A DNA stretch of 64,000 nt. It comes from Armatimonadota bacterium. GTDB taxonomy: Bacteria; Armatimonadota; Fimbriimonadia; Fimbriimonadales; Fimbriimonadaceae. Under the pieces are notes generated by a model. That model was given only the letters and a program-made list of their open reading frames with translations. It had not been told where the DNA came from and did no database searches. This document shows positions 1-64,000 of the stretch, one piece after another; the first letter of the stretch is position 1, and the number at the start of each line of letters is the position of its first letter. The position numbers and the translations under genes are program-made. The stretch spans positions 62,001 to 126,000 of the forward strand of contig JADFMN010000008.1 of the NCBI GenBank assembly GCA_022563855.1, written 5' to 3'.

Positions 1-1
1 G

Positions 2-1081
2 TGGCCGTGCGACCTTTACCTCGAAGGCTCGGACCAGCACCGAGGCTGGTTCAACTTGTCGCTGATACTCGGCACCGCGTGCAACGGCAGGGCACCGTAC
101 GCGGAAGTCTTGACGCACGGCTGGGTGCTGGACGACAAGGGCAGAAAGATGTCGAAGAGCCTCGGCAACGTAGTCGATCCGGTCAAGGTCTGCGACGAGT
201 ATGGCGCGGACATCTTGCGGCTGTGGACCGCAAGCGTCGACTACACGAATGACATGGCGTGTTCGGTCGAACTGCTGAAAGTCGCGGGCGAAAGCTACCG
301 GCGGATTCGCAACACTCTGCGATACCTGCTGTCGAATCTGTACGACTACAGCGGATACGATGGGGAGCTTGAGGACATCGATCGTTGGGCCGTCGAGCAG
401 ACGGAGGTCGTCGTCGCCGACTGTCTCAAGCTGTACGCGTCGTACGACTTCAACAAGGTTCTTCGCCGCATTCATGAGTTCTGCGTCAACGAGCTTTCGG
501 CGTTTTATCTCGACGCCTTGAAGGACAGCATGTACTGCGATGGAAAGGACTGGCCTTCGCGCAGGGCGGCACAAAAGGCCTGCCACGCAATGCTCGTGCA
601 ACTGACGAAGTTGATCGCGCCGATACTGCCGCACACCGCCGAAGAGATCTACGAACGGATCCCGGTCATCGATCGCCTCCCGTCTGTTCACATGGAGACT
701 CTGAAACCGAACGACGCTGTCGATTCAGAGTTGCACGCGCGGGTCGCGAAGATGCTGAAGGCCAGAGAGTTCGTGTCCGCAGAACTGGAAACGTGGAAGA
801 CGGAGAACAGTATAAAGGACAGCCAGGATGTCGGCGTCCTTTTGCGCGCTCCTGCCAAAGACGCCGAAGCCCTGCGATCGTTCAAGGGCGACCTGGCGAA
901 CTACTACCGCGTCGCATCGGTCGAGGTGTCAGAGGGCGAGCTGCGCGCCGAGTTCTTCGTCAGCAAGTACCAAAAGTGCGAGCGCAGCCGCGTTCGCCGC
1001 GCGGACGTCGAGCCGACCGAGTGGAACGGCGAGACTGTCCCGCTCTCAGCGCGCGATCGCAAGGTGTTGGGGCTCGCCTGA
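2..1081 (+). CDS. ileS: Isoleucyl-tRNA synthetase, C-terminal part (5' end outside window)
   Basis: Charges tRNA-Ile with isoleucine in the cytoplasm. The reading frame is already open at base 2 and begins with WPCDLYLEGSDQHRGW, a class I IleS core signature. The KMSKS loop follows (GRKMSKSLGNVVDP), then the anticodon-binding helical domain (WAVEQ, then HTAEEIYE). About 359 residues are visible. Family members usually end in a zinc ribbon with four cysteines; here only one cysteine of that region remains (KCERSRVRRADV) and the protein ends LSARDRKVLGLA, so the metal site looks lost. The stop codon overlaps the lspA start (TGATG), indicating translational coupling. Identity is very secure. Confidence 0.96.
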   Translation, partial: WPCDLYLEGSDQHRGWFNLSLILGTACNGRAPYAEVLTHGWVLDDKGRKMSKSLGNVVDPVKVCDEYGADILRLWTASVDYTNDMACSVELLKVAGESYRRIRNTLRYLLSNLYDYSGYDGELEDIDRWAVEQTEVVVADCLKLYASYDFNKVLRRIHEFCVNELSAFYLDALKDSMYCDGKDWPSRRAAQKACHAMLVQLTKLIAPILPHTAEEIYERIPVIDRLPSVHMETLKPNDAVDSELHARVAKMLKAREFVSAELETWKTENSIKDSQDVGVLLRAPAKDAEALRSFKGDLANYYRVASVEVSEGELRAEFFVSKYQKCERSRVRRADVEPTEWNGETVPLSARDRKVLGLA

Positions 1082-1602
1082 TGCCAAGGTTGTTCTTCGG
1101 ACTGTCGCTCACGATGCTGGCGCTCGACCAATTCCTGAAGTTCTGGGTCAGGGTGGCGGCAGACGAGACCGCTGGCCGAAGCGTCGCAGTGCTGTGGCCG
1201 GAGGTGTTCGAGCTGAAGCTGGTGTACAACGAGGGGATCGCGTTCGGCATGTTGCAGGGGATCGGCCTCTGGCTCGCGCCGATCGCGCTGATCATCGCTG
1301 GCTGGGCGGGCTACTTCAGCCTCAAGAACCCGAACGAGCCGCGCGTCGCACACATTACGATGGCTCTACTGGCCGCCGGCGCGATCGGCAACCTCATCGA
1401 CCGGCTCGCGCTGGGAAAGGTCACCGACATGTTCTGGATCAGGGCGATCAACTTTCCGGTATTCAACGTCGCGGACGCCTGCATCACAGTCGCAGGGGTC
1501 TTGATGACGTACCGCATTCTTGCGGAGATCTTCACAAAGCGCCCAGTAAAAGCACCGGGTGCCAGCTCTGCCGAAACCCCTCCCAGCGACGATTCCCAAT
1601 AG
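1081..1602 (+). CDS. lspA: Lipoprotein signal peptidase (signal peptidase II)
   Basis: Integral membrane aspartyl protease that removes the signal peptide of prolipoproteins after lipidation. The protein has 173 residues, normal for the family, with four hydrophobic segments. Conserved blocks are visible: ALDQFLKFWV in helix 1, NEGIAFGML, then GNLIDRLALGKVTDM and FNVADACITV, which supply the two catalytic aspartates. ATG at 1081 overlaps the ileS stop by one base, so ileS and lspA are co-translated, a common arrangement in bacteria. The last 20 residues (APGASSAETPPSDDSQ) are a polar tail. Likely substrates in this window include the lipoproteins encoded at 2409 and 50551. Confidence 0.96.
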   Translation: MPRLFFGLSLTMLALDQFLKFWVRVAADETAGRSVAVLWPEVFELKLVYNEGIAFGMLQGIGLWLAPIALIIAGWAGYFSLKNPNEPRVAHITMALLAAGAIGNLIDRLALGKVTDMFWIRAINFPVFNVADACITVAGVLMTYRILAEIFTKRPVKAPGASSAETPPSDDSQ

Positions 1603-1683
1603 CGACTCGCGGGTTATCGGTCAGAATAGGGCCGTTCGGCGCGCTTGCAACTTGCCGAGCCTCTCGGGTGTATTGAAGACATC

Positions 1684-2196
1684 ATGCGACGAATTCCGCC
1701 AATTGGTTCCGGCTGGGTACTGCTGGCCGCTCTCGCCGTGCCGGTCATCATCGCGATTTGCAAGCCGGTCGCCAAGAAGGTCGCAGCAGGCTTCCGCAAA
1801 TTCGGCGATGCGATCGACACAGCGTCCAAAGACGTCGACGAGACGAAAGCCAAGGGAGAGCGCGAGGCAGAAGCGGCGCCGAAGGCAGCCTCAAAAGCCG
1901 CCACTAAGCCGAAAGCCGCAACGAAGCCGAAAGCGCCAGCGAAGAAAAAGGCAGCTGCAAAGCCGAAAGCCGCCGCTCGCAAACCCGCTGCGAAAAAGAA
2001 GCCCACGACAAAGCCAAAGGCCGCGCCGAAAAAGACGACCACCGCGAAGAAGACAGCTGCAGAACCGAAGCCCGCCACTCCCGAACCGGCAGAAAAGACC
2101 GCTAGTCCGCCTGAAAAAACGCCGGAACCGCCAACGACAGGCCCGACCGGAACAACCGGCCGCAGACGGCCAGCCCCGGACATCGAGACCGGCTAG
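1684..2196 (+). CDS. Membrane-anchored Lys/Ala/Pro-rich protein (histone H1-like tail)
   Basis: No enzymatic family recognised. The ATG at 1684 gives 170 residues: a short basic N-terminus, one hydrophobic segment (about residues 9-26, VLLAALAVPVIIAI), an amphipathic stretch (KKVAAGFRKFGDAIDTAS), and then about 110 residues of low-complexity KPKAATKPKAPAKKKAA-type repeats ending in a Pro/Thr/Glu-rich tail. Such AKP repeats occur in H1-like DNA-binding proteins and in cell-wall-spanning linkers. With a membrane anchor, either nucleoid tethering or a polyanion-binding tail is possible. An in-frame upstream start at 1645 would add 13 residues before the hydrophobic segment and is less likely. 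Composition and G-run codons make it a clear protein-coding repeat region; the function is unknown. Confidence 0.7.
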   Translation: MRRIPPIGSGWVLLAALAVPVIIAICKPVAKKVAAGFRKFGDAIDTASKDVDETKAKGEREAEAAPKAASKAATKPKAATKPKAPAKKKAAAKPKAAARKPAAKKKPTTKPKAAPKKTTTAKKTAAEPKPATPEPAEKTASPPEKTPEPPTTGPTGTTGRRRPAPDIETG

Positions 2197-2203
2197 GCAT
2201 AAC

Positions 2204-2233
2204 TTGACTTGCAACCGCGCGCGACCGCATAAT
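2204..2233 (+). promoter_or_regulatory. Sigma70-type promoter of the tRNA-Val gene
   Basis: TTGACT at 2204-2209 and CATAAT at 2228-2233 are separated by 18 bp. This would start transcription near 2240, about 8 bp before the tRNA. It is the clearest -35/-10 pair seen in the window. Confidence 0.6.
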
Positions 2234-2247
2234 CGGGCTCCCGTCGT

Positions 2248-2322
2248 GCGCGGTTAGCTCAGCGGTAGAGCACTACAATGACACTGTAGGGGTCACAGGT
2301 TCAAATCCTGTACCGCGCACCA
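2248..2322 (+). tRNA. tRNA-Val (anticodon GAC)
   Basis: A cloverleaf can be drawn by hand. The acceptor GCGCGGT pairs with ACCGCGC. The D arm is GCTC-AGCGGTA-GAGC. The anticodon stem CTACA/TGTAG encloses loop ATGACAC (anticodon GAC), and the T arm is ACAGG-TTCAAAT-CCTGT. Discriminator A is followed by an encoded CCA. The gene stands alone between two protein genes. Confidence 0.96.
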
Positions 2323-2408
2323 TCTTTCCGCCCGGTCGAAGCAGAAGATTAATCTTATTTGTCGTTCGGAGGGCACCTAGATCCGGTGATATGCATTAAT
2401 TACAGTTG

Positions 2409-2810
2409 ATGCGTCACCGATGTGTCTGGATTTTCGCGACTTTGGCGTTCGCTCCCTGGCTGTTGACCGTCGGGTGCAACGGCGGGGGTGAATCCAGCAA
2501 TAACGCTTCGACGAACAGTACCGATTCGACCTTCAAGAGCACAATACTGCCGATCTTTGGCAAGTGCATGCCTTGCCATTCGGCTCAAAACGCGACAGCC
2601 AGCCTAGTCCTGGAGTCGTATGACAGCTTGATGAAAGGCGGAGTCAGCGGATCGCCGGTTTCGGCGGGCGATGCGGATGGCAGCCTCATCGTCAAGCGTG
2701 TCACTGCCGCCGATGGATTCACCCTGATGCCGCTGCAGGGCACTCCGCTTACGAACGAAGAGATCGAGGAATTGAAGGAGTGGATTGACGCAGGCGCCTT
2801 GGAAGAGTAG
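2409..2810 (+). CDS. Secreted lipoprotein with one CxxCH haem-binding motif
   Basis: 133 residues. The signal peptide ends in a lipobox-like LLTVGC (Cys near residue 22) followed by GGGESSNNASTNSTDST, a typical lipoprotein linker. The folded part begins FKSTILPIFGKCMPCHSA, with a single CMPCH c-type haem motif. It continues through LVLESYDSLMKGG and GSLIVKRV to a C-terminal EIEELKEWIDAG helix. This layout matches the planctomycete-type/PSCyt1-like cytochrome c domain, where the distal ligand would be the Met in FTLMPLQGTP. It probably carries electrons on the outer face of the membrane. ATG at 2409 is preferred over the TTG immediately before it. A peroxidase-like gene follows. Confidence 0.8.
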   Translation: MRHRCVWIFATLAFAPWLLTVGCNGGGESSNNASTNSTDSTFKSTILPIFGKCMPCHSAQNATASLVLESYDSLMKGGVSGSPVSAGDADGSLIVKRVTAADGFTLMPLQGTPLTNEEIEELKEWIDAGALEE

Positions 2811-2870
2811 ATTCAGACCCAACGAACCAGCGAGGTACACGCTCCGGACAACATCGTGTACTATAAAGGC

Positions 2871-3401
2871 ATGATTGCAGTATCCGCACTCGCGCTCGCC
2901 TTCGCCGCCAGTACCGGGCCAGCGACGATCTACGACTTCACGATGACCGACATCGACGGGAAGAAGGTCGAGCTGAAGAAGTACGAAGGCAAGGTCCTGC
3001 TCGTGGTCAACGTCGCCAGCCAATGCGGCCTGACCCCGCACTACAAAGGGCTGGAAGCCATGTATCGCAAGTACAAGGATCGCGGCCTGGTCGTCGTGGG
3101 CTTCCCGGCCAACCAGTTCGGAGGGCAGGAGCCGGGCACCGACGCCGAGATCAAGAAGTTCTGCAGCGAGAAGTACGACGTGACGTTTCCGATGTTCAGC
3201 AAAATCGTCGTGAAAGGCGATGGGATTCACCCGCTCTACACCTGGCTGGTGCAGGCGACCGGCAACAAGGCGCCGATCGAGTGGAACTTCGCGAAGTTCA
3301 TCGTCGGCCGCGATGGAAAGGTGCTCGAGCGATTCCATCCGACAACGAAGCCGGAGGACGGCAAGTTCGTCGCGAAGATTGAAAAAGCACTCGGCTCATA
3401 A
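2871..3401 (+). CDS. Glutathione peroxidase family protein (Cys type), exported
   Basis: Thiol-dependent peroxidase of the GPx/BtuE family. The 176 residues begin with a short signal-like segment (MIAVSALALAFAAS), suggesting extracytoplasmic location, which is less usual for the family. The core reads YDFTMTDIDGK, LLVVNVASQCGLTPHY with the peroxidatic Cys at residue 52, and FPANQFGGQEPG with the conserved Gln. EWNFAKFIV supplies the Trp and Asn of the catalytic tetrad, and FHPTTKPED lies near the end. The active residue is cysteine, not selenocysteine. ATG at 2871 is chosen because the signal sequence starts there. It lies between the haem lipoprotein and an HMA protein, which suggests a redox/metal stress cluster. 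Confidence 0.9.
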   Translation: MIAVSALALAFAASTGPATIYDFTMTDIDGKKVELKKYEGKVLLVVNVASQCGLTPHYKGLEAMYRKYKDRGLVVVGFPANQFGGQEPGTDAEIKKFCSEKYDVTFPMFSKIVVKGDGIHPLYTWLVQATGNKAPIEWNFAKFIVGRDGKVLERFHPTTKPEDGKFVAKIEKALGS

Positions 3402-3416
3402 TTTGGAGTACATCAG

Positions 3417-3635
3417 ATGACTAAAGCAACGTATTACAGCGCGGACATCGCGTGCGATGGGTGCACATCTTCGATAGAGGAGGCTCTTTCGAAGCTGGCT
3501 GGCATCGCCTCCGTTAGCGGGAACCCCGATACCAAGCAAGTGAAGGTTGAGTTTCACGACACCGTCGTGTCGGAGGAAGCAATCCTGGCGAAGCTCAACG
3601 AGCTCGGCTTCGAGTCGAAGCGCGTCGACGACTAG
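3417..3635 (+). CDS. Heavy-metal-associated (HMA) domain protein, copper-chaperone-like
   Basis: 72 residues, one complete HMA ferredoxin-like fold. The metal-binding loop is IACDGCTSSIEEAL (CxxC form CDGC), followed by LAGIASVSGNPDTKQVKVEF and a C-terminal ILAKLNELGF helix, matching the CopZ/Atx1 pattern. A small cytosolic protein of this kind usually carries Cu(I) to a transporter; none is visible here. It starts 15 bp after the peroxidase gene, so the two are likely cotranscribed. Its TAG stop shares the palindrome CTAG with the stop of the convergent gene. Confidence 0.9.
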   Translation: MTKATYYSADIACDGCTSSIEEALSKLAGIASVSGNPDTKQVKVEFHDTVVSEEAILAKLNELGFESKRVDD

Positions 3636-4402
3636 TCGTCAGACTTGTCGTCGTCTTCGAGCGAGTCCTCGAACAGAGCCCTGAGCCGCTCGCGCTCTTT
3701 GCGCTCGGTCTCGCGCTCTCTCACCTTGTCGATGTACGTGTGGAACTCGGCGGTGTCCTTCTTCTTGACGCGCGCGTCCGCCACCGACGGGACCTGACCG
3801 AATCTCATGAACGGGATTTTGTCGGTGCCGTAGAACCAAGCGGCGACGAGCGGCAGCAGTGCGAAGGCGCCGATTAGAGGATTGCCGTCCCCGTACCCAA
3901 AAAAGACCAGGGCTGCGGTTATCGCGGCAAGCCAAACGCCTTTGATCGGGATGAGAAGCATCAGTCTTACGACCTCGGATTGGTACCTCGCCCCCCACAG
4001 CACGGTCATTGCGGCAACGGGCAGACCGATGCCTGCAATCGCCTTACCGCTGAAAACAGCGTCGCCGATCGCAACCCCGATCCCGCCTAGCAGACTAAAA
4101 ACTGCGAACGAGGCGACGTACGTCCACATTCCCATCGACGGCTCCAGCATCCTTCCGACCTGGTACAGCCACCAGCACATGATGAGAAAGAAGAAGAACT
4201 GCGCTCCCGGGAACGCCAGCGGATACGTGAATATCGTCCACGGTTTGCCCAGGGTCGGGTCAAACATGAACGCCGCGCGGAAAGTCTCCCCGATACCGGG
4301 CAGCCAGTTGAGCACGAACGCAACGAGCAGCGCGATCACCAGGCCCAGCGCGCCGGTTACCTGCAGCTTCTTTGGTCGGAATTGGTTCCACGTACTGCGC
4401 AT
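3632..4402 (-). CDS. Rhomboid-like membrane protein lacking the catalytic serine
   Basis: 256 residues with about six hydrophobic segments and a charged C-terminal tail (RERETERKERERLRALF, then acidic EDSLEDDDKSDD). The rhomboid layout is visible: PWTIFTYPLAF at loop 1, then LIMCWWLYQVGRMLEPSMG, which corresponds to the family block ending GxxLExxxG. The segment that should hold the GxSG nucleophile reads AGIGLPVAAM, without serine. It is therefore probably a pseudoprotease with a derlin/iRhom-like fold, perhaps acting as a membrane-protein adaptor. Assignment to the rhomboid superfamily rests on pattern, not on a search. It is convergent with the HMA gene. Confidence 0.6.
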   Translation of the reverse strand: MRSTWNQFRPKKLQVTGALGLVIALLVAFVLNWLPGIGETFRAAFMFDPTLGKPWTIFTYPLAFPGAQFFFFLIMCWWLYQVGRMLEPSMGMWTYVASFAVFSLLGGIGVAIGDAVFSGKAIAGIGLPVAAMTVLWGARYQSEVVRLMLLIPIKGVWLAAITAALVFFGYGDGNPLIGAFALLPLVAAWFYGTDKIPFMRFGQVPSVADARVKKKDTAEFHTYIDKVRERETERKERERLRALFEDSLEDDDKSDD

Positions 4403-4518
4403 CTCTATTTCCTATATTGCCTTTTGAACGGCGAATCCGCACGGTCGGCTATGATATGAAGGACGGCTAGCAACCAGTTTACGTTGTCCGGGCCTAGCGC
4501 ACAGAGGAGGAATTGCAA

Positions 4519-5073
4519 TTGGCGCAGTATTTCGTGATCTTGCCGGATGGAAGCAAGTTCGGACCGGCGGACACGTCAACTCTGAACCAGTGGATCGTCG
4601 AGGGGCGCGTGCATACGACCACGATTCTTGAGGAGGTGCCGTCCGGCGTGAGATGCGCGGCAAACCAGCTGCCGGCGTTGAGGTTCGCGCAGGTAGTGGC
4701 GTACTTGAACGAACCGGCGCCCGACATGATCGACGACGGCACGTTGGTTCCCGCCGCCGTTCAAGGGGGCTTCAACCTCGGGGCTTTGTTGATTGCGCCG
4801 GTCTGGGCGCTGAAGCACGGCGTCAAGCTCGGCTACTTTGCCGGCGCGATGGCGCTTCTCAGCCTTACAAGAATCGGCATCATCGGCATGGTCGGCTTGG
4901 TCGGGATTTCGCTGTACTTGGCCGTAAACGGCAACGCGATGGCTTGGGAGAGCGGCAAGTATGCGACCGTCGAAGAGTGTCTGCGGATGCAGCAAAGGTG
5001 GGCTTACTGGGGTCTCGGGGGGATTCTCGCCGTCATCGTCGTATTCTCCGTGCTGACGTCTTTCGTGTTGTGA
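4519..5073 (+). CDS. GYF_2-domain membrane protein
   Basis: 184 residues. The N-terminal 45 residues (AQYFVILPDGSKFGPAD, then TLNQWIVEGRV) form a GYF_2/DUF4339 domain, a small fold that binds proline-rich peptides in related proteins. The C-terminal half has two or three membrane segments (FAGAMALLSLTRIGIIG, then WGLGGILAVIVVFSVL). The start is taken as TTG at 4519 because AGAGGAGG (4503-4510) lies 8 bp upstream; the nearer TTG at 4513 is too close to it. This also matches the start of the paralogue at 5158. Function is unknown. Confidence 0.75.
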   Translation: MAQYFVILPDGSKFGPADTSTLNQWIVEGRVHTTTILEEVPSGVRCAANQLPALRFAQVVAYLNEPAPDMIDDGTLVPAAVQGGFNLGALLIAPVWALKHGVKLGYFAGAMALLSLTRIGIIGMVGLVGISLYLAVNGNAMAWESGKYATVEECLRMQQRWAYWGLGGILAVIVVFSVLTSFVL

Positions 5074-5157
5074 GACGCTCTGCTATTGCCTCGCCCCCCG
5101 CGCACGCGGTACATTGGACTGGCTTGGGCCGCAACGCGATCTGAGCGGAATCAAGCA

Positions 5158-5742
5158 ATGAAGTTTTTCGTCTTGTCAACGGGTGGACAGAAGTTCGGTC
5201 CAGCTGACATCCCTACTCTGAACAAGTGGATCACCGAGAAGCGCATCACGCCCGAAACGGACTTGGAGAACGCTGACACCAAGCAGATCGTCAAGGCTGG
5301 CACGGTTGCCGGACTGGTGTTCGGACCGACCGCGACCGGGCCGGGCGCGTCGATTATCAAAGACCCAGTGCCTGCGTCTCGTCCGACGTTGATGGACTCT
5401 CCCGGCGCTTCGCCTCAGAACCCCTATCAGGGCCAGCCACAGAACCCGTACCAAAACCCGCCGGCACCGGGAAGCTCCTATCCGAGACAGGGCGTGTCGC
5501 ACCTAGACGACGGTACGCCAGCCATGATCAAGAACGCATGGATTCTGATCATAGTGGGGTTCCTCTGCGCCCCACTTATCCTGTATCCGTTCGCGATCTA
5601 CCAAGCGAATCGGGCGAAGAGGATGAACAACCCGAACGCGCAGGCCCCACTCATTATCGCTTGGATTCTGCTAGGCCTCAATCTCGCAGTAGTGCTGTTC
5701 GTTGTCGTCTCCTTCGTCGTTGGAATGTCCCAAGGCTTCTAG
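5158..5742 (+). CDS. GYF_2-domain membrane protein with Pro/Asn-rich linker
   Basis: 194 residues, a paralogue of the preceding gene in its N-terminal domain (KFFVLSTGGQKFGPAD, then TLNKWITEKRIT). Residues of about 75-115 are a flexible PQNPYQGQPQNPYQNPP linker. Two transmembrane segments follow (ILIIVGFLCAPLILYPF and IIAWILLGLNLAVVLFVV) with a basic loop between them. A proline-rich linker next to a GYF-like domain suggests possible self-association or binding between the two paralogues; this is inference. ATG at 5158 is unambiguous. The gene ends 9 bp before the opposite-strand tRNA-Arg. Confidence 0.78.
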   Translation: MKFFVLSTGGQKFGPADIPTLNKWITEKRITPETDLENADTKQIVKAGTVAGLVFGPTATGPGASIIKDPVPASRPTLMDSPGASPQNPYQGQPQNPYQNPPAPGSSYPRQGVSHLDDGTPAMIKNAWILIIVGFLCAPLILYPFAIYQANRAKRMNNPNAQAPLIIAWILLGLNLAVVLFVVVSFVVGMSQGF

Positions 5743-5751
5743 TAGAGGCAT

Positions 5752-5827
5752 TGGCGCCCCCGGTAGGAATCGAACCCACGACGCCCTCCTTAGGACGGAG
5801 GCGCTCTATCCACTGAGCTACGGAGGC
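5752..5827 (-). tRNA. tRNA-Arg (anticodon CCT)
   Basis: Read on the minus strand: acceptor GCCTCCG pairs with CGGGGGC, D arm GCTC-AGTGGATA-GAGC, anticodon stem CCTCC/GGAGG with loop GTCCTAA (anticodon CCT), T arm GTGGG-TTCGATT-CCTAC. Discriminator G is followed by an encoded CCA. Confidence 0.96.
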
Positions 5828-5852
5828 GCTGCGGGCTCAACGGTACCCCAGT

Positions 5853-7961
5853 TCACCGCGAGGGCGGCGGGTTCTTCCGCTGGCCGGGAACCGCAGCTCT
5901 TTCGCTGTACATCTTCCGGTACTGCAACAGCTTTTCCTCAAAATCCTGGCTCCATGCAGGATCCATCTCGGACAGCGGGACGTACTTGGTGTCCCGACCG
6001 AGATGATCTACCGATGCCCAGGTGTACGAGTAGCCGTGGCCGGGAAACACGAACTCCATCACCACCTGCTCTACTTCGACCTGCGCTAGCAGCGATGGGT
6101 CGGGAGCGGGCCATCCGATGTACTCGGAGCCCGCAATTTGGTTGGCCAGCATGGCCGTTGTGAGTCCCTGCTGCTGGTACGCCGAACCGGCAGCCATCTG
6201 CTTCGGGAACACCGCCTGGTGCGAGACGACGTACACGTTGATCAAGCTGCCAGGAGGCACGCCGCCAGCAAGAACATCTTGGGCATAGGTCGCTCCGACA
6301 GGCGCGCGCCGCCAGGCGAACTCTGTCGTTGGGGAGATTTCAGCCCTGCTTTCCTCGATGAACCCCATCCTGCCGAACATCATGCGCGTCGCATACTTGG
6401 CTGAGTCGCCCTTCAGCGAATCTATCGGAATGCGATGCCCTCCTTCTCTGGCCGCTTTACGCTCGCTCGGGGAAAGTCGAGAGTACAGGCGCAAGGCGTC
6501 CAGAAAACCAAGGAAGCCGGCCAAGATCGATGGCTCGCCGAGGCCGATGGCCGAGAGGGTCAGTGAGAGCTGCAGGGGCGGTTCTGACTCCGTCGATCCA
6601 ACAAGATCGGCTACCGCATCGAGCGACTTTCTGCCGATCTTCTCATACGATTCGATGAACCGTTCGATCGCGGCCCGGCTCACCCTTTCCTTTCTCGTCA
6701 AAAACCGGTATGTGGGCGCAACGGTCAACCAATCGTCTGACACCGACGACCTCAATTCCAAGTCGAGAACCGCTTTCGACGACCAGACCTGGCCCAAGGT
6801 TACCGCACCCTCTTGCAGGGCACGCACTTCAACTAACGCAGCGGAGTCGGGGAGCAGCGCGACGACGTCGACGTCCAACTCCAAGGCCGATTGCAGTATC
6901 CAGTCCGACGCGAGAACGGCGAGCGGATCGTTCTTAGTCGGAGTTGAGAAGACCTCCCGCACCTCTGGCGGCACCTCGGCCAGCAGACCGTCGGGGGACC
7001 CGCTGAACCATGAGAGCATGATATCTGAAGCCTTCTGCACCAGCGGTGAAACTTCATGCTGTGCTTCGAGAGCGGTCAGGGCAGGATCGGGAGGAGTTGT
7101 GATATCGTCAGCCTGAATCACAACGAACGCAATCCGGGTCAAAAAGAAGTCTCCTGGCAAACGAATCCGAACACCCAGGCGTTCTCGGTACCGTTGGAAC
7201 TCGACCAAAACAGCGTCGTGCGATGCGCCGTCCGGGCGAAACGGATCGACCAACGAGGAGTACATGTGCGCTTTCGGCAGTTGCTCGAACGCACCTGTGG
7301 ACTCTATCGCCTCGCGATGGATCGCGGTCTCTTGCAGGAACTGCTCGTAAGCGCGTACCCCACCGCTTGGCAGCGATCGCTGGCCGCCTTCTGGATTCGG
7401 CGAATACCGCACAACCCTCTCCTCATCGAGCCTGGCGAGCGTTTCCGGATCGAGCGAGGCCAGCACCCGCATCAAGTACCTGGCGCCAGGGCTAGTGCTC
7501 TCCATGAAACTCCAAAGCTGCCTGACGTTATCGGGGCTGCTGCCAGCCATCTGCATCTCGACCGATCTTGTAATGAGCTGCCGTGCGATCTCTGGCGTGT
7601 ATTCGCCCTCTACCGTGTTTTCTGCGAGGAACTTCTTGATGCCCCGCACCATTGCAGCCAAGCCTTCCTGCTCCTCAGCAAGCTCTTGTGCGCGCGTCCG
7701 GCCGAGGTAGCGCACGCCGCTCTTCACGCTCCATGTCGCGTTCAGCGTCTCGGCGATCTTTTCGAGCGCATCCTGCACCGGCACGTCGTCGAAGCGCAAG
7801 AGGAAGTAGTCCTTGTTGACGCTTCCGCTCGGCTCCATCCTCATCCCCAGCTCTTCGCCGAGCGCAGCGAGCACGACGCTAGAATGCGCGCATGGATGGA
7901 CGAACGTCACAGTCCGCGGCTGAACCGCGACCGTTGCACACAGGAGAATCGACGTCAACAT
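5853..7961 (-). CDS. P1: exported double-STN-module protein, family of unknown function
   Basis: 702 residues. A minimal signal sequence (MLTSILLCATVAVQ) is followed at residues 18-89 by an STN-like module: HSSVVLAALGEELGM, DYFLLRFDDVPVQDAL, then GVRYLGRT. A helical region leads to a second STN-like segment at about 344-417 (DWILQSALELDVDVVALL, then DDWLTVAP). After this come an R..R..R stretch, the family motif LRLYSRLSPSERKAAREGG (490-508) and a C-terminal beta-rich domain containing EFVFPGHGYSYTW. STN modules normally occur at the N-terminus of secretins and TonB receptors, but no secretin or barrel domain follows here. AAAGG lies 5 bp before the ATG. It is the last gene of the P5-P1 block, 100 bp after P2, its closest relative. 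Function is unknown. Confidence 0.85.
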   Translation of the reverse strand: MLTSILLCATVAVQPRTVTFVHPCAHSSVVLAALGEELGMRMEPSGSVNKDYFLLRFDDVPVQDALEKIAETLNATWSVKSGVRYLGRTRAQELAEEQEGLAAMVRGIKKFLAENTVEGEYTPEIARQLITRSVEMQMAGSSPDNVRQLWSFMESTSPGARYLMRVLASLDPETLARLDEERVVRYSPNPEGGQRSLPSGGVRAYEQFLQETAIHREAIESTGAFEQLPKAHMYSSLVDPFRPDGASHDAVLVEFQRYRERLGVRIRLPGDFFLTRIAFVVIQADDITTPPDPALTALEAQHEVSPLVQKASDIMLSWFSGSPDGLLAEVPPEVREVFSTPTKNDPLAVLASDWILQSALELDVDVVALLPDSAALVEVRALQEGAVTLGQVWSSKAVLDLELRSSVSDDWLTVAPTYRFLTRKERVSRAAIERFIESYEKIGRKSLDAVADLVGSTESEPPLQLSLTLSAIGLGEPSILAGFLGFLDALRLYSRLSPSERKAAREGGHRIPIDSLKGDSAKYATRMMFGRMGFIEESRAEISPTTEFAWRRAPVGATYAQDVLAGGVPPGSLINVYVVSHQAVFPKQMAAGSAYQQQGLTTAMLANQIAGSEYIGWPAPDPSLLAQVEVEQVVMEFVFPGHGYSYTWASVDHLGRDTKYVPLSEMDPAWSQDFEEKLLQYRKMYSERAAVPGQRKNPPPSR

Positions 7962-8061
7962 TTTTGCCTTTCACCTAACCTTTAATCGTACCTCTTGCTA
8001 ACCGTCTCGATCTATGCTTCGAGCCGGGCTCTGATTTCGGCGGGCTCAAAGGTACCCCAGT

Positions 8062-10173
8062 TCACCGCGAGGGCGGCGGGTTCTTCCGCTCGGCCCGCGC
8101 CTTCGCCATTTCGCCGTACATCTTGCGGCTCTGCTTCAACTTCTCGTCATACTCCTTCTTCCAATCAGGGTCCATATCTTGGAGCGAGGCGTACTTCGTG
8201 TCCCGACCGACGTGGTCTACCTTGGCATCGGCGTACACATAGCCGATGTCCGGGAATATGAACTCGATCACCAACTGCTCTACTTCAACGACGGCAAGGA
8301 GCGATGCGTCTGGGCCAGCGTAGCTGTTGTACTCGGCATCCGCGATTTGACCTGCTAACTGGCCCGCCGTAAGCCCGCTTCCGCGGTATTGCGAACCATC
8401 TTGCATCCGCTTCGGAAACACCGCCTGGTGCGTGAACACATGAACGATGATCGCGCTGCCACGCGGCACGCCAGCGGCGAGCGCGTCTTGAGCATTGATC
8501 CCTTCACCCGTCATGGGGCGCCCGAAGATATCATCTGTAGCGGATGGATTCGCTCGGAGTTCTTCGACAATGCTCTGCCTGCCGAACAGCAAGCGCGTCG
8601 CAAACTTCGATGCGTCGCCCTTCAGGGAATCGACCGCGATTCTATGCCCACTCTCCCTGGCCTCTTTGCGCGCGCTCGGAGGGAGCAGCGAGTACAGGCG
8701 CAAGGCGTCCAGATCACCGTAGTCGTTCAAGCCGGACAAGACGGACGATTCACCAAGGCCGATCGCCGCCAGCGCCAGCGAGAACATCAGGCTCAACTGC
8801 GAGTTCGCTTGGCCGACAAGATCGGCGACCGGATCGAGCGACTTGCTGCCGATCTTCTCATACGACTCGATGAACCGTTCGATCGCGACCCGGCTCAGCC
8901 TGTCCTTTCGCGTCAAAGACCTGTAGATCGGCTCGACCGTCAGCCAGCCGTCGGAGACCGACGACCTCATCGCGAAATCGGGAACAGCCGTCAGCGACCA
9001 GTACTGCCCCAAGGTCTCCGCGCCCTGCTGCATGACCATCAGCGGCACGAACGCGGCGAGATCGGGGAGCAGCGCGACCACGTTCAGGTTCAGCTCCTTG
9101 GCCGACTGCAAAATCCAGTCCGATCCGAGAACGGTCAGCGGGTCGTTCTCCGTCGGCTTTGAGAAAACTTCCTGCACCTCTGATGGCACCTTGACCAGCA
9201 GTCCGTCGGGCGAGCCGCTGAACCACGAGAACATCAGCTCGGAAGCCTTCTGCAACAGCGGCGAAATCTCCTGCTTCGATTCGAGGGCAGCCAATGCAGG
9301 GTCGGGCGGGATTGCGACCTCATTCGCCAAAATCGAAACGGTCGCGATTACGGAATAGTAGAGCCCTCCAGGCAATCGCAGCTGAACCATCAGGCGTTCT
9401 CGTCCACGCTGGAACTCGACGAATGCCGCATCGTGCGACCCGAGCATCGCCTTATACGGGCTGGTCAGCGAGGAGAAGTCACGAATCGTAGGCAGCTGCA
9501 TAAGCGCGCCGGTCGCTTCGATCGCCTCTCGGTGGATCGCGGTCTCTTGCAGGAACTGGTTATACGCACGAACTCCGCCCGCAGGCAATGGCCGCTGCCC
9601 GCCCGTCGGATTCGGCGCGTACCGCACAGCCCAACCCTCCTCGATGCTGGCGAGCACTTCTGGATCGAACGACGCGAGAACGCGCATCAAGAACCTGGTA
9701 CCGGGGCTCTTCGTCGAGAGGCTCCGTAGCTGCACGTTGAACTGAGCGTTGCCGCGATCCGACTGTAGTTCGATCGATCTCAATATGAGATCTCGAGCAA
9801 CCTCGGGCGTGTAATCGCCCTCTACCGGGTTGTCTGCGAGGAACTTCTCGACACCCCGCACCATGCCCATCAGAGCTTCCTTCTCCTCAGCCAGCTCCTG
9901 CGCGTGGGTGCGCCCAAGATAGCGCACGCCGCTCTTCTCAGTCCACGTCGCGTTCAGCGTCTCGGCGATCTTGTCAAGCGCGTCTTTCACCGGCACGGCG
10001 TCAAAACGTAAAAGGAAGTAGTCGTCGTTGACGCTGCCGCTCGGCTCGATCTTCATCCCCAGCTCTTCACCGAGCGCGGCGAGCACGACGCTAGAATGCG
10101 CGCATGGATGGACGAACGTCACAGTCCGCGGCTGAACCGCAACCGTTGCACACAGGAGAATTGAAGTAATCAT
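8062..10173 (-). CDS. P2: exported double-STN-module protein, closest paralogue of P1
   Basis: 703 residues, collinear with P1 throughout: signal MITSILLCATVAVQ, STN-1 at 18-89 (HSSVVLAALGEELGM, GVRYLGRTHAQEL), STN-2 at 343-414 (DWILQSAKELNLNVVALL, DGWLTVEP), LRLYSLLPPSARKEARESG at 491-509, C-terminal EFIFPDIGYVYADA, and a final RAERKNPPPSR that matches P1. The 3' end and about 30 bp beyond it are nearly identical in DNA to the end of P1, so P1 and P2 look like a recent tandem duplication. The ATG overlaps the P3 stop by 4 bases (ATGA). Probably periplasmic or cell-surface; function unknown. Confidence 0.85.
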   Translation of the reverse strand: MITSILLCATVAVQPRTVTFVHPCAHSSVVLAALGEELGMKIEPSGSVNDDYFLLRFDAVPVKDALDKIAETLNATWTEKSGVRYLGRTHAQELAEEKEALMGMVRGVEKFLADNPVEGDYTPEVARDLILRSIELQSDRGNAQFNVQLRSLSTKSPGTRFLMRVLASFDPEVLASIEEGWAVRYAPNPTGGQRPLPAGGVRAYNQFLQETAIHREAIEATGALMQLPTIRDFSSLTSPYKAMLGSHDAAFVEFQRGRERLMVQLRLPGGLYYSVIATVSILANEVAIPPDPALAALESKQEISPLLQKASELMFSWFSGSPDGLLVKVPSEVQEVFSKPTENDPLTVLGSDWILQSAKELNLNVVALLPDLAAFVPLMVMQQGAETLGQYWSLTAVPDFAMRSSVSDGWLTVEPIYRSLTRKDRLSRVAIERFIESYEKIGSKSLDPVADLVGQANSQLSLMFSLALAAIGLGESSVLSGLNDYGDLDALRLYSLLPPSARKEARESGHRIAVDSLKGDASKFATRLLFGRQSIVEELRANPSATDDIFGRPMTGEGINAQDALAAGVPRGSAIIVHVFTHQAVFPKRMQDGSQYRGSGLTAGQLAGQIADAEYNSYAGPDASLLAVVEVEQLVIEFIFPDIGYVYADAKVDHVGRDTKYASLQDMDPDWKKEYDEKLKQSRKMYGEMAKARAERKNPPPSR

Positions 10174-12146
10174 GATCGCCCTCCGCCGCGAGCCTTGTCG
10201 ATCTCTTCGAGCAGCCTCGACCTCACCTCGTCCGGGAGGTCGTTGATAGAGCCGAAGACCGAATCGCCTATGGGGTCTGCATACCGCCCGAAACTCGTAC
10301 CGCCTCCCCCCGGCCTTTCATACCCCAAGTAGACCGTCGCACCGTAGACTGGCGCCATCATCGAGTAATCGGCCATTGCCGACGATCCGCCCCGCCGCTC
10401 TGCGCTCACCATATTCATGGCGTAGCTGCGGACGTCCATGAACGTCAGCCAGGAGGATACGTCGCGATCGAACAGATTCAGTTGCAGGAACCCTTCGTCC
10501 CTAACGCTGATCGTCCACTTGTCGTCGACTGCGATGAGCGCCAGCGCCTCTTCGTATTCACGGAACGGCTGCCTCATCGCCATCGCGCCCCACTCATGCT
10601 CCTCCATGTAGCGGGACGTTTTCTTCCCCAGAGCCAGGACGAACCGGCTGGCGTCGGGCCTGCCCGTGAGAGTCACGCCCTCCGTTTTGGCGAGCCGACG
10701 CTCCTCTGGCGTCAGCAGGCCGTAGATGCGGAAGTTCTCTATGCCGTAGGTGGGAAGTCCTAGCCTGAGCTTGAGCGCCCGGCCCAGAAGGTGGTTCGCA
10801 ACGAACGCGGGATCGTCTTCGAGCGTCGTCGCGGCGAAGTCGGAGAAGACCTCGATCGGTATGGATCCCCTATCAACGGCGTGGCCGAACATGGCTCTGA
10901 ACGCCCGCCGGTCCATCCGCTTACGTCTGGCGGTGTAGGGCGCTTTCGGCCTCGCCATCAGCCACCCGTCGCCCAATTCGACTGTTACGGCTTGGTCGGC
11001 GATCATCACCGAAAGCAGCTGGGCGAGCGACGAGCCCTGGGCGATCTTCCCTTTCGCCAAAGCAAGAAATGCGGAGTCGGGCAGGTGGGCCACGAGGGAC
11101 ACGTGCATCTCCTCGGCAGCCTGGAGCAGCACGGCCCCAGGCGCGGAGAGCACGACGTCGGCGCCTTCGGAAGACAAGAGCGCTTCTTTCAGGACGCGGC
11201 TCTCTTGACCGAGGGTCGAAGGGGCCACCGACGCAAAAACGACGTCCTCCATTTTTGCAGGCGCATCGAGCTGGAGCACCCACCTAGGGATCGTGGTCTC
11301 GTCGGAGTACGAAAGCGAGTAGTAGCCTATTGTCTCCCACTTGTTGTCCGCGATGAACGATAGGTAGAAGGACGCCTTCGTATCGGAAGCGTGCACGCTG
11401 AGTTGGAGCCGCTCCGTCAAGATCGGAGAGTCGGAGGCGAACTTCAGATAGACTCCGATCGTGCGATCTCCCGACGCGATCCCGACTTCGCCGGCCTCGC
11501 GGGCCGTGACTTCCCACTCCTGTCTCATCTGTCGAAAGACCGCGTCGGCGCCGGGGGGCATGGGCTCGCCGTCTCCCATCACGGAGAAGATGAGCGGATA
11601 GCCGAGCGCCTTCACGACTTTATCGAGGTCGAGGAGCTTGATCAGCCGTACCATCGCGCGATACCCTGGCAACTGTCGGGAGATGGACCTGTGTCTCTCC
11701 CTGTCTGCGGCGGTGGCCAGTGGGCCGAAGTCCCTCGACTGGATCGCCAGCGATCTAGCGAGGGCGCTTGTGAGATCCGGGAACTCCATTCTTGCAACGG
11801 CCTTCTCGATCGCGGCCTTTCTCGCGTCGATCTCAATCTCGAAGTCGGCGATCTCCTGCGCGCGCGTCCGGCCGAGGTAGCGAACGCCGCTCTTCACCGT
11901 CCACGTCGCGTTGAGAGTCTCGGCGATCTTGTCGAGCGCGTCTTTCACCGGCACGTCGTCGAAGCGGACGAGGAAGTAATCTTGCTTCACCGAGCCGCTG
12001 GGCTTGATCTGCATCCCCAGCTCTTCGCCGAGCGCGGCGAGGACGACGCTGGAATGCGCGCACGAGTGTGTGAAAGTAACTGACTCGGGGACTTCGGCAT
12101 AGCTGAGTCCTCCGATTAGCAGAGCGGCTATAGTCGTGGTCATCAT
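10170..12146 (-). CDS. P3: exported double-STN-module protein, divergent body
   Basis: 658 residues. Signal MMTTTIAALLIGGLSYA. STN-1 (22-94) is almost identical to that of P1/P2/P4 (HSSVVLAALGEELGM, DALDKIAETLNATWTV, GVRYLGRT). After residue 100 the sequence diverges so far that only landmarks remain: STN-2 at 330-400 (AVLLQAAEEMHVSLVAHL, DGWLMARP), the R-rich stretch ARRKRMDRRAF, FRIYGLLTPEERRLAKTEG at 482-500, and a Gly/Ser-rich region near the C-terminus. It ends in an acidic/basic helix (LPDEVRSRLLEEIDKARG). It overlaps P4 and P2 by 4 bases each, so the three are coupled in one transcript. Function unknown. Confidence 0.82.
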   Translation of the reverse strand: MMTTTIAALLIGGLSYAEVPESVTFTHSCAHSSVVLAALGEELGMQIKPSGSVKQDYFLVRFDDVPVKDALDKIAETLNATWTVKSGVRYLGRTRAQEIADFEIEIDARKAAIEKAVARMEFPDLTSALARSLAIQSRDFGPLATAADRERHRSISRQLPGYRAMVRLIKLLDLDKVVKALGYPLIFSVMGDGEPMPPGADAVFRQMRQEWEVTAREAGEVGIASGDRTIGVYLKFASDSPILTERLQLSVHASDTKASFYLSFIADNKWETIGYYSLSYSDETTIPRWVLQLDAPAKMEDVVFASVAPSTLGQESRVLKEALLSSEGADVVLSAPGAVLLQAAEEMHVSLVAHLPDSAFLALAKGKIAQGSSLAQLLSVMIADQAVTVELGDGWLMARPKAPYTARRKRMDRRAFRAMFGHAVDRGSIPIEVFSDFAATTLEDDPAFVANHLLGRALKLRLGLPTYGIENFRIYGLLTPEERRLAKTEGVTLTGRPDASRFVLALGKKTSRYMEEHEWGAMAMRQPFREYEEALALIAVDDKWTISVRDEGFLQLNLFDRDVSSWLTFMDVRSYAMNMVSAERRGGSSAMADYSMMAPVYGATVYLGYERPGGGGTSFGRYADPIGDSVFGSINDLPDEVRSRLLEEIDKARGGGRS

Positions 12147-14137
12147 CGTTGTTCTTTACCTACCTTCATGCCGGCGGCGGCCAGCTCGCGCTGCACAGCC
12201 GCAGGCAGCTTGTTCAATTCTACGTGCTTGTCGTCGAAAAGCCGCTCGTCGACGATCGTCGAGACGGTCGCGTACCCTTGCCCTGGCATATGCAGGCTGA
12301 CCTCCACCCTCGCCATCTGGTGCCAGAGCGCCTTCGTGTAGTCGAGGTTAGGAAAGCCCGGTAGTTTGCCCCGCTTTGCCCACATCACGAACTCCTCTAT
12401 CGAGGCCGGCCGCGCCGCGATCAACGTCCGCGTCTCAATCGGCTGCATGGGGCTGAGCTTCATCTCGCGCACGACGGTTACGCGCACTCTCGCGTCCCTG
12501 GGGATCAAACCGCCCACGGCCAGCCCGACGTAGGCGCCGCCGGGAGTCTGAGCACGATAACCCCAGTCGTCCACCGGCTTGTACTCCTTCGCGAGCCGCA
12601 TGTCTCCGCTGAGGAATATCTCGCCCAATAGATCAGCCAGCTTTTTCCGAGCGCTCCTGATTTCAACGGTCGCTCCTCCGTCCCACGCGGCCTTTTTCTG
12701 TGCCGCGTCGAGGAGCCCATAAACGGCCAGCGCTCGGGACGACGCGCCGAATGCGTTGAACCAGCGGTCGGCGTCCATCGGCATGACGACCTTCGCGACG
12801 CGGTCAGCGGACACGAGCGCCCTCCTGTTCTCCTGTCCGGCAGCGAACGCCGCAGCATCGTCTACGAGAACTCTCTTCTTGCGCAGTACAGCGCGGATAT
12901 ACCGCTGCGTCGCTTTGCGGTCGAAACGGTTCGCGCGGGCTGCGCTCGGGGCGGAGGGTACGGCGGTCAGCGTCCTTCCTGTAATGACAACATCCATGCC
13001 TTGTGCGCCGTAGCCCAGTATCACCGACACTGAAGTCTGCAGGTCTGGCCTCCTCAGCGCGACGCCTAACGCAGAGTCCGGCAGGACGACGACGCCGTTC
13101 ATGCCCTTTGTTCTCAAAAGCTCCAGCCACGCGTCGCCGATCAGCGGGCCTAGCAACCCGTTGCTCTCTAAATCGAGCATGTATTCGACGAGCGGTGCGG
13201 GAGGATGGAGCGGTTCTTTGCCCTCCGACTCTCTCTTCGCGATCAGATAGTCGAGGATCATCTTGCCGTCTTCGCCGAACTCGAAAGGATCGGCCATGTC
13301 GCCCCAGACCGGCTCTTCGTGCATGCGTGAGTACCGGTTGTTGGGGATTCTCAGGGTGTCTGTCGTGGACCAGCCTTCGCCCCCATAGATAAGGCTGTAG
13401 CTGGCGCCAGGCCCCTGTCGGGAGACTTGCAGCTCCATCGCCGTTACCGGAGAAGTCCTTTTCGACCAGGCGTTGACCGCCCCAGTGGTCTGCCCCGCCT
13501 GGTCGTACGTCGCCTTTGCGAGGGAAGCTAGCGTGTTGCACTCCAAAGTCAAGCCTCTGAACGCGTCCCTCCAAGCGGGCACCTCCCTGCTCCGCAGGAC
13601 GTGCCTCCTTTGATCTTTGATGCTGAGCAAAGTGCCCTTCTGCAGCGACCTGACAAGCTTGTCCAGCGCCCGCTTGCCTGGCAGCAGAGGGACGTTCTTC
13701 GGCTGCTCGATGACAGTGACGCCTCGCTCAACTGTTTGGCGGCCCGGGGCTGGCAGCATCGCCCTTGCGAGATCGATCGTGAAATCTGGCGGGACGATCG
13801 CGCTCTTGAAGTACTTCCCGTGCTCTCTCAGAAACGGCTCCGCATCTCGCCTTTCGTCCTCTAGCTCCTGTGCGTGGGTGCGCCCAAGATAGCGCACGCC
13901 GCTCTTTTCGCTCCACGTCGCGTTGAGCGTCTCCGCGATCTTGTCGAGCGCGTCATTCACCGGCACGTCGTCGAAGCGCACGAGGAAGTAGTCCTTGTTG
14001 ACGGAACCGCTGGGCTTTATCGTCATCCCCAGCTCTTCGCCGAGCGCAGCGAGCACCACGGACGAGTGAGCAGCCGGGTGCGTAAACGTGACGGTTTGCA
14101 ACTGGGCCAGCGCGAACAAAGCAATGGCCGCAATCAT
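12143..14137 (-). CDS. P4: exported double-STN-module protein
   Basis: 664 residues. Signal MIAAIALFALAQ. STN-1 at 15-87 is again near-identical to P1-P3 (AAHSSVVLAALGEELGM, RYLGRTHAQELEDER). STN-2 lies at about 325-395 (LLRTKGMNGVVVLPDSAL, then TGRTLTAVP), followed by AARANRFDRKATQRYI and LAVYGLLDAAQKKAAWDGG. The C-terminal domain has VEVSLHMPGQGYATV and LNKLPAAVQREL. The landmark order matches the other paralogues although sequence between landmarks is hardly alignable. The start overlaps the P5 stop (ATGA). No catalytic motif is recognised. Probably secreted or periplasmic. Confidence 0.82.
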   Translation of the reverse strand: MIAAIALFALAQLQTVTFTHPAAHSSVVLAALGEELGMTIKPSGSVNKDYFLVRFDDVPVNDALDKIAETLNATWSEKSGVRYLGRTHAQELEDERRDAEPFLREHGKYFKSAIVPPDFTIDLARAMLPAPGRQTVERGVTVIEQPKNVPLLPGKRALDKLVRSLQKGTLLSIKDQRRHVLRSREVPAWRDAFRGLTLECNTLASLAKATYDQAGQTTGAVNAWSKRTSPVTAMELQVSRQGPGASYSLIYGGEGWSTTDTLRIPNNRYSRMHEEPVWGDMADPFEFGEDGKMILDYLIAKRESEGKEPLHPPAPLVEYMLDLESNGLLGPLIGDAWLELLRTKGMNGVVVLPDSALGVALRRPDLQTSVSVILGYGAQGMDVVITGRTLTAVPSAPSAARANRFDRKATQRYIRAVLRKKRVLVDDAAAFAAGQENRRALVSADRVAKVVMPMDADRWFNAFGASSRALAVYGLLDAAQKKAAWDGGATVEIRSARKKLADLLGEIFLSGDMRLAKEYKPVDDWGYRAQTPGGAYVGLAVGGLIPRDARVRVTVVREMKLSPMQPIETRTLIAARPASIEEFVMWAKRGKLPGFPNLDYTKALWHQMARVEVSLHMPGQGYATVSTIVDERLFDDKHVELNKLPAAVQRELAAAGMKVGKEQR

Positions 14138-16272
14138 GGCCGCTGACCGCCGCCGTCGGTTCCTCCGGTGAAATCCCCAATCTGCGACTTGATATTCGCC
14201 GGGAGGTCGTCGTAGTCGACGTACTCTTTCTTGATCCTCCCCGTCGGCAGCTTCATGACCTCATACGTATACCCAATGCCAGGAAACTCGATGATCACGT
14301 ACAGGGTCTCTTGAAAACCGATGCTCACCTTCGTGAAGTCCGCGCCTTCCATCCAACCCGAGAGCCCCTGTTCGCGGAACTGCCTGAAGAAAGTCAACAC
14401 ACGGGCGTACTGTTCGACTTCCATCTCGAACAATCGTGAAAGACCAAACCCGCTCCCCTCGGGAAATTTTGGAGCCAACGTTGTTTCATATTTGAGCTTC
14501 AGCTGAACTTTGACGCCCCTCTGGATTCCATCCCGCAGCGCAAGCAACGTGCTCCTGGCTTCAGGTTCATCCCCCGCCTCCATCAATTCAGCGGATGAGG
14601 AGCCGTAGGAGTCGCCCTTCGTCGGGTCGAACGGCTGATCGGTCAACGTATCGTAGGTCGTGCACACGGATGTCAGTATCCAACGTTGAAAATCCAGCGG
14701 CAGTTCTGTTCCGAAGACCGCGTACCCATCCCCTCGCATAGCGCGAATCGCGCCTTGGCTAAACCCGGAAAGAAGCGAGATCGCATTGGCGCTCGAGCTC
14801 CACCCTTCCTCACCGAAAACCGTGTTGGCGTACTTCATCGAAAGGGTGTGCGCCGACTTCGAGCCAGCGGCCCTGAATAGGCCGATCAAGCTCTCTAAGG
14901 TAAAGGCGTTGATCCTGATCGAGGTTTCGATGAACGCCTTGAGCCTCTCGCGATTGAGCCGATTGCCCTCCAATACCGATAGATCGCGGGGATAGAGGAG
15001 CCAGTAGCCGTCCTTTTCGACGCTCTCCGCTGACCAGACGCCGCCGACAAGCGTTGCGAGCGCCTGACCGACGGTAGCGCTCTCGACGCCAGCCCAATAA
15101 GCGTGCAGTATTGAGGCGTCGGTCAACAGCGCGACCATGCTCGACTCGCGGGCGTCTGCGGCCTGCTCTAGAACCGGCTGGCACACTAGTCGCAGGGGGT
15201 CGTTCGCTACGGGGTCCGCCAAGAGGCTGCGCGCGTAAGCGCTCGTCTCTTCGTCGAGCAACGGCTCCCTCCCTACGCTCCGAGAATAATGCTGCTGGAT
15301 GAGCTTTGCAACTGCGTCCTCCTCCTTTGTGAGCTCGAGCGGATCGCTCAGCTGAGGAAATTTCTTGCGCTCACGCTGGGCTCCCCAGCCGAAAAAGCGA
15401 TTCAACCAGATCCGGACGTAGCCGACTTGGATCAACTGCCCTTCAAACTGAACGACGAGTCTGAGACCGATCCACGACTCATCGACTTTGACCACCACGA
15501 GCATCGGGTTGTCGTCGGAAAAATGCTGATCAAAGCGGCTCGATTCAAAACCGCGAAATACATTGCCGTCCGGATCGATAACCTCGTTCACCCTGCGCAT
15601 CGTTTCGCGCTCGTTCCAAAACTGCTTGAACACGGGCACGGCCGATCTGGGCAGAGGCAAGTCCCTAGCCTTGGCGTCTACGCTTGCGAAAGTAGCAGGC
15701 TCATCGAGCAGGTCTCCGATCGCGTTCGGGTCGATCAGCGGCATCAATCGGATCAAGGCACGAACGCCGGGGGCGAGCACTCCATCGACTTCGCCCAGCG
15801 GGTCATCCAGATCGCTCAAGAAAACGTATTCTTCAACGTCAGAGCCGTATCCGTACTCACCCCCCGGCTGCCTTCGGTCCTCTCGCATCCTGAGCATCCT
15901 CTCGACTAGCGTGCCGTAGCTGTAGTCGTCCTCGACCTTGATCGCCCTCTGCCACTTGCGGAACTCGCCTGCGATTCGCTCCTTGGCGCTCGTTTCTGGT
16001 TCAAACGGAGGGCGGTGCAGGTACAGAATATCGCCTCTCTGCCGCCACTCCGACCGCAGCCCTTCGGCAAGCATCGGCATGGCCGACTCCCAGTCCGTAT
16101 CGCGCAGGCGCACGAATATTCGGTCGTCCCGCAGCGCACCGCTCGGGCGGATGGTCACTCCGACACTCTTGCTCAGCTCCGCAAACACCACTTCGGCACG
16201 GTCGATCGGATGGACGAAGTCAAGCCTAGCTGGCGCCGCCATCGTCACCGCTACCGCTGCGATCAATAACAT
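14134..16272 (-). CDS. P5: exported double-STN-module protein, first gene of the five-gene block
   Basis: 712 residues from ATG 16272, which follows GAGGG with 7-bp spacing; an upstream in-frame start at 16302 would bury the signal MLLIAAVAVTMAAPA. STN-1 (15-88) keeps the fold pattern but not the P1-P4 sequence (DRAEVVFAELSKSVGVTI, DDRIFVRLRDTDWESAM, DILYLHRP). STN-2 lies at about 357-428 (PVLEQAADARESSMVALL, GYWLLYP), then NRLNRERLKAFI and a degenerate GFSQGAIRAMRGDGYAVFG. The C-terminal IIEFPGIGYTYEV matches P1/P2. It is the promoter-proximal member of P5-P4-P3-P2-P1. Function unknown. Confidence 0.82.
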   Translation of the reverse strand: MLLIAAVAVTMAAPARLDFVHPIDRAEVVFAELSKSVGVTIRPSGALRDDRIFVRLRDTDWESAMPMLAEGLRSEWRQRGDILYLHRPPFEPETSAKERIAGEFRKWQRAIKVEDDYSYGTLVERMLRMREDRRQPGGEYGYGSDVEEYVFLSDLDDPLGEVDGVLAPGVRALIRLMPLIDPNAIGDLLDEPATFASVDAKARDLPLPRSAVPVFKQFWNERETMRRVNEVIDPDGNVFRGFESSRFDQHFSDDNPMLVVVKVDESWIGLRLVVQFEGQLIQVGYVRIWLNRFFGWGAQRERKKFPQLSDPLELTKEEDAVAKLIQQHYSRSVGREPLLDEETSAYARSLLADPVANDPLRLVCQPVLEQAADARESSMVALLTDASILHAYWAGVESATVGQALATLVGGVWSAESVEKDGYWLLYPRDLSVLEGNRLNRERLKAFIETSIRINAFTLESLIGLFRAAGSKSAHTLSMKYANTVFGEEGWSSSANAISLLSGFSQGAIRAMRGDGYAVFGTELPLDFQRWILTSVCTTYDTLTDQPFDPTKGDSYGSSSAELMEAGDEPEARSTLLALRDGIQRGVKVQLKLKYETTLAPKFPEGSGFGLSRLFEMEVEQYARVLTFFRQFREQGLSGWMEGADFTKVSIGFQETLYVIIEFPGIGYTYEVMKLPTGRIKKEYVDYDDLPANIKSQIGDFTGGTDGGGQRP

Positions 16273-16292
16273 CTCACGTCCCTCTACCCGAC

Positions 16293-16301
16293 AGTATAAC
16301 A
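16293..16301 (-). promoter_or_regulatory. Extended -10 element before P5
   Basis: On the minus strand this reads TGTTATACT, an extended -10 (TGn + TATACT), about 20 bp before the P5 start codon. No convincing -35 is present at 17 bp. It would drive the whole P5-P1 block with a very short leader. Confidence 0.4.
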
Positions 16302-16403
16302 ACTCCCGCGAGGCATCGGGCCGTTATCACGGCGTCATCGTGGTCAAGCGTCCGTCAGCACGAGCCTTAGGACCGACGGCTGACGAAGACACAATCTCCA
16401 GAG

Positions 16404-17450
16404 ATGCTGATAGCTCTCGCCGCCATTGCCTTGGCGCAGGACGACGTATTTGACGGGTGGCCGGACTCGCTGTCCGTTCCTTTAGTCAGCAGGGAGAGCC
16501 ACCTGCGCAACGTGCGCCAGGTGACGTTCGGCGGGCAGAACGCCGAGGCGTACTGGAACCTGGACGGCACCAAGATCGTGTGGCAGTCCACCCAGCCGGG
16601 ATTCCCAGACGAGCAGATTTTCGTCATGGACGCGGACGGCAGCAACAAGACCCTGGTCAGCACCGGCCTCGGGCGCTGCACGTGCGGCTACTTTTCGCCG
16701 GATGGCCAGTACGTGTACTTCAGCTCGAGCCACCGAACGATGAAGGGCAAGCAGCCGCCTGTCGACCACAGCCTCGGCTACGTTTGGATGGTCAACCCGG
16801 CGTTCGACCTGTACCGCCGCGACGTCGGTACGTGGAAACTCGAATCGGTTTTGAGCCTCCCCGGATACCTGGCCGAGACGACGCTGGCGCCTGGCGGCCA
16901 GTACATGACGTTCACCAGCGATTTCGAAGGCGATCTAGACATCTACCGCGCCGACTTGAACGGGTTTGGAGTCAAGAAGCTGACCGACGAGTTCGGCTAC
17001 GACGGCGGCCCGTTCGTCAGTTGGGACGGAAAGACGATCGTCTTCCGCCGCAGCCCGCTGGACATGACCGCGGAGGAGCGCGGCGACTACTCCCGGCTGC
17101 TCGCCGACCACATGGTTCGCCCAGGCGAAATGGAGGTCTGGATCATGAACGCGGACGGCTCGAACAAGCGCCAGATCACCCACCTCGGCGGAGCTAACTT
17201 CGCGCCGTTCCTACACCCCGACGGCGAGACGATCATCTTCGGCTCGAACCACACCGACCCGCGCGGGCGCGAGTTCGAGCTGTACACGATCAACGTCGAC
17301 GGCACAGGACTGGAGCGGATCACGTTTATCGACGAGTTCGACGGGTTCCCGATGTTCAGCCGCGACGGCAAGAAGCTCATCTGGGCCAGCAACCGGTACA
17401 ACAAAGTCCAGGGCGAGACGAACATCTTCGTCGCCGACTGGGTTGACTAG
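16404..17450 (+). CDS. Exported TolB-like PD40 beta-propeller protein
   Basis: 348 residues with a short signal (MLIALAAIALAQ). The mature protein is built of PD40/WD40-like blades: AYWNLDGTKIVWQS, IFVMDADGSNKTLV, YFSPDGQYVYFSS, DIYRADLNGFGVKKL, VWIMNADGSNKRQIT, FLHPDGETIIFGSN, LYTINVDGTGLERIT, MFSRDGKKLIWASN. This resembles TolB C-terminal propellers and related periplasmic scaffolds, but the TolB N-terminal domain is absent. It sits between the P5-P1 and P8-P6 blocks on the opposite strand and overlaps the P6 stop (shared CTAG). A role as binding partner of the STN proteins is possible from location only. Confidence 0.85.
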   Translation: MLIALAAIALAQDDVFDGWPDSLSVPLVSRESHLRNVRQVTFGGQNAEAYWNLDGTKIVWQSTQPGFPDEQIFVMDADGSNKTLVSTGLGRCTCGYFSPDGQYVYFSSSHRTMKGKQPPVDHSLGYVWMVNPAFDLYRRDVGTWKLESVLSLPGYLAETTLAPGGQYMTFTSDFEGDLDIYRADLNGFGVKKLTDEFGYDGGPFVSWDGKTIVFRRSPLDMTAEERGDYSRLLADHMVRPGEMEVWIMNADGSNKRQITHLGGANFAPFLHPDGETIIFGSNHTDPRGREFELYTINVDGTGLERITFIDEFDGFPMFSRDGKKLIWASNRYNKVQGETNIFVADWVD

Positions 17451-19447
17451 CGGGGCGGGTCTTGCAGCTTGCGCAGCTCGGCTTCGAGCGCGGCCTGGTA
17501 CTGGTCGCGGAAAGACTGCGACAAGTCGTCGAACTCGACCATCTCGTCGCCCTCGTAGATCGCCGGGACGAAGTACGACGCGAGGTGAACCTCGCTCCCG
17601 CCCGAGATCACGCTCATGAGAATTCCCTGCTCCTCGACGACCCGGAAAACACGATCGTTATTGGGAACTGGCAATCCTGCCCGTTCTGCCATAGCGCCCA
17701 GATACGCGAGGCCCCCCATCGACCTCGGCTGTAGCGGGACTGTGGCGCGACCCCGGTTGCGCCCACGGAAAAACGTGGTGGTCAGCCGTACGGTTTGCAC
17801 TCGAATGGCTAGGCCGCTTGTTCGTATATTGCGGAGCCGACTCTTCTCCTCGGCCATATGCTGACTGGTGATCGGCCCTTCGGCTGTGCGCAGCAGCAGG
17901 CCCCAAACGTCTATGTTCACTCTAGTTCCGAAGATCGATTCGAGAAGCGCCAACTGCTCCTCGTCCAATTCGGCTAGGCTGAAGATTGCGCCGCCAGTCC
18001 TCGCCCTGCCGCGGTCGCCGTCGGTCATCTTTGAATAGAACGACAGCAGATCCGTCGAGTCCGACCTCGAACTCCGCACGGTTCGACTGAGGGCAGACAG
18101 TCGATTCAAGAGGGAAGATACGAACAAAGTACTGCTGCTGCTAACGACGTGAGCAAGCGGAGTGAGCGTGTCCCTCTTGCGCTCGCGGAACGCCTTGAAC
18201 GAGTTCGCAAACTCCTGTCGGCCAACGCGGTCTCGCCTAGCCTGCGCGGGGGTTATCGCAGTGACGATCGTCGCGTCGGGCAGTCGCCGCTGCTCGTAGA
18301 ACACTCGAAAAATGATGTCCAGCGCGTCGTCGATCGAAATCTCGTTGTATCGCGCCAGGCGCCCGGTGCCGATCCAGTCCAGCGGCACGACCACAAAGCT
18401 CTCGCCGCTCTGCTCTGCGGCCTGTATGACGATCTCAGAGACCGCCAACTCCAGAAAGTCGTGCTCCTTGGGGTTCAAGTAGATCTCGAGCAGCTCTTCC
18501 GACGGTTGATCGGGCGACAGCGCGCCGTTCGTTGGAGGTGGGCGCACCCGCCAGGACTGCTTGGCGAGTTCGCTGACTTCGATCGACGCGTTCAGCCCGT
18601 CTGGCCACTGCATGTCAGTTACGTAGAGTTCCAGCGGTCCATCGAAGAACCGAACGATTTCGACGTCAACCGGTATGTCGGTCCTTGGAGCCCTGATCGT
18701 GGCCATCAGATCAAATCCGTGCGTCATGATCGTTACGCGAACGTCTTGCAAGCTCGGAGAAACTCGCCCCATGCCCGCGACCGGGGCGGCGGTTGCCGCC
18801 CGTAGTTCGAGCAGTTCCATCAGAGCGTTCTGATCCTGGATAAACTCAGCGAGGATAGGTCGGGCGGAGTTGGGAAGCTGCCGCGTTCCAAAGCCGCCGG
18901 TCACAGAAAACGTCACCGGCACGCCGAGCGGCAGGCTGGCAAGAAATTCCGCGTCCGATTCCTTGGCAAGGCGAGCAAGCGCTCGTCCGCCCGGCAGCAT
19001 CGCCCGCATCGCTTCGCCCTCACTATATGTTCTTCCGTCCGCTGCGGTCTCAAACAGCACCTTGATGAACTGCGCCACCTGCTCTCCGACCAGTCTGTCG
19101 GGAATCTCGATCTGCTCCTGGATTCCCCGGATGGACCGTGAGTAAACTGCTAAGTCCGTGCGCTCGTCCTCTAGCTCCTGCGCGTGGCTGCGGTGCAGGA
19201 TCAGTTTGCCGTCGTCCTCGATCCACGAGGCGTTCATGGCGTCGGCGAGGAGCTGCTTCGCTCTCTCCGCGGTCGCGTCGCGGAAGGCGACGATCACATA
19301 GTCCCGCGACATAGTGCCGTCGGCCTTCATCTCCTCCCCGAACGCCTCCGCCATCGCCTCGACGACGCGAGCGACCGGCGCGCCCTTGTGGTCGAAGTCG
19401 AACGTCTTCTGTTGAACCGCCAGCGCTAACGCAATGCAAGTCAGCAT
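17447..19447 (-). CDS. P6: exported double-STN-module protein
   Basis: 666 residues. Signal MLTCIALALAVQ. STN-1 at 14-86 (KTFDFDHKGAPVARVVEAM, DYVIVAFRDATAERAKQLL, KLILHRSHAQELEDER) belongs to a second subtype shared with P7. STN-2 at 331-400 is the most recognisable of all (IVIQAAEQSGESFVVVPL, NEISIDDALDIIFRVF, DATIVTAITP) and supports the STN reading of the central segment. Later come LLSFYSKMTDGDRGRARTGG and a C-terminal domain ending YEGDEMVEFDDLSQSFRDQY and LRKLQDPPR. It is the last gene of the P8-P7-P6 block, 6 bp after P7. Unlike P7 and P8 it lacks the C-terminal tail. Function unknown. Confidence 0.83.
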   Translation of the reverse strand: MLTCIALALAVQQKTFDFDHKGAPVARVVEAMAEAFGEEMKADGTMSRDYVIVAFRDATAERAKQLLADAMNASWIEDDGKLILHRSHAQELEDERTDLAVYSRSIRGIQEQIEIPDRLVGEQVAQFIKVLFETAADGRTYSEGEAMRAMLPGGRALARLAKESDAEFLASLPLGVPVTFSVTGGFGTRQLPNSARPILAEFIQDQNALMELLELRAATAAPVAGMGRVSPSLQDVRVTIMTHGFDLMATIRAPRTDIPVDVEIVRFFDGPLELYVTDMQWPDGLNASIEVSELAKQSWRVRPPPTNGALSPDQPSEELLEIYLNPKEHDFLELAVSEIVIQAAEQSGESFVVVPLDWIGTGRLARYNEISIDDALDIIFRVFYEQRRLPDATIVTAITPAQARRDRVGRQEFANSFKAFRERKRDTLTPLAHVVSSSSTLFVSSLLNRLSALSRTVRSSRSDSTDLLSFYSKMTDGDRGRARTGGAIFSLAELDEEQLALLESIFGTRVNIDVWGLLLRTAEGPITSQHMAEEKSRLRNIRTSGLAIRVQTVRLTTTFFRGRNRGRATVPLQPRSMGGLAYLGAMAERAGLPVPNNDRVFRVVEEQGILMSVISGGSEVHLASYFVPAIYEGDEMVEFDDLSQSFRDQYQAALEAELRKLQDPPR

Positions 19448-19453
19448 GGTTTC

Positions 19454-21571
19454 CTACTGCCTAGTCAATCTTATACGACGATCTGCCGACGGAAAACGTA
19501 ACGCATCATCGTTCTTCATAAGGGTGTCGGCCAGAAGAGCCCATTGCACGGCAGACAGTGGCGGCGGGTCTTGCAGCTTGCGCAGTTCGACTTCTAGCGC
19601 GGCCTGATACTGATCGCGGAAAGACTTCGGCAAGTCATTGAGCGGAACCATCTCGTCACCCTCGTAGATCGCCGGGACGAAGTACGACGTGAGGTGAACC
19701 TCGCTCCCGCCGGAGATCACGCTCATCAGAATTCCCTGCTCCTCGACGATCCGATACAAATACGGCTCATCTGACAGCGACAATCCCGCGCGCTGGGCGG
19801 CCGCGCCACGACCGGCGAGGCGACCGATCGACGTCGCGCTGGCCTGTAGAAAGCCAAAATTCGTGTCGTGCCGAACGTAGAACGGAGTGCTCATCCGGAC
19901 GGTCTCCACTCGAATCGAAATCTCGCTCGACGCGAGATCGCGCAGCCACCTAGACTCCTGTCGGGATCGGTCGTAGGCACCGTCGTTCCAGCCGCTAATG
20001 CGCCTCGTGAACGCCCCGGCTCCACTGCCCGGGCCATCGCCGAGCCTGTGGCCGTAGGCGGAGGCGACGAGCACCAACATCTCTTCGTCTAAATCGACCA
20101 GTTTGAAAACTGCGCCACCAGTTCTCGCCCTGCTTCGTTCGCCTTCGTTCATCTTCGCATAGAACGCCAACAGGTCGAGCGACCCGTAGTCCGTCGTGCT
20201 GATAGTCCGGCTGAGCATTGTCATGAACGATAAAATACTGGTGGCCCGTATGCTGCTGCAACTGGCGTAAAGGTCGGCCAGCGGGGATAGAGTGTCCCTG
20301 CTTCGATTGCGGAACGCCTTGAGCGAGTTCGCAAACTCCCGCCGACCGACGTGCCCTTGCCTCGCCAGCAGAGGAGTCATCGGCGTGACAACCACTGCAT
20401 CGGCCAATTCGACTTGCTGATAAAGCATCAGAAACATCAAGTCTAGGGCGTCCTCAAGCGAGATTTCCTTATAGCGAGACAGGCGAATGTCAAGGGTCCA
20501 GTCGTACGGTACGGCTACAAAGCTCTTACCGCTCTGGTCGGCAGCCTGCTTGACGATTTCAGAAATCGCAAGCTCCAGGAAGTCGTGCTCCTTCGGGTTC
20601 AGATACACTTCGAGCAACTCCTTTGACGGCTGATTGGGAGACTTTGTTAGCGGAGTCGTAGGAGGACGAAGCCAAGTTCGCTCCATCGCGATCGCGCTGA
20701 GATTGAGCAGCCCGTCCAGGCCATCTGGCCACTGCTTCGAACCGTAGTAGAGGTCTGAGGGGGCCTCGAAAGATAGGCTGACATCGACGTGTCTCCGTTC
20801 GTCGATTTTTGGCGAGGTCAGCCTGACCCTCAGTCCAGTTCTTGTCAGCATGATGGTGACTCGAACGTCTTGCACGTTTGTTGAAACTCGCCCCATGTCC
20901 AGCAGCGGGTCGACGGTCGCGGCTCGCAGTTCGAGCAAATCCACCAAACCGTTTTGATCCTGGATGAACTCACCGAGGACTGCTCGCGCCGAACTGGGAA
21001 GTTGGCGCTTGCCGAAACCGCCTGCCACAGAGAACACAATCGGCACACGGAGCGGCAGCTTCGCGAGGAACTCTGCATCCAACTCTCTGACAAGCCGCGC
21101 AACTGCGCGGCTGCCGGGCAGCTTCGCAGTCATCGTCTCGAGCACGCTGACAGAAATTCTGGTTCCGGTGGAGTCGTACAGCGTCTTGAAGAAACGGATC
21201 GCCTTCTCTCCGACCAGCCGGTCCGGAACTTCTAGCTCCTCCTGTATGGCCCGGATGAACCGCGCCAGCACTTCGAGGTCCGTGCGTCCGTCCTCCAGCT
21301 CCTGCGCGTGGCTGCGGTGCAGGATCAGCTCGCCGTCTTTCTCGACCCAAGAGGCATTGAGCGCGTCGGCGAGGAGCTCCTTCGCTCTCTCTGCTGTCGT
21401 GTGGCGAAAGGCGACGATGACGTAATCCCGCGACATCGTGCCGTCGGCCTTCAGCTCTTCCCCAAACGCCTCCGCCATCGCCGCAACGACCCGCGCAACC
21501 GGCGCGCCCTTGTGGTCGAAGTCAAACGTCTTCTGTTGAACCGCCAGCGAGAGAAGAATGCAAGTCAGCAT
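19454..21571 (-). CDS. P7: exported double-STN-module protein, closest paralogue of P6
   Basis: 705 residues, collinear with P6: signal MLTCILLSLAVQ, STN-1 at 14-86 (KTFDFDHKGAPVARVVAAM, ELILHRSHAQELEDGR), STN-2 at about 335-404 (IVKQAADQSGKSFVAVPY, EISLEDALDLMFLM), then LLAFYAKMNEGERSRARTGG. Beyond the common LRKLQDPP it has an extra tail of about 34 residues (ALLADTLMKNDDALRFPSA, then DRRIRLTRQ) also found in P8. P6 and P7 remain highly similar at the DNA level over the 3' part, implying fairly recent duplication or gene conversion. Spacing of 6 bp on each side within the block indicates cotranscription. Confidence 0.83.
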   Translation of the reverse strand: MLTCILLSLAVQQKTFDFDHKGAPVARVVAAMAEAFGEELKADGTMSRDYVIVAFRHTTAERAKELLADALNASWVEKDGELILHRSHAQELEDGRTDLEVLARFIRAIQEELEVPDRLVGEKAIRFFKTLYDSTGTRISVSVLETMTAKLPGSRAVARLVRELDAEFLAKLPLRVPIVFSVAGGFGKRQLPSSARAVLGEFIQDQNGLVDLLELRAATVDPLLDMGRVSTNVQDVRVTIMLTRTGLRVRLTSPKIDERRHVDVSLSFEAPSDLYYGSKQWPDGLDGLLNLSAIAMERTWLRPPTTPLTKSPNQPSKELLEVYLNPKEHDFLELAISEIVKQAADQSGKSFVAVPYDWTLDIRLSRYKEISLEDALDLMFLMLYQQVELADAVVVTPMTPLLARQGHVGRREFANSLKAFRNRSRDTLSPLADLYASCSSIRATSILSFMTMLSRTISTTDYGSLDLLAFYAKMNEGERSRARTGGAVFKLVDLDEEMLVLVASAYGHRLGDGPGSGAGAFTRRISGWNDGAYDRSRQESRWLRDLASSEISIRVETVRMSTPFYVRHDTNFGFLQASATSIGRLAGRGAAAQRAGLSLSDEPYLYRIVEEQGILMSVISGGSEVHLTSYFVPAIYEGDEMVPLNDLPKSFRDQYQAALEVELRKLQDPPPLSAVQWALLADTLMKNDDALRFPSADRRIRLTRQ

Positions 21572-21577
21572 GGTGAT

Positions 21578-23716
21578 TTACTGCCTCACCGATCTTATAC
21601 GACGATCTGCCAGCGAAGAACGTAACGCATCGCCGTTCTTCATAGCCGCGTCAGCTAGAAGAGCGCGCGGATCGCTCGGCAAACCCGGCGGATCCTGCAT
21701 CATCTTCTTCATCTCTTCGATCTGAGCACGGAACGGCTCGTAGATCGAAGGCGGGACTTCCCCGAACCCGAAAGTCTCATAACCTTCCTTGACGGGAACC
21801 TCCCAGTAGCTCGAGACCAGATGCCAGCGGCCGCCAGCTCTGATCTTGATTTCGAGAACGATCCTCTCCTTGACCAAGAACTGATTCATCGTAGCCCAAC
21901 CACCGTTGCCCAGCTCTTTCGACGCGACCAAAGCGAACAGCGAATTGCTGAAGATTGCCTGCAGATACTGCCGCTGGCCTTGCATAGATTGGCCGACGAG
22001 CACCGGCTCTCTGCGCAGTTCGACGAGCAGCCCGTCTGGCAGCCTGTTCTGCGCGACCATCCGGCGCACGGCAACAATCTTATCGCGCCTCTCCCCCATT
22101 CCGGGCCCAACTTCCAGACTGATTTCGCCAGGGCGGCCGACGTTGCCAACGTCCATCAACGTGAAGTACCAGTCCCGCTGCGAATCCGCAGACAACGACG
22201 CCCAGTCCACGAAGACGCCACCGTCGCGAGCCCTGGATTTCTGAGAATCGCTCAACGACCCGTACAGCCGAACCGGAACCTGGTAGTTCGACGCATACGG
22301 CCGCAAATACTCGATCCTGGTTACGAGCGACGATACATCTCGCCGGTCGTAGGCAACCGCCTCCCGGCTCGACCCTGCGATCAGCCTAGCGTACGCCTCG
22401 AAGTCGTCTCCGTGCTTCAGGCCGTCCCTGACCATCGCAGAGTACAGGTCGCGCGGAACGCGAGCCCTTCTCGTCTTCGCCGGATCTGCGGGTCTGACCA
22501 GCAGCACCTCGTCCCGCTCCTCGATTAGGCTGTCACCCCGTCCGATGACGAGATCGAACACCCAGCCCAGCTGCCCCTCCATGTTCCGTATCAGCGCCCG
22601 GAAGTTCGTCCAGTGTTTATCCTGCAGCAGCGCGACCACGCTCTTGCCGAGCGATTCGCCCGCCTGCACCGTGATCGGGTGCGAGCCGAGATGCAGGGGC
22701 TCGAAATCCTTGGAAGTGAAGAACTTCGCAACGACCTCTGGCACGTCCTGCGTCAGCTTGCCCGGCCCCAATCGGCCTGGAGCGCGGAGAGGCAAAAAGC
22801 CTAGAGTGAGTTCAGGCAAAACGCAAGGCGCCCACCACTCTTCGTGCGTGCTCGGCTTGTACGCATACGGCGGTGTCTCCGGACTGCTGATTCTCACCGT
22901 ACGAGCGATCCTCGGTTCGCCCCACCGCATCTGAATCGTCGGCACGAGGCCCTGCGGTTGCCGCCGTATCGTGAGCACACCGGTGAAGGCACCTGAATCC
23001 CAGTCGCCCGGCCCGATCTGCCTCCACAACTGGACTCTGCTGACATCGACCCCGCGGCTTTGCATCGCCGCAGCGTACAGCCTGTCTTCCCTTTCATAAT
23101 CCCCGGCGAAAGTCGACGTCTGGCGCGGCAAGCGCGGGTCGGCCGACGCGTTGTCGAACGGCAAGTAGACGGTCACTCCCTGCGGCATGTCGAAGAACGG
23201 GCTCGGGTCGAACTCGCGCAACAGCCTGACCGCCATCCTGTGCCCTGGCGTGAGCTTTGCGATTTCGTGCGGCGGGTAATTAAATCTCCGAATCCGGGCC
23301 TGATCTGCTGACGCGTCCTGAAGCATGAACGCGAGGCTGTCGGCTCCGTCAGCGTTGAGCGGCGGCGGGACTTCGGTCGATCGGTACTTCTGCGCCCATT
23401 CAGCAAGCCTTCTGTCGCTGGACTCCTTCTCTTGGCGAAGCTCGGTCGCCTTCGACCTCGTCAGCCGCAACACACCCTTGTCCAACTGCCACTCACCCTC
23501 GACGACGTGCGCGATCCACTCCATCGCCTGCTCTTGCGTCGCATCCGCGAGGTGGACGACCAGGATGTCGTCCCTGAGGTTTCCGTCGGCGCGCATCTCG
23601 ACGCCGATACCCTCGCCGAGCGCCTTAACGATCACCGGCGCAGGCGCTGCGCGGTGGTCGAAATCGAACGTCTTCTGTTGGGCGATAACATAGCAGGCGG
23701 CAAGCGCGGCAAGCAT
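21578..23716 (-). CDS. P8: exported double-STN-module protein, first gene of the three-gene block
   Basis: 712 residues. Signal MLAALAACYVIAQ. STN-1 at 15-87 (KTFDFDHRAAPAPVIVKAL, DDILVVHLADATQEQAM, GVLRLTRSKATEL). STN-2 at about 338-410 (ITVQAGESLGKSVVALLQ, RDEVLLVRP), then KTRRARVPRDLY and VRLYGSLSDSQKSRARDGG. The C-terminal domain (IVLEIKIRAGGRWHLVSSY) is followed by MMQDPPGLPSD and the tail ALLADAAMKNGDALRSSLAD shared with P7. GGAG lies 5 bp before the ATG. It heads the P8-P7-P6 block. Its signal and STN-1 resemble P6/P7, while the body is divergent. Function unknown. Confidence 0.83.
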   Translation of the reverse strand: MLAALAACYVIAQQKTFDFDHRAAPAPVIVKALGEGIGVEMRADGNLRDDILVVHLADATQEQAMEWIAHVVEGEWQLDKGVLRLTRSKATELRQEKESSDRRLAEWAQKYRSTEVPPPLNADGADSLAFMLQDASADQARIRRFNYPPHEIAKLTPGHRMAVRLLREFDPSPFFDMPQGVTVYLPFDNASADPRLPRQTSTFAGDYEREDRLYAAAMQSRGVDVSRVQLWRQIGPGDWDSGAFTGVLTIRRQPQGLVPTIQMRWGEPRIARTVRISSPETPPYAYKPSTHEEWWAPCVLPELTLGFLPLRAPGRLGPGKLTQDVPEVVAKFFTSKDFEPLHLGSHPITVQAGESLGKSVVALLQDKHWTNFRALIRNMEGQLGWVFDLVIGRGDSLIEERDEVLLVRPADPAKTRRARVPRDLYSAMVRDGLKHGDDFEAYARLIAGSSREAVAYDRRDVSSLVTRIEYLRPYASNYQVPVRLYGSLSDSQKSRARDGGVFVDWASLSADSQRDWYFTLMDVGNVGRPGEISLEVGPGMGERRDKIVAVRRMVAQNRLPDGLLVELRREPVLVGQSMQGQRQYLQAIFSNSLFALVASKELGNGGWATMNQFLVKERIVLEIKIRAGGRWHLVSSYWEVPVKEGYETFGFGEVPPSIYEPFRAQIEEMKKMMQDPPGLPSDPRALLADAAMKNGDALRSSLADRRIRSVRQ

Positions 23717-23827
23717 CGTTCTCCCGGGTCTCTACCTACCATTCTAACAGAGTTGTCCAGTATCAACGACTGGGTGAGCCCGACGAGCGGTGCCAGTCTC
23801 TACAGGGTGGCGACTTTCAAGTACGCC

Positions 23828-24274
23828 CTAGTCGATGGCCGGTTCCAGAGTCTCACCGACCGGATCGACCATTTCGCCGGGGATCGTGCCAGTGCTTTCG
23901 ACCGGCTGTGGAGCCTGAGTCGGAGGCGCGGCGCTCGAAAAAAGGAGCGCTGCAAAAACCCCGAGCACCATCAGCAGCACAAACGCCGCTATTGCGATGG
24001 CGTAGACGTTGCGGTTCTTGCTCCGCACCTGCTCCATGCCTTGGTCCTGCCGCAGCGCGGGGGCTCGCTCCTTGCGAATCTGGGCGAGAATCCCCTCGAT
24101 GCGCTCTGGCAGCACGTTCAAGCCCTCTGCCAAATCCTTGACAGTCGGCGACGTGGCGCGCCCCTCCAACTCCTGCTGGCGCATCTCCTCGTCTTCCCGG
24201 AATCGCAGGATGACCTCATCGACCTCATCGGCCGTCAACCTCTGTCCAGGATCTTCTCGCAGGCCCTCGTCCAT
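23828..24274 (-). CDS. Single-pass membrane protein with N-terminal HTH-like segment
   Basis: 148 residues from ATG 24274, with GGGA about 6 bp upstream; a TTG 12 bp earlier is less likely. Residues 1-70 are charged and helical, and contain TVKDLAEGLNVLPERIEGIL, which looks like a helix-turn-helix. After a basic stretch (RQDQGMEQVRSKNR) comes one transmembrane helix (YAIAIAAFVLLMVLGVFAAL) and a short Pro-rich outer segment. The topology (cytoplasmic helical domain, one membrane pass, small outer tail) resembles anti-sigma or membrane-bound regulators, but no family is recognised. It lies between P8 and P9 on their strand and could regulate them; this is inference from position. Confidence 0.6.
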   Translation of the reverse strand: MDEGLREDPGQRLTADEVDEVILRFREDEEMRQQELEGRATSPTVKDLAEGLNVLPERIEGILAQIRKERAPALRQDQGMEQVRSKNRNVYAIAIAAFVLLMVLGVFAALLFSSAAPPTQAPQPVESTGTIPGEMVDPVGETLEPAID

Positions 24275-24344
24275 CGCCGTTCCCAATTATACGCCTTGCA
24301 CTGGAAGCCGGTTGCCGCGTGATCTTGTTCCTAGTTGTCCCAAT

Positions 24345-24397
24345 GGTTTAGGTCAAACGGTATTGAATCCCACGCCTTCGCTCGCCCTAAACCGTTT
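24345..24397. repeat. Short inverted and direct repeats downstream of P9
   Basis: GGTTTAGG (24345-24352) is the inverse of CCTAAACC (24386-24393), and AAACGG (24355-24360) of CCGTTT (24392-24397). The string TTTAGGTCAAACGGTATT resembles TTTAGGTTCAAAAAGGGTATT at 26564-26584, upstream of P9. They could be a weak terminator or element edges. Confidence 0.35.
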
Positions 24398-24418
24398 CTA
24401 CTCACTGGCGACTGCAGG

Positions 24419-26488
24419 TCAGTTCCGAAGTTCCGATGACTCTACACGTGCAGTGTCAGATCGTCTTCCTTTATCTCGCAACGCCTGTAGGGCGCGCCGA
24501 AACTTCGCCAGCCACGATACTGGTAGCTGATCCAGGCTGAGTCTTTCAGGATTGTCCGCTGTGAGTTCAACGGTCGAAATCCATGTATGTGTACCGACTG
24601 GGGTCTCGAAACTCACCTCTACTCTAAGCGCTCTTTCAACCCGAAACTTCGCGCTAGCGATCTTATTTTCCTCGTCCACGCGATTGCTTTTCTCAGCCGT
24701 CAAGAAGTATTCCGCCCAAGTTTCTGGATCAATCAGCTCTTGATCGCCAATTAGCGGAGAAAACATATGGACCGATGGGACAGCGCTGGCTCGAACTTGC
24801 ACTAGCACGTCGAGTAGCGTCGATTTCGTAATATCGAACGGCAAGAAATCCAGATACGTGTAGCTCTCCTGTCGACGTAACGGATCGAACCTTCCTATAC
24901 CGTGCCACCAAGCGTTCCAAAGTATTACACCTCGTACACTGGCGTGAAATGGGTTACCCAAACTCTTGAAGGGAACCGTCACTCCTTGAGGCGTCAGCGA
25001 CATTTGTTTGGCTTCGGATGACAAGCTCTGCCATGCAAACAATGCTGATAGCGAAGCACTAGAGACGTGCTCTGGACCGTGGACGAAGAACACAAGGTCC
25101 ACGATGGATGGGTCGTAAGCCGATCCTGGCCGCCTGACTAGCGGAGGGATGCGCTGCAGATCGAGCACTTTTGTCGCTCTATTGTTCCGCACGTAATCTG
25201 CGATCGCCTTGCGCGGAAACGCTAGCTGATATTGCGGCGGGCGGGCGGGGCTGCCTTTGATCAGACCCTCAGCAGTTTCTTCAAGGTCGAGCAACGTCTC
25301 GATCCAGTCAATCCCGCTTTTTAGGTCGATGACTCCCTCTGTAACAATGTCAGGTTTGTCAAGAAGCGCGAGACCTAGGGCATCGAGAAGGTCGTTCGAG
25401 AGACGTGCTACCAGCGGCAGGTTCAACTCGTCCGACATGGCCAGCAAGAGATCGCTCACATCAAGCGCAAGAGGCTCGCTTCTTGGCATCGAAGATAGCA
25501 AATCCCAAAGGTATGTGCTTGGCCCAGACTCACGAATGCCTAGCTTGGCAAAGTCACCGGCTATTTTTCTCGAAGCCTTTGACTGAGGAATCGTGACGTT
25601 CTTGATCGATCTCTGTACCTGACCTGGTGTCGGCAGCCAGACTTTGCTGGCGTCATAGAAGTTAACGACCCTTTTCCCTGACTCGTCAAAGCCGACAAGC
25701 GACATCGTAATGTAGTCCCAATAGGATGTCACTTCCAGGAATACCTTATCGACCGGCGTGGAAGGCAAGTCCTTGATCCCGACCCCGAACGACAACGAAG
25801 AACGCATGTCCCAAGCACCGTTACGCTTTAATGCATGCAAGAGCCTTGGCCGAAGCGCTAGAATCATCTGCTTTGCTCGGGCAAGCTCAGGCAGCCTGTG
25901 CGTGCCGTGCACACCGTCAGCTGTAAATACCCAACGCTCGTCTAATGGAATCGCTGAAAGAAGCTCTATCCCCAAGGCGTGCCAAATGCGCGGCATAACC
26001 TGCTGACGAGGAAATAACGTACTGTTCCAAGGATACAACTGGGAATCTTCACCGCCCTCGAACGCAGCAACCAACATGCTCCTCGCCCACTCAGTGATTC
26101 GCTCGTCGCTGACAGGATCAGGCGGCACGTTTCTCGTCATTTCTTTGCGCAGCAGCAACTTTCGGTAATCGTAGAACCGCTGTAACTCTTCGTCAATCTG
26201 CTCTCTACTTCGAAATAGCTCCCAACCCCTTTTGTTCTTTCTCCAAGAGGCATCCAGTCCCCTAGCCGACAGTTCGCGGAACTCCTCAAACGTCACGCCG
26301 AGGACGTTGAAGATAAACGGCTCTTCCGCGATGGACGAGTGCGCACTTATTTCAACTGCGAACAGCTCCCCGAGACGTTCGACCATGACCTCTCCGATCG
26401 CTGCTCTGAGGCGCACATCGACCTTCTTGGCGACCTCGGCATGCGCCTGAAGACAGATTGAGGACAAAAGTGCGATAGCCAACATCAT
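24419..26488 (-). CDS. P9: most divergent member of the double-STN family
   Basis: About 689 residues from ATG 26488, which follows AAGG at 6-bp spacing; ATGs at 26494 and 26485 are alternatives. The signal MMLAIALLSSICLQAHA is the most conventional of the family. The STN-1 equivalent (VDVRLRAAIGEVMVERL, FIFNVLGVTFEEFREL, WELFRSREQIDEEL) keeps only the pattern. The STN-2 equivalent lies at about 338-409 (LLLAMSDELNLPLVARL, IDLKSGIDWIETLL). The LFAWQSLSSEAKQMSLTPQG segment matches the LxxYxxL..G landmark, and the C-terminal VEVSFETPVGTHTWIS and LDQLPVSWLAKF match P4/P5. Base composition looks clearly more A+T-rich than P1-P8. It is divergent from acnA. Function unknown. Confidence 0.72.
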   Translation of the reverse strand: MMLAIALLSSICLQAHAEVAKKVDVRLRAAIGEVMVERLGELFAVEISAHSSIAEEPFIFNVLGVTFEEFRELSARGLDASWRKNKRGWELFRSREQIDEELQRFYDYRKLLLRKEMTRNVPPDPVSDERITEWARSMLVAAFEGGEDSQLYPWNSTLFPRQQVMPRIWHALGIELLSAIPLDERWVFTADGVHGTHRLPELARAKQMILALRPRLLHALKRNGAWDMRSSLSFGVGIKDLPSTPVDKVFLEVTSYWDYITMSLVGFDESGKRVVNFYDASKVWLPTPGQVQRSIKNVTIPQSKASRKIAGDFAKLGIRESGPSTYLWDLLSSMPRSEPLALDVSDLLLAMSDELNLPLVARLSNDLLDALGLALLDKPDIVTEGVIDLKSGIDWIETLLDLEETAEGLIKGSPARPPQYQLAFPRKAIADYVRNNRATKVLDLQRIPPLVRRPGSAYDPSIVDLVFFVHGPEHVSSASLSALFAWQSLSSEAKQMSLTPQGVTVPFKSLGNPFHASVRGVILWNAWWHGIGRFDPLRRQESYTYLDFLPFDITKSTLLDVLVQVRASAVPSVHMFSPLIGDQELIDPETWAEYFLTAEKSNRVDEENKIASAKFRVERALRVEVSFETPVGTHTWISTVELTADNPERLSLDQLPVSWLAKFRRALQALRDKGRRSDTARVESSELRN

Positions 26489-26629
26489 CTCCATCCTTCG
26501 GGGCGCACAGAACGCCCTCAACAGCTCATTGTACATCATACGCGAGCCGAACCATCCCGACGTTTTAGGTTCAAAAAGGGTATTATCCACCCATACTCGC
26601 GCCCTCTCGCGGATAGGCGGTGCCGAAAC

Positions 26630-29308
26630 ATGAACAGCTTCAAAACCCGAACTCAAGCAACTCTCGGCGGGAGAAACCTAGAGGTTTTCGCCCTCAGCCA
26701 ACTGGTCGTGCAGGGGTACAAGCTGGGCCGGCTGCCGTTTGTACTCAAGTTGCTGCTCGAAAACCTGCTGCGGCATGAAGACGGCCTGGGGGTCACCAAA
26801 GAGGACATCGAGGCGCTGCTGAACTGGGATCCGCTGGCTGAGCCGAGCACGGAGATCAGTTTCACGCCTGCGCGAGTTCTGCTGCAGGACTTCACGGGCG
26901 TTCCGTGCGTCGTCGACCTCGCCAGCATGCGCGACGCGATGGCGCGGCTGGGCGGAGACCCGAACAAGATCAACCCGCTGCAGCCGGTCGAGCTGGTCAT
27001 CGACCATTCGGTTCAGGTGGACGCTTACGGCAGCGACGCGGCGATGCAGATCAACCTCGACCTGGAGTTCGAGCGCAACAACGAGCGGTACCAGTTCCTG
27101 AAGTGGGGGCAAAGCGCGTTTGAGAACTTCAAGGTCGTGCCGCCGAACACCGGAATCTGCCACCAAGTGAACCTGGAATACCTCGCCAGGGTCGTTTTCG
27201 ATGAAGGAGATCAGGCGTACCCCGACACGCTGGTCGGAACCGACAGCCACACCACGATGATCAACGGTCTGGGCGTCCTGGGCTGGGGCGTCGGCGGGAT
27301 CGAGGCCGAGGCCGCCATGCTCGGCCAACCAGTCAGCATGCTCATCCCCCAAGTGGTTGGGTTTCGCCTAACCGGGAGGTTGAGAGAGGGCACGACGGCA
27401 ACGGACTTAGTCCTGACCGTGACCGAAATGCTGCGGAACCACGGCGTGGTCAGCAAGTTCGTCGAGTTCTTCGGCGCCGGGATCAGCAACATGCCGCTCG
27501 CAGACCGGGCGACGATCGCCAACATGTCGCCCGAGTACGGCGCGACCTGCGGCATCTTCCCGGTGGACGACGAGACTCTGCGCTACCTGCGCACGACCGG
27601 CCGCGACGAAGACCACGTCCAGCGGGTTGCGGAGTACATGAAGCTCCAAGGGATGTTCTACACACCGGATTCGCCCGAGGCCGAGTACTCCAGCACGCTG
27701 GAACTAGACCTCGCCGACGTCGAGCCGAGCGTCGCAGGACCAAAACGACCTCAGGACAGGAGCGTGCTGAGCGACGCCAAGGGCTCGTTCTTCAAAGCGT
27801 ACCCAGACGCCAAGCCGGGGGCAGACGTAGAGGGTGGTGTCGCAATCGCCGAGAGAACTGCGACAGACAGACTCACCCACGCCAGCGTCGTCATCGCCGC
27901 AATCACTAGCTGCACGAACACCAGCAACCCGAGCGTGATGGTCGCCGCAGGGCTGGTGGCAAGAAAAGCGAATCAACTCGGCATCAAGCCAAAGCCGTGG
28001 GTCAAGACTTCTCTCGCGCCAGGCTCGCAAGTCGTTGCGAAGTACCTGATAAAGAGCGGCCTGCAGGACGAGCTCGACGCGATCGGCTACAACGTCGTCG
28101 GCTTCGGCTGCACGACGTGCATCGGCAACTCGGGTCCGCTGCCCGAAGAGGTCGGCAAAGTAGTGAAGGACAAGAACCTCACCGTCGTCAGCGTGCTCAG
28201 CGGAAACCGGAACTTCGAAGGGCGCATCAGCCAGGAAGTGCAGGCGAACTACCTGATGTCGCCGCCGCTCGTGGTCGCGTACGCGCTCGCCGGCACGTTC
28301 GATATCGACATTGCGAAGGACGCGATCTCCAAGGACAAGAACGGAAACGACGTGTTCCTGAAAGACCTCTGGCCGACGCAGAAACAGATCGCGGAAGTGA
28401 TCGAAGCGAACATCACGAGGGAGATGTACACTAAGTCCTACGCAGAGGTCTACGACGGCGACGAGAAGTGGAACGCGATCTCGGTCACGACTTCGAAGCT
28501 GTACGACTGGGCAGACGACTCGACGTACATCCGCGAGGCGCCGTTCTTCGAAGGCATGACCGCCGAGGCTCCAACGGAGTTCAGCGACCTGACCGGAATG
28601 AAGTGCATCGCCAAGCTCGGCCAGTCGATCACAACCGACCACATCTCACCGGCCGGCGCGATCAAATACGACTCGCCAGCCGGCGACTACCTGGTCGAGC
28701 ACGAAGTCCGCCAGCACCTGTTCAACAGCTACGGCTCGCGGCGCGGCAACCACGAAGTGATGATCCGGGGCACGTTTGCGAACATACGCTTGCGGAACCA
28801 GCTTGCCCCCGGCACGGTGGGGGGATTCACGACGCACTGGCCGACCGGCGAAGTCACAACGATGTACGAGGCCGCGCAGCGGTACGCCGCCGAAGGCACG
28901 CCGCTCTGCATTCTGGTCGGCGGAGATTACGGCATGGGATCGAGCCGAGACTGGGCCGCAAAAGGCACGCTGTTGCTAGGGATCAAGACCGTGATAGCAG
29001 AAGGTTACGAGCGCATCCACCGTTCAAACTTGATCGGCATGGGCGTGCTGCCACTGCAGTTCAAGGACGGCGAGAGCGCAGACTTGCTCGGGTTGACCGG
29101 CCAGGAGGAGTTCGCAGTCGTCGGGCTGGGCCGTGCACTGGCGAACAACTTCGCCAACGGCAAGACGCTGACCGTTCGCGCGGTGGGCGACCGCGGGGAA
29201 ACGAAGACGTTCGAAGCTACCGCACGTATCGATACGCCGATGGAGATCGAGTACTTCAAGCACGGCGGCATCCTGCAGTACGTTCTTCGGCAGTTGCTAA
29301 ACGATTGA
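26630..29308 (+). CDS. acnA: Aconitate hydratase A
   Basis: Interconverts citrate and isocitrate in the TCA cycle via a [4Fe-4S] cluster. 892 residues, the normal AcnA/IRP-type length. Cluster ligands are visible in ITSCTNTSNPSV and GFGCTTCIGNSGPL. Substrate-binding and domain signatures include GTDSHTTMINGLGVLGWGVG, DHISPAGAI in domain 4, YGSRRGNHEVMIRGTFANIR and GGDYGMGSSRDWAAKG. ATG at 26630 gives MNSFKTRTQATLGG, typical for AcnA. Transcribed alone, divergently from P9. Confidence 0.97.
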   Translation: MNSFKTRTQATLGGRNLEVFALSQLVVQGYKLGRLPFVLKLLLENLLRHEDGLGVTKEDIEALLNWDPLAEPSTEISFTPARVLLQDFTGVPCVVDLASMRDAMARLGGDPNKINPLQPVELVIDHSVQVDAYGSDAAMQINLDLEFERNNERYQFLKWGQSAFENFKVVPPNTGICHQVNLEYLARVVFDEGDQAYPDTLVGTDSHTTMINGLGVLGWGVGGIEAEAAMLGQPVSMLIPQVVGFRLTGRLREGTTATDLVLTVTEMLRNHGVVSKFVEFFGAGISNMPLADRATIANMSPEYGATCGIFPVDDETLRYLRTTGRDEDHVQRVAEYMKLQGMFYTPDSPEAEYSSTLELDLADVEPSVAGPKRPQDRSVLSDAKGSFFKAYPDAKPGADVEGGVAIAERTATDRLTHASVVIAAITSCTNTSNPSVMVAAGLVARKANQLGIKPKPWVKTSLAPGSQVVAKYLIKSGLQDELDAIGYNVVGFGCTTCIGNSGPLPEEVGKVVKDKNLTVVSVLSGNRNFEGRISQEVQANYLMSPPLVVAYALAGTFDIDIAKDAISKDKNGNDVFLKDLWPTQKQIAEVIEANITREMYTKSYAEVYDGDEKWNAISVTTSKLYDWADDSTYIREAPFFEGMTAEAPTEFSDLTGMKCIAKLGQSITTDHISPAGAIKYDSPAGDYLVEHEVRQHLFNSYGSRRGNHEVMIRGTFANIRLRNQLAPGTVGGFTTHWPTGEVTTMYEAAQRYAAEGTPLCILVGGDYGMGSSRDWAAKGTLLLGIKTVIAEGYERIHRSNLIGMGVLPLQFKDGESADLLGLTGQEEFAVVGLGRALANNFANGKTLTVRAVGDRGETKTFEATARIDTPMEIEYFKHGGILQYVLRQLLND

Positions 29309-29374
29309 CGCGCTGCAAGGAACCCGAGCATGAAGTCGATGGGCGAACTTGCCTCGCGGTAAAGATTTCGCACG

Positions 29375-29380
29375 TATAAT
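29375..29380 (+). promoter_or_regulatory. Possible -10 element (TATAAT) before the methyltransferase gene
   Basis: A perfect TATAAT ends 12 bp before the ATG at 29393. The nearest -35-like TTGCCT (29349-29354) is 20 bp away, too far for a strong promoter. If used, the transcript would be nearly leaderless. Confidence 0.35.
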
Positions 29381-29392
29381 CACAGCTGTCTC

Positions 29393-30091
29393 ATGCCAGT
29401 GCACCCACTTAAGAAACTGAGCAGGCGGCTTAGAATTCCGCTCAACAAGAGGGCAGCGATGAAGAGGCTAGCTGATTACCACTCAAGTGGTCGCTCAACC
29501 GAGGAAACCGTCCGGTGGGCGATCGAGTTCGGAGGGCACGGCTACTTCAAACTTCAGACCCAGCAGAAGCAGTCTGAGATCACATCGCTGGCCAGAGCGG
29601 TCGCCGAGATCAGCCCAGCGACGATTGTTGAAATAGGTACGGCCCACGGCGGCACACTGCTGATCTGGGCAGCCCTAGCTTCCGACACGGTCATATCTTG
29701 CGATCTTGAGAGCAAGGATGTGCAGGCCGAGTTTCTGCGGTCACTGCCCCCGCCCGGTTCTGCTTGCAAGGTGACGCTGTTGCAAGGCGACTCGCATAGC
29801 GCCCGGTTCCGAGAGCGGATCATCGGCACTCTTGAAGGGCGGCACGTCGATTTCCTGTTCATTGACGGAGACCACACGCGGGAGGGAGCATTGGCGGATT
29901 TCGAGAGCTACTCGCCCTTGGTTCGGCCTGGCGGACTCGTGGCTTTTCACGATATCGTCGAGTCGCAGCCGCTTGCCACGAACCAGGTATTTTCGGTTTG
30001 GGAAAGCTTGAGGCACCGGTTCGAGTACAGCGAATTCATCGACGATCCGAATCAGCGCGGATATGGTATCGGCCTCTTGAGAATGCCTTGA
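29393..30091 (+). CDS. Class I SAM-dependent methyltransferase (CmcI / Methyltransf_24-like)
   Basis: 232 residues. The SAM-binding motif I is IVEIGTAHGGTLLIWA, followed by acidic ISCDLES, LLQGDSHS, and the metal-site-like FLFIDGDHTREGALADFES. The motif LVRPGGLVAFHDIVES follows. This is the arrangement of the cephalosporin hydroxylase/CmcI and macrocin-O-methyltransferase-like group, which modifies small molecules or sugars and uses a divalent metal. The N-terminus is basic (HPLKKLSRRLRIPLNKRAA). It is convergent with a glycosyltransferase; the two together suggest a remnant of a glycan-decorating locus. Confidence 0.8.
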   Translation: MPVHPLKKLSRRLRIPLNKRAAMKRLADYHSSGRSTEETVRWAIEFGGHGYFKLQTQQKQSEITSLARAVAEISPATIVEIGTAHGGTLLIWAALASDTVISCDLESKDVQAEFLRSLPPPGSACKVTLLQGDSHSARFRERIIGTLEGRHVDFLFIDGDHTREGALADFESYSPLVRPGGLVAFHDIVESQPLATNQVFSVWESLRHRFEYSEFIDDPNQRGYGIGLLRMP

Positions 30092-30111
30092 CGGGGATGG
30101 CCAATCCCAAG

Positions 30112-31071
30112 TCAGTCCGCCAGTATGCGCACGATCTCCCGCCAGCGCGCGGAGTACGTGTGCTGTCCCCGGATTTCCAGCCCCTCAGTGACCGAAGCCT
30201 TAACTTTGTCTACACAGCCCGCTTCGTTCTGCAAATACCCTCGCGAAAACGACGCCATGCTGCCAGGATCTGCGAACTGCAAAACCGACTTCGGCGTGTC
30301 CCGCCTGGCGTCTTGCAAGATCGGCAATCCGTAGACGATTCCGTCGTATGTACGAGGATTGGGCGAGTTGGCGTCTCCTCGCCTGTGAATATTCAGGACT
30401 AGCCTGCTTGATGCGTACAGGCAGGCAACGTCTTCGGGGCTCAGGTACCCGCTGCCAGGTGTGTGCGACATCTTTACGCGCTGATAGTGGCTCGCGGCCT
30501 TGTTCCAGCGCTTCGGCTTCCACTTCGGCCCGACGAGGCACCAGCTTGCACCACGATTTGCCCTGTCAATTTCCCTAAGCCATTGCTCTCTCCGCTTGTC
30601 CGCCGTTCCAACATAGCATATATCCCATTTGGCGTCAACGCTCGGCACTTTGACGAACTCGTCCGAAGCGCATGGCAAATAGAATCCACGGGAGTGGCGA
30701 TCGACGACGGAGGAATCATTGACGGCTACCACATCATAGGTGTCCTCGAAAGCACCTGTGTTGAACTCGATAGTGCGATCGGTCTCGTATGGCTCATCGG
30801 TCAAAATAAGCGCACGCTTTTGGCCTGGCAGATGAGAGCCGAGTCGCAGATCATGAATCTGATAGCCCCGTATGACCAAAGTGATATCCGGATTCCGAGT
30901 CATGGACGCGACGTTCTCCAGCGGGCAGTCCTGCAGGACTCCATATAGGCCGCGAGAGTTTGCGGCCAAAACCCGGCTCACGTCAGGATCGTCACGGCAC
31001 GCCCCGTACCAGCCGAGGGCTGTGTTGAATACAGCCCTCGGCACTTCCGGGAAGACAATAAGGACATGCAT
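30112..31071 (-). CDS. Glycosyltransferase, CgeB-like (Glyco_trans_1_2)
   Basis: 319 residues from ATG 31071 (MHVLIVFPEVPRAVFNT), chosen because the Rossmann strand starts there; the reading frame stays open 53 codons further upstream. An N-terminal GT-B half (LVIRGYQIHDLRL, ALILTDEPYETD) is followed by WDICYVGTADKRREQWL and the C-terminal nucleotide-sugar half: GSGYLSPEDVACLYASSRL, VLNIHRRGD, NPRTYDGIVYGLPILQD. That last block is the diagnostic part of CgeB/DUF3880-type glycosyltransferases. Substrate unknown. Codon use here looks a little less G+C-biased than in flanking housekeeping genes. Confidence 0.78.
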   Translation of the reverse strand: MHVLIVFPEVPRAVFNTALGWYGACRDDPDVSRVLAANSRGLYGVLQDCPLENVASMTRNPDITLVIRGYQIHDLRLGSHLPGQKRALILTDEPYETDRTIEFNTGAFEDTYDVVAVNDSSVVDRHSRGFYLPCASDEFVKVPSVDAKWDICYVGTADKRREQWLREIDRANRGASWCLVGPKWKPKRWNKAASHYQRVKMSHTPGSGYLSPEDVACLYASSRLVLNIHRRGDANSPNPRTYDGIVYGLPILQDARRDTPKSVLQFADPGSMASFSRGYLQNEAGCVDKVKASVTEGLEIRGQHTYSARWREIVRILAD

Positions 31072-31228
31072 TTCGACCAGCTTACATCGTGGCTCCGCCT
31101 GACGTACATTCGCTGAGTGCCCCGGCGATTGCCTTTTTCGCGCAACGATCCTAAACACGATCATTACGCTCGTCGGCTCTACAGTGGGCTTGCTGGTTGG
31201 AAATGCACGGTCGGGTAACGTCTGCGGC

Positions 31229-32842
31229 ATGGCGTTTCGCCGTCTTGCTTGCGTCCTTTCTGTGTTGTTGATCGTACCGGCGGCGGCCTTCGGGCAACTG
31301 CCCGGCGTAGGCGGCGGCGAAGAGCGGGATCAGAGCGCCCCTGACCACCTCGCCAACCCGCAAGCGACGATGGCGACGTTCCTCGTCGCCATGGGTGACG
31401 ATAATATCAGCCGAGCGCTAGAGACGATGGACCTCAGCGGGCTCGGAGTCACACGCGGCCAAGAGGGCGAGCAACTCGCCTTCCGGCTCTTGGAGGTGAT
31501 GAACAAGACTGAACTCATCGACATCGATGCAATCCCCGACGCCTCAGGCGGGGCCCCATACACTTGGCACGATTTCGGTGCAAACGGCTCGATCGTCATT
31601 GCGAAGCAGCCGGACGGCGCCTGGCGGTTCACATCCGCGTCGGTCGCGAGCATCAACGACATCTGGCAATCGGTCAAGGATCTGGACGTCATCGACGGCC
31701 TCTCGGAGATCGACCTCTTTCTGACCGACAAGCCGACGTGGTTGAAACACAAGTTCCCGGCTGGCTGGCCGGAGAGGCATATCCTGGGAGCAGGCCTCTG
31801 GCAGATCGTCTCTGGCCTGATCCTCATCGCTGTCGCCTTTCTCGCCGGCGCGATCATCAGGTTGATCACCCGGTGGCTCGTGCGCTCGTCGCTCCAAGTC
31901 AAAGAGGACATTGCCGACAAGAAGAAAATCGGCTCGCTAGGGCGCGGCATCAGCTTGGTCGCCAACGTCGCGCTGATCGGGATCGGCCTGCCGTTCCTCG
32001 ACCTTCCGCCGTTCATGCTGACCCCGATCCTCTTCGCCCTCAAGATCGCCAACGCTATCGGATGGCTGTGGGTGTTCTACATCGTCTGGGACATCTTCGT
32101 GGCAGTCGTCGCGAGCCGTGCGGGCGAAAAGGCGAGGGCGGCTAAGAAAGTCATCGTTCCGATCGCCAGCAAGTTCGGGCGGTTCTTCATCTTCATCGGC
32201 GTCGTCGTGTTCTTCGTCTCGCAGCTCGGTTACAACGTCGGCGCGCTGATGGCTGGGCTCGGCATCGGCGGCCTGGTGTTCGCTCTTGCGGCGAAGGACA
32301 GCGTCGAGAACCTGTTCGGCTCCATTACAATCTTGATGGAGATGCCGTTCGGGGTGGGCGACTGGGTGAAGATCGGCGACATCGACGGCGACGTCGAGTC
32401 GATCAACCTGCGAAGCACCCGGATCAGGACGTTCCAAGACTCGCTCATCACGCTCCCGAACAGCCGCATGATCACGTCGCACGTCGAGAACTTCGGGATG
32501 CGCCGCAGGCGCCGGATCAAGACGACGCTCGGGCTCTCGTACAGTACAACGCCCGAGAAATTAGGCGAGTTCTGTGAGCGCGTCCGACAGATGCTGCTCG
32601 ATGACGATCGCATCTGGAACGACAAGCGGTACGTCTATGTCAAGGACTTCGGAGAGAGCACAATCAACATCATGCTGTACTGCTTCATCATCGCCGAGAC
32701 GTGGCAGCTGGAGCTCGAGTACCGCGACGAAATCTTGCGCGAGGTATTGGTGATCGCGAAAGAGACGGGCGTCGAGTTCGCCTTCCCGACTCGCAGGATC
32801 GTCTTCGCCAGCGGGAGCGACGATGCGTCCAAGCTGCGCTGA
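31229..32842 (+). CDS. MscS-family mechanosensitive channel, large type
   Basis: 537 residues. ATG at 31229 starts a signal peptide (MAFRRLACVLSVLLIVPAAAFG); an earlier in-frame codon would precede it by 15 residues. The periplasmic N-terminal domain of about 170 residues is followed by membrane helices (IVSGLILIAVAFLAGAII and others). The pore-lining helix is GLGIGGLVFALAAKDSVENL, then the MscS beta domain (FGVGDWVKIGDIDGDVESIN, RTFQDSLITLPNSRM) and the C-terminal alpha/beta domain. It opens under membrane tension to release solutes during hypo-osmotic shock. Single gene. Confidence 0.93.
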   Translation: MAFRRLACVLSVLLIVPAAAFGQLPGVGGGEERDQSAPDHLANPQATMATFLVAMGDDNISRALETMDLSGLGVTRGQEGEQLAFRLLEVMNKTELIDIDAIPDASGGAPYTWHDFGANGSIVIAKQPDGAWRFTSASVASINDIWQSVKDLDVIDGLSEIDLFLTDKPTWLKHKFPAGWPERHILGAGLWQIVSGLILIAVAFLAGAIIRLITRWLVRSSLQVKEDIADKKKIGSLGRGISLVANVALIGIGLPFLDLPPFMLTPILFALKIANAIGWLWVFYIVWDIFVAVVASRAGEKARAAKKVIVPIASKFGRFFIFIGVVVFFVSQLGYNVGALMAGLGIGGLVFALAAKDSVENLFGSITILMEMPFGVGDWVKIGDIDGDVESINLRSTRIRTFQDSLITLPNSRMITSHVENFGMRRRRRIKTTLGLSYSTTPEKLGEFCERVRQMLLDDDRIWNDKRYVYVKDFGESTINIMLYCFIIAETWQLELEYRDEILREVLVIAKETGVEFAFPTRRIVFASGSDDASKLR

Positions 32843-33128
32843 GACGCGCTGCTCTGTTACGGGCGACGAGTGACGCGTGTCGCCTCTCGCCAGTCGCTGG
32901 CGCACGGCCTGCCCTTCGGGCCAGACCGTGGCACCCGTCACCGGAGGAGGCGAACGGCGCGAAAGCCCGAGAGCACAAGGCGCGAAGATTCTTGAGGTAC
33001 CGCGAGCCGCCGTTAGGCGCGTTCGCCTGGTCGACTTTCCGACCATTAGGCGACAGCGCAGCGAGCGACGGCGCAGCGGGCGACAGCGAAGAGGGCGACG
33101 CCCCAAGGAATCACGCCACAATAGGCGC
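32843..33128. repeat. Intergenic cluster of three dispersed repeats
   Basis: This spacer holds three elements that recur elsewhere. 32901-32936 matches 60782-60817 with one mismatch in 36. 32946-32974 matches 36620-36649 with two substitutions and one indel. 33042-33084 matches the inverse of 52693-52735 at 37 of 43 positions. No gene is supported; the open frame across it contains only repeat-encoded Arg/Ser/Gly. Confidence 0.75.
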
Positions 33129-35243
33129 ATGATCCACGCGCGCCCTCTGTTCACTGTCGCCGCAATCGCCCTTGCATCGTTCGCCCTGACCCAAGACCGG
33201 CTCGCCGGGATGATCGACATCTCGGACCGGACGGCCAAGAAGTCCGAGATCCAAAAGGCGATGAAGATCGTCCGCCCACAGGCGCGGTGGATCGATGGCG
33301 CCACCGTGGCGGTGCAGCTCGATGGCGATTGGTACTCGGTCGATGCACGAACCGGTGCGAAGACCAAGCTGGAGGAGGCCCCTGAGCGCACCCGTCCGCA
33401 GCGCAGCGACCACCCGAACAGCAAGCGCAGCCGCCCGGCGCGCGGCAGGCAGTACACCGAAGAGTTCAGCCCCGACGGCTCGATGCGAGCGTTCTACGAG
33501 GGCGGCAACCTCTACGTCGAGAAAGCCGACGGGACCAACCGCAAAGCCGTGACGACCGAGGGCGACCTCAGCAAGAGGATCAAGTTCGGCAGCGCGAGCT
33601 GGGTCTACGGCGAAGAACTCGGCCAGCGCGACGCGATGGGCTGGTCGCCCGACGGCAAGATGGTGTGGTACTACAGGTTCGACGACAGCATGGTGCAGGA
33701 CTACTACATCGCCATGGCTCAAACGAAGATCCAGACCACGCTCGACACCGAGGCGTACCCGAAGGCGGGCACCGCCAACCCGGAGTGCGAGCTCTACATC
33801 TACCACGTCGATGGCGGTGGGAGTCAGCTGATCGACGTTCGAGCTGGCGAGTTCAGCGAGGATGTCGGACACTACGTCTACGCTATCACGTGGTCTCCAG
33901 ACAGGACGGAGCTGCTGTTCCATCGCACAAACCGTTGGCAGAACGTCATGGAGTTCTGCGCCGCAAACCCCGAAACCGGCGCAGTGCGCGTGATCGTGCG
34001 CGAAGAGTGGCCGAACGGCTGGACCGACAACCGACCGCAGCGCCAGTACCTCGACCAGCACGCCGACATCGAGAAGGCAACGCAGTACCGGGGCAAGATG
34101 ATCTGGCGCAGCTCGCGCACGGGCTTCCGAAACTTCTATCTGGTGGACATGGACAGCGGCGAGACGACTGCGATCACCAACAACGAGCTGGACGCAACGA
34201 CGATCCTGCGCGTCGACCTCGTCAAGGGCGAGATGTTCTACATGGCCGCGGGGCCGTTCAACCCTTACAAGATGCAGCTGCACCGGGCACAGTTGGACGG
34301 CTCGCTCGATGAAATGCTGACAAACCCGAACTACCACCACTCGGTCAGCCTCTCGCCCAACGGAAGTTCGTTCGTAGACACGTGGGAGACGGTTGGCACG
34401 CCGCCTACCACGACTCTACGCATGGTCAGCGGAGGAGACGGCCACACGATTTCCAAGAGCGACATCCGCGGCGCTGTCGAGCTAGGCTTCCGACCGATGG
34501 AGCGCGTGATCTTCCTAGCGGCCGACGGTTTGACCCACTGCTACGGCACGCTCCAGTTCCCCGCCGACTTCGACCCTAGCAGAAAGTACCCAGTGATCGT
34601 GAACATCTACGCAGGCCCGGAGAGCAGCGGGCACAACGAGCGGTTCGCCTCGTTCGACCGCAAGACCGACTACGGCTTCATAGTCGCGCGGTTCGCCGTC
34701 CGGGGCAACAGCGGGCGGGGCAAGAAGTTCATGGACGCGGCGTACCAAAAGCTCGGAGTGACCGAGATCGACGACCACGCGGAGGCGGTGAAGGCGATCG
34801 GCGAGCTGCCTTATGTGGACGCATCTCGCATCGGCATTACCGGCACGTCGTACGGCGGGTATTCGTCGACCATGTGCCTGCTCCGCTACCCTGAACTGTT
34901 CCACGCGGCGGTCGCCTCGAGCTCCGTCACCAAGTGGGACCACTACGACACGATCTACACCGAGCGGTACATGCGAACGCCGCAAGCGAACCCGGAAGGA
35001 TATAAGGCGGGCTCCGCGATGACCTACGCCAAGGATCTCAAGGGCTGGCTCCTGCTGTTCTACGGCACGAGCGACAACAACGTCCACCAGGCGAACAGTT
35101 ACGAGCTGATCCAGGCGCTGCAACGCGCGGGCAAGTACTTCGAGGTGCAGGTCGGCCCCGACCGAGGGCACTCCGGCATCAACTTCAACCGCTCGATGGA
35201 GTTCTTCGTCGAGCGGCTGCTGATCACCGGGCCGCGCGGGTGA
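33129..35243 (+). CDS. S9 family prolyl oligopeptidase / dipeptidyl-peptidase IV-like, exported
   Basis: 704 residues from ATG 33129, which opens a signal-like segment (MIHARPLFTVAAIALASFAL). An N-terminal beta-propeller resembles DPP IV (YTEEFSPDGSMRAFYEGGNL, SASWVYGEEL, MGWSPDGKMVWYYRFDD, YAITWSPDRTELLFHR). The C-terminal alpha/beta-hydrolase has the nucleophile in ITGTSYGGYSS (Ser574), Asp649 in YGTSDNNVH and His681 in DRGHSGIN, a complete catalytic triad. The paired Glu of the DPP IV family is present in WVYGEEL. It cleaves dipeptides from peptide N-termini outside the cytoplasm. The stop overlaps the next gene (TGATG). Confidence 0.93.
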   Translation: MIHARPLFTVAAIALASFALTQDRLAGMIDISDRTAKKSEIQKAMKIVRPQARWIDGATVAVQLDGDWYSVDARTGAKTKLEEAPERTRPQRSDHPNSKRSRPARGRQYTEEFSPDGSMRAFYEGGNLYVEKADGTNRKAVTTEGDLSKRIKFGSASWVYGEELGQRDAMGWSPDGKMVWYYRFDDSMVQDYYIAMAQTKIQTTLDTEAYPKAGTANPECELYIYHVDGGGSQLIDVRAGEFSEDVGHYVYAITWSPDRTELLFHRTNRWQNVMEFCAANPETGAVRVIVREEWPNGWTDNRPQRQYLDQHADIEKATQYRGKMIWRSSRTGFRNFYLVDMDSGETTAITNNELDATTILRVDLVKGEMFYMAAGPFNPYKMQLHRAQLDGSLDEMLTNPNYHHSVSLSPNGSSFVDTWETVGTPPTTTLRMVSGGDGHTISKSDIRGAVELGFRPMERVIFLAADGLTHCYGTLQFPADFDPSRKYPVIVNIYAGPESSGHNERFASFDRKTDYGFIVARFAVRGNSGRGKKFMDAAYQKLGVTEIDDHAEAVKAIGELPYVDASRIGITGTSYGGYSSTMCLLRYPELFHAAVASSSVTKWDHYDTIYTERYMRTPQANPEGYKAGSAMTYAKDLKGWLLLFYGTSDNNVHQANSYELIQALQRAGKYFEVQVGPDRGHSGINFNRSMEFFVERLLITGPRG

Positions 35244-35605
35244 TGGAAGTCATCGACCTGGCCGAGAAGTTCGCCAAGTTCTCCGAACATTGGAGGCCGA
35301 AGCTGGTCGCGGAGCTGAACGGCCAGGAGGTCAAGCTCGCAAAGTTCCAGGGACCGTTCGTGTGGCACAAGCATGACGACGCTGACGAGATGTTCCTCGT
35401 CTGGCGCGGTTCGATGTCCGTTGAGTTTCGGGATCGGGTCGTTCCATTGAAGGAGGGCCAGATGATCGTCGTCCCGCGCGGCGTCGAGCACCGCCCCGTC
35501 GCCAATTCAGAAGTCGAGGTCCTGCTGTTCGAGCCTGCTGGAGTCAGGAACACAGGCGACGTGGAAGACGACGAAAAGACGGCGCCGAAGGTTGAGCGGA
35601 TTTGA
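35243..35605 (+). CDS. Small cupin-domain protein
   Basis: 120 residues. Cupin motif 1 is seen in FVWHKHDDADEMFLVWRG, which gives two His and the Glu as metal ligands. Motif 2 is seen in LKEGQMIVVPRGVEHRPVA with the third His. A single-domain cupin of this size is often a sugar or small-molecule isomerase, dioxygenase or binding protein; the substrate cannot be told. ATG at 35243 overlaps the peptidase stop by one base, so it is translationally coupled to it. Confidence 0.85.
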   Translation: MEVIDLAEKFAKFSEHWRPKLVAELNGQEVKLAKFQGPFVWHKHDDADEMFLVWRGSMSVEFRDRVVPLKEGQMIVVPRGVEHRPVANSEVEVLLFEPAGVRNTGDVEDDEKTAPKVERI

Positions 35606-35775
35606 GTCGCATGATCCTCCTTTGCAGCCGGACACGGACAAACCCTCCGGGCCTGACCGTGGCGGACTTGGTGGCCAAGATGGAGGGCGTTGCTCCGTCA
35701 ACGCCATTAAGGACCGAAGGGACGTCTTCCGCCGTCACCACTAAAGACTCATGCCTGCCCCGCACGGCCATCGGG

Positions 35776-35788
35776 ACAACCATGCCAC
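35776..35788. repeat. Dispersed 13-mer ACAACCATGCCAC
   Basis: An identical 13-mer occurs at 53028-53040, and its inverse at 52796-52808. All copies are intergenic and sit in repeat-rich spacers. The flanking bases 35606-35797 contain no supportable gene. Confidence 0.5.
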
Positions 35789-35797
35789 GCGTCGTCC

Positions 35798-35943
35798 GTC
35801 ATCCTGAGCGGATCGAAGGATTGGCAGAACAGGGTCAGTAATCCCCCACCGTCATCCTGAGCGGATCGAAGGATTGGCAGAACAGGGTCAGTAATCCCCC
35901 ACCGTCATCCTGAGCGGATCGAAGGAGCGCGGTGGGGGATTAC
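35798..35943. repeat. 53-bp tandem array with a terminal 14-bp inverted repeat
   Basis: The 23-mer GTCATCCTGAGCGGATCGAAGGA starts at 35798, 35851 and 35904, giving a strict 53-bp period. The linker is TTGGCAGAACAGGGTCAGTAATCCCCCACC (first 20 bases, then the rest). After the third copy CGGTGGGGGATTAC (35930-35943) is the perfect inverse of GTAATCCCCCACCG (35891-35904), a 14-bp stem with a 25-base loop. It lies downstream (3') of the minus-strand GIY-YIG gene. Confidence 0.9.
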
Positions 35944-36023
35944 GTATTCTTCCACGAGTTCGCTGGCAAGCCACCGTCCCAAACCCGCCGTCTTTGCCTT
36001 CGTCAAGCCCAGGACAGGCTCGC

Positions 36024-36350
36024 TCAAGATGACGAACTTGGTTTGTCCTCGTCCTCGCGTTCTCGCTCGTTGTAAGGCAGCGCCAGCCCCGGCAAGTCCT
36101 CAATCCGCCCTTCGATCAGGGCGATTTTCTTCTCTCGCCGCCAACCCTTTACTCTCTTCTCGAAACTGATCGCCTGGTCCATATCTGGGAAGTTGGAGCT
36201 CCAGACTAGCTGGCACGGTCCGTTCCTCTTCGTGAACCCTTCAATTACTCCGTGCTCGTGTTCTGACAGCCTGTATTCGAGATCGGAGGTGACTCCGATG
36301 TAGAACTTGCCCGTTCGGCACTCTAGGATGTAGACGGCAGGGTACTTCAC
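36024..36350 (-). CDS. GIY-YIG nuclease domain protein
   Basis: 108 residues, a stand-alone GIY-YIG domain like the UPF0213/YhbQ group. The motif pair appears as YPAVYILECRTGKFYIGVTS. The catalytic Arg lies in YRLSEHEHG, and the metal-binding Glu in AISFEKRVKGWRREKK with the usual basic helix. The C-terminal tail is acidic (NEREREDEDKPSSSS). Such small enzymes cut DNA; cellular roles are poorly defined. It is flanked on both sides by inverted, tandemly amplified copies of a 23-bp sequence, which suggests it may move with or act on these repeats. It lies in the gap between the convergent cupin and cinA genes. Confidence 0.88.
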   Translation of the reverse strand: MKYPAVYILECRTGKFYIGVTSDLEYRLSEHEHGVIEGFTKRNGPCQLVWSSNFPDMDQAISFEKRVKGWRREKKIALIEGRIEDLPGLALPYNEREREDEDKPSSSS

Positions 36351-36394
36351 CTTGGTGGGAACTCTACCTCTGTGCGACCGCCCCAGACCCGCGC

Positions 36395-36564
36395 TCCTTC
36401 GATCCGCTCAGGATGACGGGTCTGGGGCTGGCTCCGTGCTCAGTCGATCCGCTCAGGATGACGGGCCTGGGGCTGGCTCCGTGCTCAGTCGATCCGCTCA
36501 GGATGACGGGCCTGGGGCTGGCTCCGTGCTCAGTCGATCCGCTCAGGATGACGGGCCTGGGGCT
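36395..36564. repeat. 45-bp tandem array, four copies
   Basis: TCGATCCGCTCAGGATGACG starts at 36399, 36444, 36489 and 36534, a strict 45-bp period, with linker GGCCTGGGGCTGGCTCCGTG then CTCAG. It is inverse in orientation to the array at 35798-35926. Because 45 is divisible by 3 an open frame runs through it (repeating SAQDDGPGAGSVLSR), but this is not treated as a gene. Confidence 0.9.
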
Positions 36565-36662
36565 AACTCGGTGAAACTTCGGAGACGCGCACCAGAATGG
36601 CTGCCTCGGGACTCCCCATGGAGGGCGAACGGCGCGATAGCCCGTGAGCCGCCGAAGCGGGG
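36565..36662. repeat. Spacer with dispersed repeat between the 45-bp array and cinA
   Basis: 36620-36649 (GGAGGGCGAACGGCGCGATA, then GCCCGTGAGC) matches 32946-32974. No gene seen. Confidence 0.55.
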
Positions 36663-37901
36663 TCAGTTTTCAGTCGCTGCGACTCTCTTTCGCAATGCAA
36701 CCAAGGCCTGCTGGATCGTGCGGGCTCGGATCGCATCGCGTTGACCCGGGAAGACGTTCTTTTCGACGGTTGTTCCGCCCGCCTCAGCGACTCCGATGTA
36801 CACGAGGCCCACCGGCTTCTCTTCGCTCCCACCGCCCGGACCTGCGATGCCTGTGATGCTCACGCCCCAGTCCGCGCCGGTCCGCTCGCGCACGCCCTCG
36901 GCCATTTCGCAAGCGGCCTGCGAACTCACAGCTCCGTGGGTCTCAAGGGTCTCAGCAGACACACCGAGCATCTCGCTCTTCGTCTCGTTCGAGTAGCTGA
37001 TGACGCCGCCGAGGAACGCGGCAGACGAACCCGCGACCGAGGTGATCTGTGCGCCGAGACCGCCGCCGGTGCAGCTCTCTGCGACAGCCAAAGTCTCCCC
37101 CCTCTCTCGGAGCATCGCGAGTACGACCTCCTGCAAGGGGCGCTCATCGACAGAGAAAACTGCGTCGCCCAAGCGATTGCGGATCTCTTCTTCGACCGGA
37201 GCGATCATCGCCTCCGCCTCTTCGACCGTAGCTGCGCGCGCAGACACACGAAGGTGAACCTCGCCGACCTTCGCATACGGCGCAACCGTCGGGTTATCCA
37301 TCTTCATCAGCTCAAAGATCTTGCTCTCGATCATGCTCTCGCCCATACCCGCGACGCGCAGCACGCGGGAGTGGATCACGCCCTCGCTGACGCTCCGCAA
37401 GAACTCCGAGACGGGCCCTTCGAGCATCGGCATGAACTCCGCACGCGGCCCCGGCATTGCGATCAAGGTCTTCCCGTCCACCCGGCAAAGGAGCCCAGGC
37501 GCGGTGCCGTTCGGGTTGTCAAGAACTGTCGCAGAAGAGGGCCGGTACGCCTGGTTCCTCATGCTCGGCACAAACTGCACGCCACGAGCGCTGAGCCTCT
37601 CGCGAATCCCCTGCTCGATCGAATCGTCGTAAACCAGCTTGTCCCCCAGCGCCTCGACGATCCCATCGCGGGTGAGGTCATCCTGAGTTGGACCGAGCCC
37701 GCCGATGGTGAACACGATGTCAGATCGCGACAGCGCGAGCCGCAACGCATCAGCCAGGCGCCCAAGGTTGTCGCCCACCGTCTGCCGGTGAGTATGAAAA
37801 ACGCCGAACTTCGCAAGCACCTTGCCAAGTTCGGCGCTGTTCGTATCGACGATCTGCCCGAGGAGGATCTCAGTCCCGACCACGACGATCTCGGCGTTCA
37901 T
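36663..37901 (-). CDS. cinA: CinA family protein (nicotinamide-nucleotide amidase with MoCF domain)
   Basis: 412 residues, full length for two-domain CinA. The N-terminal MoCF-like domain has EIVVVGTEILLGQIVDTNS, FTIGGLGPTQDDLTRDGIVE and TAPGLLCRV. The C-terminal amidase has LAVAESCTGGGLGAQITSVA, GGVISYSNETKSEMLGV, VSSQAACEMAEG and ITGIAGPGGGSEEKPVGLVY. In known homologues the C-terminal domain deamidates NMN in pyridine-nucleotide recycling, and the N-terminal domain hydrolyses ADP-ribose. It starts at the ATG at 37901. No recA follows, so it is away from the classic competence context. Confidence 0.95.
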   Translation of the reverse strand: MNAEIVVVGTEILLGQIVDTNSAELGKVLAKFGVFHTHRQTVGDNLGRLADALRLALSRSDIVFTIGGLGPTQDDLTRDGIVEALGDKLVYDDSIEQGIRERLSARGVQFVPSMRNQAYRPSSATVLDNPNGTAPGLLCRVDGKTLIAMPGPRAEFMPMLEGPVSEFLRSVSEGVIHSRVLRVAGMGESMIESKIFELMKMDNPTVAPYAKVGEVHLRVSARAATVEEAEAMIAPVEEEIRNRLGDAVFSVDERPLQEVVLAMLRERGETLAVAESCTGGGLGAQITSVAGSSAAFLGGVISYSNETKSEMLGVSAETLETHGAVSSQAACEMAEGVRERTGADWGVSITGIAGPGGGSEEKPVGLVYIGVAEAGGTTVEKNVFPGQRDAIRARTIQQALVALRKRVAATEN

Positions 37902-37942
37902 GCCGAGATTGTGACCCAGAGGCCTGCGCTGCTGTCGATCGT

Positions 37943-38590
37943 CTACCTATGCGGCGTGTAATGCGGAGGCTCGTACTGCGCCAGGGAGCCGTCCGGCATC
38001 ATCATGTAAACGGGCTTGTGGGAATGGCAATCACCGCAGCCGCACGCCAGTGGAGGCGTGTAGCGGTGCGGGGCGTAGTAGCGCGGGTTGTAGCGAGGCT
38101 GATACGCCCCTCTTCGAACGCGGATGATGGTGAACGGGCTGGTCCACGACTGGTAGCTGAACCCAAAGCTGTAGCCCGATCTTCGCGGTTGCTGAATCAC
38201 AAAGTTGATGTCGAAAAAGCCAGCCGTCGACTGGTACACCGACTCGACCCACACGCCGAAACCGCCAGATCGCTGAGTGCCCATGTGGATCGCGACGAGG
38301 TACTCGTTCCTCCAGTCAAAACCGCCCGGCACATGGGTGCGTCGCGCCGGATGGATCCCGTTCGCCTGGCGCCAGTAGTACTCCCACTCGCGCTGAGAAC
38401 CGATAAAGCGCGTCATCTGCTGAGTTATCCTGCAGTTCTGGCCTGTGTAAACCGTCTGCCACGGAATCCGCTGCTGCTGCACGCCGAAACTGATGTTGAC
38501 GTCGCCGTTGACGTTGCCGCTGATGTTGACGTACTGAGCTGAACCGACTGCCGCGACGCCCAGCGCTGCTAGAGTGAAATACCACCGCAT
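37943..38590 (-). CDS. Secreted protein with PrcB C-terminal domain
   Basis: 215 residues. Signal peptide MRWYFTLAALGVAAVGSAQ, then YVNISGNVNGDVNISFG. The central part follows the PrcB_C pattern: FDWRNEYLVAIHMGTQRSGG, FGVWVESVYQS, FDINFVIQQPR and SPFTIIRVRRG. PrcB-type domains stabilise proteases or act as small extracellular modules. The C-terminal 45 residues are rich in Tyr, Pro and His with a Cys-rich knot (LACGCGDCHSHK) that could bind a metal. Downstream of it on the same strand lies cinA; upstream is tRNA-Leu. Confidence 0.75.
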   Translation of the reverse strand: MRWYFTLAALGVAAVGSAQYVNISGNVNGDVNISFGVQQQRIPWQTVYTGQNCRITQQMTRFIGSQREWEYYWRQANGIHPARRTHVPGGFDWRNEYLVAIHMGTQRSGGFGVWVESVYQSTAGFFDINFVIQQPRRSGYSFGFSYQSWTSPFTIIRVRRGAYQPRYNPRYYAPHRYTPPLACGCGDCHSHKPVYMMMPDGSLAQYEPPHYTPHR

Positions 38591-38664
38591 GATGTTGATG
38601 CTCCTACCTGGTTCGACGCCTTGCGCCAGTTGGGATTACTGGAATCTCTCGCTTTTCTTTGGAC

Positions 38665-38750
38665 TGGTGCCGGGGGAGGGATTCGAACCCTCACGAGTTT
38701 AACCTCAATGGTGTTTGAGACCACCGCGTCTACCATTCCGCCACCCCGGC
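38665..38750 (-). tRNA. tRNA-Leu (anticodon CAA)
   Basis: 86 nt with a long variable arm. The acceptor GCCGGGG pairs with CCCCGGC. The anticodon stem GTGGT/ACCAT encloses loop CTCAAAC (anticodon CAA), and the T arm is GAGGG-TTCGAAT-CCCTC. Discriminator A is followed by an encoded CCA. Confidence 0.96.
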
Positions 38751-38762
38751 AACCCCCACCAG

Positions 38763-38790
38763 ACTTTACCAGGTGACCCGGCGGTGCTAA
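38763..38790 (-). promoter_or_regulatory. Possible promoter of tRNA-Leu
   Basis: On the minus strand TTAGCA (38785-38790) and TAAAGT (38763-38768) are separated by 16 bp, with the -10 about 12 bp before the tRNA. The match is moderate. Confidence 0.35.
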
Positions 38791-39725
38791 TGAACCCGCT
38801 CGACCGTCGCGCGCTTCAGGAGATCGTCCACGATCGGCTTCCTGGCGATCTCGACTCCGGAGGTCATCGCGGTCGCCGCCCCTGCTGCCAGGCCGGTTCG
38901 CAGCGCGTCTGGCAGGTCCAGTCCCTGTTCCAGCGCGTGCAAGAAACCTGCGACCAACGAGTCGCCGCTCCCGATCGAGCTGACCGCCTCGACTTCGATC
39001 TTCTTGCCGATGAACGTCCCTGAACCGGCGGCCATGACCGCGCCGTCGGCGCCCAAGGAGACGATGCAAATCCCGTCGTCCTCCAAGTACTGCATCAACT
39101 GCTCCGCAGCAAAGATCGCGTCGTCGATGCTCTCGACCTTTCGGTTGAGCAGACGACCGGCCTCCTTCGCGTTGGGCTTGATCAGGTGCGGCTTCGCCTC
39201 CAGGCCTCTGCGCATCACCTCTCCGTCTGCGTCGAGCGCCAACTTTGCTCCCGCGCTCTTGGCGATGATGCCGATCAGCTTGTGGGCGTCGACCGGCAAG
39301 CCCTGCGGAAGCGAACCGCCCAGCGTTACCCAGGCAGCCTTCTCGCACTGCCTCCTAATCGTGGTCAGAAGCTCCTCCCACTGTTCGGGCTCGATCGCCG
39401 GGCCCATCGCGTTGAACGTAGTCGGCGGACTGTCGCTGCCGTCCTCGATGTTGTAGTTGGTGCGAGTGTCTTTGCGTATGTGCACGAAGTCTCGCTCGAC
39501 GCCCTGCTCATCGAGCACCTGAAGAACCGTGGCGCCTGGCGCCCCACCGATAAACCCCGTCGTCACAGCGTGGGTCCCCAACTCGGCCAGCACCCGGGCG
39601 AGGTTCGTCCCCTTCCCGCCGGCGTCGGTCTCCAGCCGCAGCACCCTGTTCGTGTCAAACGGCTTCAGACCGTCCACGTGCAGCGTTTGGTCTACGCACG
39701 GATTGAGCGTTACGGTGAGAATCAC
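38787..39725 (-). CDS. PfkB-family hexose-phosphate kinase (1-phosphofructokinase / tagatose-6-P kinase type)
   Basis: 312 residues, normal length for the FruK/LacC group. It starts ILTVTLNPCVDQTLHVD, has the PfkB signature GGKGTNLARVLAELG, a central WVTLGGSLPQGLP, HLIKPNAKEAGRLL, and the second signature SIGSGDSLVAGFLHAL with the catalytic Asp. It phosphorylates a sugar phosphate to a bisphosphate using ATP; fructose-1-P, tagatose-6-P and fructose-6-P are all possible. It begins at GTG 39725, which overlaps the pfkA stop by 4 bases (GTGA), so the two kinases are translationally coupled. Confidence 0.9.
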   Translation of the reverse strand: MILTVTLNPCVDQTLHVDGLKPFDTNRVLRLETDAGGKGTNLARVLAELGTHAVTTGFIGGAPGATVLQVLDEQGVERDFVHIRKDTRTNYNIEDGSDSPPTTFNAMGPAIEPEQWEELLTTIRRQCEKAAWVTLGGSLPQGLPVDAHKLIGIIAKSAGAKLALDADGEVMRRGLEAKPHLIKPNAKEAGRLLNRKVESIDDAIFAAEQLMQYLEDDGICIVSLGADGAVMAAGSGTFIGKKIEVEAVSSIGSGDSLVAGFLHALEQGLDLPDALRTGLAAGAATAMTSGVEIARKPIVDDLLKRATVERVH

Positions 39726-40702
39726 TGCGCCATGACCTCTACTAGCTTCAGCTTATCAGTGTCGATCGTCTTTTTCATGGCAGCGACGTAGCCCAGCGGG
39801 TGCGAGACCAGGTTTTTCCCATCGACGCCGACCATCTCTCCCGTAACGCCCGCCAACAGCTTCTCGACTGCAAAAGAGCCTAGCCGCAAGGCTAGCACGC
39901 GGTCGAACGCCGTCGGGCGCCCGCCGCGCTGCACGTGTCCGAGCACACTGTATCGGGCCTCGAACCCCGTCCGACGCTGAAAGAACGCCTGGACGTCGGC
40001 TGCCTTGGCGGCCCCTTCAGCGACCACCACGATCGAACTGCGCTTGCCCTTCTTCCGCATCGCCATCAGGTTTTCGGATATGTCAACAAGCGAGTATCTC
40101 ACTTCTGGGATCAAGCACGCCTCCGCGCCGCTGGCCAGCGCGACCTCGATGGCGATGAAGCCGTTCGCTCGCCCCATCACCTCGATCACGAACACGCGCT
40201 CGTGCGAGTAAGCGGTGTCGCGGATCTTGTCGATCGCCTCGAGCGCGGTGTTGACGGCGGTGTCAAAGCCGACTGAAAAATCGGTGCCTGCGATGTCGTT
40301 GTCGATCGAAGCCGGGACGCCTATCGTCGGGAAATCGAACTCGTCGAAAATATGGCCGGCGCCCACCATAGAGCCGTCGCCGCCGATGATCACGATCCCC
40401 TGCGCGCCGCTTTCCCGAAGAGCGCCCATTGCTTTCGAGCGTCCCTCGGGCTCTCGAAACTCCATGGACCGGGCAGTTCGCAGGATCGTCCCGCCTTGGC
40501 TGATGATGCCCCCGACCGATTTCGAATTCAGCTCAACGGATTCGCTGCCGATCAGACCCCGGTATCCGCTCAGGAATCCGACGACCTCGACTCCTCGGCT
40601 GATGGCCGTTCGGACGACGGCTCGAACAGCAGCGTTCATACCGGGCGCGTCGCCACCGCTCGTGATCACAGCGATGCGCTCGAGTTGGGGTTGTTGGTCC
40701 AT
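39722..40702 (-). CDS. pfkA: 6-phosphofructokinase (PfkA family)
   Basis: Phosphorylates fructose-6-phosphate in glycolysis. About 326 residues. The nucleotide-binding start ERIAVITSGGDAPGMNAAVR is followed by GYRGLIG, VIIGGDGSMVGA (the GGDGS loop of ATP-type enzymes) and VPASIDNDIAGTD with the catalytic Asp (usually GTIDND). EVMGRANGFIA and HVQRGGRPTAFDR come later. ATG 40702 gives the usual short N-terminus but has no clear ribosome-binding site. A GTG at 40735 with GGAG 4 bp upstream would add 11 residues and is a real alternative. It is first in a two-kinase operon. Confidence 0.93.
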   Translation of the reverse strand: MDQQPQLERIAVITSGGDAPGMNAAVRAVVRTAISRGVEVVGFLSGYRGLIGSESVELNSKSVGGIISQGGTILRTARSMEFREPEGRSKAMGALRESGAQGIVIIGGDGSMVGAGHIFDEFDFPTIGVPASIDNDIAGTDFSVGFDTAVNTALEAIDKIRDTAYSHERVFVIEVMGRANGFIAIEVALASGAEACLIPEVRYSLVDISENLMAMRKKGKRSSIVVVAEGAAKAADVQAFFQRRTGFEARYSVLGHVQRGGRPTAFDRVLALRLGSFAVEKLLAGVTGEMVGVDGKNLVSHPLGYVAAMKKTIDTDKLKLVEVMAQ

Positions 40703-40799
40703 AGCAGGATCAGGGCCGGTCATGAGAAAGCGCACAGCGCTCCGCAGACCATTCTAACCTCGCCTGAATCATACCGACCGAAAGCGACAAACCGCCCGG

Positions 40800-41132
40800 T
40801 TAGTTCACTACGCGATTGGTGGCGTACTCCGCACTCTTCTGAACCCAATCGACGAACGTTTCGTAGTTGTCGAGGATGTTCTGCGGCATGCGAACGTACT
40901 CTTTCATCGGCTCTGAATCGGGGCTGGCCCGCAGTAGCTCGGCACCATCGAATCCCAATGCGGTCTCGCGATCGGTTGGGGACAGCTTCAGGCCGATGTC
41001 ATCACCGACTAGATAGGCGAACATCCGCTCTCCCGAGTAGATCGCCATGCCGTCAAACATACGTCGAGCGCGCACGTCCATGCCCTCGGCGGCTTTCATC
41101 ATCTGCTCATAGCGTATTGGTCGATAAACCAT
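40800..41132 (-). CDS. TfoX N-terminal-domain protein
   Basis: 110 residues from ATG 41132, set by GAGGG five bases upstream. The TfoX_N pattern is visible: VRARRMFDGMAIYSGERMFA (normally MFGGxGxYxxGxMFA), LVGDDIGLKLSPTDRE and a C-terminal MKEYVRMPQNILDN, then VDWVQKSAEYA (family: YxxvP, then l..W...s...a). TfoX in proteobacteria regulates competence, but stand-alone N-domain proteins are common in other phyla and their function is unknown. Single gene, divergent from polA. Confidence 0.85.
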   Translation of the reverse strand: MVYRPIRYEQMMKAAEGMDVRARRMFDGMAIYSGERMFAYLVGDDIGLKLSPTDRETALGFDGAELLRASPDSEPMKEYVRMPQNILDNYETFVDWVQKSAEYATNRVVN

Positions 41133-41266
41133 AATTACCCTCATAAAGTTGGGCCTGACCGTCAGCAGACCCCGCCAAATAAGTACAAAATACCGTCCTA
41201 TGATACCCGAACCTAGGGGTGGCCGCACGGGTGGCTCGGCGTCCCGCCGAAAGGTAAGGTGAACCG

Positions 41267-43864
41267 ATGGCCCAGAAGCGCCTCGTGATCATCGACGGGT
41301 ACAGCCTGCTGTTCCGGGCATTTTACGGAACTCGGTACCTCAGCACCAGCTCTGGCAGGCCGACGAACGCCCTATTTGGGTTCATCAACATGCTGTTCGC
41401 GTTCTTCCAGTCGATCGAGCCAGACGCGGTCGTCGTCGCGCTCGACGCCCCTGGAAAGACGTTTCGGCACGCGGAATACCCGGAGTACAAAGGAACGCGC
41501 CGGGAGACCCCTCCTGAGCTGATCGAGCAGCTCGAAGCTTCCCGTGAGCTGATTTCGGCGTTCAAGCTGCCGGTGCTCGAACTGACGGGGTACGAGGCGG
41601 ACGACATCATCGGCACGATCTCGAAGCTGGCAGAGGAGAACGGGTACGAAACGACCATCGTCACGGGCGACCTCGACGCCCTGCAGCTCGTCGACGACGC
41701 CGTAAGCGTGCTGACCCCGCAGAGCTTCGGAAAGCCACCAAGGACATACAAGCCTGAAGACGTCCACGAGCGGTACGGCTTTGGACCCGAGCACGTCGTC
41801 GACTACAAAGCGATGGCCGGCGACAGCAGCGACAACATCCCGGGAGTCCCGGGAGTCGGCGACAAGACGGCAACACTGCTGATCAAGCGGTTCGGCTCTA
41901 TCGAGCAAATCCTGGAGAACCTAGAGGAGATGGAGCCCAAGTACAGGAGAAAGATCGAGCCGAACGAGGAGGTTATGAAACTGTCCAAGTGGCTGGCGAC
42001 CATCGACAGGAACGTTCCGATCGAGTACGACTTTGAGCCGTACAAGCTCGACGGCGAAGACCTCGAAGACATCCGCAAAATGCTTCTGTCGCTCGAGTTC
42101 AAGACACAAGCGAAGCGCTTCGAAGGCGTACTGTCGGCGTACATCGAAGGCGATGCCACAGGGCGGAAGGCTGAGGTCGTCCAGGAGTCGATCGAGGTGC
42201 GCTTCGATGAGACTCCAGCCTCCTACGAGGAGCTGCAAGGCTGGGTCGGCAAACGGAACTTCGGGCTCTATCTGCACCACGAGGAAACGGATCAGGGGTC
42301 TATGTTCGAGGAGGACGGCGACGAGTTCGCGTACCTGGAGATCGACCGGGAGGTCCGTCGCACGGCAAGGCGGGATGCGGTGCGGATTCTTGCGGACCAC
42401 TCCGGACAGGTCACCGGCCACGACCTGAAGCCGCTCTTCAACTTGGCCGGTCGGTCGCTGCAAGCGCCCCAGTTCGACACGATGCTAGCCGGTTACGTGC
42501 TTCAGTCAGATCGCTCGGGCTACGACCTCTCCGACCTGTTCTCCGGATACCTCGACGAAGATCCGCCGGCGAAGCCACAGGTTCGGGCAGCTGCCCTCGC
42601 CATGCTCGCCGACGAGATGCGCGCGAAGCTCGAAAAGGAGGGTCAGACTGCGGTTCTGAACGACATCGAGCTCCCGCTGTGTCCGATTCTCTCGGACATG
42701 GAGCTAGAGGGCATCTGCCTGGACAGCGACGTGCTGAGCGAGTTCTCGAAGGAGCTTGCCGTTAAAGTCGAGGGCATCCAGGCCAAGATTTACGAGTTGG
42801 CGGGCGAGGAGTTCAACGTCGGCTCACCGAAGCAGATCGGTGAGATTCTCTTTGGCAAAATGGAAATTCCTGGCGGAAAGAAGACCAAGACCGGCTGGGC
42901 GACAGGCGCAGAGATCCTGGAAGACCTAGCCGACAGCCACGAAATCGCAGGTGAGATTCTGAACTATCGCGAGGTGGCCAAGCTCAAGAGCACCTACGCG
43001 GACGCGCTGTCCAAACTGATTGGCGACGACGGCCGCGTGCATACGACGTTCAATCAAGCCGTCGCCGCGACCGGACGGCTTAGCAGCAACGATCCAAACC
43101 TGCAGAACATCCCGGTTCGCACGGATCTTGGGCGGCGCATACGCGAAGCGTTCGTAGCCCCGAAGGGCAGAGAGCTGCTCTCCTTCGATTACTCGCAGGT
43201 CGAACTCCGAATCCTCGCTCACATGTGCGGCGACTCCGCGCTCGTCGAGGCGTTCAAGAACGACGAGGACATTCACCGCACGTCGGCTGCGCTGATGTTC
43301 CACGTCCAGCCAGAGGATGTTACTCGCGAGCAGCGCGGCCAGGCCAAGCTTCTCAACTTTGCTGTGCTGTACGGCGTCACGGACCACGGCCTCGCCCGCC
43401 AGCTCGGCAAAGGGTTTTCGCGGGGGGATGCGCGCGAGCTCATCGACCAGTACAGCAAGAGGTTTTCAGCGGTCAAGGAGTTCACGGACTCGATCGTCGC
43501 AGGCGCGCGGAAGACCGGTTTCACAACGACTCTGTTCGGACGAAGGCGCCACTTCGCCGAGATCCACTCGCTGAACTTCAACCGGCGCAGCTACTCTGAG
43601 CGGCAGGCGATGAACGCTCCGATTCAGGGCACGGCGGCGGACATGATCAAGCTTGCGATGATCAGGATTCGACCGTTGCTGGAGTCGGGGGAGACGCAAA
43701 TGCTGTTGCAGGTACACGACGAACTGGTGTTCGAGGTGCCGAAGGGCGACGGCTCGATGATCGAACCGATCCGATCGGCGATGGTAGAGGCTCTTCCGCT
43801 GTCAGTTCCGGTCAGGGTGGACGCCAAACGCGGGCCGAACTGGTTGCAGCTGAAGCCGATATAG
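41267..43864 (+). CDS. polA: DNA polymerase I
   Basis: 865 residues. The 5'-3' exonuclease domain occupies 1-290 (IDGYSLLFRAFYGT, YKGTRRETP, VTGDLDALQLVDD, GDSSDNIPGVPGVGDKTA). A 3'-5' exonuclease-like domain follows in which the expected DxE (motif I) is replaced by LYLHHEETD and the exo III Tyr is not seen, so proofreading is probably lost, as in Taq-like enzymes. The polymerase domain has FDYSQVELRILAHMCGD (motif A), RGQAKLLNFAVLYG (motif B, with Phe at the sugar-selector position) and LLQVHDELVFEVP (motif C). It acts in Okazaki-fragment processing and repair. ATG 41267 gives MAQKRLVIIDGYS. Confidence 0.97.
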   Translation: MAQKRLVIIDGYSLLFRAFYGTRYLSTSSGRPTNALFGFINMLFAFFQSIEPDAVVVALDAPGKTFRHAEYPEYKGTRRETPPELIEQLEASRELISAFKLPVLELTGYEADDIIGTISKLAEENGYETTIVTGDLDALQLVDDAVSVLTPQSFGKPPRTYKPEDVHERYGFGPEHVVDYKAMAGDSSDNIPGVPGVGDKTATLLIKRFGSIEQILENLEEMEPKYRRKIEPNEEVMKLSKWLATIDRNVPIEYDFEPYKLDGEDLEDIRKMLLSLEFKTQAKRFEGVLSAYIEGDATGRKAEVVQESIEVRFDETPASYEELQGWVGKRNFGLYLHHEETDQGSMFEEDGDEFAYLEIDREVRRTARRDAVRILADHSGQVTGHDLKPLFNLAGRSLQAPQFDTMLAGYVLQSDRSGYDLSDLFSGYLDEDPPAKPQVRAAALAMLADEMRAKLEKEGQTAVLNDIELPLCPILSDMELEGICLDSDVLSEFSKELAVKVEGIQAKIYELAGEEFNVGSPKQIGEILFGKMEIPGGKKTKTGWATGAEILEDLADSHEIAGEILNYREVAKLKSTYADALSKLIGDDGRVHTTFNQAVAATGRLSSNDPNLQNIPVRTDLGRRIREAFVAPKGRELLSFDYSQVELRILAHMCGDSALVEAFKNDEDIHRTSAALMFHVQPEDVTREQRGQAKLLNFAVLYGVTDHGLARQLGKGFSRGDARELIDQYSKRFSAVKEFTDSIVAGARKTGFTTTLFGRRRHFAEIHSLNFNRRSYSERQAMNAPIQGTAADMIKLAMIRIRPLLESGETQMLLQVHDELVFEVPKGDGSMIEPIRSAMVEALPLSVPVRVDAKRGPNWLQLKPI

Positions 43865-43866
43865 GC

Positions 43867-46110
43867 TCATCCGCGAACGGGCGTGACGTGAACGCCGACC
43901 AGTTTGACAGGCTCCCTGCTGAGCGGTATCACCCGCACGTAGCGCGACCTGACGCTGGTCGCCGTGTACCGTAGCCTCACGCGCCCGCCCTCGTCGCGCC
44001 GCAAGGTTGCGGCTACCGTCAGCCCGTTCGTCTCTACGGCCCATACGGCGGCAGAGCCCGGAGACTGCGCGGTCTTGTACGTCTCGATCCGAAACTCGGC
44101 CCACGGGTCACCGTCGAAGACCAGGGAGATTTCGCCCAAGAGACGGTCCCGCCCGAGGTCGATTTCAATCCAATACCCGTCCTCTAGCTCTTCGAGCTCA
44201 AGTGCCGTGGCCGCGTTCCCATCGACGAGCGCATTGAGCTGCGCCGGGAAGCGCCCTGCCGAGTCGGTGACAATGCGATTCAAGGCGAGGTCCTTGCTGT
44301 AGTCGAGCGCCCCCGAAGGAAGCTGGATGCGGTACTCGATGAGAGCGATGGCCTTATTCCCGCGCGCGTACTCGTCGATGAGCGCCCAAACCGGCAGCCA
44401 ACGAGACTTCGTGACACCGTTCGCAGAAAACCGCAACAGCATCCAGGAATTTGAACCATCCGCCTCTATGTCTCCAAACGGGTTGGCTCTCGTTTCCGAC
44501 GGCTTCGGCGACAGGAACACGGAACCGGTCGCGTTCGTTGCGCCGACGAACGTCGGGTCGTTCTGCAAAACGCCTCGGCGCGTCTGATAAGCGGAGACCT
44601 CCGCGCTCGGAATCACGATACCGTCCGGGCCGTAAACACGGATCATCACGCTCGACGAAACCTGGTCCGTCGGCACTGTCCTGCCTTGCAACTTGCCGAG
44701 ATTCGCGTTCAAGATTCTGACTTCGGTCTTGCTCAGAAGCTGCCGTACTGGCAACTCGCCGCTAGCTCCGTACCGGCTCGGGCCGGTTGGGTCGGGCAAT
44801 GCAAAGCCTTGCAGCCAGTAACCGTCGTCGCGCGTATCCCAGACAGCCCCAGATGCCTCCAACTGAAACGGGCTCGGAACGGTCTCACCCGCGAAGGAGT
44901 ACGGTACGCCCTCGAACGGCTTAGAAAACATCGACGGCAGCTGGGTCATCGCCGCAATGATCGCTCTAGCAACGGCGGGGGTTGACGTGTCAGCGCGGCC
45001 GATCGCGCCGGCACTCGCTTGCTGAGTAGAGACCAGCCTCACCCTTTCCAAACACCCCGTTTGCGCAGCGGCGCCTTTGCTCTGCGGGAAGACCACTTCG
45101 TTCAGCCAGCGGACTGCGGCCTGAGTGGCTACGGACGACTCCGGCATAACGTAGATCGGCAGCGCGTTCATGTGTACGACCAGCGAGTTGTCGACAGGGT
45201 TCGAGTCCTGCTTGTCGGTTTTTGCCGCAAACCTGATCGGCAGCGCACTGTGATCGGCGTGATTAGACTGCCAACGGAGTTGGATTTCAAAATCGGAAGC
45301 TTCCCCCGGCTGGATCGTCGCGCTCTGCGATTGCCGGCCAACTTCTTGATCCATGAAGTACCAAGCTGGCGATACGGTGGCCGGGACTTTTCCGTTGTTG
45401 ACTACCCGAGCTATCCACGTCAATTCAGCGCCGTCCGCAGGCCATGCCTTACCGTCGAAACCGCGCGGCTCGACGTAACTGACGGCGATATCTACCTCGC
45501 CCGCCGGTGCATCGCCGTACACGACCGTCAGTTTCGGCGCCAAACGCCGCGTTTCCGAGCTCCAAAAGTTCGCGGCACCGTCGAGCTCGATCCGTAGACC
45601 GAAGCTGTGTGCCGGGTCGGAGATCATCTCCTGCACGGCTGCCTCTATCCCGCCGATCAACAGGTGGCTGTCGTTCGACTGCGCAAACGCTCCTTCGATG
45701 TCACGCGCGTCGGTCTGCGAGCCCGCGCCGGCGTCGTCCCATCGAACTCGGTCGGCTTGCGCCGACCGCCACGTGGCCTCTCCTTCCTTCGCCTTGGAGT
45801 TCGGCTGGTAGTCCACCTGGTAGCCGCCGCCTTCGCCCCACGGGTGCCTGATGATCGACACCCGTTTGAGCCGTACATCAGCCGTCTGAACGAACGTCAA
45901 GCTCACCGTTGCGCTTGCGACGCCCAAGCGCCCGGAGACGTTCAACTCTGGAAATCGCAGCAGGATGACGCGTCCATTCCCCGCCAGCAGCGTCGGATCT
46001 CGACCGAAGTTGCCGTCCGGCCGCTGCCGGTCGATGAACGTATCCACGGCGAACGTGTGGTCAACTCCGCTCTGCGCGATCAACGCCACCGCGACTAGCG
46101 CGAAAGTCAT
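43867..46110 (-). CDS. Secreted DNRLRE/CARDB-type multidomain protein
   Basis: 747 residues with a short signal (MTFALVAVALIAQ). The N-terminal 170 residues match the DNRLRE pattern: DTFIDRQRPDGNFGRDPTLL, ILLRFPELNVSGRLG, ATWRSAQADRVRWDDAGAGS, WSSETRRLAPKLTVVYG. Next comes a CARDB-like beta-sandwich (VEPRGFDGKAWPADGAELTW, ARVVNNGKVPATV). A long middle region ends in an Ig/carboxypeptidase-regulatory-like segment (VYGPDGIVIPSAEVSAY). The last 140 residues resemble an F5/8C discoidin fold (LVDGNAATALELEELEDGYW, IEIDLGRDRLLGEISL). It is probably a cell-surface or extracellular binding protein. Its 3' end abuts polA convergently, two bases apart. Confidence 0.75.
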   Translation of the reverse strand: MTFALVAVALIAQSGVDHTFAVDTFIDRQRPDGNFGRDPTLLAGNGRVILLRFPELNVSGRLGVASATVSLTFVQTADVRLKRVSIIRHPWGEGGGYQVDYQPNSKAKEGEATWRSAQADRVRWDDAGAGSQTDARDIEGAFAQSNDSHLLIGGIEAAVQEMISDPAHSFGLRIELDGAANFWSSETRRLAPKLTVVYGDAPAGEVDIAVSYVEPRGFDGKAWPADGAELTWIARVVNNGKVPATVSPAWYFMDQEVGRQSQSATIQPGEASDFEIQLRWQSNHADHSALPIRFAAKTDKQDSNPVDNSLVVHMNALPIYVMPESSVATQAAVRWLNEVVFPQSKGAAAQTGCLERVRLVSTQQASAGAIGRADTSTPAVARAIIAAMTQLPSMFSKPFEGVPYSFAGETVPSPFQLEASGAVWDTRDDGYWLQGFALPDPTGPSRYGASGELPVRQLLSKTEVRILNANLGKLQGRTVPTDQVSSSVMIRVYGPDGIVIPSAEVSAYQTRRGVLQNDPTFVGATNATGSVFLSPKPSETRANPFGDIEADGSNSWMLLRFSANGVTKSRWLPVWALIDEYARGNKAIALIEYRIQLPSGALDYSKDLALNRIVTDSAGRFPAQLNALVDGNAATALELEELEDGYWIEIDLGRDRLLGEISLVFDGDPWAEFRIETYKTAQSPGSAAVWAVETNGLTVAATLRRDEGGRVRLRYTATSVRSRYVRVIPLSREPVKLVGVHVTPVRG

Positions 46111-46119
46111 TCTGCCAGT

Positions 46120-46860
46120 TTAGCCGCTCTGCAACGTCGCAACGTAGTGCAGTCGGTCGCTCCTTTCTCTAGCTGGGTTCAACGTGTAACTGTCGAACAC
46201 ACTCACGTCGAAAAACCCGGCTTCTCTCAAGTACGCGCGCAACTCGTCGTCGGAGTACGCGCGTTGAACATGATCCACGCTGATGGCGTCCTCGCCATCC
46301 CAGAACTTCATGTGGATTTGGATCAAGCGAGATTCCGGATCGTACGCCCCCTTCCAACTGTACTTCGGCTCCGTCTGCTTTCTGAGATCCTCTTGATCGA
46401 ACATGCGCTTCTCAAACGCGTAAGCGGTGTTGACGTCGAAGATGAAGGAACCGCCCGGCTCAAGGTGTTCGGCAACCCGCTTGATCGCGCGCCGCAGCTG
46501 CTCGTGTTCGGTGATGTAGTTCAGGCTGTCGAAGAACGAGTACGCCGCGTCGAACTTCCTTCCCAGGTCTAGACTCGCCGCATCAGCCACAACGTAATCA
46601 ACGTTGAACCCTGAAGCAGCGATCTTCCGTTTGGCTTCGCGGATCATCGGCTCGCTCACGTCGAACCCGGTGACCGCAAATCCGTCTGCGGCCAGCTTCT
46701 CCGCCAACGTTCCTGTGCCGCAGCAAACGTCAAGGAACGACTGTGGCTGCAGCTCGTGCTTCGCCAGCAGCAGTCGGTAGTAACTCAGCCACGAGATGTA
46801 CGGCACGTTCGACATCAGGCGATCGTAGAGCGGTGCGAGCGCGTCGAAGCTAGAGTTCAT
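46120..46860 (-). CDS. Class I SAM-dependent methyltransferase
   Basis: 246 residues. SAM-binding motif I FLDVCCGTGTLAEKLA, motif II VTGFDVSEPMIREAKRK, VDYVVADAASLDLGRKFDAA, then a second half with LEPGGSFIFDVNT and a lid-like SWKGAYDPESRLIQ. The pattern fits the Methyltransf_25/11 small-molecule group; no substrate is indicated. ATG 46860 begins MNSSFDALAPLYDRLMS, a common start for this family. It is in the same direction as the gene at 43867, which starts 10 bp after it, so they may be cotranscribed. Confidence 0.88.
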   Translation of the reverse strand: MNSSFDALAPLYDRLMSNVPYISWLSYYRLLLAKHELQPQSFLDVCCGTGTLAEKLAADGFAVTGFDVSEPMIREAKRKIAASGFNVDYVVADAASLDLGRKFDAAYSFFDSLNYITEHEQLRRAIKRVAEHLEPGGSFIFDVNTAYAFEKRMFDQEDLRKQTEPKYSWKGAYDPESRLIQIHMKFWDGEDAISVDHVQRAYSDDELRAYLREAGFFDVSVFDSYTLNPARERSDRLHYVATLQSG

Positions 46861-46900
46861 TCGCCAGTCTCCTGAATCTTAGCTTTGGCCCCACGCAAAA

Positions 46901-47239
46901 TCAATCGACCTCAAGAACCGCGACGGCCACGGCGTGGCTGCGCTCGTGGGAGATCGAGACGTGGAATCTGCCGCCAGACACGATCGCTTCCAGTCCAGCG
47001 AAGTGCACGATCGGTTCGCCGCGCTCGCCTGTCAGCACCTCGACTTCGTGCCACCTGATGCGTTTCGGAAGGCACTTGGCCACGGCCTCCTTGCAAGCCC
47101 ACCGACCGGCGACGGCTTTCGGGGAGTTCAGGAACTTCCGCTCCCGCTCGGTGAAAATGCGCTCGACGAAGCGTGGCTTGCGCATCGCTCGCTCAATGCG
47201 ACCGATTTCGACTATATCGACGCCGACGGCCCTGATCAT
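46901..47239 (-). CDS. acpS: Holo-[acyl-carrier-protein] synthase
   Basis: Transfers 4'-phosphopantetheine from CoA to apo-ACP for fatty acid synthesis. 112 residues, typical AcpS. Signatures: VGVDIVEIGRIERAM with the Mg-binding Asp, FTERERKFL, GRWACKEAVAKCLP with the second Mg ligand Glu, and HVSISHERSHAVAVAVLE. The ATG at 47239 overlaps the stop of the upstream HdrD-like gene by four bases (ATGA), indicating coupling; the longer open frame upstream only shadows that gene. Confidence 0.96.
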   Translation of the reverse strand: MIRAVGVDIVEIGRIERAMRKPRFVERIFTERERKFLNSPKAVAGRWACKEAVAKCLPKRIRWHEVEVLTGERGEPIVHFAGLEAIVSGGRFHVSISHERSHAVAVAVLEVD

Positions 47240-49266
47240 GAGTCTTGATTCGACTCCTGCAGCAGCACGGCCAGATCGACGATTCGCACCTGCCCGTCTG
47301 TCTGCTGTTGAACCTCTGGCTCCAGCATGATGCGGCAGAACGGACACGCGACTGCGATCTGCTCAGCGCCGGTCTGCAGAAGCTCCCGAACCCGCTTGGA
47401 GCTTGGGCGTTTTTCCTGGCCCTCGTCCATCCACATGCGGCCTCCGCCCGCTCCGCAGCACCTAGTCTTGACGCCGAAGTGCTCTGGCTCGACCAGCGAC
47501 CTTGGACCGTCAGACTGCTTCTCCAGAGCGTGCACGATCGCCGACTTGTCCGTGTTGAAGTGAGTCTCGTCGCCGAAGATCGCTCGCGGCGCGTCTACTT
47601 GGCCGTTGACCCGCGCCAAGTAGCACGGATCGTGCAGCGTCGTCTGACCGTCCGGTGAGTTCACAGGCGAAAGATCGCCGCGCTCGACCAACTCCGCGAG
47701 AATCTCAGAGTGATGGAACACTTCTACTCGCGCCATGAAATCCGGGTACTCGTTGCGCAGCGTGTTCAAGCAGTGTGGGCATGCCGTGACGATCTTCGTC
47801 ACGGCGTACTTCTCAAAGAACGTCTTGTTCTTCGAGACCTGCTCCTGAAACACGAACTCATCGCCGGTGCGCCTGGCCGGATCGCCGGTACACGACTCCT
47901 CCTTGCCGAGGCAGGCGAAGCTGACTCCGGCGCGCTGGAGCAACTCGACTACCGCGCGAGTCGTCTTGATCGCGCCTGGATCGGTAGCGCCCGCACAGCC
48001 GACCCAGAACAGGTACTCGAACGGCTTGCCGTCCCTGCAAAGCGGCACGTCGAGCCCCTTCATCCACCCCTCTCGCGTCGAGGTGTCCTGGCCCCACGCA
48101 TGGCCTGCGCTCGCGACCTGACGCAGCATGACCCCCGCTGATCCGGCCAGCGCGCCCTCTGCGACCAAGTGACGCCGAGCATCGACGATCATCTCGACGT
48201 GCGGTATGTGCGCCGGGCAGACCTCCTCGCACGCGTAACACGTCGTGCAGTCCCAAAGCGCCTCTGCGGACACGGCGTCCGCGATCGGCTCACCGTTCAC
48301 CGCAGCCCTGTGAATGTCCGCAACGACCTGCTTGGGATCCAGTATTTTGCCGACGGCATGAGCTGGACACACCTCCGTACACCGGCCGCAGGACATGCAA
48401 GCGTCGATCGAAAGGAGATGCCACTGGGAGTAGTCAGACGCGACCGCCGCGCCAACTTTCCCAGTCGCCTCGACCTGTTCCACCGTTACAGGTTCGAGCC
48501 GGCCCGGCGTTTTGTCGCTCATGCGAGCCGTCGCCATCGTCACCGTGACCATGTGCCGCAATCGCATATCGGGCAGGCGGATAAAGAACGCCCAAACCCA
48601 GGCCATGTGGAACCACCAGATCGCCACATAGCCAATCGGTTTCAGCGTAGGCATCAGGAAGGAGAGCCCGTACCCCACGACCGAAAAGGCGTCCGCAGGC
48701 TGCGGGGCTGTGGCTATGCGAGCGGCTTCCACCAAGAAGCCGGTCACGCCGAGCATCAATAGGATAACAAGCCCCTCCCAGTCTTGCCGCTCGAAGCTGA
48801 GCACACTGTTCAACGGTCCGTCCTTGCTCAAGATTTTGAGCCGCCGCGAAATCGCCCAGACGACGCCGACCACGAACGCAAGCCCGAGCAGGTCGAACGT
48901 CGTCTCAAAGATCAAGAAGTACAGCCCTTCGTGAAAGTTGGCGACGCCGATAAGAGGTGCGTACGTTGCGATAGCCAACAGCGTCGTCGCGAGAAGCAAT
49001 GCCAGGAACCCCCAGAACATCAAGAGGTGCATCGGAGCGCCGCTCTTCGGCCTGCTGCCCTGGACCTTCTTCTGCCCGATGACGTGCTTCAGTACGTTCG
49101 CGAGCCAGTCCTTGCCGGCTGGCGACTCTGCTCCTTGCTTCCAAAACGAGGACTGGCGCCAGAACCGGTAGACGCAGATCGCCAAGCTGCCGAAAGTCAG
49201 AATGTAAAAGAGCGGCTTGACCCACGGCCACGGCATGTGCAGGAATTCGTCGCGAGTCGGCTCCAC
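47236..49266 (-). CDS. Membrane-bound Fe-S oxidoreductase, HdrD/GlpC-like with NarI-type N-terminus
   Basis: 676 residues. The first 280 contain about five membrane helices (YILTFGSLAICVYRFW, LLATTLLAIATYAPLI, TTFDLLGLAFVVGVVW and others), like the haem b subunit of respiratory reductases. Then come two 4Fe-4S motifs, CMSCGRCTEVCPAHAVG and CTTCYACEEVCPAHI, and two CCG (cysteine-rich) domains. CCG-1 is seen in FWVGCAGATDPG, KEESCTGDPARRTGDE and ACPHCLNTLRNEYPDF, and CCG-2 in TRCCGAGGGRMWMDE and ACPFCRIMLEP. This is the architecture of membrane quinone-linked HdrD-like proteins found beside ETF or lactate/glycerol-3-P oxidation systems. Partner flavoproteins are not in the window. Confidence 0.9.
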   Translation of the reverse strand: MEPTRDEFLHMPWPWVKPLFYILTFGSLAICVYRFWRQSSFWKQGAESPAGKDWLANVLKHVIGQKKVQGSRPKSGAPMHLLMFWGFLALLLATTLLAIATYAPLIGVANFHEGLYFLIFETTFDLLGLAFVVGVVWAISRRLKILSKDGPLNSVLSFERQDWEGLVILLMLGVTGFLVEAARIATAPQPADAFSVVGYGLSFLMPTLKPIGYVAIWWFHMAWVWAFFIRLPDMRLRHMVTVTMATARMSDKTPGRLEPVTVEQVEATGKVGAAVASDYSQWHLLSIDACMSCGRCTEVCPAHAVGKILDPKQVVADIHRAAVNGEPIADAVSAEALWDCTTCYACEEVCPAHIPHVEMIVDARRHLVAEGALAGSAGVMLRQVASAGHAWGQDTSTREGWMKGLDVPLCRDGKPFEYLFWVGCAGATDPGAIKTTRAVVELLQRAGVSFACLGKEESCTGDPARRTGDEFVFQEQVSKNKTFFEKYAVTKIVTACPHCLNTLRNEYPDFMARVEVFHHSEILAELVERGDLSPVNSPDGQTTLHDPCYLARVNGQVDAPRAIFGDETHFNTDKSAIVHALEKQSDGPRSLVEPEHFGVKTRCCGAGGGRMWMDEGQEKRPSSKRVRELLQTGAEQIAVACPFCRIMLEPEVQQQTDGQVRIVDLAVLLQESNQDS

Positions 49267-49300
49267 GAGGGATCAGTGTACGGTACGCCGCGACGGATTG

Positions 49301-49993
49301 CTACCGCAAGTGCGCGGTCCCAGGCATGCTGGGCTCTAGAGACGCAGCGTGCTCGACGACCGGCGCAACCTTGATGTCGTTCGCCGAAGCGAGCCAGTCG
49401 CAGAACCTGGCGTGCTGCTCGACGTCCACCGTTCTCCGGCCAACTCCGAGCCCTTCGAATGAGAACACGGCCCAGCATTCGCGGGTGCGAGCTGCCATGG
49501 CGTACTCCGTCATCTCTTCTGCACTCATGCCGTCGCACGGAATGCACCTGATCTGCTGCCGATTGACAGCGCCCGGCTCGTTGAAACCGGCCACGCCCGA
49601 TCGCGCGACCGAGTAGCTCCGACTGATGGCGGGCGCATAACCTTCGTGACCTGGCACCGGCTGGCCCCACGGGTAGCCAAAGCTGTGCTCGGCTTGCCCA
49701 GGAAAAGCCTCTTCGATCAACTCCTTGGCCTCCTGGACCTCCTCTGCAAGCGAGCCGACGAACCACGACGAGATCGAGCCGTCGGTCGCCGCAATCGAAT
49801 GCAGGCATCCGTTCCCTACCTCGTGCCCTGCGGCGCTCGCCGCCTGCCAGTCGGAAATGGACTCTAGCATCAGCGCCGGCTCGACGTAGAACGTCGCGCG
49901 GAGCCCACGACTGCTCAAATGCCGCATCACAACGTCCGTGTGACACGGGAGAGAGCCGTCGTAGCTCAGCGAAATCAAGCCCCTGGAGTCCAT
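49301..49993 (-). CDS. Polysaccharide-deacetylase-like (NodB homology) protein
   Basis: 230 residues. ATG 49993 is chosen with AGGAA 8 bp upstream. NodB-like landmarks: ISLSYDGSLPCHTDVV (the usual TFDDG motif 1 altered to SYDG), GLRATFYVEPAL, SAAGHEVGNGCLHS (motif 2 HxxxH with H, then H six residues later), SFGYPWGQPVPG at the motif 3 position, and WAVFSFEGLGVG, then VAPVVEHAAS near the end. The first Asp of motif 1 is missing, so activity is uncertain. It may be a carbohydrate esterase variant or a binding-only paralogue. No signal peptide is seen. Confidence 0.75.
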   Translation of the reverse strand: MDSRGLISLSYDGSLPCHTDVVMRHLSSRGLRATFYVEPALMLESISDWQAASAAGHEVGNGCLHSIAATDGSISSWFVGSLAEEVQEAKELIEEAFPGQAEHSFGYPWGQPVPGHEGYAPAISRSYSVARSGVAGFNEPGAVNRQQIRCIPCDGMSAEEMTEYAMAARTRECWAVFSFEGLGVGRRTVDVEQHARFCDWLASANDIKVAPVVEHAASLEPSMPGTAHLR

Positions 49994-50059
49994 GACCACC
50001 GTTCCTGTTACAAGTAACAGGGTACGACAGTTCTCTTGAAAACGTGTGGAAAACTTCAG

Positions 50060-50551
50060 TTACCGCCGACCTTGCGGCTTGAACTCATAGAACCCAGCGA
50101 TGCCTTGTGAGTCCAGCATCCGCAACGTGCCGTCTTCCTCGATCTGAAATCTCCACTCAGTTTCAAACACTTCGAGCATCCCGGCCATCGCCTCTTCGCT
50201 GAGTTCCTCGTCCTGCTCGATCTGTAGCTTCGTCTCGCCCATGACGAGCATTGGCTCCAACCTGGCTACCCTGTCGCGCACTGACCACCGCCCCTCGACC
50301 GCCAGCCCCCCGTGCTTCATCTCAAAGCTCATATCAGCGGCCAACGACAAGCTGGCTAGGCCAGCGACCTCAGTAATCGAGGGTGGCAGTAACGGCTCCT
50401 GGGCGCCCTCGGCGACAACGCGCACGCCGTCGTACGAGCCGACGAAGGCGACGGCCTCGCCCTCGTCGGCGGGTGAACTCGCTGGCCGTGACGAACCGCA
50501 CCCGACCAGGGCGAGACAAGCAACGGCGACGGTTAGTAAAGTCGATCGCAT
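50060..50551 (-). CDS. Small lipoprotein of unknown function
   Basis: 163 residues. The signal peptide MRSTLLTVAVACLALVGC has a clean lipobox (ALVGC) followed by GSSRPASSPADEGE. The mature part is a small acidic, mostly beta domain: VAFVGSYDGVRVVAEG, LASLSLAADMSFEMKHGG, VEGRWSVRDRVARLEPML, EWRFQIEEDGTLRML and GFYEFKPQ. The GxW...dg.l.l pattern resembles small lipocalin-like or copper-resistance NlpE-like barrels, but no family is certain. Anchored on the outer leaflet side by LspA processing. Single gene, divergent from serC. Confidence 0.78.
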   Translation of the reverse strand: MRSTLLTVAVACLALVGCGSSRPASSPADEGEAVAFVGSYDGVRVVAEGAQEPLLPPSITEVAGLASLSLAADMSFEMKHGGLAVEGRWSVRDRVARLEPMLVMGETKLQIEQDEELSEEAMAGMLEVFETEWRFQIEEDGTLRMLDSQGIAGFYEFKPQGRR

Positions 50552-50659
50552 TTGACCTAAGAGACGGACCGATAGAGTTTGGCAGTTCGCGGGCCTGGAT
50601 CGCCTGAATTCGCTTAGGTACTCGGAGAATCTCGGAACCGCACAAGTTAAAATGGGCTC

Positions 50660-51754
50660 ATGCCACAGTCGTACGAGCGTGTGTTCAACTTCTCAGCCGG
50701 ACCAGGTGTCTTACCTGTCGAGGTGATGGAGCAGGCCCGCGACGACATGCTCAACTGGCAGGGCTCCGGCATGGGCGTGATGGAGATGAGCCACCGGGGA
50801 AAGTGGTTTCGCGGGATCGCCGAGCGGGCAGAGTCGGACCTTCGAGAGCTAATGTCGATTCCGGCGGGCTATCGCATCCTCTTCTTGCAGGGGGGAGCGA
50901 GCCAACAGTTCTCGCTCGTGCCGATGAACCTGATGCGCGGGGGCGAGACCGCGACGTACGCGGTGACGGGCGCGTGGGGGAAGAAGGCGGTCTCGGCGGC
51001 AAAGATGGTTGCAGACGTCAGCACGGCGTTCGACGGCGCGGAGACCAAGTACGACCGCACGCCGGACCTCGCAAGCCTCGATCGACCGACGAACGAATCG
51101 TATTTTCACCTGACGCTGAACGAGACGATTCAGGGGGTCGACTACCTCAGCGATCCTGAAATCGAAGGGACCGTCGTGTGCGACATGTCGTCGAACATCA
51201 TCAGCCGCAAGATGGACGTGTCCAAGTACGACCTCATCTACGCAGGCGCGCAGAAGAACTGCGGCCCCGCCGGGGTCACGATCGTGATCCTGAAAGACGA
51301 GCTGCTGGAGCGGATGAACACCGACCTGCCGCCTATGTTCAGCTACCGCGAGCAGGTCGAAAGCGGATACATGCACAACACGCCGCCCTGCTGGGCGATC
51401 TACATCTGCGGCCTCGTATACCGCCACTGGCTCGACCACGGGGGGATCGAGGCTGTCGAGAAGAGGAATGAAACGAAGGCGTCGGTGCTGTACTCGGCGA
51501 TCGACGGCTCGGACGGCTTCTATCGGGGCCACGCGGTCAAGCAGTCGCGCTCTCGAATGAACGTTCCTTTTGTGCTGACCGATGCTGACCTAACGGATGG
51601 ATTCCTCGCCGAAGCGGCCGACCACGGGTTTGTCGAGATGAAAGGGCACCGCTCGGTCGGCGGCTGCCGAGCCAGCATCTACAACGCGTTTCCGCCTGAG
51701 GGCGTCGATGCGCTGACCGCGTTCATGGCTGATTTTCGGCAGCGACACGGCTAG
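50660..51754 (+). CDS. serC: Phosphoserine aminotransferase
   Basis: PLP enzyme of serine synthesis (3-phosphohydroxypyruvate to phosphoserine). 364 residues, usual length. Starts RVFNFSAGPGVLPVEVM, then MGVMEMSHRGKWF, ILFLQGGASQQFSLVPMNL and ESYFHLTLNETIQGVDY. VVCDMSSNIISRKMD and the PLP-lysine segment LIYAGAQKNCGPAG follow, then MHNTPPCWAIYICGLVYRHW and SRMNVPFVL. Ends with HRSVGGCRASIYNAFP. It starts at ATG 50660. TTAAAAT just upstream (50646-50652) is AT-rich but no clear promoter is assigned. Confidence 0.97.
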   Translation: MPQSYERVFNFSAGPGVLPVEVMEQARDDMLNWQGSGMGVMEMSHRGKWFRGIAERAESDLRELMSIPAGYRILFLQGGASQQFSLVPMNLMRGGETATYAVTGAWGKKAVSAAKMVADVSTAFDGAETKYDRTPDLASLDRPTNESYFHLTLNETIQGVDYLSDPEIEGTVVCDMSSNIISRKMDVSKYDLIYAGAQKNCGPAGVTIVILKDELLERMNTDLPPMFSYREQVESGYMHNTPPCWAIYICGLVYRHWLDHGGIEAVEKRNETKASVLYSAIDGSDGFYRGHAVKQSRSRMNVPFVLTDADLTDGFLAEAADHGFVEMKGHRSVGGCRASIYNAFPPEGVDALTAFMADFRQRHG

Positions 51755-51797
51755 GCCGCCTTGACACGCCCTCAAAGAATGGTCGAAACTACTCATC

Positions 51798-52661
51798 GTG
51801 ATCGCTCTACTGGCCGCCGCCGTTCTTCAAGACGACCCGTACACCCTCGACATCGGTGCCCCTGGGACTGTGGAAGTCCGGTCGGGCTACACTCGGACGG
51901 CTACTGGCCAAGCAGCGACTCCCGATGACATCGCCGCAGCCGCCGACGGGCTGCAGTACGTGTTCGTCGGCGAGAGCCACGACCAGCTTGCCCACCATCT
52001 GGCACAGACCGCCATCATCGACGCGCTTCTGAAGCGTGGCCGGGATGTGATCGTCGGTTTCGAGATGTTCACGCGGGACAATCAGCGCAACCTCGCGCCC
52101 TGGTCCGTCGGGTACTGGTCGCAAGATCAGTTCATCGAGAAGTCCGGCTGGGAAACTCAGTGGGGATTCGACTACAAGCTGTACGCGCCGATCTTCGACG
52201 CGATCCGGATCCATCGTCTGCCGATGGTCGCGCTGAACGTCCCCCGCGAATGGGTGCGCTCGGTCGGCCGAGAGGGGCCGGGAGCGCTGAACAGCGAGCA
52301 GCGCGAATGGGTGCCCGACCTGTTCCTGGAAGACGAGACCCACCGGGCGATCTTCGCCTCGATGATGGGCGGCCACCCGGTCACAGGCACGCAGGGCGAG
52401 AATATATACGCGGCTATGGTCACCTGGGACGAGGGGATGGCCCGCAGCGCCATAGACTACATGGACACAAGGCACAACAGGAACGCCGTGATGGTTGTAG
52501 TCGCTGGCTCGGGCCACATGATGTACGACCGGGGCATCAACTACAGGATCAAGCTTAGATCCGGCGCGGAATCGCTGAACATCACCTGCATCACGGCTTC
52601 CGAAACCCGATCCGTCAGCCGAGGCCTGGCAGATTTCGTATTCGTCTCCGAAGCTGAGTAG
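51798..52661 (+). CDS. ChaN-like haem-binding uptake family protein, exported
   Basis: 287 residues from GTG 51798, opening a very short signal (MIALLAAAVLQ). The ChaN/DUF399 pattern is clear: YVFVGESHDQLAHHLAQTAI (family: GExHdxxxhhxxQ), VIVGFEMFTRDNQ, YWSQDQFIEKSGWETQWGFD, YAPIFDAIRIHRLPMVALNV and MVVVAGSGHMMYDRGI (family: GxgHxxxgxGIP). Campylobacter ChaN binds a haem dimer at the membrane; haem or iron handling is possible here, but the haem ligand cannot be confirmed by eye. Follows serC by 43 bp. Confidence 0.88.
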   Translation: MIALLAAAVLQDDPYTLDIGAPGTVEVRSGYTRTATGQAATPDDIAAAADGLQYVFVGESHDQLAHHLAQTAIIDALLKRGRDVIVGFEMFTRDNQRNLAPWSVGYWSQDQFIEKSGWETQWGFDYKLYAPIFDAIRIHRLPMVALNVPREWVRSVGREGPGALNSEQREWVPDLFLEDETHRAIFASMMGGHPVTGTQGENIYAAMVTWDEGMARSAIDYMDTRHNRNAVMVVVAGSGHMMYDRGINYRIKLRSGAESLNITCITASETRSVSRGLADFVFVSEAE

Positions 52662-53060
52662 CGAGGGACGTCGTCCGCTTCTCTCAGGAGGCGTCACCCG
52701 CTTCGCCGTCGTCCGCTTCGCTGTCGCCTGATGGTCGCCTGGTCGTCGCCGCTGAGCTGGCCCAAGGCGACTACTAGGCAACTACTAGGCGACGGGTGGC
52801 ATGGTTGTCCGGATGAACGTGCTGGGCAGCCATGATCTACTGCCTGCCAAACGACTGATTGATTCCTTGCCTCCAGGTTCATTTACTGCCCGCCTAGCCA
52901 AGACTCCACTGACAGTATACGTCGGAATCGTGCCATCAATCCGAATTATCAGTCAGTGCCGCTCGGCCCTTGAGAATTGACGATAGTCTGTAGATGGCAA
53001 TCATGGCTGTGCCACACGATCATTGGCACAACCATGCCACCCAACGCCGGAGTTTGCCAT

Positions 53061-53194
53061 GCCTCAGGACGCGGCGATCACGCGACTTGGTCTACAGGGG
53101 GTTACGTCCTGAGGCTCTCACCGCGAGCCTGCCGTAGCAGCCTCAGGACGTGTCGTTGCGGTTCATAAAGCCTGTAGATTGCGCGTCCTGAGGC
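53061..53194. repeat. Alternating 11-bp inverted repeats (GCCTCAGGACG)
   Basis: GCCTCAGGACG at 53061-53071 and 53140-53150; the exact inverse CGTCCTGAGGC at 53105-53115 and 53184-53194. Start-to-start distances are 44, 35 and 44, so the set is two equal hairpin units (each 55 bp long) 24 bp apart. Confidence 0.85.
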
Positions 53195-53219
53195 ATGGCG
53201 ACAGTTCCCGGGCCAGGAT

Positions 53220-53237
53220 TAGGTTCAAAAGAACCTA
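53220..53237. repeat. Perfect hairpin TAGGTTC-AAAA-GAACCTA
   Basis: Seven-base stem, four-base loop, 92 bp before the rpsU promoter. The half-site TAGGTTCAAA also occurs at 26566 (before acnA/P9) and 63545. It could be an operator or a REP-like piece. Confidence 0.5.
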
Positions 53238-53325
53238 CAGAAGGGGTGTGCGCGGGCTAGGCAGCGTGTTCTTGGAGTTTCGGCGTGGCAAAGCGGCCAT
53301 CAGACCTCAAGATCGGGGCTGAATT

Positions 53326-53334
53326 TGGTATCAT
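53326..53334 (+). promoter_or_regulatory. Extended -10 promoter element of rpsU
   Basis: TGG-TATCAT is an extended -10 (TGn + TATCAT). Transcription would begin near 53341, just before the Shine-Dalgarno at 53343-53347. Confidence 0.4.
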
Positions 53335-53356
53335 TGCACTCTGGAGGCGATGCCGT

Positions 53357-53527
53357 TTGATTCAGATCACAGTTGGCCAAAACGAATCCATTGACCAGGC
53401 CCTGAAGCGCTTCAACATGAAGCTGCAGCAGAGCGGGCTGCTTCGTGAGGTCAAGGAGCATACGTACTACGAGAAGCCGAGCGTCAAGAGACGGCGGCGG
53501 CAGCGCCGACGCCTGCACCGAACGTAG
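53357..53527 (+). CDS. rpsU: Ribosomal protein bS21
   Basis: Small-subunit ribosomal protein near the 16S 3' end. 56 residues: IQITVGQNESIDQALKRFNM, KLQQSGLLREVKEHTYYEKP and a basic tail (SVKRRRRQRRRLHRT), all typical of bS21. The start is TTG 53357, because GGAGG (53343-53347) lies 9 bp upstream and the bS21 family begins just before this point. The frame is open further upstream, but an earlier start (53285) would add 24 unrelated residues. First gene of the rpsU / HD hydrolase / ybeY / dgkA / CBS operon. Confidence 0.93.
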   Translation: MIQITVGQNESIDQALKRFNMKLQQSGLLREVKEHTYYEKPSVKRRRRQRRRLHRT

Positions 53528-53575
53528 ATCCGCACCCTCTTGGGCTCGCCTGTAGGGGAACAGCGCGGGTCACCC

Positions 53576-55069
53576 ATGGCAGACTTCAAACTCCGCAGCC
53601 TTTGGCAATTCGACCGCTTGGACCCCAAGAGGTACCGGTGGCAGCTGTACCGAGTCTTTTCTCGCGGCCTGGGCGCCGTTCTCATGGGGCTCGTCTTGGC
53701 GATGCATCTCGTCTGGCCGGACGACATGCTCAAAGTCGCCGGGGCTATTGGCGCCAGCCTGCTCGCTGGCCTGCTGATCCGGTTTCACCTTCGCCAAGCG
53801 CCGCCTCGAGCCGTGACTCCGCGCGTCGCAGAACGCCTGCTCTGGACGACGGGCATGATCGGATTGCTCGGCGTCCAGCTCGTTCTCCAGCTCCGAGGCC
53901 AGGAGTTCGGCCCGCAAAGCCTCCTCCTGCTCGCGCCGATCGCCGCGCAAGCCATGCTCAGTTCGGCGCTTCTCGGCGCTGCCGCGAGCCTGATCGGAGT
54001 AACGGTAACCGTGGTGCTACTGGGATCGTTTGGCGCACTCGCCCCTGAACTGCTGGCTATGACGTGGTTCGCCGGCGCCGTCGGCGCGCACACGGTCAGC
54101 CCCCTCAAGCGACGCAGCGATCTGTTCCGGGCGCTCTCAGTACAGATCGTGGCCCACATCATCCTCGGCGGCGTCGCAGCCGTAGCCATAGCCGGCGGTC
54201 TGGCCAGCACCATCCTGACCCTTGGCTGGGCCGCGCTTGCGGCGATTATCGCGCTCAGCGTGTTCTGGTTCGGCGTCGCACTTCTCGAGCGGGCATTCGG
54301 CATCGTCTCGGACTGGACCCTGCTGGAGCTTTGCAGCCCTGAAAACCACCTCATCCGAGAGCTCAACCTCAAAGCCCCAGGAACGTACGCCCACTCTGTC
54401 GGAGTCGGCAACCTGGCAGAGACGGCCGCAAGGGAGATCGGCGCAAATGCGATTCTCTGCCGGGCGATGGCGTACTACCACGATATCGGCAAGCTCACCC
54501 GGCCAAGCTATTTTGTCGAAAACCAAGGCGACGAAAACGTCCACGACGAAATGGCGCCGACGCTGAGCGCCAAAGTGATCTCCGCGCACGTATCGGACGG
54601 AGTTGAAATGGCGAGAAAGGCGAAGCTCCCGAGCAGCATCATCGAAGGCATCCAGCAGCACCACGGCACGAGCCTGATTTCGTACTTTTATCATCGAGCG
54701 GTCGAGCAGAGCGACGGCGAGGCTGTGCTGGAAGAGAACTTTCGATACGACGGGCCAAAGCCGCGCACGAAGGAAGCAGCGATTCTGCACCTGGCTGACA
54801 TGGTCGAGGCAGCCAGCCGCGCCGTACGAGGAAGGGCGCAGCTTGAGAAAGTCGTGAACAGCCTCATCGACGCGAGCCGAGCGGACGGTCAACTCGATGA
54901 GTCCGACCTATCGTTTCAAGAGCTGCGAACGATCACTGAATCGTTCAACCGTGCGCTCGGCGCGCTGAGGCATGAGAGAATCGCGTATCCTGGGCAGGAC
55001 AGTGACGAGCCCGGCGAAGAAGAATCGGATATCGATCAAGAACGAATCATCAAGGCAATTGAAGCTTGA
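53576..55069 (+). CDS. 7TM-HD cyclic-dinucleotide phosphodiesterase-like protein (PgpH/YqfF group), short form
   Basis: 497 residues from ATG 53576. About six to seven membrane helices (GLGAVLMGLVLAMHLVW to IIALSVFWFGVALL) are followed by an HD domain: LIRELNLKAPGTYAHSVGVG, MAYYHDIGKLTRPSYFVENQ, GIQQHHGTSLISYFY and HLADMVEAASRAV. In Firmicutes this protein degrades c-di-AMP. The usual large extracellular 7TMR-HDED domain before the membrane part (several hundred residues) is absent, so the sensor region is missing. Position between rpsU and ybeY matches the conserved gene order; phoH, often found here, is absent. Confidence 0.9.
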   Translation: MADFKLRSLWQFDRLDPKRYRWQLYRVFSRGLGAVLMGLVLAMHLVWPDDMLKVAGAIGASLLAGLLIRFHLRQAPPRAVTPRVAERLLWTTGMIGLLGVQLVLQLRGQEFGPQSLLLLAPIAAQAMLSSALLGAAASLIGVTVTVVLLGSFGALAPELLAMTWFAGAVGAHTVSPLKRRSDLFRALSVQIVAHIILGGVAAVAIAGGLASTILTLGWAALAAIIALSVFWFGVALLERAFGIVSDWTLLELCSPENHLIRELNLKAPGTYAHSVGVGNLAETAAREIGANAILCRAMAYYHDIGKLTRPSYFVENQGDENVHDEMAPTLSAKVISAHVSDGVEMARKAKLPSSIIEGIQQHHGTSLISYFYHRAVEQSDGEAVLEENFRYDGPKPRTKEAAILHLADMVEAASRAVRGRAQLEKVVNSLIDASRADGQLDESDLSFQELRTITESFNRALGALRHERIAYPGQDSDEPGEEESDIDQERIIKAIEA

Positions 55070-55484
55070 GCCCATACGTGACGCGATGCTGACGCTCTTG
55101 ACCGAATACGATGTGCAAGCTTCGGAAGTATCCGTGCTGATCACAAGCGATGACGAGCTGCAACGCCTGAACCGCAGCTTCCGGAACCTCGACGAGACGA
55201 CCGACGTTCTCTCTTTCCCTGCTCCTCACGCGGTATCAGGACAGCTCGGCGACATTGCGATATCAATCGAATTTGCCGAGGCGGGCGCTCTCCAGCGCGG
55301 AGTCGACTGCGAGTGCGAAATCGCGATGCTCGCGATTCACGGCGGTATGCACCTGCTCGGATTCGATGACTCCACCGACGAAGAGCGAGCGGATATGCTG
55401 GCGCGGATGAACGAGATCGCCAACAAGGTTGGCCTCCCGACCGACTCGGAGTGGTCTTCGCTGCCGCACGGAGGGAGCGCGTAG
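55002..55484 (+). CDS. ybeY: Endoribonuclease YbeY, with variant metal site
   Basis: 160 residues if started at GTG 55002 (AGGA upstream). ATG 54972 (ten residues longer) and ATG 55086 (28 shorter) are alternatives, but the family's first strand ISIKNES needs a start before 55030. Conserved: VSVLITSDDELQRLNRSFRN, DETTDVLSFP and LGDIAISIE. The metal motif is HGGMHLLGFDDSTDEE, whereas the family norm is HGxLHLxGYDH: the third zinc-binding His is replaced by Asp. YbeY matures rRNA 3' ends and acts in 70S quality control. The gene overlaps the previous one by 68 bases and directly abuts dgkA. Confidence 0.9.
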   Translation: MTSPAKKNRISIKNESSRQLKLEPIRDAMLTLLTEYDVQASEVSVLITSDDELQRLNRSFRNLDETTDVLSFPAPHAVSGQLGDIAISIEFAEAGALQRGVDCECEIAMLAIHGGMHLLGFDDSTDEERADMLARMNEIANKVGLPTDSEWSSLPHGGSA

Positions 55485-56195
55485 GTGGCATCTAAGGGAG
55501 ACGTCAGCCCGTTCCGAGCCGCGTTCCACGGAATCATCCATACGTTCCGCACCCAGCGGCATATGCGTGTGCACCTCTACATCACGATGACCGTCGTGCT
55601 CGGGGCGCTGCTGCTGGACCTGCACGTTCGCGAAATCCTCGTGTTGATGTTCATGATCACGTTCGTCTTGGTCGCGGAGATGTTCAACAGTGCGATCGAG
55701 GCTGTCATCGATCTCGTTTCTCCCAACTATCACCCACTGGCCAAGTTTGCCAAGGACATCTCTGCGGGCGCCGTGTTGATTACCACGATCATGGCCATCG
55801 TCGTGGGAACGCTGATCGCGGTAGGCGATGTCCAGTGGGAGCGAATCCGCATCAGTTTGACGTCCCACGACTTGGGAACGCCAGTAATCGTACGGCTCAT
55901 CATGGGTGCGGTCATCGTGTTGCTGGTCGTGGTCGTTGGCAAGGGGCTTGGGAAGCACGGGCAGATCCTCAGAGGAGGCATTGTTAGCGGCCACGCCGCC
56001 ATCGGGTTCTTCTTTGCGACCGCGATGTTCTTCCTGACAGACAACATTCTAGTCACCGCGATCGGCCTCGGGCTGGCGTCTCTCGTAGCGCAAAGCCGGT
56101 GGGAGGCGAAGTTCCACTCCGTATTCGAACTGACGCTCGGTGCAACCGTGGGGATCATCCTCGGCGTACTACTATTCGGAGTGATGCCAAAGTGA
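55485..56195 (+). CDS. DgkA-type lipid kinase fused to PAP2-like domain
   Basis: 236 residues. Residues 1-120 are a Gram-positive-type DgkA (undecaprenol/diacylglycerol kinase): FRAAFHGIIHTFRTQRHMRV, VAEMFNSAIEAVIDLVS with the catalytic Glu-Asn-x-Ala-x-Glu block, and AKFAKDISAGAVL. Residues 130-236 form a PAP2-like phosphatase: GGIVSGHAAIGFFFATAMFF (SGH motif) and SRWEAKFHSVFELTLGATVG (SRx5H motif). A kinase and a phosphatase acting on lipid phosphates in one chain could set the undecaprenol/undecaprenyl-phosphate balance. CDD describes such fusions (cd03383) with function undetermined. GTG 55485 directly follows the ybeY stop. Confidence 0.88.
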   Translation: MASKGDVSPFRAAFHGIIHTFRTQRHMRVHLYITMTVVLGALLLDLHVREILVLMFMITFVLVAEMFNSAIEAVIDLVSPNYHPLAKFAKDISAGAVLITTIMAIVVGTLIAVGDVQWERIRISLTSHDLGTPVIVRLIMGAVIVLLVVVVGKGLGKHGQILRGGIVSGHAAIGFFFATAMFFLTDNILVTAIGLGLASLVAQSRWEAKFHSVFELTLGATVGIILGVLLFGVMPK

Positions 56196-57688
56196 CGCGC
56201 AACGCTGACATGGAAATCCCTCCTAAACGTCTAAGGCGACGTATCGCGAACAGGGAGAATCGGGGCGCGATCATCGCCGGGCTGGCGCCGACCACGGTCG
56301 GTCTTGCGGCCGCTGCCAGCTTCATTGCAGCAGCCGAGGTCTCCGTTGGCACGGGGCTTGGCATCTCGGCATTGCTGTTGCTTACAATCGCTCTGAACGG
56401 CGTATTCGTAGCCGGAAACACAGCGATCGATCTCTTGAGGCCGTCCCATGCGAGAGCGATCAGCGACGACTCGACCGAAGATCGCAAGACGCTGCTCGAC
56501 CTGATCGACAGAAAGCCCACGTTCGTCGCAGCGTGCTTCTTGGGCTCGTTGACGATGCGCGCGTGGATGGTTGCACTGACGGTCGTTCCGAGCCAAGGTG
56601 TTGTCGGCTGGCTGGCCAGTGAAGGGAGCGACCTGAACCGGTGGATCGCCGAAGGTGAGAGCGCTCGGGCTCCGCTCGTCTTGGTTCTGACTTTGCTCGT
56701 GCTGCTCCTCCCAGTCGCCGCCGTCAACGTAGTGTTCGGCGAGCTGGTTCCAAAGAGCTACGCTGTCGCGCATCCGATTTCAACTTCGCTAAGGCTGTAC
56801 CGGGTTGTGTGCGTTTTCAACAACCTGTTCTCGATTCCGATTCGGGCTGCGGTCGTGCTCGGCGGACTGTTCACCAAACGGTTTGGAGCCATCGCTACGT
56901 TCGCCGTTGCCAACCCGACAGAACACGAAATCAAGGACTTGCTGGAGGAAGCGGAGGAGAGCGGCGAGATTGAGGAAGAGGAGCGCGAAATGGTTGCGTC
57001 CGTCTTCGAGTTCGGAGACACGACCGTGCGCGAAGTCATGACGCCGCGCGTAGATCTGAAGACGGCTCCCGTCGAGGCCAACCTTACAGACATCGCCAAG
57101 CTGGTAGAAGAGACCGGCCACTCGCGAATACCCGTGTACGACGGTACCGACGACGTGATTCTCGGCGTGATCCACGCCAAGGACGTTCTGAGCGCGATCG
57201 TACACGGCAGGAGTGAGACGCCTGTCAGAGAGTTGATGCGCCCGCCCGTCTTCGTGCCTGAGAGCAAGAGCCTCCACGATCTGCTGCAAGAGATGCGGCA
57301 AGGAAAGACGCAAATGGTGATCGTGCAAGACGAGCACAGCGGCACGGCTGGCATCGTCACGATTGAAGATATCGTGGAGGAGGTGATGGGTGAGATCGTC
57401 GACGAGTACGACGAGGACCTGCCGCAAATCGTCGCCCACGAGGGCGGGTTCTCTTCCGACGGCATGGTGGAGCTGGACAACGTAAACGAGGCGGTCGGCT
57501 CCGAGTTCGAAAGCGAGGAATTTGACACCATTGGCGGGTACGTATTTGGGCTGTTCGGTCGCCTGCCGAAGGTTGGGGATACAGTGGCGTCAGGCGGCTA
57601 TGAGTTCACGGTTACCGAATCCGACAAGAAGCGGATACTGAGGCTCTCGATCCGGACCGTCTCCGACCGGTCGTCGGCTGAACGGTAA
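56192..57688 (+). CDS. CNNM/CorC-type membrane protein with CBS pair (HlyC/CorC family)
   Basis: 498 residues from GTG 56192, which overlaps the dgkA stop (GTGA); ATG 56210 is an alternative. A DUF21/CNNM membrane domain (ALLLLTIALNGVFVAGNTAI, VFGELVPKSYAVAHP) is followed by an acidic helix (EEAEESGEIEEEEREMV). A CBS pair follows (VREVMTPRVDLKTAP, GHSRIPVYDGTDDVILGV, LRxP-type VRELMRPPVFVPESK, MVIVQDEHSGTAGIVTIEDI), and then a CorC_HlyC C-terminal domain (ETFDxxGG-like EEFDTIGGYVFGLFGRLP). Related proteins affect Mg/Co export. Last gene of the rpsU operon. Confidence 0.9.
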   Translation: MTRNADMEIPPKRLRRRIANRENRGAIIAGLAPTTVGLAAAASFIAAAEVSVGTGLGISALLLLTIALNGVFVAGNTAIDLLRPSHARAISDDSTEDRKTLLDLIDRKPTFVAACFLGSLTMRAWMVALTVVPSQGVVGWLASEGSDLNRWIAEGESARAPLVLVLTLLVLLLPVAAVNVVFGELVPKSYAVAHPISTSLRLYRVVCVFNNLFSIPIRAAVVLGGLFTKRFGAIATFAVANPTEHEIKDLLEEAEESGEIEEEEREMVASVFEFGDTTVREVMTPRVDLKTAPVEANLTDIAKLVEETGHSRIPVYDGTDDVILGVIHAKDVLSAIVHGRSETPVRELMRPPVFVPESKSLHDLLQEMRQGKTQMVIVQDEHSGTAGIVTIEDIVEEVMGEIVDEYDEDLPQIVAHEGGFSSDGMVELDNVNEAVGSEFESEEFDTIGGYVFGLFGRLPKVGDTVASGGYEFTVTESDKKRILRLSIRTVSDRSSAER

Positions 57689-57705
57689 CCGAGCGAATCC
57701 GGCGC

Positions 57706-58383
57706 TTAGGCGTCGTCGCCAGCCTCAGGCTTGCCATGCCCCATACTGGCCTCGGCCTCAGCCTGATTTCGGCAAATGTCGGCTTCCAGCTTCAGGCGCA
57801 ACTGCTCCACCTCATGGTCGTTCCCCGATCTCGGCACGTAGATCGGCTCTCCAAACTGAATGACGCACCTTGCGAAGGGCTTTGGGACCATGTACGAATC
57901 CCAGGTCGGCGCAAGCCACCGGCGATCAGCCGAGATGCCAACGGGGACAAGGGCAGCGCCGGACCTCTTTGCCATCAGCATGATTCCTGGCTGAACAACT
58001 CCCTTCGGGCCCCGCGGGCCGTCCGGGGTGAACGCCATCGTCTCACCGCTCTTTAGAACGCGAATCGATTCGACGACGGCTCTTGCCCCGCCTTTGCCTG
58101 ACGACCCGCGAACCGTCTTAAAGCCGAACCGGCGAAAGATCTTGTCCTGCATGTCTCCGTCGCGAGACTTGCTGATGATCGTCCAAACCCCTTGACCCTT
58201 GAAGTAGTTCGCCGCCACGAACGTGCTTCCGTGCCAGCCAGCCAGAATCTTTCCTCCTGATACCTTGTCGAAGTGATCCGCTCCGCGAACTTCAATCCTC
58301 AACGTCACCCCCACTGCCCTTGCGAGGAAATAGCCGATCGGGGGAAGGATGTACCGCCTGATGCTTCGCCAGAACTGCTTCAC
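57706..58383 (-). CDS. DUF374 lysophospholipid acyltransferase-like protein
   Basis: 225 residues. The DUF374 pattern is visible: an N-terminal hydrophobic segment (ILPPIGYFLARAVGVTLRIE), ILAGWHGSTFVAANYF (motif with His), TIISKSRDGDMQ, GFKTVRGSSGKGGARAV, and MAFTPDGPRGPKGVVQPGIM with the PDGPRGP block diagnostic of the family. GAALVPVGISADRRW and VIQFGEPIYVPRS follow. Such proteins are LPLAT-superfamily acyltransferases thought to acylate lipid A-like or other membrane lipids; the acceptor is unknown here. The start overlaps the upstream rhomboid stop by four bases (ATGA). Confidence 0.88.
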   Translation of the reverse strand: MKQFWRSIRRYILPPIGYFLARAVGVTLRIEVRGADHFDKVSGGKILAGWHGSTFVAANYFKGQGVWTIISKSRDGDMQDKIFRRFGFKTVRGSSGKGGARAVVESIRVLKSGETMAFTPDGPRGPKGVVQPGIMLMAKRSGAALVPVGISADRRWLAPTWDSYMVPKPFARCVIQFGEPIYVPRSGNDHEVEQLRLKLEADICRNQAEAEASMGHGKPEAGDDA

Positions 58384-59456
58384 TGCAGCATCCCCTGGTC
58401 GCGAGCTGCTTGAGCCGCGTCGTGCAAGCCGTACAGATCGTTCAGTTCCTTCAGCCAGCGATCGGCGTCATCTGAATCGAGCTGCGCCATGGCGAGCAGA
58501 GCGTGCGGCCTTTGAGGGTCGTCCTTGTGCTCTTCCACAACGCTCCTGAGCAACGCTTCCCTCAATGCGCGGTCTATCTGTGCCTCGTCGGCCATCTTCA
58601 TCCTTTCGACCGAGGAGATTCGGCCAAGACCGCCGCACTCTGCAAGACGGCGGATAACCTCGGGCCGCTCTGCTGCGGGCGCTGCCCGCAATAGTTCGAC
58701 TACCGCCTCCACCTCGCCCTCCTTGTCATCCATGCTGCCCAAGGCGTCGGCGCGATCCCACATCGCCTTCAGGTCGTTCGGGTGCTCTGCAAGGTGCTTG
58801 TTCGCAGCCGCCAATCCAGCGGCGGGGCTCCGGCTGCTCATTTCGTCTAGCACCTCTCGTCCGTGCTCGAGCCGCTCCTCGTGCGGCGCGCGCATGATGA
58901 GCGCGATCAACAGCCCGCCGAGAAAGCCGAATAGATGGGCCCAATACGACGGCCCTCCGGTCTGGCCGACATTGAAAACGGCACCCAGGGCTTGCAGCGC
59001 GACCCAAACGATTGCGACGACTGCTACCGAGACGTTTACTCGCGGTGCGATCGGCACCTTTCGGCTGAAGAACCGGACGGACGAGTATCCGACGACTCCC
59101 GCGATCGCCCCGCTGGCGCCGATCAGCGGGCTTCCGACTCCGGTTGCCACAGCGAGCAGCCAGTGCCCACCGACACCCGCTAGGCCGCCTGCGATGAAGG
59201 CGGCGAAGAGCCTCATTGCACCGGTCTTCGCCTCGACCATCGGGCCGACGGCCGCAAGAAAGACCATGTTGCCGAGCAGGTGCAGCACGTTCTGGTGGAC
59301 GAACAGGCATGCAAAGGCAGTGACCAGCGTCGGATGAAACGGGTCGAATCCGAGTGCCTCTATGTACCCCGGATAGAACGGCTGCAAGAACGCTACCGCG
59401 ATGTTGATGGCGATCAGCGAAATTGAGAAAATCGGGAATCGAGGCGACGAGCTCAG
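58380..59456 (-). CDS. Rhomboid intramembrane serine protease with helical C-terminal domain
   Basis: 358 residues if begun at CTG 59456. Rhomboid core: LVTAFACLFVHQNVLHLLGN (HxxxxHxxxN), AVGPMVEAKTGAMR, PLIGASGAIAGVVGY with the nucleophile Ser, and YWAHLFGFLGG with the catalytic His. From about residue 205 on there is a soluble helical region of TPR-like repeats (AAANKHLAEHPNDLKAMWDR, then VERMKMADEAQIDRAL). The canonical TTG at 59387 would remove the first membrane helix (FPIFSISLIAINIAVAFL). In-frame and directly after a TAG stop is CTG 59456, with AGGAG 8 bp upstream. It cleaves membrane proteins within the bilayer. Confidence 0.88.
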   Translation of the reverse strand: MSSSPRFPIFSISLIAINIAVAFLQPFYPGYIEALGFDPFHPTLVTAFACLFVHQNVLHLLGNMVFLAAVGPMVEAKTGAMRLFAAFIAGGLAGVGGHWLLAVATGVGSPLIGASGAIAGVVGYSSVRFFSRKVPIAPRVNVSVAVVAIVWVALQALGAVFNVGQTGGPSYWAHLFGFLGGLLIALIMRAPHEERLEHGREVLDEMSSRSPAAGLAAANKHLAEHPNDLKAMWDRADALGSMDDKEGEVEAVVELLRAAPAAERPEVIRRLAECGGLGRISSVERMKMADEAQIDRALREALLRSVVEEHKDDPQRPHALLAMAQLDSDDADRWLKELNDLYGLHDAAQAARDQGMLQ

Positions 59457-59464
59457 CTAGGACA

Positions 59465-59469
59465 CTCCT
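59465..59469 (-). promoter_or_regulatory. Shine-Dalgarno AGGAG supporting a CTG start
   Basis: AGGAG on the minus strand lies eight bases before CTG at 59456-59454. No ATG/GTG/TTG exists between the upstream in-frame stop (59457-59459) and residue 24. Confidence 0.55.
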
Positions 59470-59475
59470 GGGCGA

Positions 59476-60222
59476 TCATGCCTCTTGGTAAATCTCTTCC
59501 GGGATGTCGGCGTTTACATGCGTGTCCTTTACGTCATCAAGCTCCTCGAGAGCCTCCAGCAGCCTCACGACTTTTCTCAGTTCGTCATCGGTCGGCTCAG
59601 ATTTGTTCGTCGCGATGCGGGTCAGGTTGGCCTCATCGATCGTGAAACCGGCCTCCGCGAGATGGGAGCTGCACTTGTGCAACGTATCGGCCGCAGTTAC
59701 GACGACGAAGAACTCCTCGTCGTCGGTGATAACGTCTTCCGCTCCGCCGTCGATCGCCGCGAGCATGAGCGAATCTTCGTCGACTCCTTCCTTCTTCACG
59801 AGAATCTGGCCGACTTGCTTGAACTGCCAGGAGACCGAGCCGTTCTCGGTCAGGTTTCCGTTGTTTCGGCTCAGCGCGTGTCGGATTTCGCTGACCGTGC
59901 GGTTGCGGTTTTCGCTGAAGCAGTCGATCATGATCCCGACCCCGCCAGGCCCGACGCACTCGTAGGTGATCTCTTCGTAGTGCTCACCCTCGATCTCGCC
60001 CGTCCCTCTCTTGATCGCGCGCTCGATGTTCTCCTTCGGCAGCGACTCCGACTTCGCTTTGTCGATCGCGACGCGCAGGCGGGCGTTGCCGCTCGGATCG
60101 CCGCCGCCGATTTTTGCAGCTACGATGATCTCTCTCGCCAAACGAGTGAACAGCTTGCTGCGAAGGACGTCCTTTCGACCTTTCTGCCGCTTGATGGTTG
60201 ACCACTTGCTATGGCCGGACAT
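59476..60222 (-). CDS. YebC/PmpR-family regulator (TACO1 homologue)
   Basis: 248 residues, full length. Starts SGHSKWSTIKRQKGRKDVLR, then KLFTRLAREIIVAAKIGGGD, ARLRVAIDKAKSESLPKENI, TYECVGPGGVGIMIDCFSEN, SEIRHALSRNNGNLTENGSV and WQFKQVGQI. All are signatures of YebC, reported as a DNA-binding regulator and, for some members, a translation factor relieving stalls at proline runs. ATG 60222 is the family start; 18 residues of open frame before it are not conserved. The next gene downstream (rhomboid) begins 19 bp after the stop. Confidence 0.95.
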   Translation of the reverse strand: MSGHSKWSTIKRQKGRKDVLRSKLFTRLAREIIVAAKIGGGDPSGNARLRVAIDKAKSESLPKENIERAIKRGTGEIEGEHYEEITYECVGPGGVGIMIDCFSENRNRTVSEIRHALSRNNGNLTENGSVSWQFKQVGQILVKKEGVDEDSLMLAAIDGGAEDVITDDEEFFVVVTAADTLHKCSSHLAEAGFTIDEANLTRIATNKSEPTDDELRKVVRLLEALEELDDVKDTHVNADIPEEIYQEA

Positions 60223-60295
60223 ACGGGCTATTTTGGCAGATTCGATGCAACGGCGGTCTGCAACCGGCGTTCGCACAGATCGTTAGGCCAGGAAC

Positions 60296-60628
60296 CTACA
60301 CCTTTTCCAAATCCGATCCACGCACGAGCAGCATATAATGCGGCACGAACCTGATCTCCTCGTTCGTCAGTTGCTTTCGCTGTTCTGCCGAGATCGAGTC
60401 CAAGAACTTGTCCTGCATTCTCTTGGCGGCGCGGCGGTGCAGCTTGCCCTCTACGTCGGGGAGGCATTCGAGATCGACTCTGACGGCGATCTCCTGGTCG
60501 CTGTAGAAATTCTCGATACGACCGGTCAGGCCGGCCATGTGATCGTAGTATCCGGTCTCAGCGGACTCTTCCGGGGTCGTGGGCCTCGAAACCACCCGTA
60601 CCCGGTTGCCTTCCTTGAAGCGCGCCAT
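60296..60628 (-). CDS. Small SH3/KOW-like domain protein of unknown function
   Basis: 110 residues. The N-terminal 65 residues read ARFKEGNRVRVVSRPTTPEE, ESAETGYYDHMAGLTGRIEN and YSDQEIAVRVDLECLP. This is the basic-hydrophobic-turn-GxI pattern of KOW/SH3-like beta-barrels in translation-associated proteins. The C-terminal part is a charged helix (LHRRAAKRMQDKFLDSISAE) and RFVPHYMLLVRGSDLE. No exact family is recognised. It lies upstream of yebC on the same strand (73 bp), which fits a translation-related role by context only. Confidence 0.7.
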   Translation of the reverse strand: MARFKEGNRVRVVSRPTTPEESAETGYYDHMAGLTGRIENFYSDQEIAVRVDLECLPDVEGKLHRRAAKRMQDKFLDSISAEQRKQLTNEEIRFVPHYMLLVRGSDLEKV

Positions 60629-60892
60629 AGACGATTATTTTACCTGTCGGGAGTTCGGGAGTTCGGGAGTCCGGACGTTCCGATTAGTTCGGATTAGTTT
60701 GGATTGGTTCGGGTTGGTTCGGATTGGTTCGGGTTGGTTTGGATTGGTTCGGATTTGGCGTTGCCCCTCACACGTCGCTCGCGCACGGCCTGCCCTTCGG
60801 GACAGACCGTGGCACCCTCGACCCTCGACCCTAGCCTCTGGAACCATATTGTCGCCCAGCGCCTTCTAACCCGCGTTGGTACACTCCCGGCC
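60629..60892. repeat. Tandem decamers plus dispersed 36-bp repeat between divergent genes
   Basis: 60648-60674 is a 9-bp repeat (TTCGGGAGT x3). 60681-60750 holds seven copies of a 10-bp unit (consensus GGATTGGTTC). 60782-60817 matches 32901-32936 in 35 of 36 bases. CCCTCGACCCTCGACCC follows at 60815. It must contain the promoters of cysS and the SH3-like gene, but none is recognisable. Confidence 0.8.
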
Positions 60893-62404
60893 ATGAGCGA
60901 GCGCGAGTTCCGCCTGCGCGACACGATGTCGGGGCAGGTGAAGCCCCTGAAGGCCATCGAGCCAGGGCATTTGCGCTTCTACTCGTGCGGCCCGACAGTC
61001 TACGGCTACGCTCACATCGGCAACTTCCGCACCTTCCTCAACGCCGACCTGGTCGTTCGCACAGCCGAGGCGCTCGGCTGGAAGGTCACCTACGTCAGCA
61101 ACATCACCGACGTCGGCCACCTGACCGAGGACGACGTGGCGGACGCTAGCGGCGAGGACAAGATGGAGAAGGCGCTCAAGTCCAAGGAAGGCGACCAGTT
61201 CGCCAATATCTGGGATCTCAGCGAGTTCTATGCGGAAGCCTTCAAGCACGACTGGAGGCGCATGAACCTGCGCGAGCCGGCGGTGCGCCCAAAGGCGACA
61301 CAGCACATGCGCGAGCAGATCAAGGCGATCGAAGAGCTGATCGCCACAGGGCACGCCTACGAGACCCCGACCGGAGTGTACTTCGACGTCTCTTCTTTCG
61401 CCGACTACGGAAAGCTCAGCGGAAACAAGGAACAAGACAGCCTACAGGTCGCAGTTCGCGACGTCGTGCAGGACGACAACAAGAAGAGCCCCGCCGACTT
61501 CGCGCTGTGGAAGAAGGACGACAAGCACCTGATGCAGTGGTTCTCGCCGTGGGGCTGGGGCTTCCCCGGCTGGCACATCGAGTGCTCGGTGATGGCACAC
61601 ATGTACCTCGGCGAAACGCTGGACCTACACTCAGGAGGCGAGGACCTCGTCTTCCCGCACCACGAGTGCGAGATAGCGCAGAGCGAGAGCGTCGGCGACA
61701 AGCCGTTCTGCAACCACTGGATGCACGTGCGATTCCTGCAGGTGGAGGGCGAGAAGATGTCGAAGAGCGACGGCAACTTCTACACCGTGCGCGACATGAT
61801 CGACGGCAAGGGCGCGGATCCGTTGGCTTTGCGGCTCGCCTTGATCTCTGTGCCGTACGGCAAGCCGCTGAACTTCACGATGCAGACGCTGCGCGACGCG
61901 GAGAGGAACGTGGAGAAGTTCCGAGCCGCCGAGAAGAAGGCTAAAGACGGGATCGAGTCCGGCACAGCGGGCGACGACGCGATCGGCGATGATCTGACGC
62001 GGCTGTACGACGAGGCGCTCGACGCCATGTGCGACGACCTCAACACTGCGGTCGCGATCGCCAAGGCGCTCGAAGGCGCGAAGGCGATCAACAGCGCGGA
62101 TGTCGGCTCGTTTTCTAGCGGCGACGCGCGCGCTGCGCTCGATTTCCTCGACCGGATCAACGCCCTGCTGGGTATCGTGCGGGGCGATTACGGAGCCTGC
62201 TGCCCACCTGGTGAAGCCGAAGCGGACGACGAGCCGACCGTCGATGGCAAGACGATTAGCGAATGGATCGAAGAGCGCGCTACGGCGAAGGCGAACAGGG
62301 ATTTCGAAGCTTCAGACGCGGTGCGCGACCAGCTCGCAGCGGCCGGGATTGAGCTACGCGACTCGCCCGACGGCACCACCTGGGTCAAGAAGTCAACGGT
62401 CTGA
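60893..62404 (+). CDS. cysS: Cysteinyl-tRNA synthetase
   Basis: Charges tRNA-Cys. 503 residues from ATG 60893 (MSEREFRLRDTMSGQ). Class I signatures: FYSCGPTVYGYAHIGNFRTF (zinc Cys plus HIGH-type HIGN), ITDVGHLTEDDVADASGEDK, FPGWHIECSVMAHMYLG with second zinc ligand, DLVFPHHECEIAQSES with the others, and GEKMSKSDGNFYTVRD (KMSKS). The C-terminal DALR-like region ends with RDQLAAAGIELRDSPDGTTW, typical for CysRS. An open frame runs 63 codons upstream through repeats and is rejected. Confidence 0.97.
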   Translation: MSEREFRLRDTMSGQVKPLKAIEPGHLRFYSCGPTVYGYAHIGNFRTFLNADLVVRTAEALGWKVTYVSNITDVGHLTEDDVADASGEDKMEKALKSKEGDQFANIWDLSEFYAEAFKHDWRRMNLREPAVRPKATQHMREQIKAIEELIATGHAYETPTGVYFDVSSFADYGKLSGNKEQDSLQVAVRDVVQDDNKKSPADFALWKKDDKHLMQWFSPWGWGFPGWHIECSVMAHMYLGETLDLHSGGEDLVFPHHECEIAQSESVGDKPFCNHWMHVRFLQVEGEKMSKSDGNFYTVRDMIDGKGADPLALRLALISVPYGKPLNFTMQTLRDAERNVEKFRAAEKKAKDGIESGTAGDDAIGDDLTRLYDEALDAMCDDLNTAVAIAKALEGAKAINSADVGSFSSGDARAALDFLDRINALLGIVRGDYGACCPPGEAEADDEPTVDGKTISEWIEERATAKANRDFEASDAVRDQLAAAGIELRDSPDGTTWVKKSTV

Positions 62405-62416
62405 ACTCGAACGTGG

Positions 62417-62457
62417 CATGGGCTTCCAGCCCATGAGTAGCTCGGGCATCTTGCCCG
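62417..62457. repeat. Two adjacent short hairpins (REP-like)
   Basis: CATGGGCT-TCC-AGCCCATG (62417-62435, 8-bp stem) and CGGGCA-TCT-TGCCCG (62443-62457, 6-bp stem) lie just after cysS. Both have 3-base loops. No U-tract follows, so they look REP-like more than terminators. Confidence 0.7.
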
Positions 62458-62501
62458 AAGAATCGGGCGGCATGCATCAGACTGAGGCATAAAAGCAGAA
62501 T

Positions 62502-62524
62502 CCTCCACACTGCGAGTGTGGAGG
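62502..62524. terminator. Strong hairpin between convergent cysS and PD40 gene
   Basis: CCTCCACACT-GCG-AGTGTGGAGG is a perfect 10-bp stem with a 3-base loop, 12 bp from the end of the PD40 gene. It could terminate or stabilise transcripts from both sides. It lacks a following T run, so intrinsic termination is not certain. Confidence 0.45.
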
Positions 62525-62535
62525 GATGAACTGAA

Positions 62536-63453
62536 CTATCCTTTCCGTTTGATCTTAGACCCGTCCGGGCTGAACGACGGATGAAAGTCGCTCGCCGCGC
62601 TGTTCGTCAGGTTCACCGGGTTCGTGCCGTCGGCGTTCATCGCGTAGACCTCCATGTTGCCGTCGCGGCCCGAGGTGAAAGCGATCTTAGACCCGTCCGG
62701 GCTGAACGAGGGCTCCCAGTCGACCGTCGCATTGTTCGTCAGCCTCAACTGGTTCGTGCCATCAGCGTTCATCACGTAGATCTCCCAGTTGCCGTCGCGG
62801 GCCGACGCGAAAGCGATCTGCGTCCCATCAGGGCTGAACGCTGGCTGCCAGTCGAACTCCTCGTTGTTAGTGAGCCTCACCGGGTTTGTGCCGTCGGCGT
62901 TCATCACGTAGATCTCACCGTTGCCGTCGCGGTGCGAGGTGAAAGCGATCTTCGACCCGTCCGGGCTGAATGAGGGATACCAGTCTGTGCCCGCTTTGTT
63001 CGTGAGCCTCACCTGGTGCGTGCCGTCGGCGTTCATCACGTATATCTCGTAGTTGCCGTCGCCGTGGTCCGAGGCGTAAGCGATCTTCCTCCCGTCTGGG
63101 CTGAACGCGGGGTTGCGGTCGAACGCGGTGTTGTTCGTGAGCCTCACCTGGTTCGTGCCGTCGGCGTTCATCACATAGATCTCCCAGTTACCTTCGGGTT
63201 TCGAGAGGAAGGCGATCTTCGACCCGTCCGGGCTGAACGAGGGCTCCAAGTCGAACGTGAGGTTGTTCGTGAGCCTCACTTGGTTCGTGCCATCGGCGTT
63301 CATCACGTATATCTCGAAGTTGCCGTCGCGCTTCGAGGTGAAGGCTATCTTCACTGGCGGCTCGGCGGAACCGTCCCCGCCGTCTCCGCCGCCGGAACCG
63401 ATGGTGGCCAGTGCGATCACCAGAAGTCCGGATATCCACGCCGCACGCTTCAT
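62536..63453 (-). CDS. Exported PD40 (WD40-like) six-blade propeller protein
   Basis: 305 residues from ATG 63453. Signal [19 protein letters not shown], then [10 protein letters not shown], a linker that looks like that of a lipoprotein but with Ser where the lipobox Cys would be. The mature part is six near-identical repeats of 42-43 residues (core [18 protein letters not shown], then [14 protein letters not shown]), encoded by a roughly 126-bp DNA repeat. A seventh begins and stops at KIKRKG. Such TolB-like propellers bind other periplasmic proteins or polymers. High repeat identity suggests recent expansion within the gene, so copy number may vary between strains. Confidence 0.9.
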
Positions 63454-64000
63454 GCCCTCATTATAAACGGAGTTCTGATCTTTGACCAAAGGAATGGCCG
63501 CATCCAGCACCAGGGCAAGGGGCAGAGGAAATGCAGATACGGCCTAGGTTCAAATGAACATGCGGACGGAGTGCGTCGGCGGCTCACGGGGTGCCGCGAA
63601 CGAGCCACGAAGGGCCGGGAGTCGTTCGCGGAGTGCGGCTGTGTGCCGTGTGCCACGGTCAGACCCCAAGGGCTTGTCCGTATGATCGCCGCAGATTTCG
63701 GACTAAGAGTCCGCGCTCCGTTCAGAGGAAGCCTCGGTCGGCCCCAAAGGGTTTGTCCGTGCTCGAATGGAGGGTGGCGCTCCTGCGACACCGCGCCCTC
63801 GGTCAAGCGTCGCTTCGACCCACTCCTAACCTCCCCCGGCCACGCGAGCTTGCGTCAGCAGGAAACACGATGGCCTAGGGAGGGAATTCAGAGGGAGCCT
63901 CGGTCGGCCCCAAAAGGGTTTGTCCGGGCGTTGGAGGGTGGCGCTCCTGCGACACCGCGCCCTCGGTCAAGCGTCGCTTCGACCCCCTCCTAACCTCCCA
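63454..64000. repeat. Repeat-rich window end with 113-115 bp direct repeat
   Basis: 63721-63835 and 63887-63999 are near-identical (few substitutions and small indels): both begin TTCAGAGG, contain GGTGGCGCTCCTGCGACACC and end CTCCTAACCTCCC. A shorter piece (CCCCAAGGGCTTGTCCG, 63664-63680) repeats part of both. TAGGTTCAAA is at 63545. The second copy reaches the window edge. No gene is supported here. Confidence 0.75.

Follow-up and report, generated by a model that had tools for sequence, protein, structure and literature searches.

Nine homologous minus-strand genes at positions 5853-26485 (26488 when first annotated) of the window, the whole 64,000-nucleotide stretch analysed, encode an undescribed family of predicted exported proteins of Armatimonadota. 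In some lineages of this family, the front module, of a docking type, is near-identical between proteins, whereas almost no similarity is left in the other 550-600 residues. The nine open reading frames comprise 658-722 codons, and all are linked to each other by BLASTP or phmmer far above chance, the weakest link being that of P9 (phmmer E 1.3e-8 to P6). Apart from the two close pairs P1/P2 and P6/P7 (Table 1), most pairs are ~23-32% identical over their alignable parts. Searches of Pfam, NCBIfam, PHROG and PADLOC revealed no family that covers these proteins, and a literature search found no description of them. These results confirm two statements of a first-pass annotation made from the sequence alone, which had placed nine related minus-strand genes here and could not match them to any described system.

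Table 1. Genes of the array and STN modules located within them (positions counted from the first nucleotide of the window)
Feature	Position	Strand	Properties
P1	5853..7961	-	702 aa; predicted exported twin-STN family protein; 65-66% identical to P2
P2	8062..10173	-	703 aa; AlphaFold pLDDT 86.1, pTM 0.85
P3	10170..12146	-	658 aa; ATGA overlap of its start with the P4 stop
P4	12143..14137	-	664 aa; ATGA overlap of its start with the P5 stop
P5	14134..16302	-	722 aa from TTG; 712 aa from ATG at 16272
P6	17447..19447	-	666 aa; 59% identical to P7
P7	19454..21571	-	705 aa
P8	21578..23716	-	712 aa
P9	24419..26485	-	688 aa; most divergent member; AlphaFold pLDDT 74.2, pTM 0.73, element order as in P2
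P1 constant N0/STN module	7686..7922	-	residues 14-92; DNA edges and amino acid identity to P2-P4
P2 constant N0/STN module	9898..10134	-	residues 14-92; model, Foldseek and profile match
P2 degenerate second STN module	8920..9156	-	residues 340-418; model and profile match
P3 constant N0/STN module	11856..12092	-	module identity and DNA edges
P4 constant N0/STN module	13868..14104	-	module identity and DNA edges

The genes had been described as a tandem set that fills 20 kb. All nine are present, but the array is not strictly uninterrupted and consists of three blocks, P1-P5, P6-P8 and P9. P5 and P6 are separated by a plus-strand gene for a PD40 β-propeller protein (16404-17450), and a small minus-strand gene at 23828-24286, which encodes a membrane protein, separates P8 from P9. 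P5, P4, P3 and P2 follow each other with successive 4-bp ATGA overlaps, with P1 located ~100 bp further on, and P8, P7 and P6 are separated by gaps of 6 bp. These overlaps and short gaps imply co-expression of the array genes.

Some additional features were noted in and around the array. The 3′ end of P6 and that of the PD40/TolB-like gene, whose product is likewise a predicted exported protein, overlap by 4 bp. The product of 23828-24286 is a single-pass membrane protein of 152 aa with an N-terminal helix-turn-helix-like part and a weak NCBIfam anti-σ match (E 6.7e-6, 26 bits compared with a cut-off of 100). P7 and P8 carry an extra C-terminal tail (ALLADxxMKNxDALR...ADRRIR..RQ; 19454-19560 and 21578-21690, minus strand), which is absent from P6. 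Immediately downstream of the array, the plus strand (4513-5742) encodes a tandem pair of GYF_2-like proteins that contain hydrophobic segments.

Inspection of the N-termini suggests that the array proteins are exported, as had been proposed initially. Their signal peptides are short (e.g., MLTSILLCATVAVQ), lack charge in the N-region, and resemble the likewise minimal signal peptide of the PD40 gene within the array (MLIALAAIALAQ). No transmembrane stretch or second strongly hydrophobic span was found beyond the signal peptide.

STN/N0 domains bind partner proteins in secretins and TonB transducers, and the partners of STN include FecR. An AlphaFold2 model of P2, built on 19 sequences from the window and related loci, shows the N0/STN order β-α-β-(h)-β-α-β-β at residues 17-87. 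Foldseek ranked PilQ N0 first for this module (probability 1.00) and also matched MxiD and InvG N0; in addition, it listed the anti-σ factor structure 4m0n (probability 0.82). When module 1 was compared by hhalign with the secretins encoded in the same genome, it matched their STN domains (Prob 96.6, E 5.5e-10). The Pfam STN profile (PF07660) itself gave no match in the nine proteins at E ≤ 10, nor in 42 family members at E ≤ 1. A second, degenerate STN occupies residues ~340-418: based on an 87-sequence alignment, it matched the same own-genome secretin domains (Prob 82, E 1.1e-5) as well as module 1 (Prob 90, E 1.5e-6). The shallower 47-sequence alignment gave no significant match of module 2 to STN, and the first strand of this module is lost in the models of P2 and P9. 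Both STN-like modules of the first-pass annotation were thus recovered, the first by profile and Foldseek and the second by profile.

The same annotation had proposed a common fold, with unrelated predictions for P5, P8 or P9 named as a possible refutation. The P9 model, although of lower confidence, shows the element order of P2, in support of this proposal. Also in agreement with the earlier reading, none of the nine proteins continues into a secretin domain (Pfam) or a barrel, and neither model contains a barrel. Module 1 therefore shares its fold and sequence pattern with the STN/secretin N0 domain (PF07660; PilQ N0 4ar0, MxiD/InvG N0), but here the domain is duplicated and heads a soluble protein of about 700 aa without a secretin domain or barrel behind it.

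The second STN is present as claimed, but it is not a stand-alone module: it forms part of a larger unit that has been duplicated within the protein. Comparison of the N-terminal half (14-335) with the C-terminal half (336-695) gave a match over 178 columns (Prob 95, E 4e-8, score 60.7), compared with scores of at most 13.0 for 60 column-shuffled profiles and 13.4 for a reversed profile; the E-values for halves and modules refer to single comparisons. The halves already matched with the 47-sequence alignment (score 37). The match spans the STN module and the helical region (helical versus helical, E 5e-6), and the β regions of the two halves showed no match by sequence. The proteins are built from two copies of a unit of STN module plus helical region, each followed by a small β region.

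For the fold of the body, Foldseek found no credible match in the PDB or among the viral models of BFVD. This bears on the idea that the family could consist of exported enzymes, such as hydrolases, with divergent specificity. The large size and predicted export of the proteins would suit such a role, and solitary copies elsewhere adjoin assorted metabolic genes. Yet only four columns are near-invariant within the order (W77, D371, L86 and R428), and of these D371 and R428 are not retained beyond the order; a conserved catalytic set is thus not apparent. Since Pfam and NCBIfam also gave no enzyme family match, we consider an enzymatic function very improbable.

The main feature of the family, which the first-pass annotation had missed, is the uneven conservation of its members. 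The N0 modules of P1-P4 (codons ~14-92) share 82-88% amino acid identity, whereas the bodies, the P1/P2 pair apart, are 16-19% identical, which corresponds to the family background. At equal body identity, the N0 identity in 1571 cross-genome pairs is 0.25 ± 0.07. Three members elsewhere in this genome (C12a, C12b and C2s) contain the same module at an identity of 0.59-0.70, as do G001, L033 and L034. In the DNA, similarity is confined to a sharp-edged block of ~230 bp from codon ~14 to codon ~92-97, beyond which it drops to the random level in either direction; where P3 or P4 is compared, this applies even to the signal peptides. A constant front combined with a diverged body is what one would expect if a recognition repertoire were diversifying rapidly. 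The diversified surfaces postulated at first sight are hence found in the bodies, but not in the first STN module, which is near-constant in P1-P4: the diversity is concentrated outside it.

Both recombination and selection are indicated in the constant module. The body tree rejects a clade of P1-P4 (AU p 0.005) and a clade of the three G001 copies (p 0.034); for the module, whose tree is short, the alternatives tested were not significantly rejected (p 0.11-0.115, with 0.115 for the species-like grouping). All four close pairs of this genome show less synonymous divergence in the module than in the body (p 0.046, 0.018, 5e-9 and 5e-4), most clearly C12a/b (pS about 0.2 in the module versus 0.64 in the body, with a sharp edge), which argues for an involvement of recombination. 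Averaged over alignable pairs, dN/dS is 0.07-0.13 for the module versus 0.30-0.38 for the bodies; being below 1, these averages do not demonstrate positive selection. For P1-P4 alone, very fast evolution of the bodies could mimic recombination.

A similar result was obtained at a syntenic locus of two related species (L037/L038). Here, 11 neighboring genes show a median identity of 90% and the module 87%, compared with 33% for the body. At 0.26, the module pS is below the 0.61 of the flanking genes over the corresponding codons (p 1e-7), which rules out a general drop in synonymous divergence at 5′ ends. A paralogue of the L037 genome was also rejected as the source of a swapped body, because within that genome the syntenic gene is still the one most similar to the L038 protein (39%).

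This pattern does not hold throughout. In most very close species pairs the bodies are 93-98% identical, indicating that body replacement is episodic. In distant syntenic pairs, module and body are mostly both at ~20-35% identity and the neighbors at ~45-70%. A universally constant module can be dismissed on these grounds, since at larger distances the module has diverged about as much as the body; strong constancy was found in a single group of lineages and, beyond it, in a single syntenic pair. It is safe to state that the family genes often evolve faster than their neighbors and that some lineages preserve or homogenize the first module.

The first-pass annotation had raised the question of whether the cluster is lineage-specific. 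Genome-wide and phylum-wide searches showed that the family is confined neither to this locus nor to one lineage. This genome contains about 20 copies, and the related contigs belong to Fimbriimonadaceae and Fimbriimonadia within the Armatimonadota. Profile matches occur in 215 of 291 Armatimonadota genomes, including nearly all genomes of the order, there with low E-values, and nearly all Fimbriimonadales genomes searched harbor several copies. Outside the order, nine genomes were examined that encode relatives of 600-850 aa matching both halves. Arrays of 3-7 members are present at other loci as well. A few relatives lack any match, e.g., G009 with an estimated completeness of 100%, so the family appears to be dispensable. 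One contig from a genome of the same genus (L022 of G001) carries shared genes identical to those of Fimbriimonadaceae bacterium CRAIB_MAG79 (L035). In both, a family gene (2565-4523 in L022, 6147-8105 in L035) is split into two open reading frames, the N0 module followed by the body, possibly representing a pseudogene or a sequencing frameshift.

Alternatively, the proteins could be accessory or structural components of the envelope, whose STN units assemble into a periplasmic scaffold, either among themselves or together with secretins or type IV pili, the divergence being mostly due to relaxed constraint. The STN fold is an assembly domain of secretins and PilQ, the genome encodes three secretins, the gene spacing suggests co-transcription, and dN/dS is below 1. 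Nevertheless, we regard such a role as unlikely: copy number varies from 0 to 20 among related genomes, the bodies diverge faster than their neighbors at the same locus, and in the loci examined family members are not linked to secretin genes, the three secretins being encoded elsewhere than in the array.

In the loci examined, no conserved neighbor or partner gene was found beyond synteny, and the known STN partners TonB_C and T2SSC (GspC) were not detected in the genome. One syntenic set of solitary members (L044, L049 and L056) adjoins an ECF σ factor gene; these loci also contain a fast-evolving gene without Pfam match, and two of the three have a PMT-like glycosyltransferase gene upstream. 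This σ factor gene, the weak anti-σ-like protein between P8 and P9, the Foldseek hit to 4m0n and the known binding of STN to FecR would be compatible with ligand-sensing transducers that signal through STN contact to an anti-σ factor, comparable to the FecR route but without a barrel. An N-terminal exported STN module is indeed common to the array proteins and to TonB-dependent transducers of the FecA type, but the former lack both the plug and the 22-strand barrel. Moreover, the genome shows no TonB_C, its single FecR-domain protein resides in a 1057-aa open frame, and most family members have no σ or anti-σ neighbor. We therefore judge a function in transmembrane signaling to be decidedly unlikely.

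A constant N-terminal part, a variable remainder and recombination between them are also known from polymorphic toxin systems (PMC3482391), and the array could by this resemblance encode antibacterial toxins or effectors consisting of a constant trafficking module and a variable effector part. However, the models of P2 and P9 predict one common fold over the whole length instead of differing C-terminal toxin domains, the 4-bp overlaps from P5 to P2 leave no room for immunity genes, and no toxin or defence family was matched. Of all explanations considered, this is the least probable.

We tentatively favor a combination of a constant docking module with a diversified, probably non-enzymatic binding body, a reading in which docking, binding and the ligands are all deduced indirectly, and to which we give slightly less than even weight. 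The negative results for conserved neighbors and for the STN partners TonB_C and T2SSC, the averaged dN/dS below 1, and the small number of lineages with a strongly constant module all count against it. The first STN module would serve as a constant docking adaptor to a shared envelope partner, which might be a secretin-type or other STN-binding protein or a like module, and the bodies would together provide a varied repertoire of binding proteins, probably without catalytic activity. Variety would arise from tandem duplication and fast divergence of the bodies, with recombination keeping or re-exchanging the 230-bp adaptor while the bodies differ. Of the secreted recognition proteins with a shared fold suggested by the first-pass annotation, predicted export, fold and diversified bodies are thereby substantiated, but recognition continues to be an inference. 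A more far-reaching version is doubtful in our view: a phylum-wide envelope or extracellular recognition repertoire diversified by recombination, with N0/STN as an interchangeable adaptor and whole bodies of 550 residues exchanged, including between species at one locus.

The array belongs to a family of predicted exported proteins that is large, present in multiple copies and so far uncharacterised, from a phylum about which little is known. In this family, a docking domain of secretion machineries is reused outside any secretin or receptor. The docking hypothesis predicts that the modules of P1-P4 bind one and the same partner and that their bodies bind different things. If true, this would be a novel way for bacteria to diversify their recognition proteins.

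Follow-up and report, generated by a model that had tools for sequence, protein, structure and literature searches.

A small GIY-YIG nuclease gene bracketed by CGTC-tagged hairpin repeats, a candidate REPtron-like mobile unit

Described REP systems and the window locus

In REP/RAYT (TnpA-REP) systems, a gene is flanked by inverted, tagged palindromes that also occur as dispersed solo copies and pairs. The locus described here has the same anatomy with a different enzyme and tag: REP/RAYT combines a HUH/Y1 tyrosine enzyme with a GTAG tag, whereas our locus combines a GIY-YIG nuclease with a CGTC tag, and no Y1 gene is flanked by its repeats. A second point of comparison is Ssn. A 2025 paper by Chenal et al. 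in Nat Commun is said to describe it as a small GIY-YIG nuclease specific for single strands, with the Neisseria repeat NTS as its target. This repeat reportedly exists in hundreds of copies, and homologues of differing specificity are said to occur in many bacteria. The enzyme was reportedly framed in terms of site-specific cleavage and the control of natural transformation.

CGTC-tagged REPs were defined by Di Nocera et al. 2013 (PMC3733652), whose excerpted text places them in many bacteria, includes the Neisseria dRS3 and Rickettsia RPE repeats among them, and describes them as apparently without a dedicated transposase. In these excerpts, CGTC repeats were found to flank no transposase gene, and the question of their spread was left open in 2013. 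The repeats of our locus share with them, as excerpted, the unpaired CGTC/TGTC tag, a short hairpin, intergenic location and multiple copies. The CGTC-1 to 4 REPs of the same excerpts have an 8-9-bp stem starting with AT, a 4-5-nt loop and a CCA tail. In contrast, our repeat has an inner stem of 4 bp, a loop of 11 nt and a long, variable outer stem of 13 bp, and it lacks the CCA. Since the published stem and loop sizes do not fit, we do not assign it to CGTC-1 to 4; repeats beside other homologues of the nuclease do have this stem, loop and tail. A literature search conducted largely without subscription and non-CC-BY papers found no paper pairing GIY-YIG genes with REPs.

We analyzed a stretch of 64,000 nucleotides from an Armatimonadota bacterium (the window), in which a GIY-YIG gene lies between two sets of repeats (Table 1). 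The encoded protein matched PF01541 with 56.6 bits (cut-off 22.6) and thus belongs to the GIY-YIG superfamily. Among 22 homologues, columns Y7, Y17, R27, H31, E64 and K65 were invariant or nearly so; we take Y7, Y17, R27, H31 and E64 to be the GIY-YIG catalytic positions. Of the solved structures, the family profile matched UPF0213 protein BH0048 alone (PDB 1zg2; E 2.8e-6).

Table 1. Features of the nuclease locus (window coordinates)
Feature	Position	Strand	Description
S9 peptidase gene	32877-35243	+	second flanking host gene; empty-site marker
Cupin gene	35240-35605	+	PF07883
3' tandem array	35796-35926	+	Tandem Repeats Finder: period 53 bp, 2.5 copies
3' tagged hairpin	35891-35943	+	arms GTAATCCCCCACC/GGTGGGGGATTAC enclosing the same core as the 5' hairpin; inverted repeat
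Degenerate repeat (GTCATCTTGAGC...)	35996-36033	-	putative; read from the sequence and an alignment of three copies
Class-1 (WRREKK-type) GIY-YIG nuclease gene	36024-36350	-	GTG start, 108 aa; PF01541
5' tagged hairpin	36380-36428	-	arms GCCCCAGACCCG/CGGGTCTGGGGC enclosing the invariant core; inverted repeat
5' tandem array	36399-36564	-	Tandem Repeats Finder: period 45 bp, 3.7 copies
cinA	36663-37901	-	flanking host gene; empty-site marker

A first-pass annotation of this DNA had described exact inverted copies of GTCATCCTGAGCGGATCGAA on the two sides of the gene, expanded to three copies at a 53-bp period on one side and to one full plus three near-full copies at a 45-bp period on the other. 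This description was accurate. Exact copies start at 35798, 35851 and 35904 on the + strand and at 36398 on the - strand, the latter followed by copies at 36443, 36488 and 36533 in which the final A is replaced by C; Tandem Repeats Finder returned the same arrays. In 100 dinucleotide shuffles, no occurrence of GTCATCCTGAGCGGATCGAA is expected in the window. The gene-proximal repeat on either side forms the tip of a long hairpin. The two hairpins are inverted relative to each other with their CGTC tags facing outward, and their arm sequences are unrelated. As single-stranded DNA, the 5' hairpin folds with -17.7 kcal/mol (z -5.1) and the 3' hairpin with -18.1 kcal/mol (z -6.1). The outer copies of both arrays consist of one arm and the core, the matching second arm being absent; in the 5' array, it is the left arm that is kept and the right arm that is missing, and the core is mutated in the outer copies. 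The 3' end of the gene appears to be overlapped by the degenerate repeat, which would contain the TGA stop codon. No Rfam match was obtained in 35500-36800 at E up to 0.1. Elsewhere in the window, 62551-63352 holds ~6 copies of a 132-bp unit (79% identity) that possibly codes for protein repeats.

Hairpin units in the source genome and its relatives

The first-pass annotation had proposed that a small GIY-YIG enzyme may spread or maintain its own repeat family, and had named as supporting signs an enrichment of the repeat in intergenic DNA in a whole-genome search, inverted pairs, and linkage to GIY-YIG genes in related genomes. Enrichment was borne out in the source genome (3.18 Mb, 22 contigs, 96.2% complete). 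We found 83 repeat sites at ≤3 mismatches, 32 of them exact, versus 3 for the reversed control. Only 10 of 23 repeats fell inside stop-to-stop frames of ≥150 codons, compared to 951 of 1150 random 19-mers; the 23 were taken from 30 fetched repeat loci after exclusion of neighbouring and contig-end loci. The same core also occurs in a second flank class, agggcgagc-core-GGACCTCGCGAGCCGCG, which lacks long variable arms (L001 and L023, at C1:405317 and C9:74728, and similar loci). The genome further encodes nine Y1 (PF01797) transposase-like proteins (C9:134668, C1:247072 and 7 more places), possibly RAYTs with repeats of their own.

Four GIY-YIG genes are present in the source genome, and both of the small class-1 genes are bracketed by the repeats, the paralogue on contig C13 also having an upstream 45-bp array. 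A third unit, on C10, has lost most of the gene. Both hairpins, left and right, are still present, together with the first codons and an internal fragment of the gene. When the three units (C8, C13 and the deleted C10 copy) were aligned, homology stopped at or just past the hairpins and arrays. A gene between inverted repeats, in several copies (C8, C13) and with a deleted derivative (C10), is a configuration shared with insertion sequences and MITEs. The remaining two GIY-YIG genes, one UvrC-sized (C7) and one at C10:105224, have their nearest repeat 7 and 33 kb away. The long hairpins next to the gene, the dispersed genomic sites and the second intact and third deleted bracketed copies go beyond the first-pass annotation.

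The full repeat is a hairpin with an invariant 25-nt core at its tip. The 12-13-bp stem differs in sequence between copies, but its two sides covary. Among 33 distinct, unselected elements, the 12 arm positions were paired in 69% of cells versus 42% when right arms were swapped between elements (1000 shuffles; maximum 52%). The covariation itself was measured on 20 elements of the source genome (18 distinct) that had been selected because their arms pair. In this stem class the core was invariant, the CGTC/TGTC tag was present in all 20 aligned copies as CGTCATCC, and 11 of the 13 outer pairs had changed on both sides. Double-change cells numbered 53 versus 15.4 ± 3.0 after shuffling, and the covariation score of 0.495 (shuffled 0.133 ± 0.020) was reached in none of 500 shuffles; the signal was lost when the alignment was slid by 1-3 columns. 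G-T intermediates were present, and a path from CTCAACC/GGTTGAG through CTCGACC/GGTTGAG to CTCGACC/GGTCGAG can be followed among the copies, indicating that the arms evolve by compensatory change. We also considered that the arms might be pre-existing target palindromes. For the source genome we rejected this possibility, since the seven hairpins retrieved with the commonest arm type and an arbitrary loop of 3-30 nt all contain the core; each of them was matched on both strands. Thus, with arms that pair and covary, and with the commonest type found only around the core, the arms are part of the element and their complementarity is maintained. This maintenance points to a single-stranded hairpin, of DNA or RNA, as the probable functional form.

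Searching with the window protein gave matches in 10 of 61 genomes. With a profile of the class, the strong matches (E < 1e-37) comprised eight genes in six genomes, and all eight genes were bracketed by inverted, short palindromes headed GTCA(T/C), in a version that differs by genome. Locus L039 is among them, with an inverted repeat pair at its nuclease gene. The repeat GTCAYNCTGAGCNNNNCGAAG was found in 44 copies in the source genome, 175 in G038 and 332 in G047, all with a class-1 gene, and in 4 copies in G001. Two of the 61 genomes (G027, 42 copies; G051, 40 copies) carry it without a class-1 gene. Thus, the repeats are able to persist, or spread, in the absence of the gene, which counts against strict dependence. 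The first-pass annotation had held that its proposal would fail if the repeat were abundant in genomes without the gene and unlinked to it; such abundance is seen in these two genomes, and linkage to the gene is nevertheless present.

Weaker profile matches, of a WKS type, had no such bracketing palindromes, and several adjoin tRNA genes. ARAGORN placed a tRNA-Ala or tRNA-Val within ~120 bp of the GIY-YIG gene in four (L041, L042, L043, L047) of five WKS-type loci checked, the fifth being L044. Copies of tRNA 3' parts lie on the opposite side of the gene in several loci, and at L189 a tmRNA is found ~150 bp upstream of the GIY-YIG match. The WKS-type class seems to be the tRNA-targeting equivalent of the class bracketed by repeats.

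Linkage and co-variation of nuclease and hairpin across phyla

Across phyla, 84,980 species genomes were scanned, giving at least 566 relatives. The best 80 of these and 14 loci from viral contigs make up a set of 94 loci (21 phyla in total, with the phylum named for 76 loci), and keeping the best 80 of at least 566 biases the sampling to one part of the nuclease family. Among 50,697 phage records, tblastn with one homologue (L050) gave a single match (E 2e-6).

Using no motif, we determined the best inverted repeat across the gene at 86 of the 94 loci. It scored ≥16 at 33 loci, whereas 13 of 1720 positions drawn at random from these loci did so. Most of the inverted repeats found carry GTCAT or its complement. 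For a tagged hairpin we then required [CT]GTC[AG] and after it a perfect stem of ≥5 bp; 85 loci lay far enough from contig ends to be scored. A tagged hairpin lay within 200 bp of the nuclease at 74 of the 85 loci. The corresponding figures were 233 of 1700 for random positions, 50 of 255 for other ORFs of the same loci, and, for control ORFs with non-ORF DNA on both sides, 18 of 74 (≥60 nt) and 13 of 38 (≥120 nt). Inverted pairs with outward tags flanked the gene at 30 of the 85 nuclease loci, compared to 2/255, 0/74 and 0/38 for these three sets of control ORFs. Median distances were 46.5 bp from the end of the upstream hairpin to the matched start (52 loci) and 35 bp from the stop codon to the downstream hairpin (53 loci). 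Eleven of the 85 homologues had no tagged hairpin by this strict test, some of them having imperfect GTCAT palindromes, and no clear CGTC hairpin adjoins the homologues of R. tumorigenes and S. meliloti.

In non-ORF DNA of the same loci, tagged hairpins occurred at 6.5 per kb near the gene versus 1.4 per kb elsewhere. This difference bears on a reading in which the hairpins terminate transcription or stabilise RNA, and lie near GIY-YIG genes by chance because intergenic DNA is rich in repeats. An RNA hairpin would also be compatible with stem covariation through G-T intermediates, and the repeats are mostly outside long frames. However, chance proximity accounts neither for the local density nor for the inverted pairs, and it leaves the invariance of the core and the pairing across phyla unexplained. 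Together with the tree of repeat types described below, the linkage tests largely refute this reading, which we regard as very improbable.

Many of the repeats that flank the homologues are exactly CGTC-tagged REP types in the excerpts of PMC3733652, and in A. lipoferum, Neisseria and N. aromaticivorans, all named there, the nuclease adjoins CGTC-tagged hairpins. The N. aromaticivorans homologue is inside an inverted pair of CGTCGCCCC... repeats, and in N. gonorrhoeae dRS3-type repeats (CGTCATTCCC...) surround an unannotated gene. Over 76 aa, the product of this gene and the window protein share 49% identity, a relationship that links our class to the Ssn family by sequence; presumably, the N. 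gonorrhoeae protein is Ssn itself. Note that the N. gonorrhoeae locus (L144, NZ_CP119142.1 1880219-1883455) comes from a 2.17-Mb 'plasmid' record with 17 annotated features that is probably the chromosome. In many flanking repeats (L067, L091, L130 and others), the tag and first stem bases are constant and the loops range from 4 to >20 nt, some of the variable loops containing inner palindromes. With loops this variable, recognition may rest on the tag and the first bases of the stem.

To relate repeat type to nuclease phylogeny, a tree was built from 101 nuclease fragments over 79 columns (3 of 104 rows were dropped for an internal stop); it has few well-supported forks. Fixed patterns assigned a repeat type to 78 of the 101 rows. 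On the tree, repeat type required 27 changes, versus a mean of 53.8 and a minimum of 47 after shuffling. For the 57 rows labelled with both repeat type and phylum, repeat type required 21 changes (shuffled 38.6) and phylum 31 (shuffled 41.6). Thus, the nuclease tree is followed better by repeat type than by phylum. Proteins from different phyla were 62.0% identical when their repeat type was the same and 55.5% when it differed, a difference as large as this arising in none of 2000 permutations. In 25 of 57 cases (7.1 expected), the nearest row from another phylum shared the repeat type.

The flanking repeat type was also more often multicopy in the genome than a non-flanking one. Three repeat types were counted in 49 of 50 genomes, with groups fixed beforehand and genomes with ≥5 copies tallied by hand; L080 and L086 carry two types. 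At least five copies were present in 26 of 31 genomes for the flanking type, versus 22 of 116 genome-type combinations where the type was non-flanking. For the individual types, the fractions were 7/10 flanking versus 3/39 non-flanking (TTTCGA), 7/9 versus 8/40 (TTCCxG) and 12/12 versus 11/37 (TTCTGA). A non-flanking type was also abundant in several genomes, for example with 148 copies in G065.

The inverted pairs and the linkage to GIY-YIG genes that the first-pass annotation had named as supporting signs were thus seen both in the relatives and across phyla, and the co-variation of repeat type with the nuclease adds to them. In light of these results, we consider it highly probable that this nuclease class is paired with its own tagged palindrome. 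The co-variation also speaks against the view that Y1/RAYT-type transposases move these repeats as they would any ordinary REP, with the GIY-YIG gene merely inserting beside or inside REP pairs. This view could draw on the nine PF01797 proteins of the source genome and on the IS elements that target REPs according to excerpts of PMC1525189. However, none of the nine Y1 genes is within 12 kb of a repeat, it is the GIY-YIG clade that repeat type tracks across phyla, and the excerpts of PMC3733652 describe no transposase gene flanked by CGTC repeats. We therefore consider transposition by Y1 enzymes improbable.

Empty sites and the proposed mobile unit

The flanking host genes serve as markers of empty sites in relatives. 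The cinA gene was matched in 41 of 41 genomes. In G001 (same genus) and G016 (same family), cinA and the S9 peptidase gene are adjacent, 53 and 21 bp apart, and the interval contains no cupin gene, no nuclease gene and no repeats. Nine of the 11 loci fetched from relatives were uninformative, the S9 neighbour being out of reach. In A. lipoferum 4B, each side of the nuclease gene has a REP pair, and the whole is placed between sufB and sufC; gene and REP pairs are both absent from this interval in 5 of 5 relatives fetched.

Alleles from Sphingobium plasmids were aligned, four of them filled and four empty. The empty allele of TomTYG64 has the form CGTC-stem-loop-stem-GACG and corresponds exactly to the outer half of each of the two REPs in the filled allele. 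It is compatible with excision or insertion at the hairpin loop and, equally, with deletion between 8-bp direct repeats. TomTYG74 carries a mutated version of this allele, and TomTYG72 and TomTYG65 have other sequences at this place. In addition, one REP pair of TomMM7A is missing from TomTYG46 in syntenic 50-kb plasmid stretches, with junctions that are not clean. No target-site duplication was identified, the intergenic flanks being too diverged to place junctions.

GIY-YIG is a classical fold of homing nucleases, and the units lie between genes at positions unoccupied in relatives. Both would fit a homing endonuclease that cuts alleles lacking the unit and has it copied in by host repair, the repeats being by-products or the recognition site. 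However, every fetched insertion is at a different, unrelated locus, which is not expected from homing to one allele, and the enzyme co-varies with the repeat, not with a target gene. Homing is accordingly a poor explanation, in our view slightly less probable than movement by Y1 enzymes.

A more serious alternative is a cognate pair without mobilisation. Here, the enzyme would cut its own repeat in single-stranded, for example imported, DNA and thereby control transformation or recombination; the repeats would spread by slippage, recombination or other enzymes, and the gene would gain from flanking sites. The linkage and co-variation data fit this alternative too, the orphan repeats of G027 and G051 agree with it, and so does the transformation role reported for the Neisseria homologue Ssn. 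Less easily accommodated are the occurrence of gene and repeats as a unit at unrelated places, the three copies in the source genome, one of them deleted, and the empty sites. We regard it as possible but rather unlikely.

The explanation that we favour, as a probable one, is that the nuclease and its cognate hairpin site form, as gene plus inverted repeats, a REPtron-like mobile unit. The enzyme, a small GIY-YIG nuclease, would be site-specific, with the tagged hairpin that brackets its gene as its cognate site, the dispersed repeats would be non-autonomous derivatives of the unit, and the tandem arrays would have arisen by expansion at its ends. The repeat may be read as single-stranded hairpin DNA, such as lagging-strand template or imported DNA, and nicked near the tag or loop; the break could then lead to a copy of the hairpin, or of hairpin-gene-hairpin, being inserted or copied elsewhere. 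That the nuclease itself is the agent mobilising both the unit and the solo repeats is suggested by the anatomy, the empty sites and the co-variation, whereas the orphan repeats and the absence of clean junctions speak against it; we hold this to be somewhat better than an even chance. Of the first-pass proposal that the enzyme spreads or maintains its own repeats, the association of the two is thus supported by linkage and co-variation, and the spreading is what we infer from sequence comparison.

In its widest form, for which we see the chances as about even, class-1 GIY-YIG nucleases would be what mobilises the CGTC-tagged REP superfamily, for which a mover has been missing. They would make up a second kind of REPtron, one that needs no transposase, in ~20 phyla (some represented by a single locus). 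Site-specific hairpin nuclease and palindrome would co-evolve and be transferred together, and the nuclease-REP-REP unit would hop into new sites, including operons. If true, a nuclease travelling with CGTC-tagged REPs would provide a testable answer to how these REPs spread and would account for the recurrence of the same small set of palindromes in unrelated phyla. It would also provide a catalogue of enzyme-site pairs, with each homologue annotated by its flanking repeat, for the development of site-specific DNA tools.
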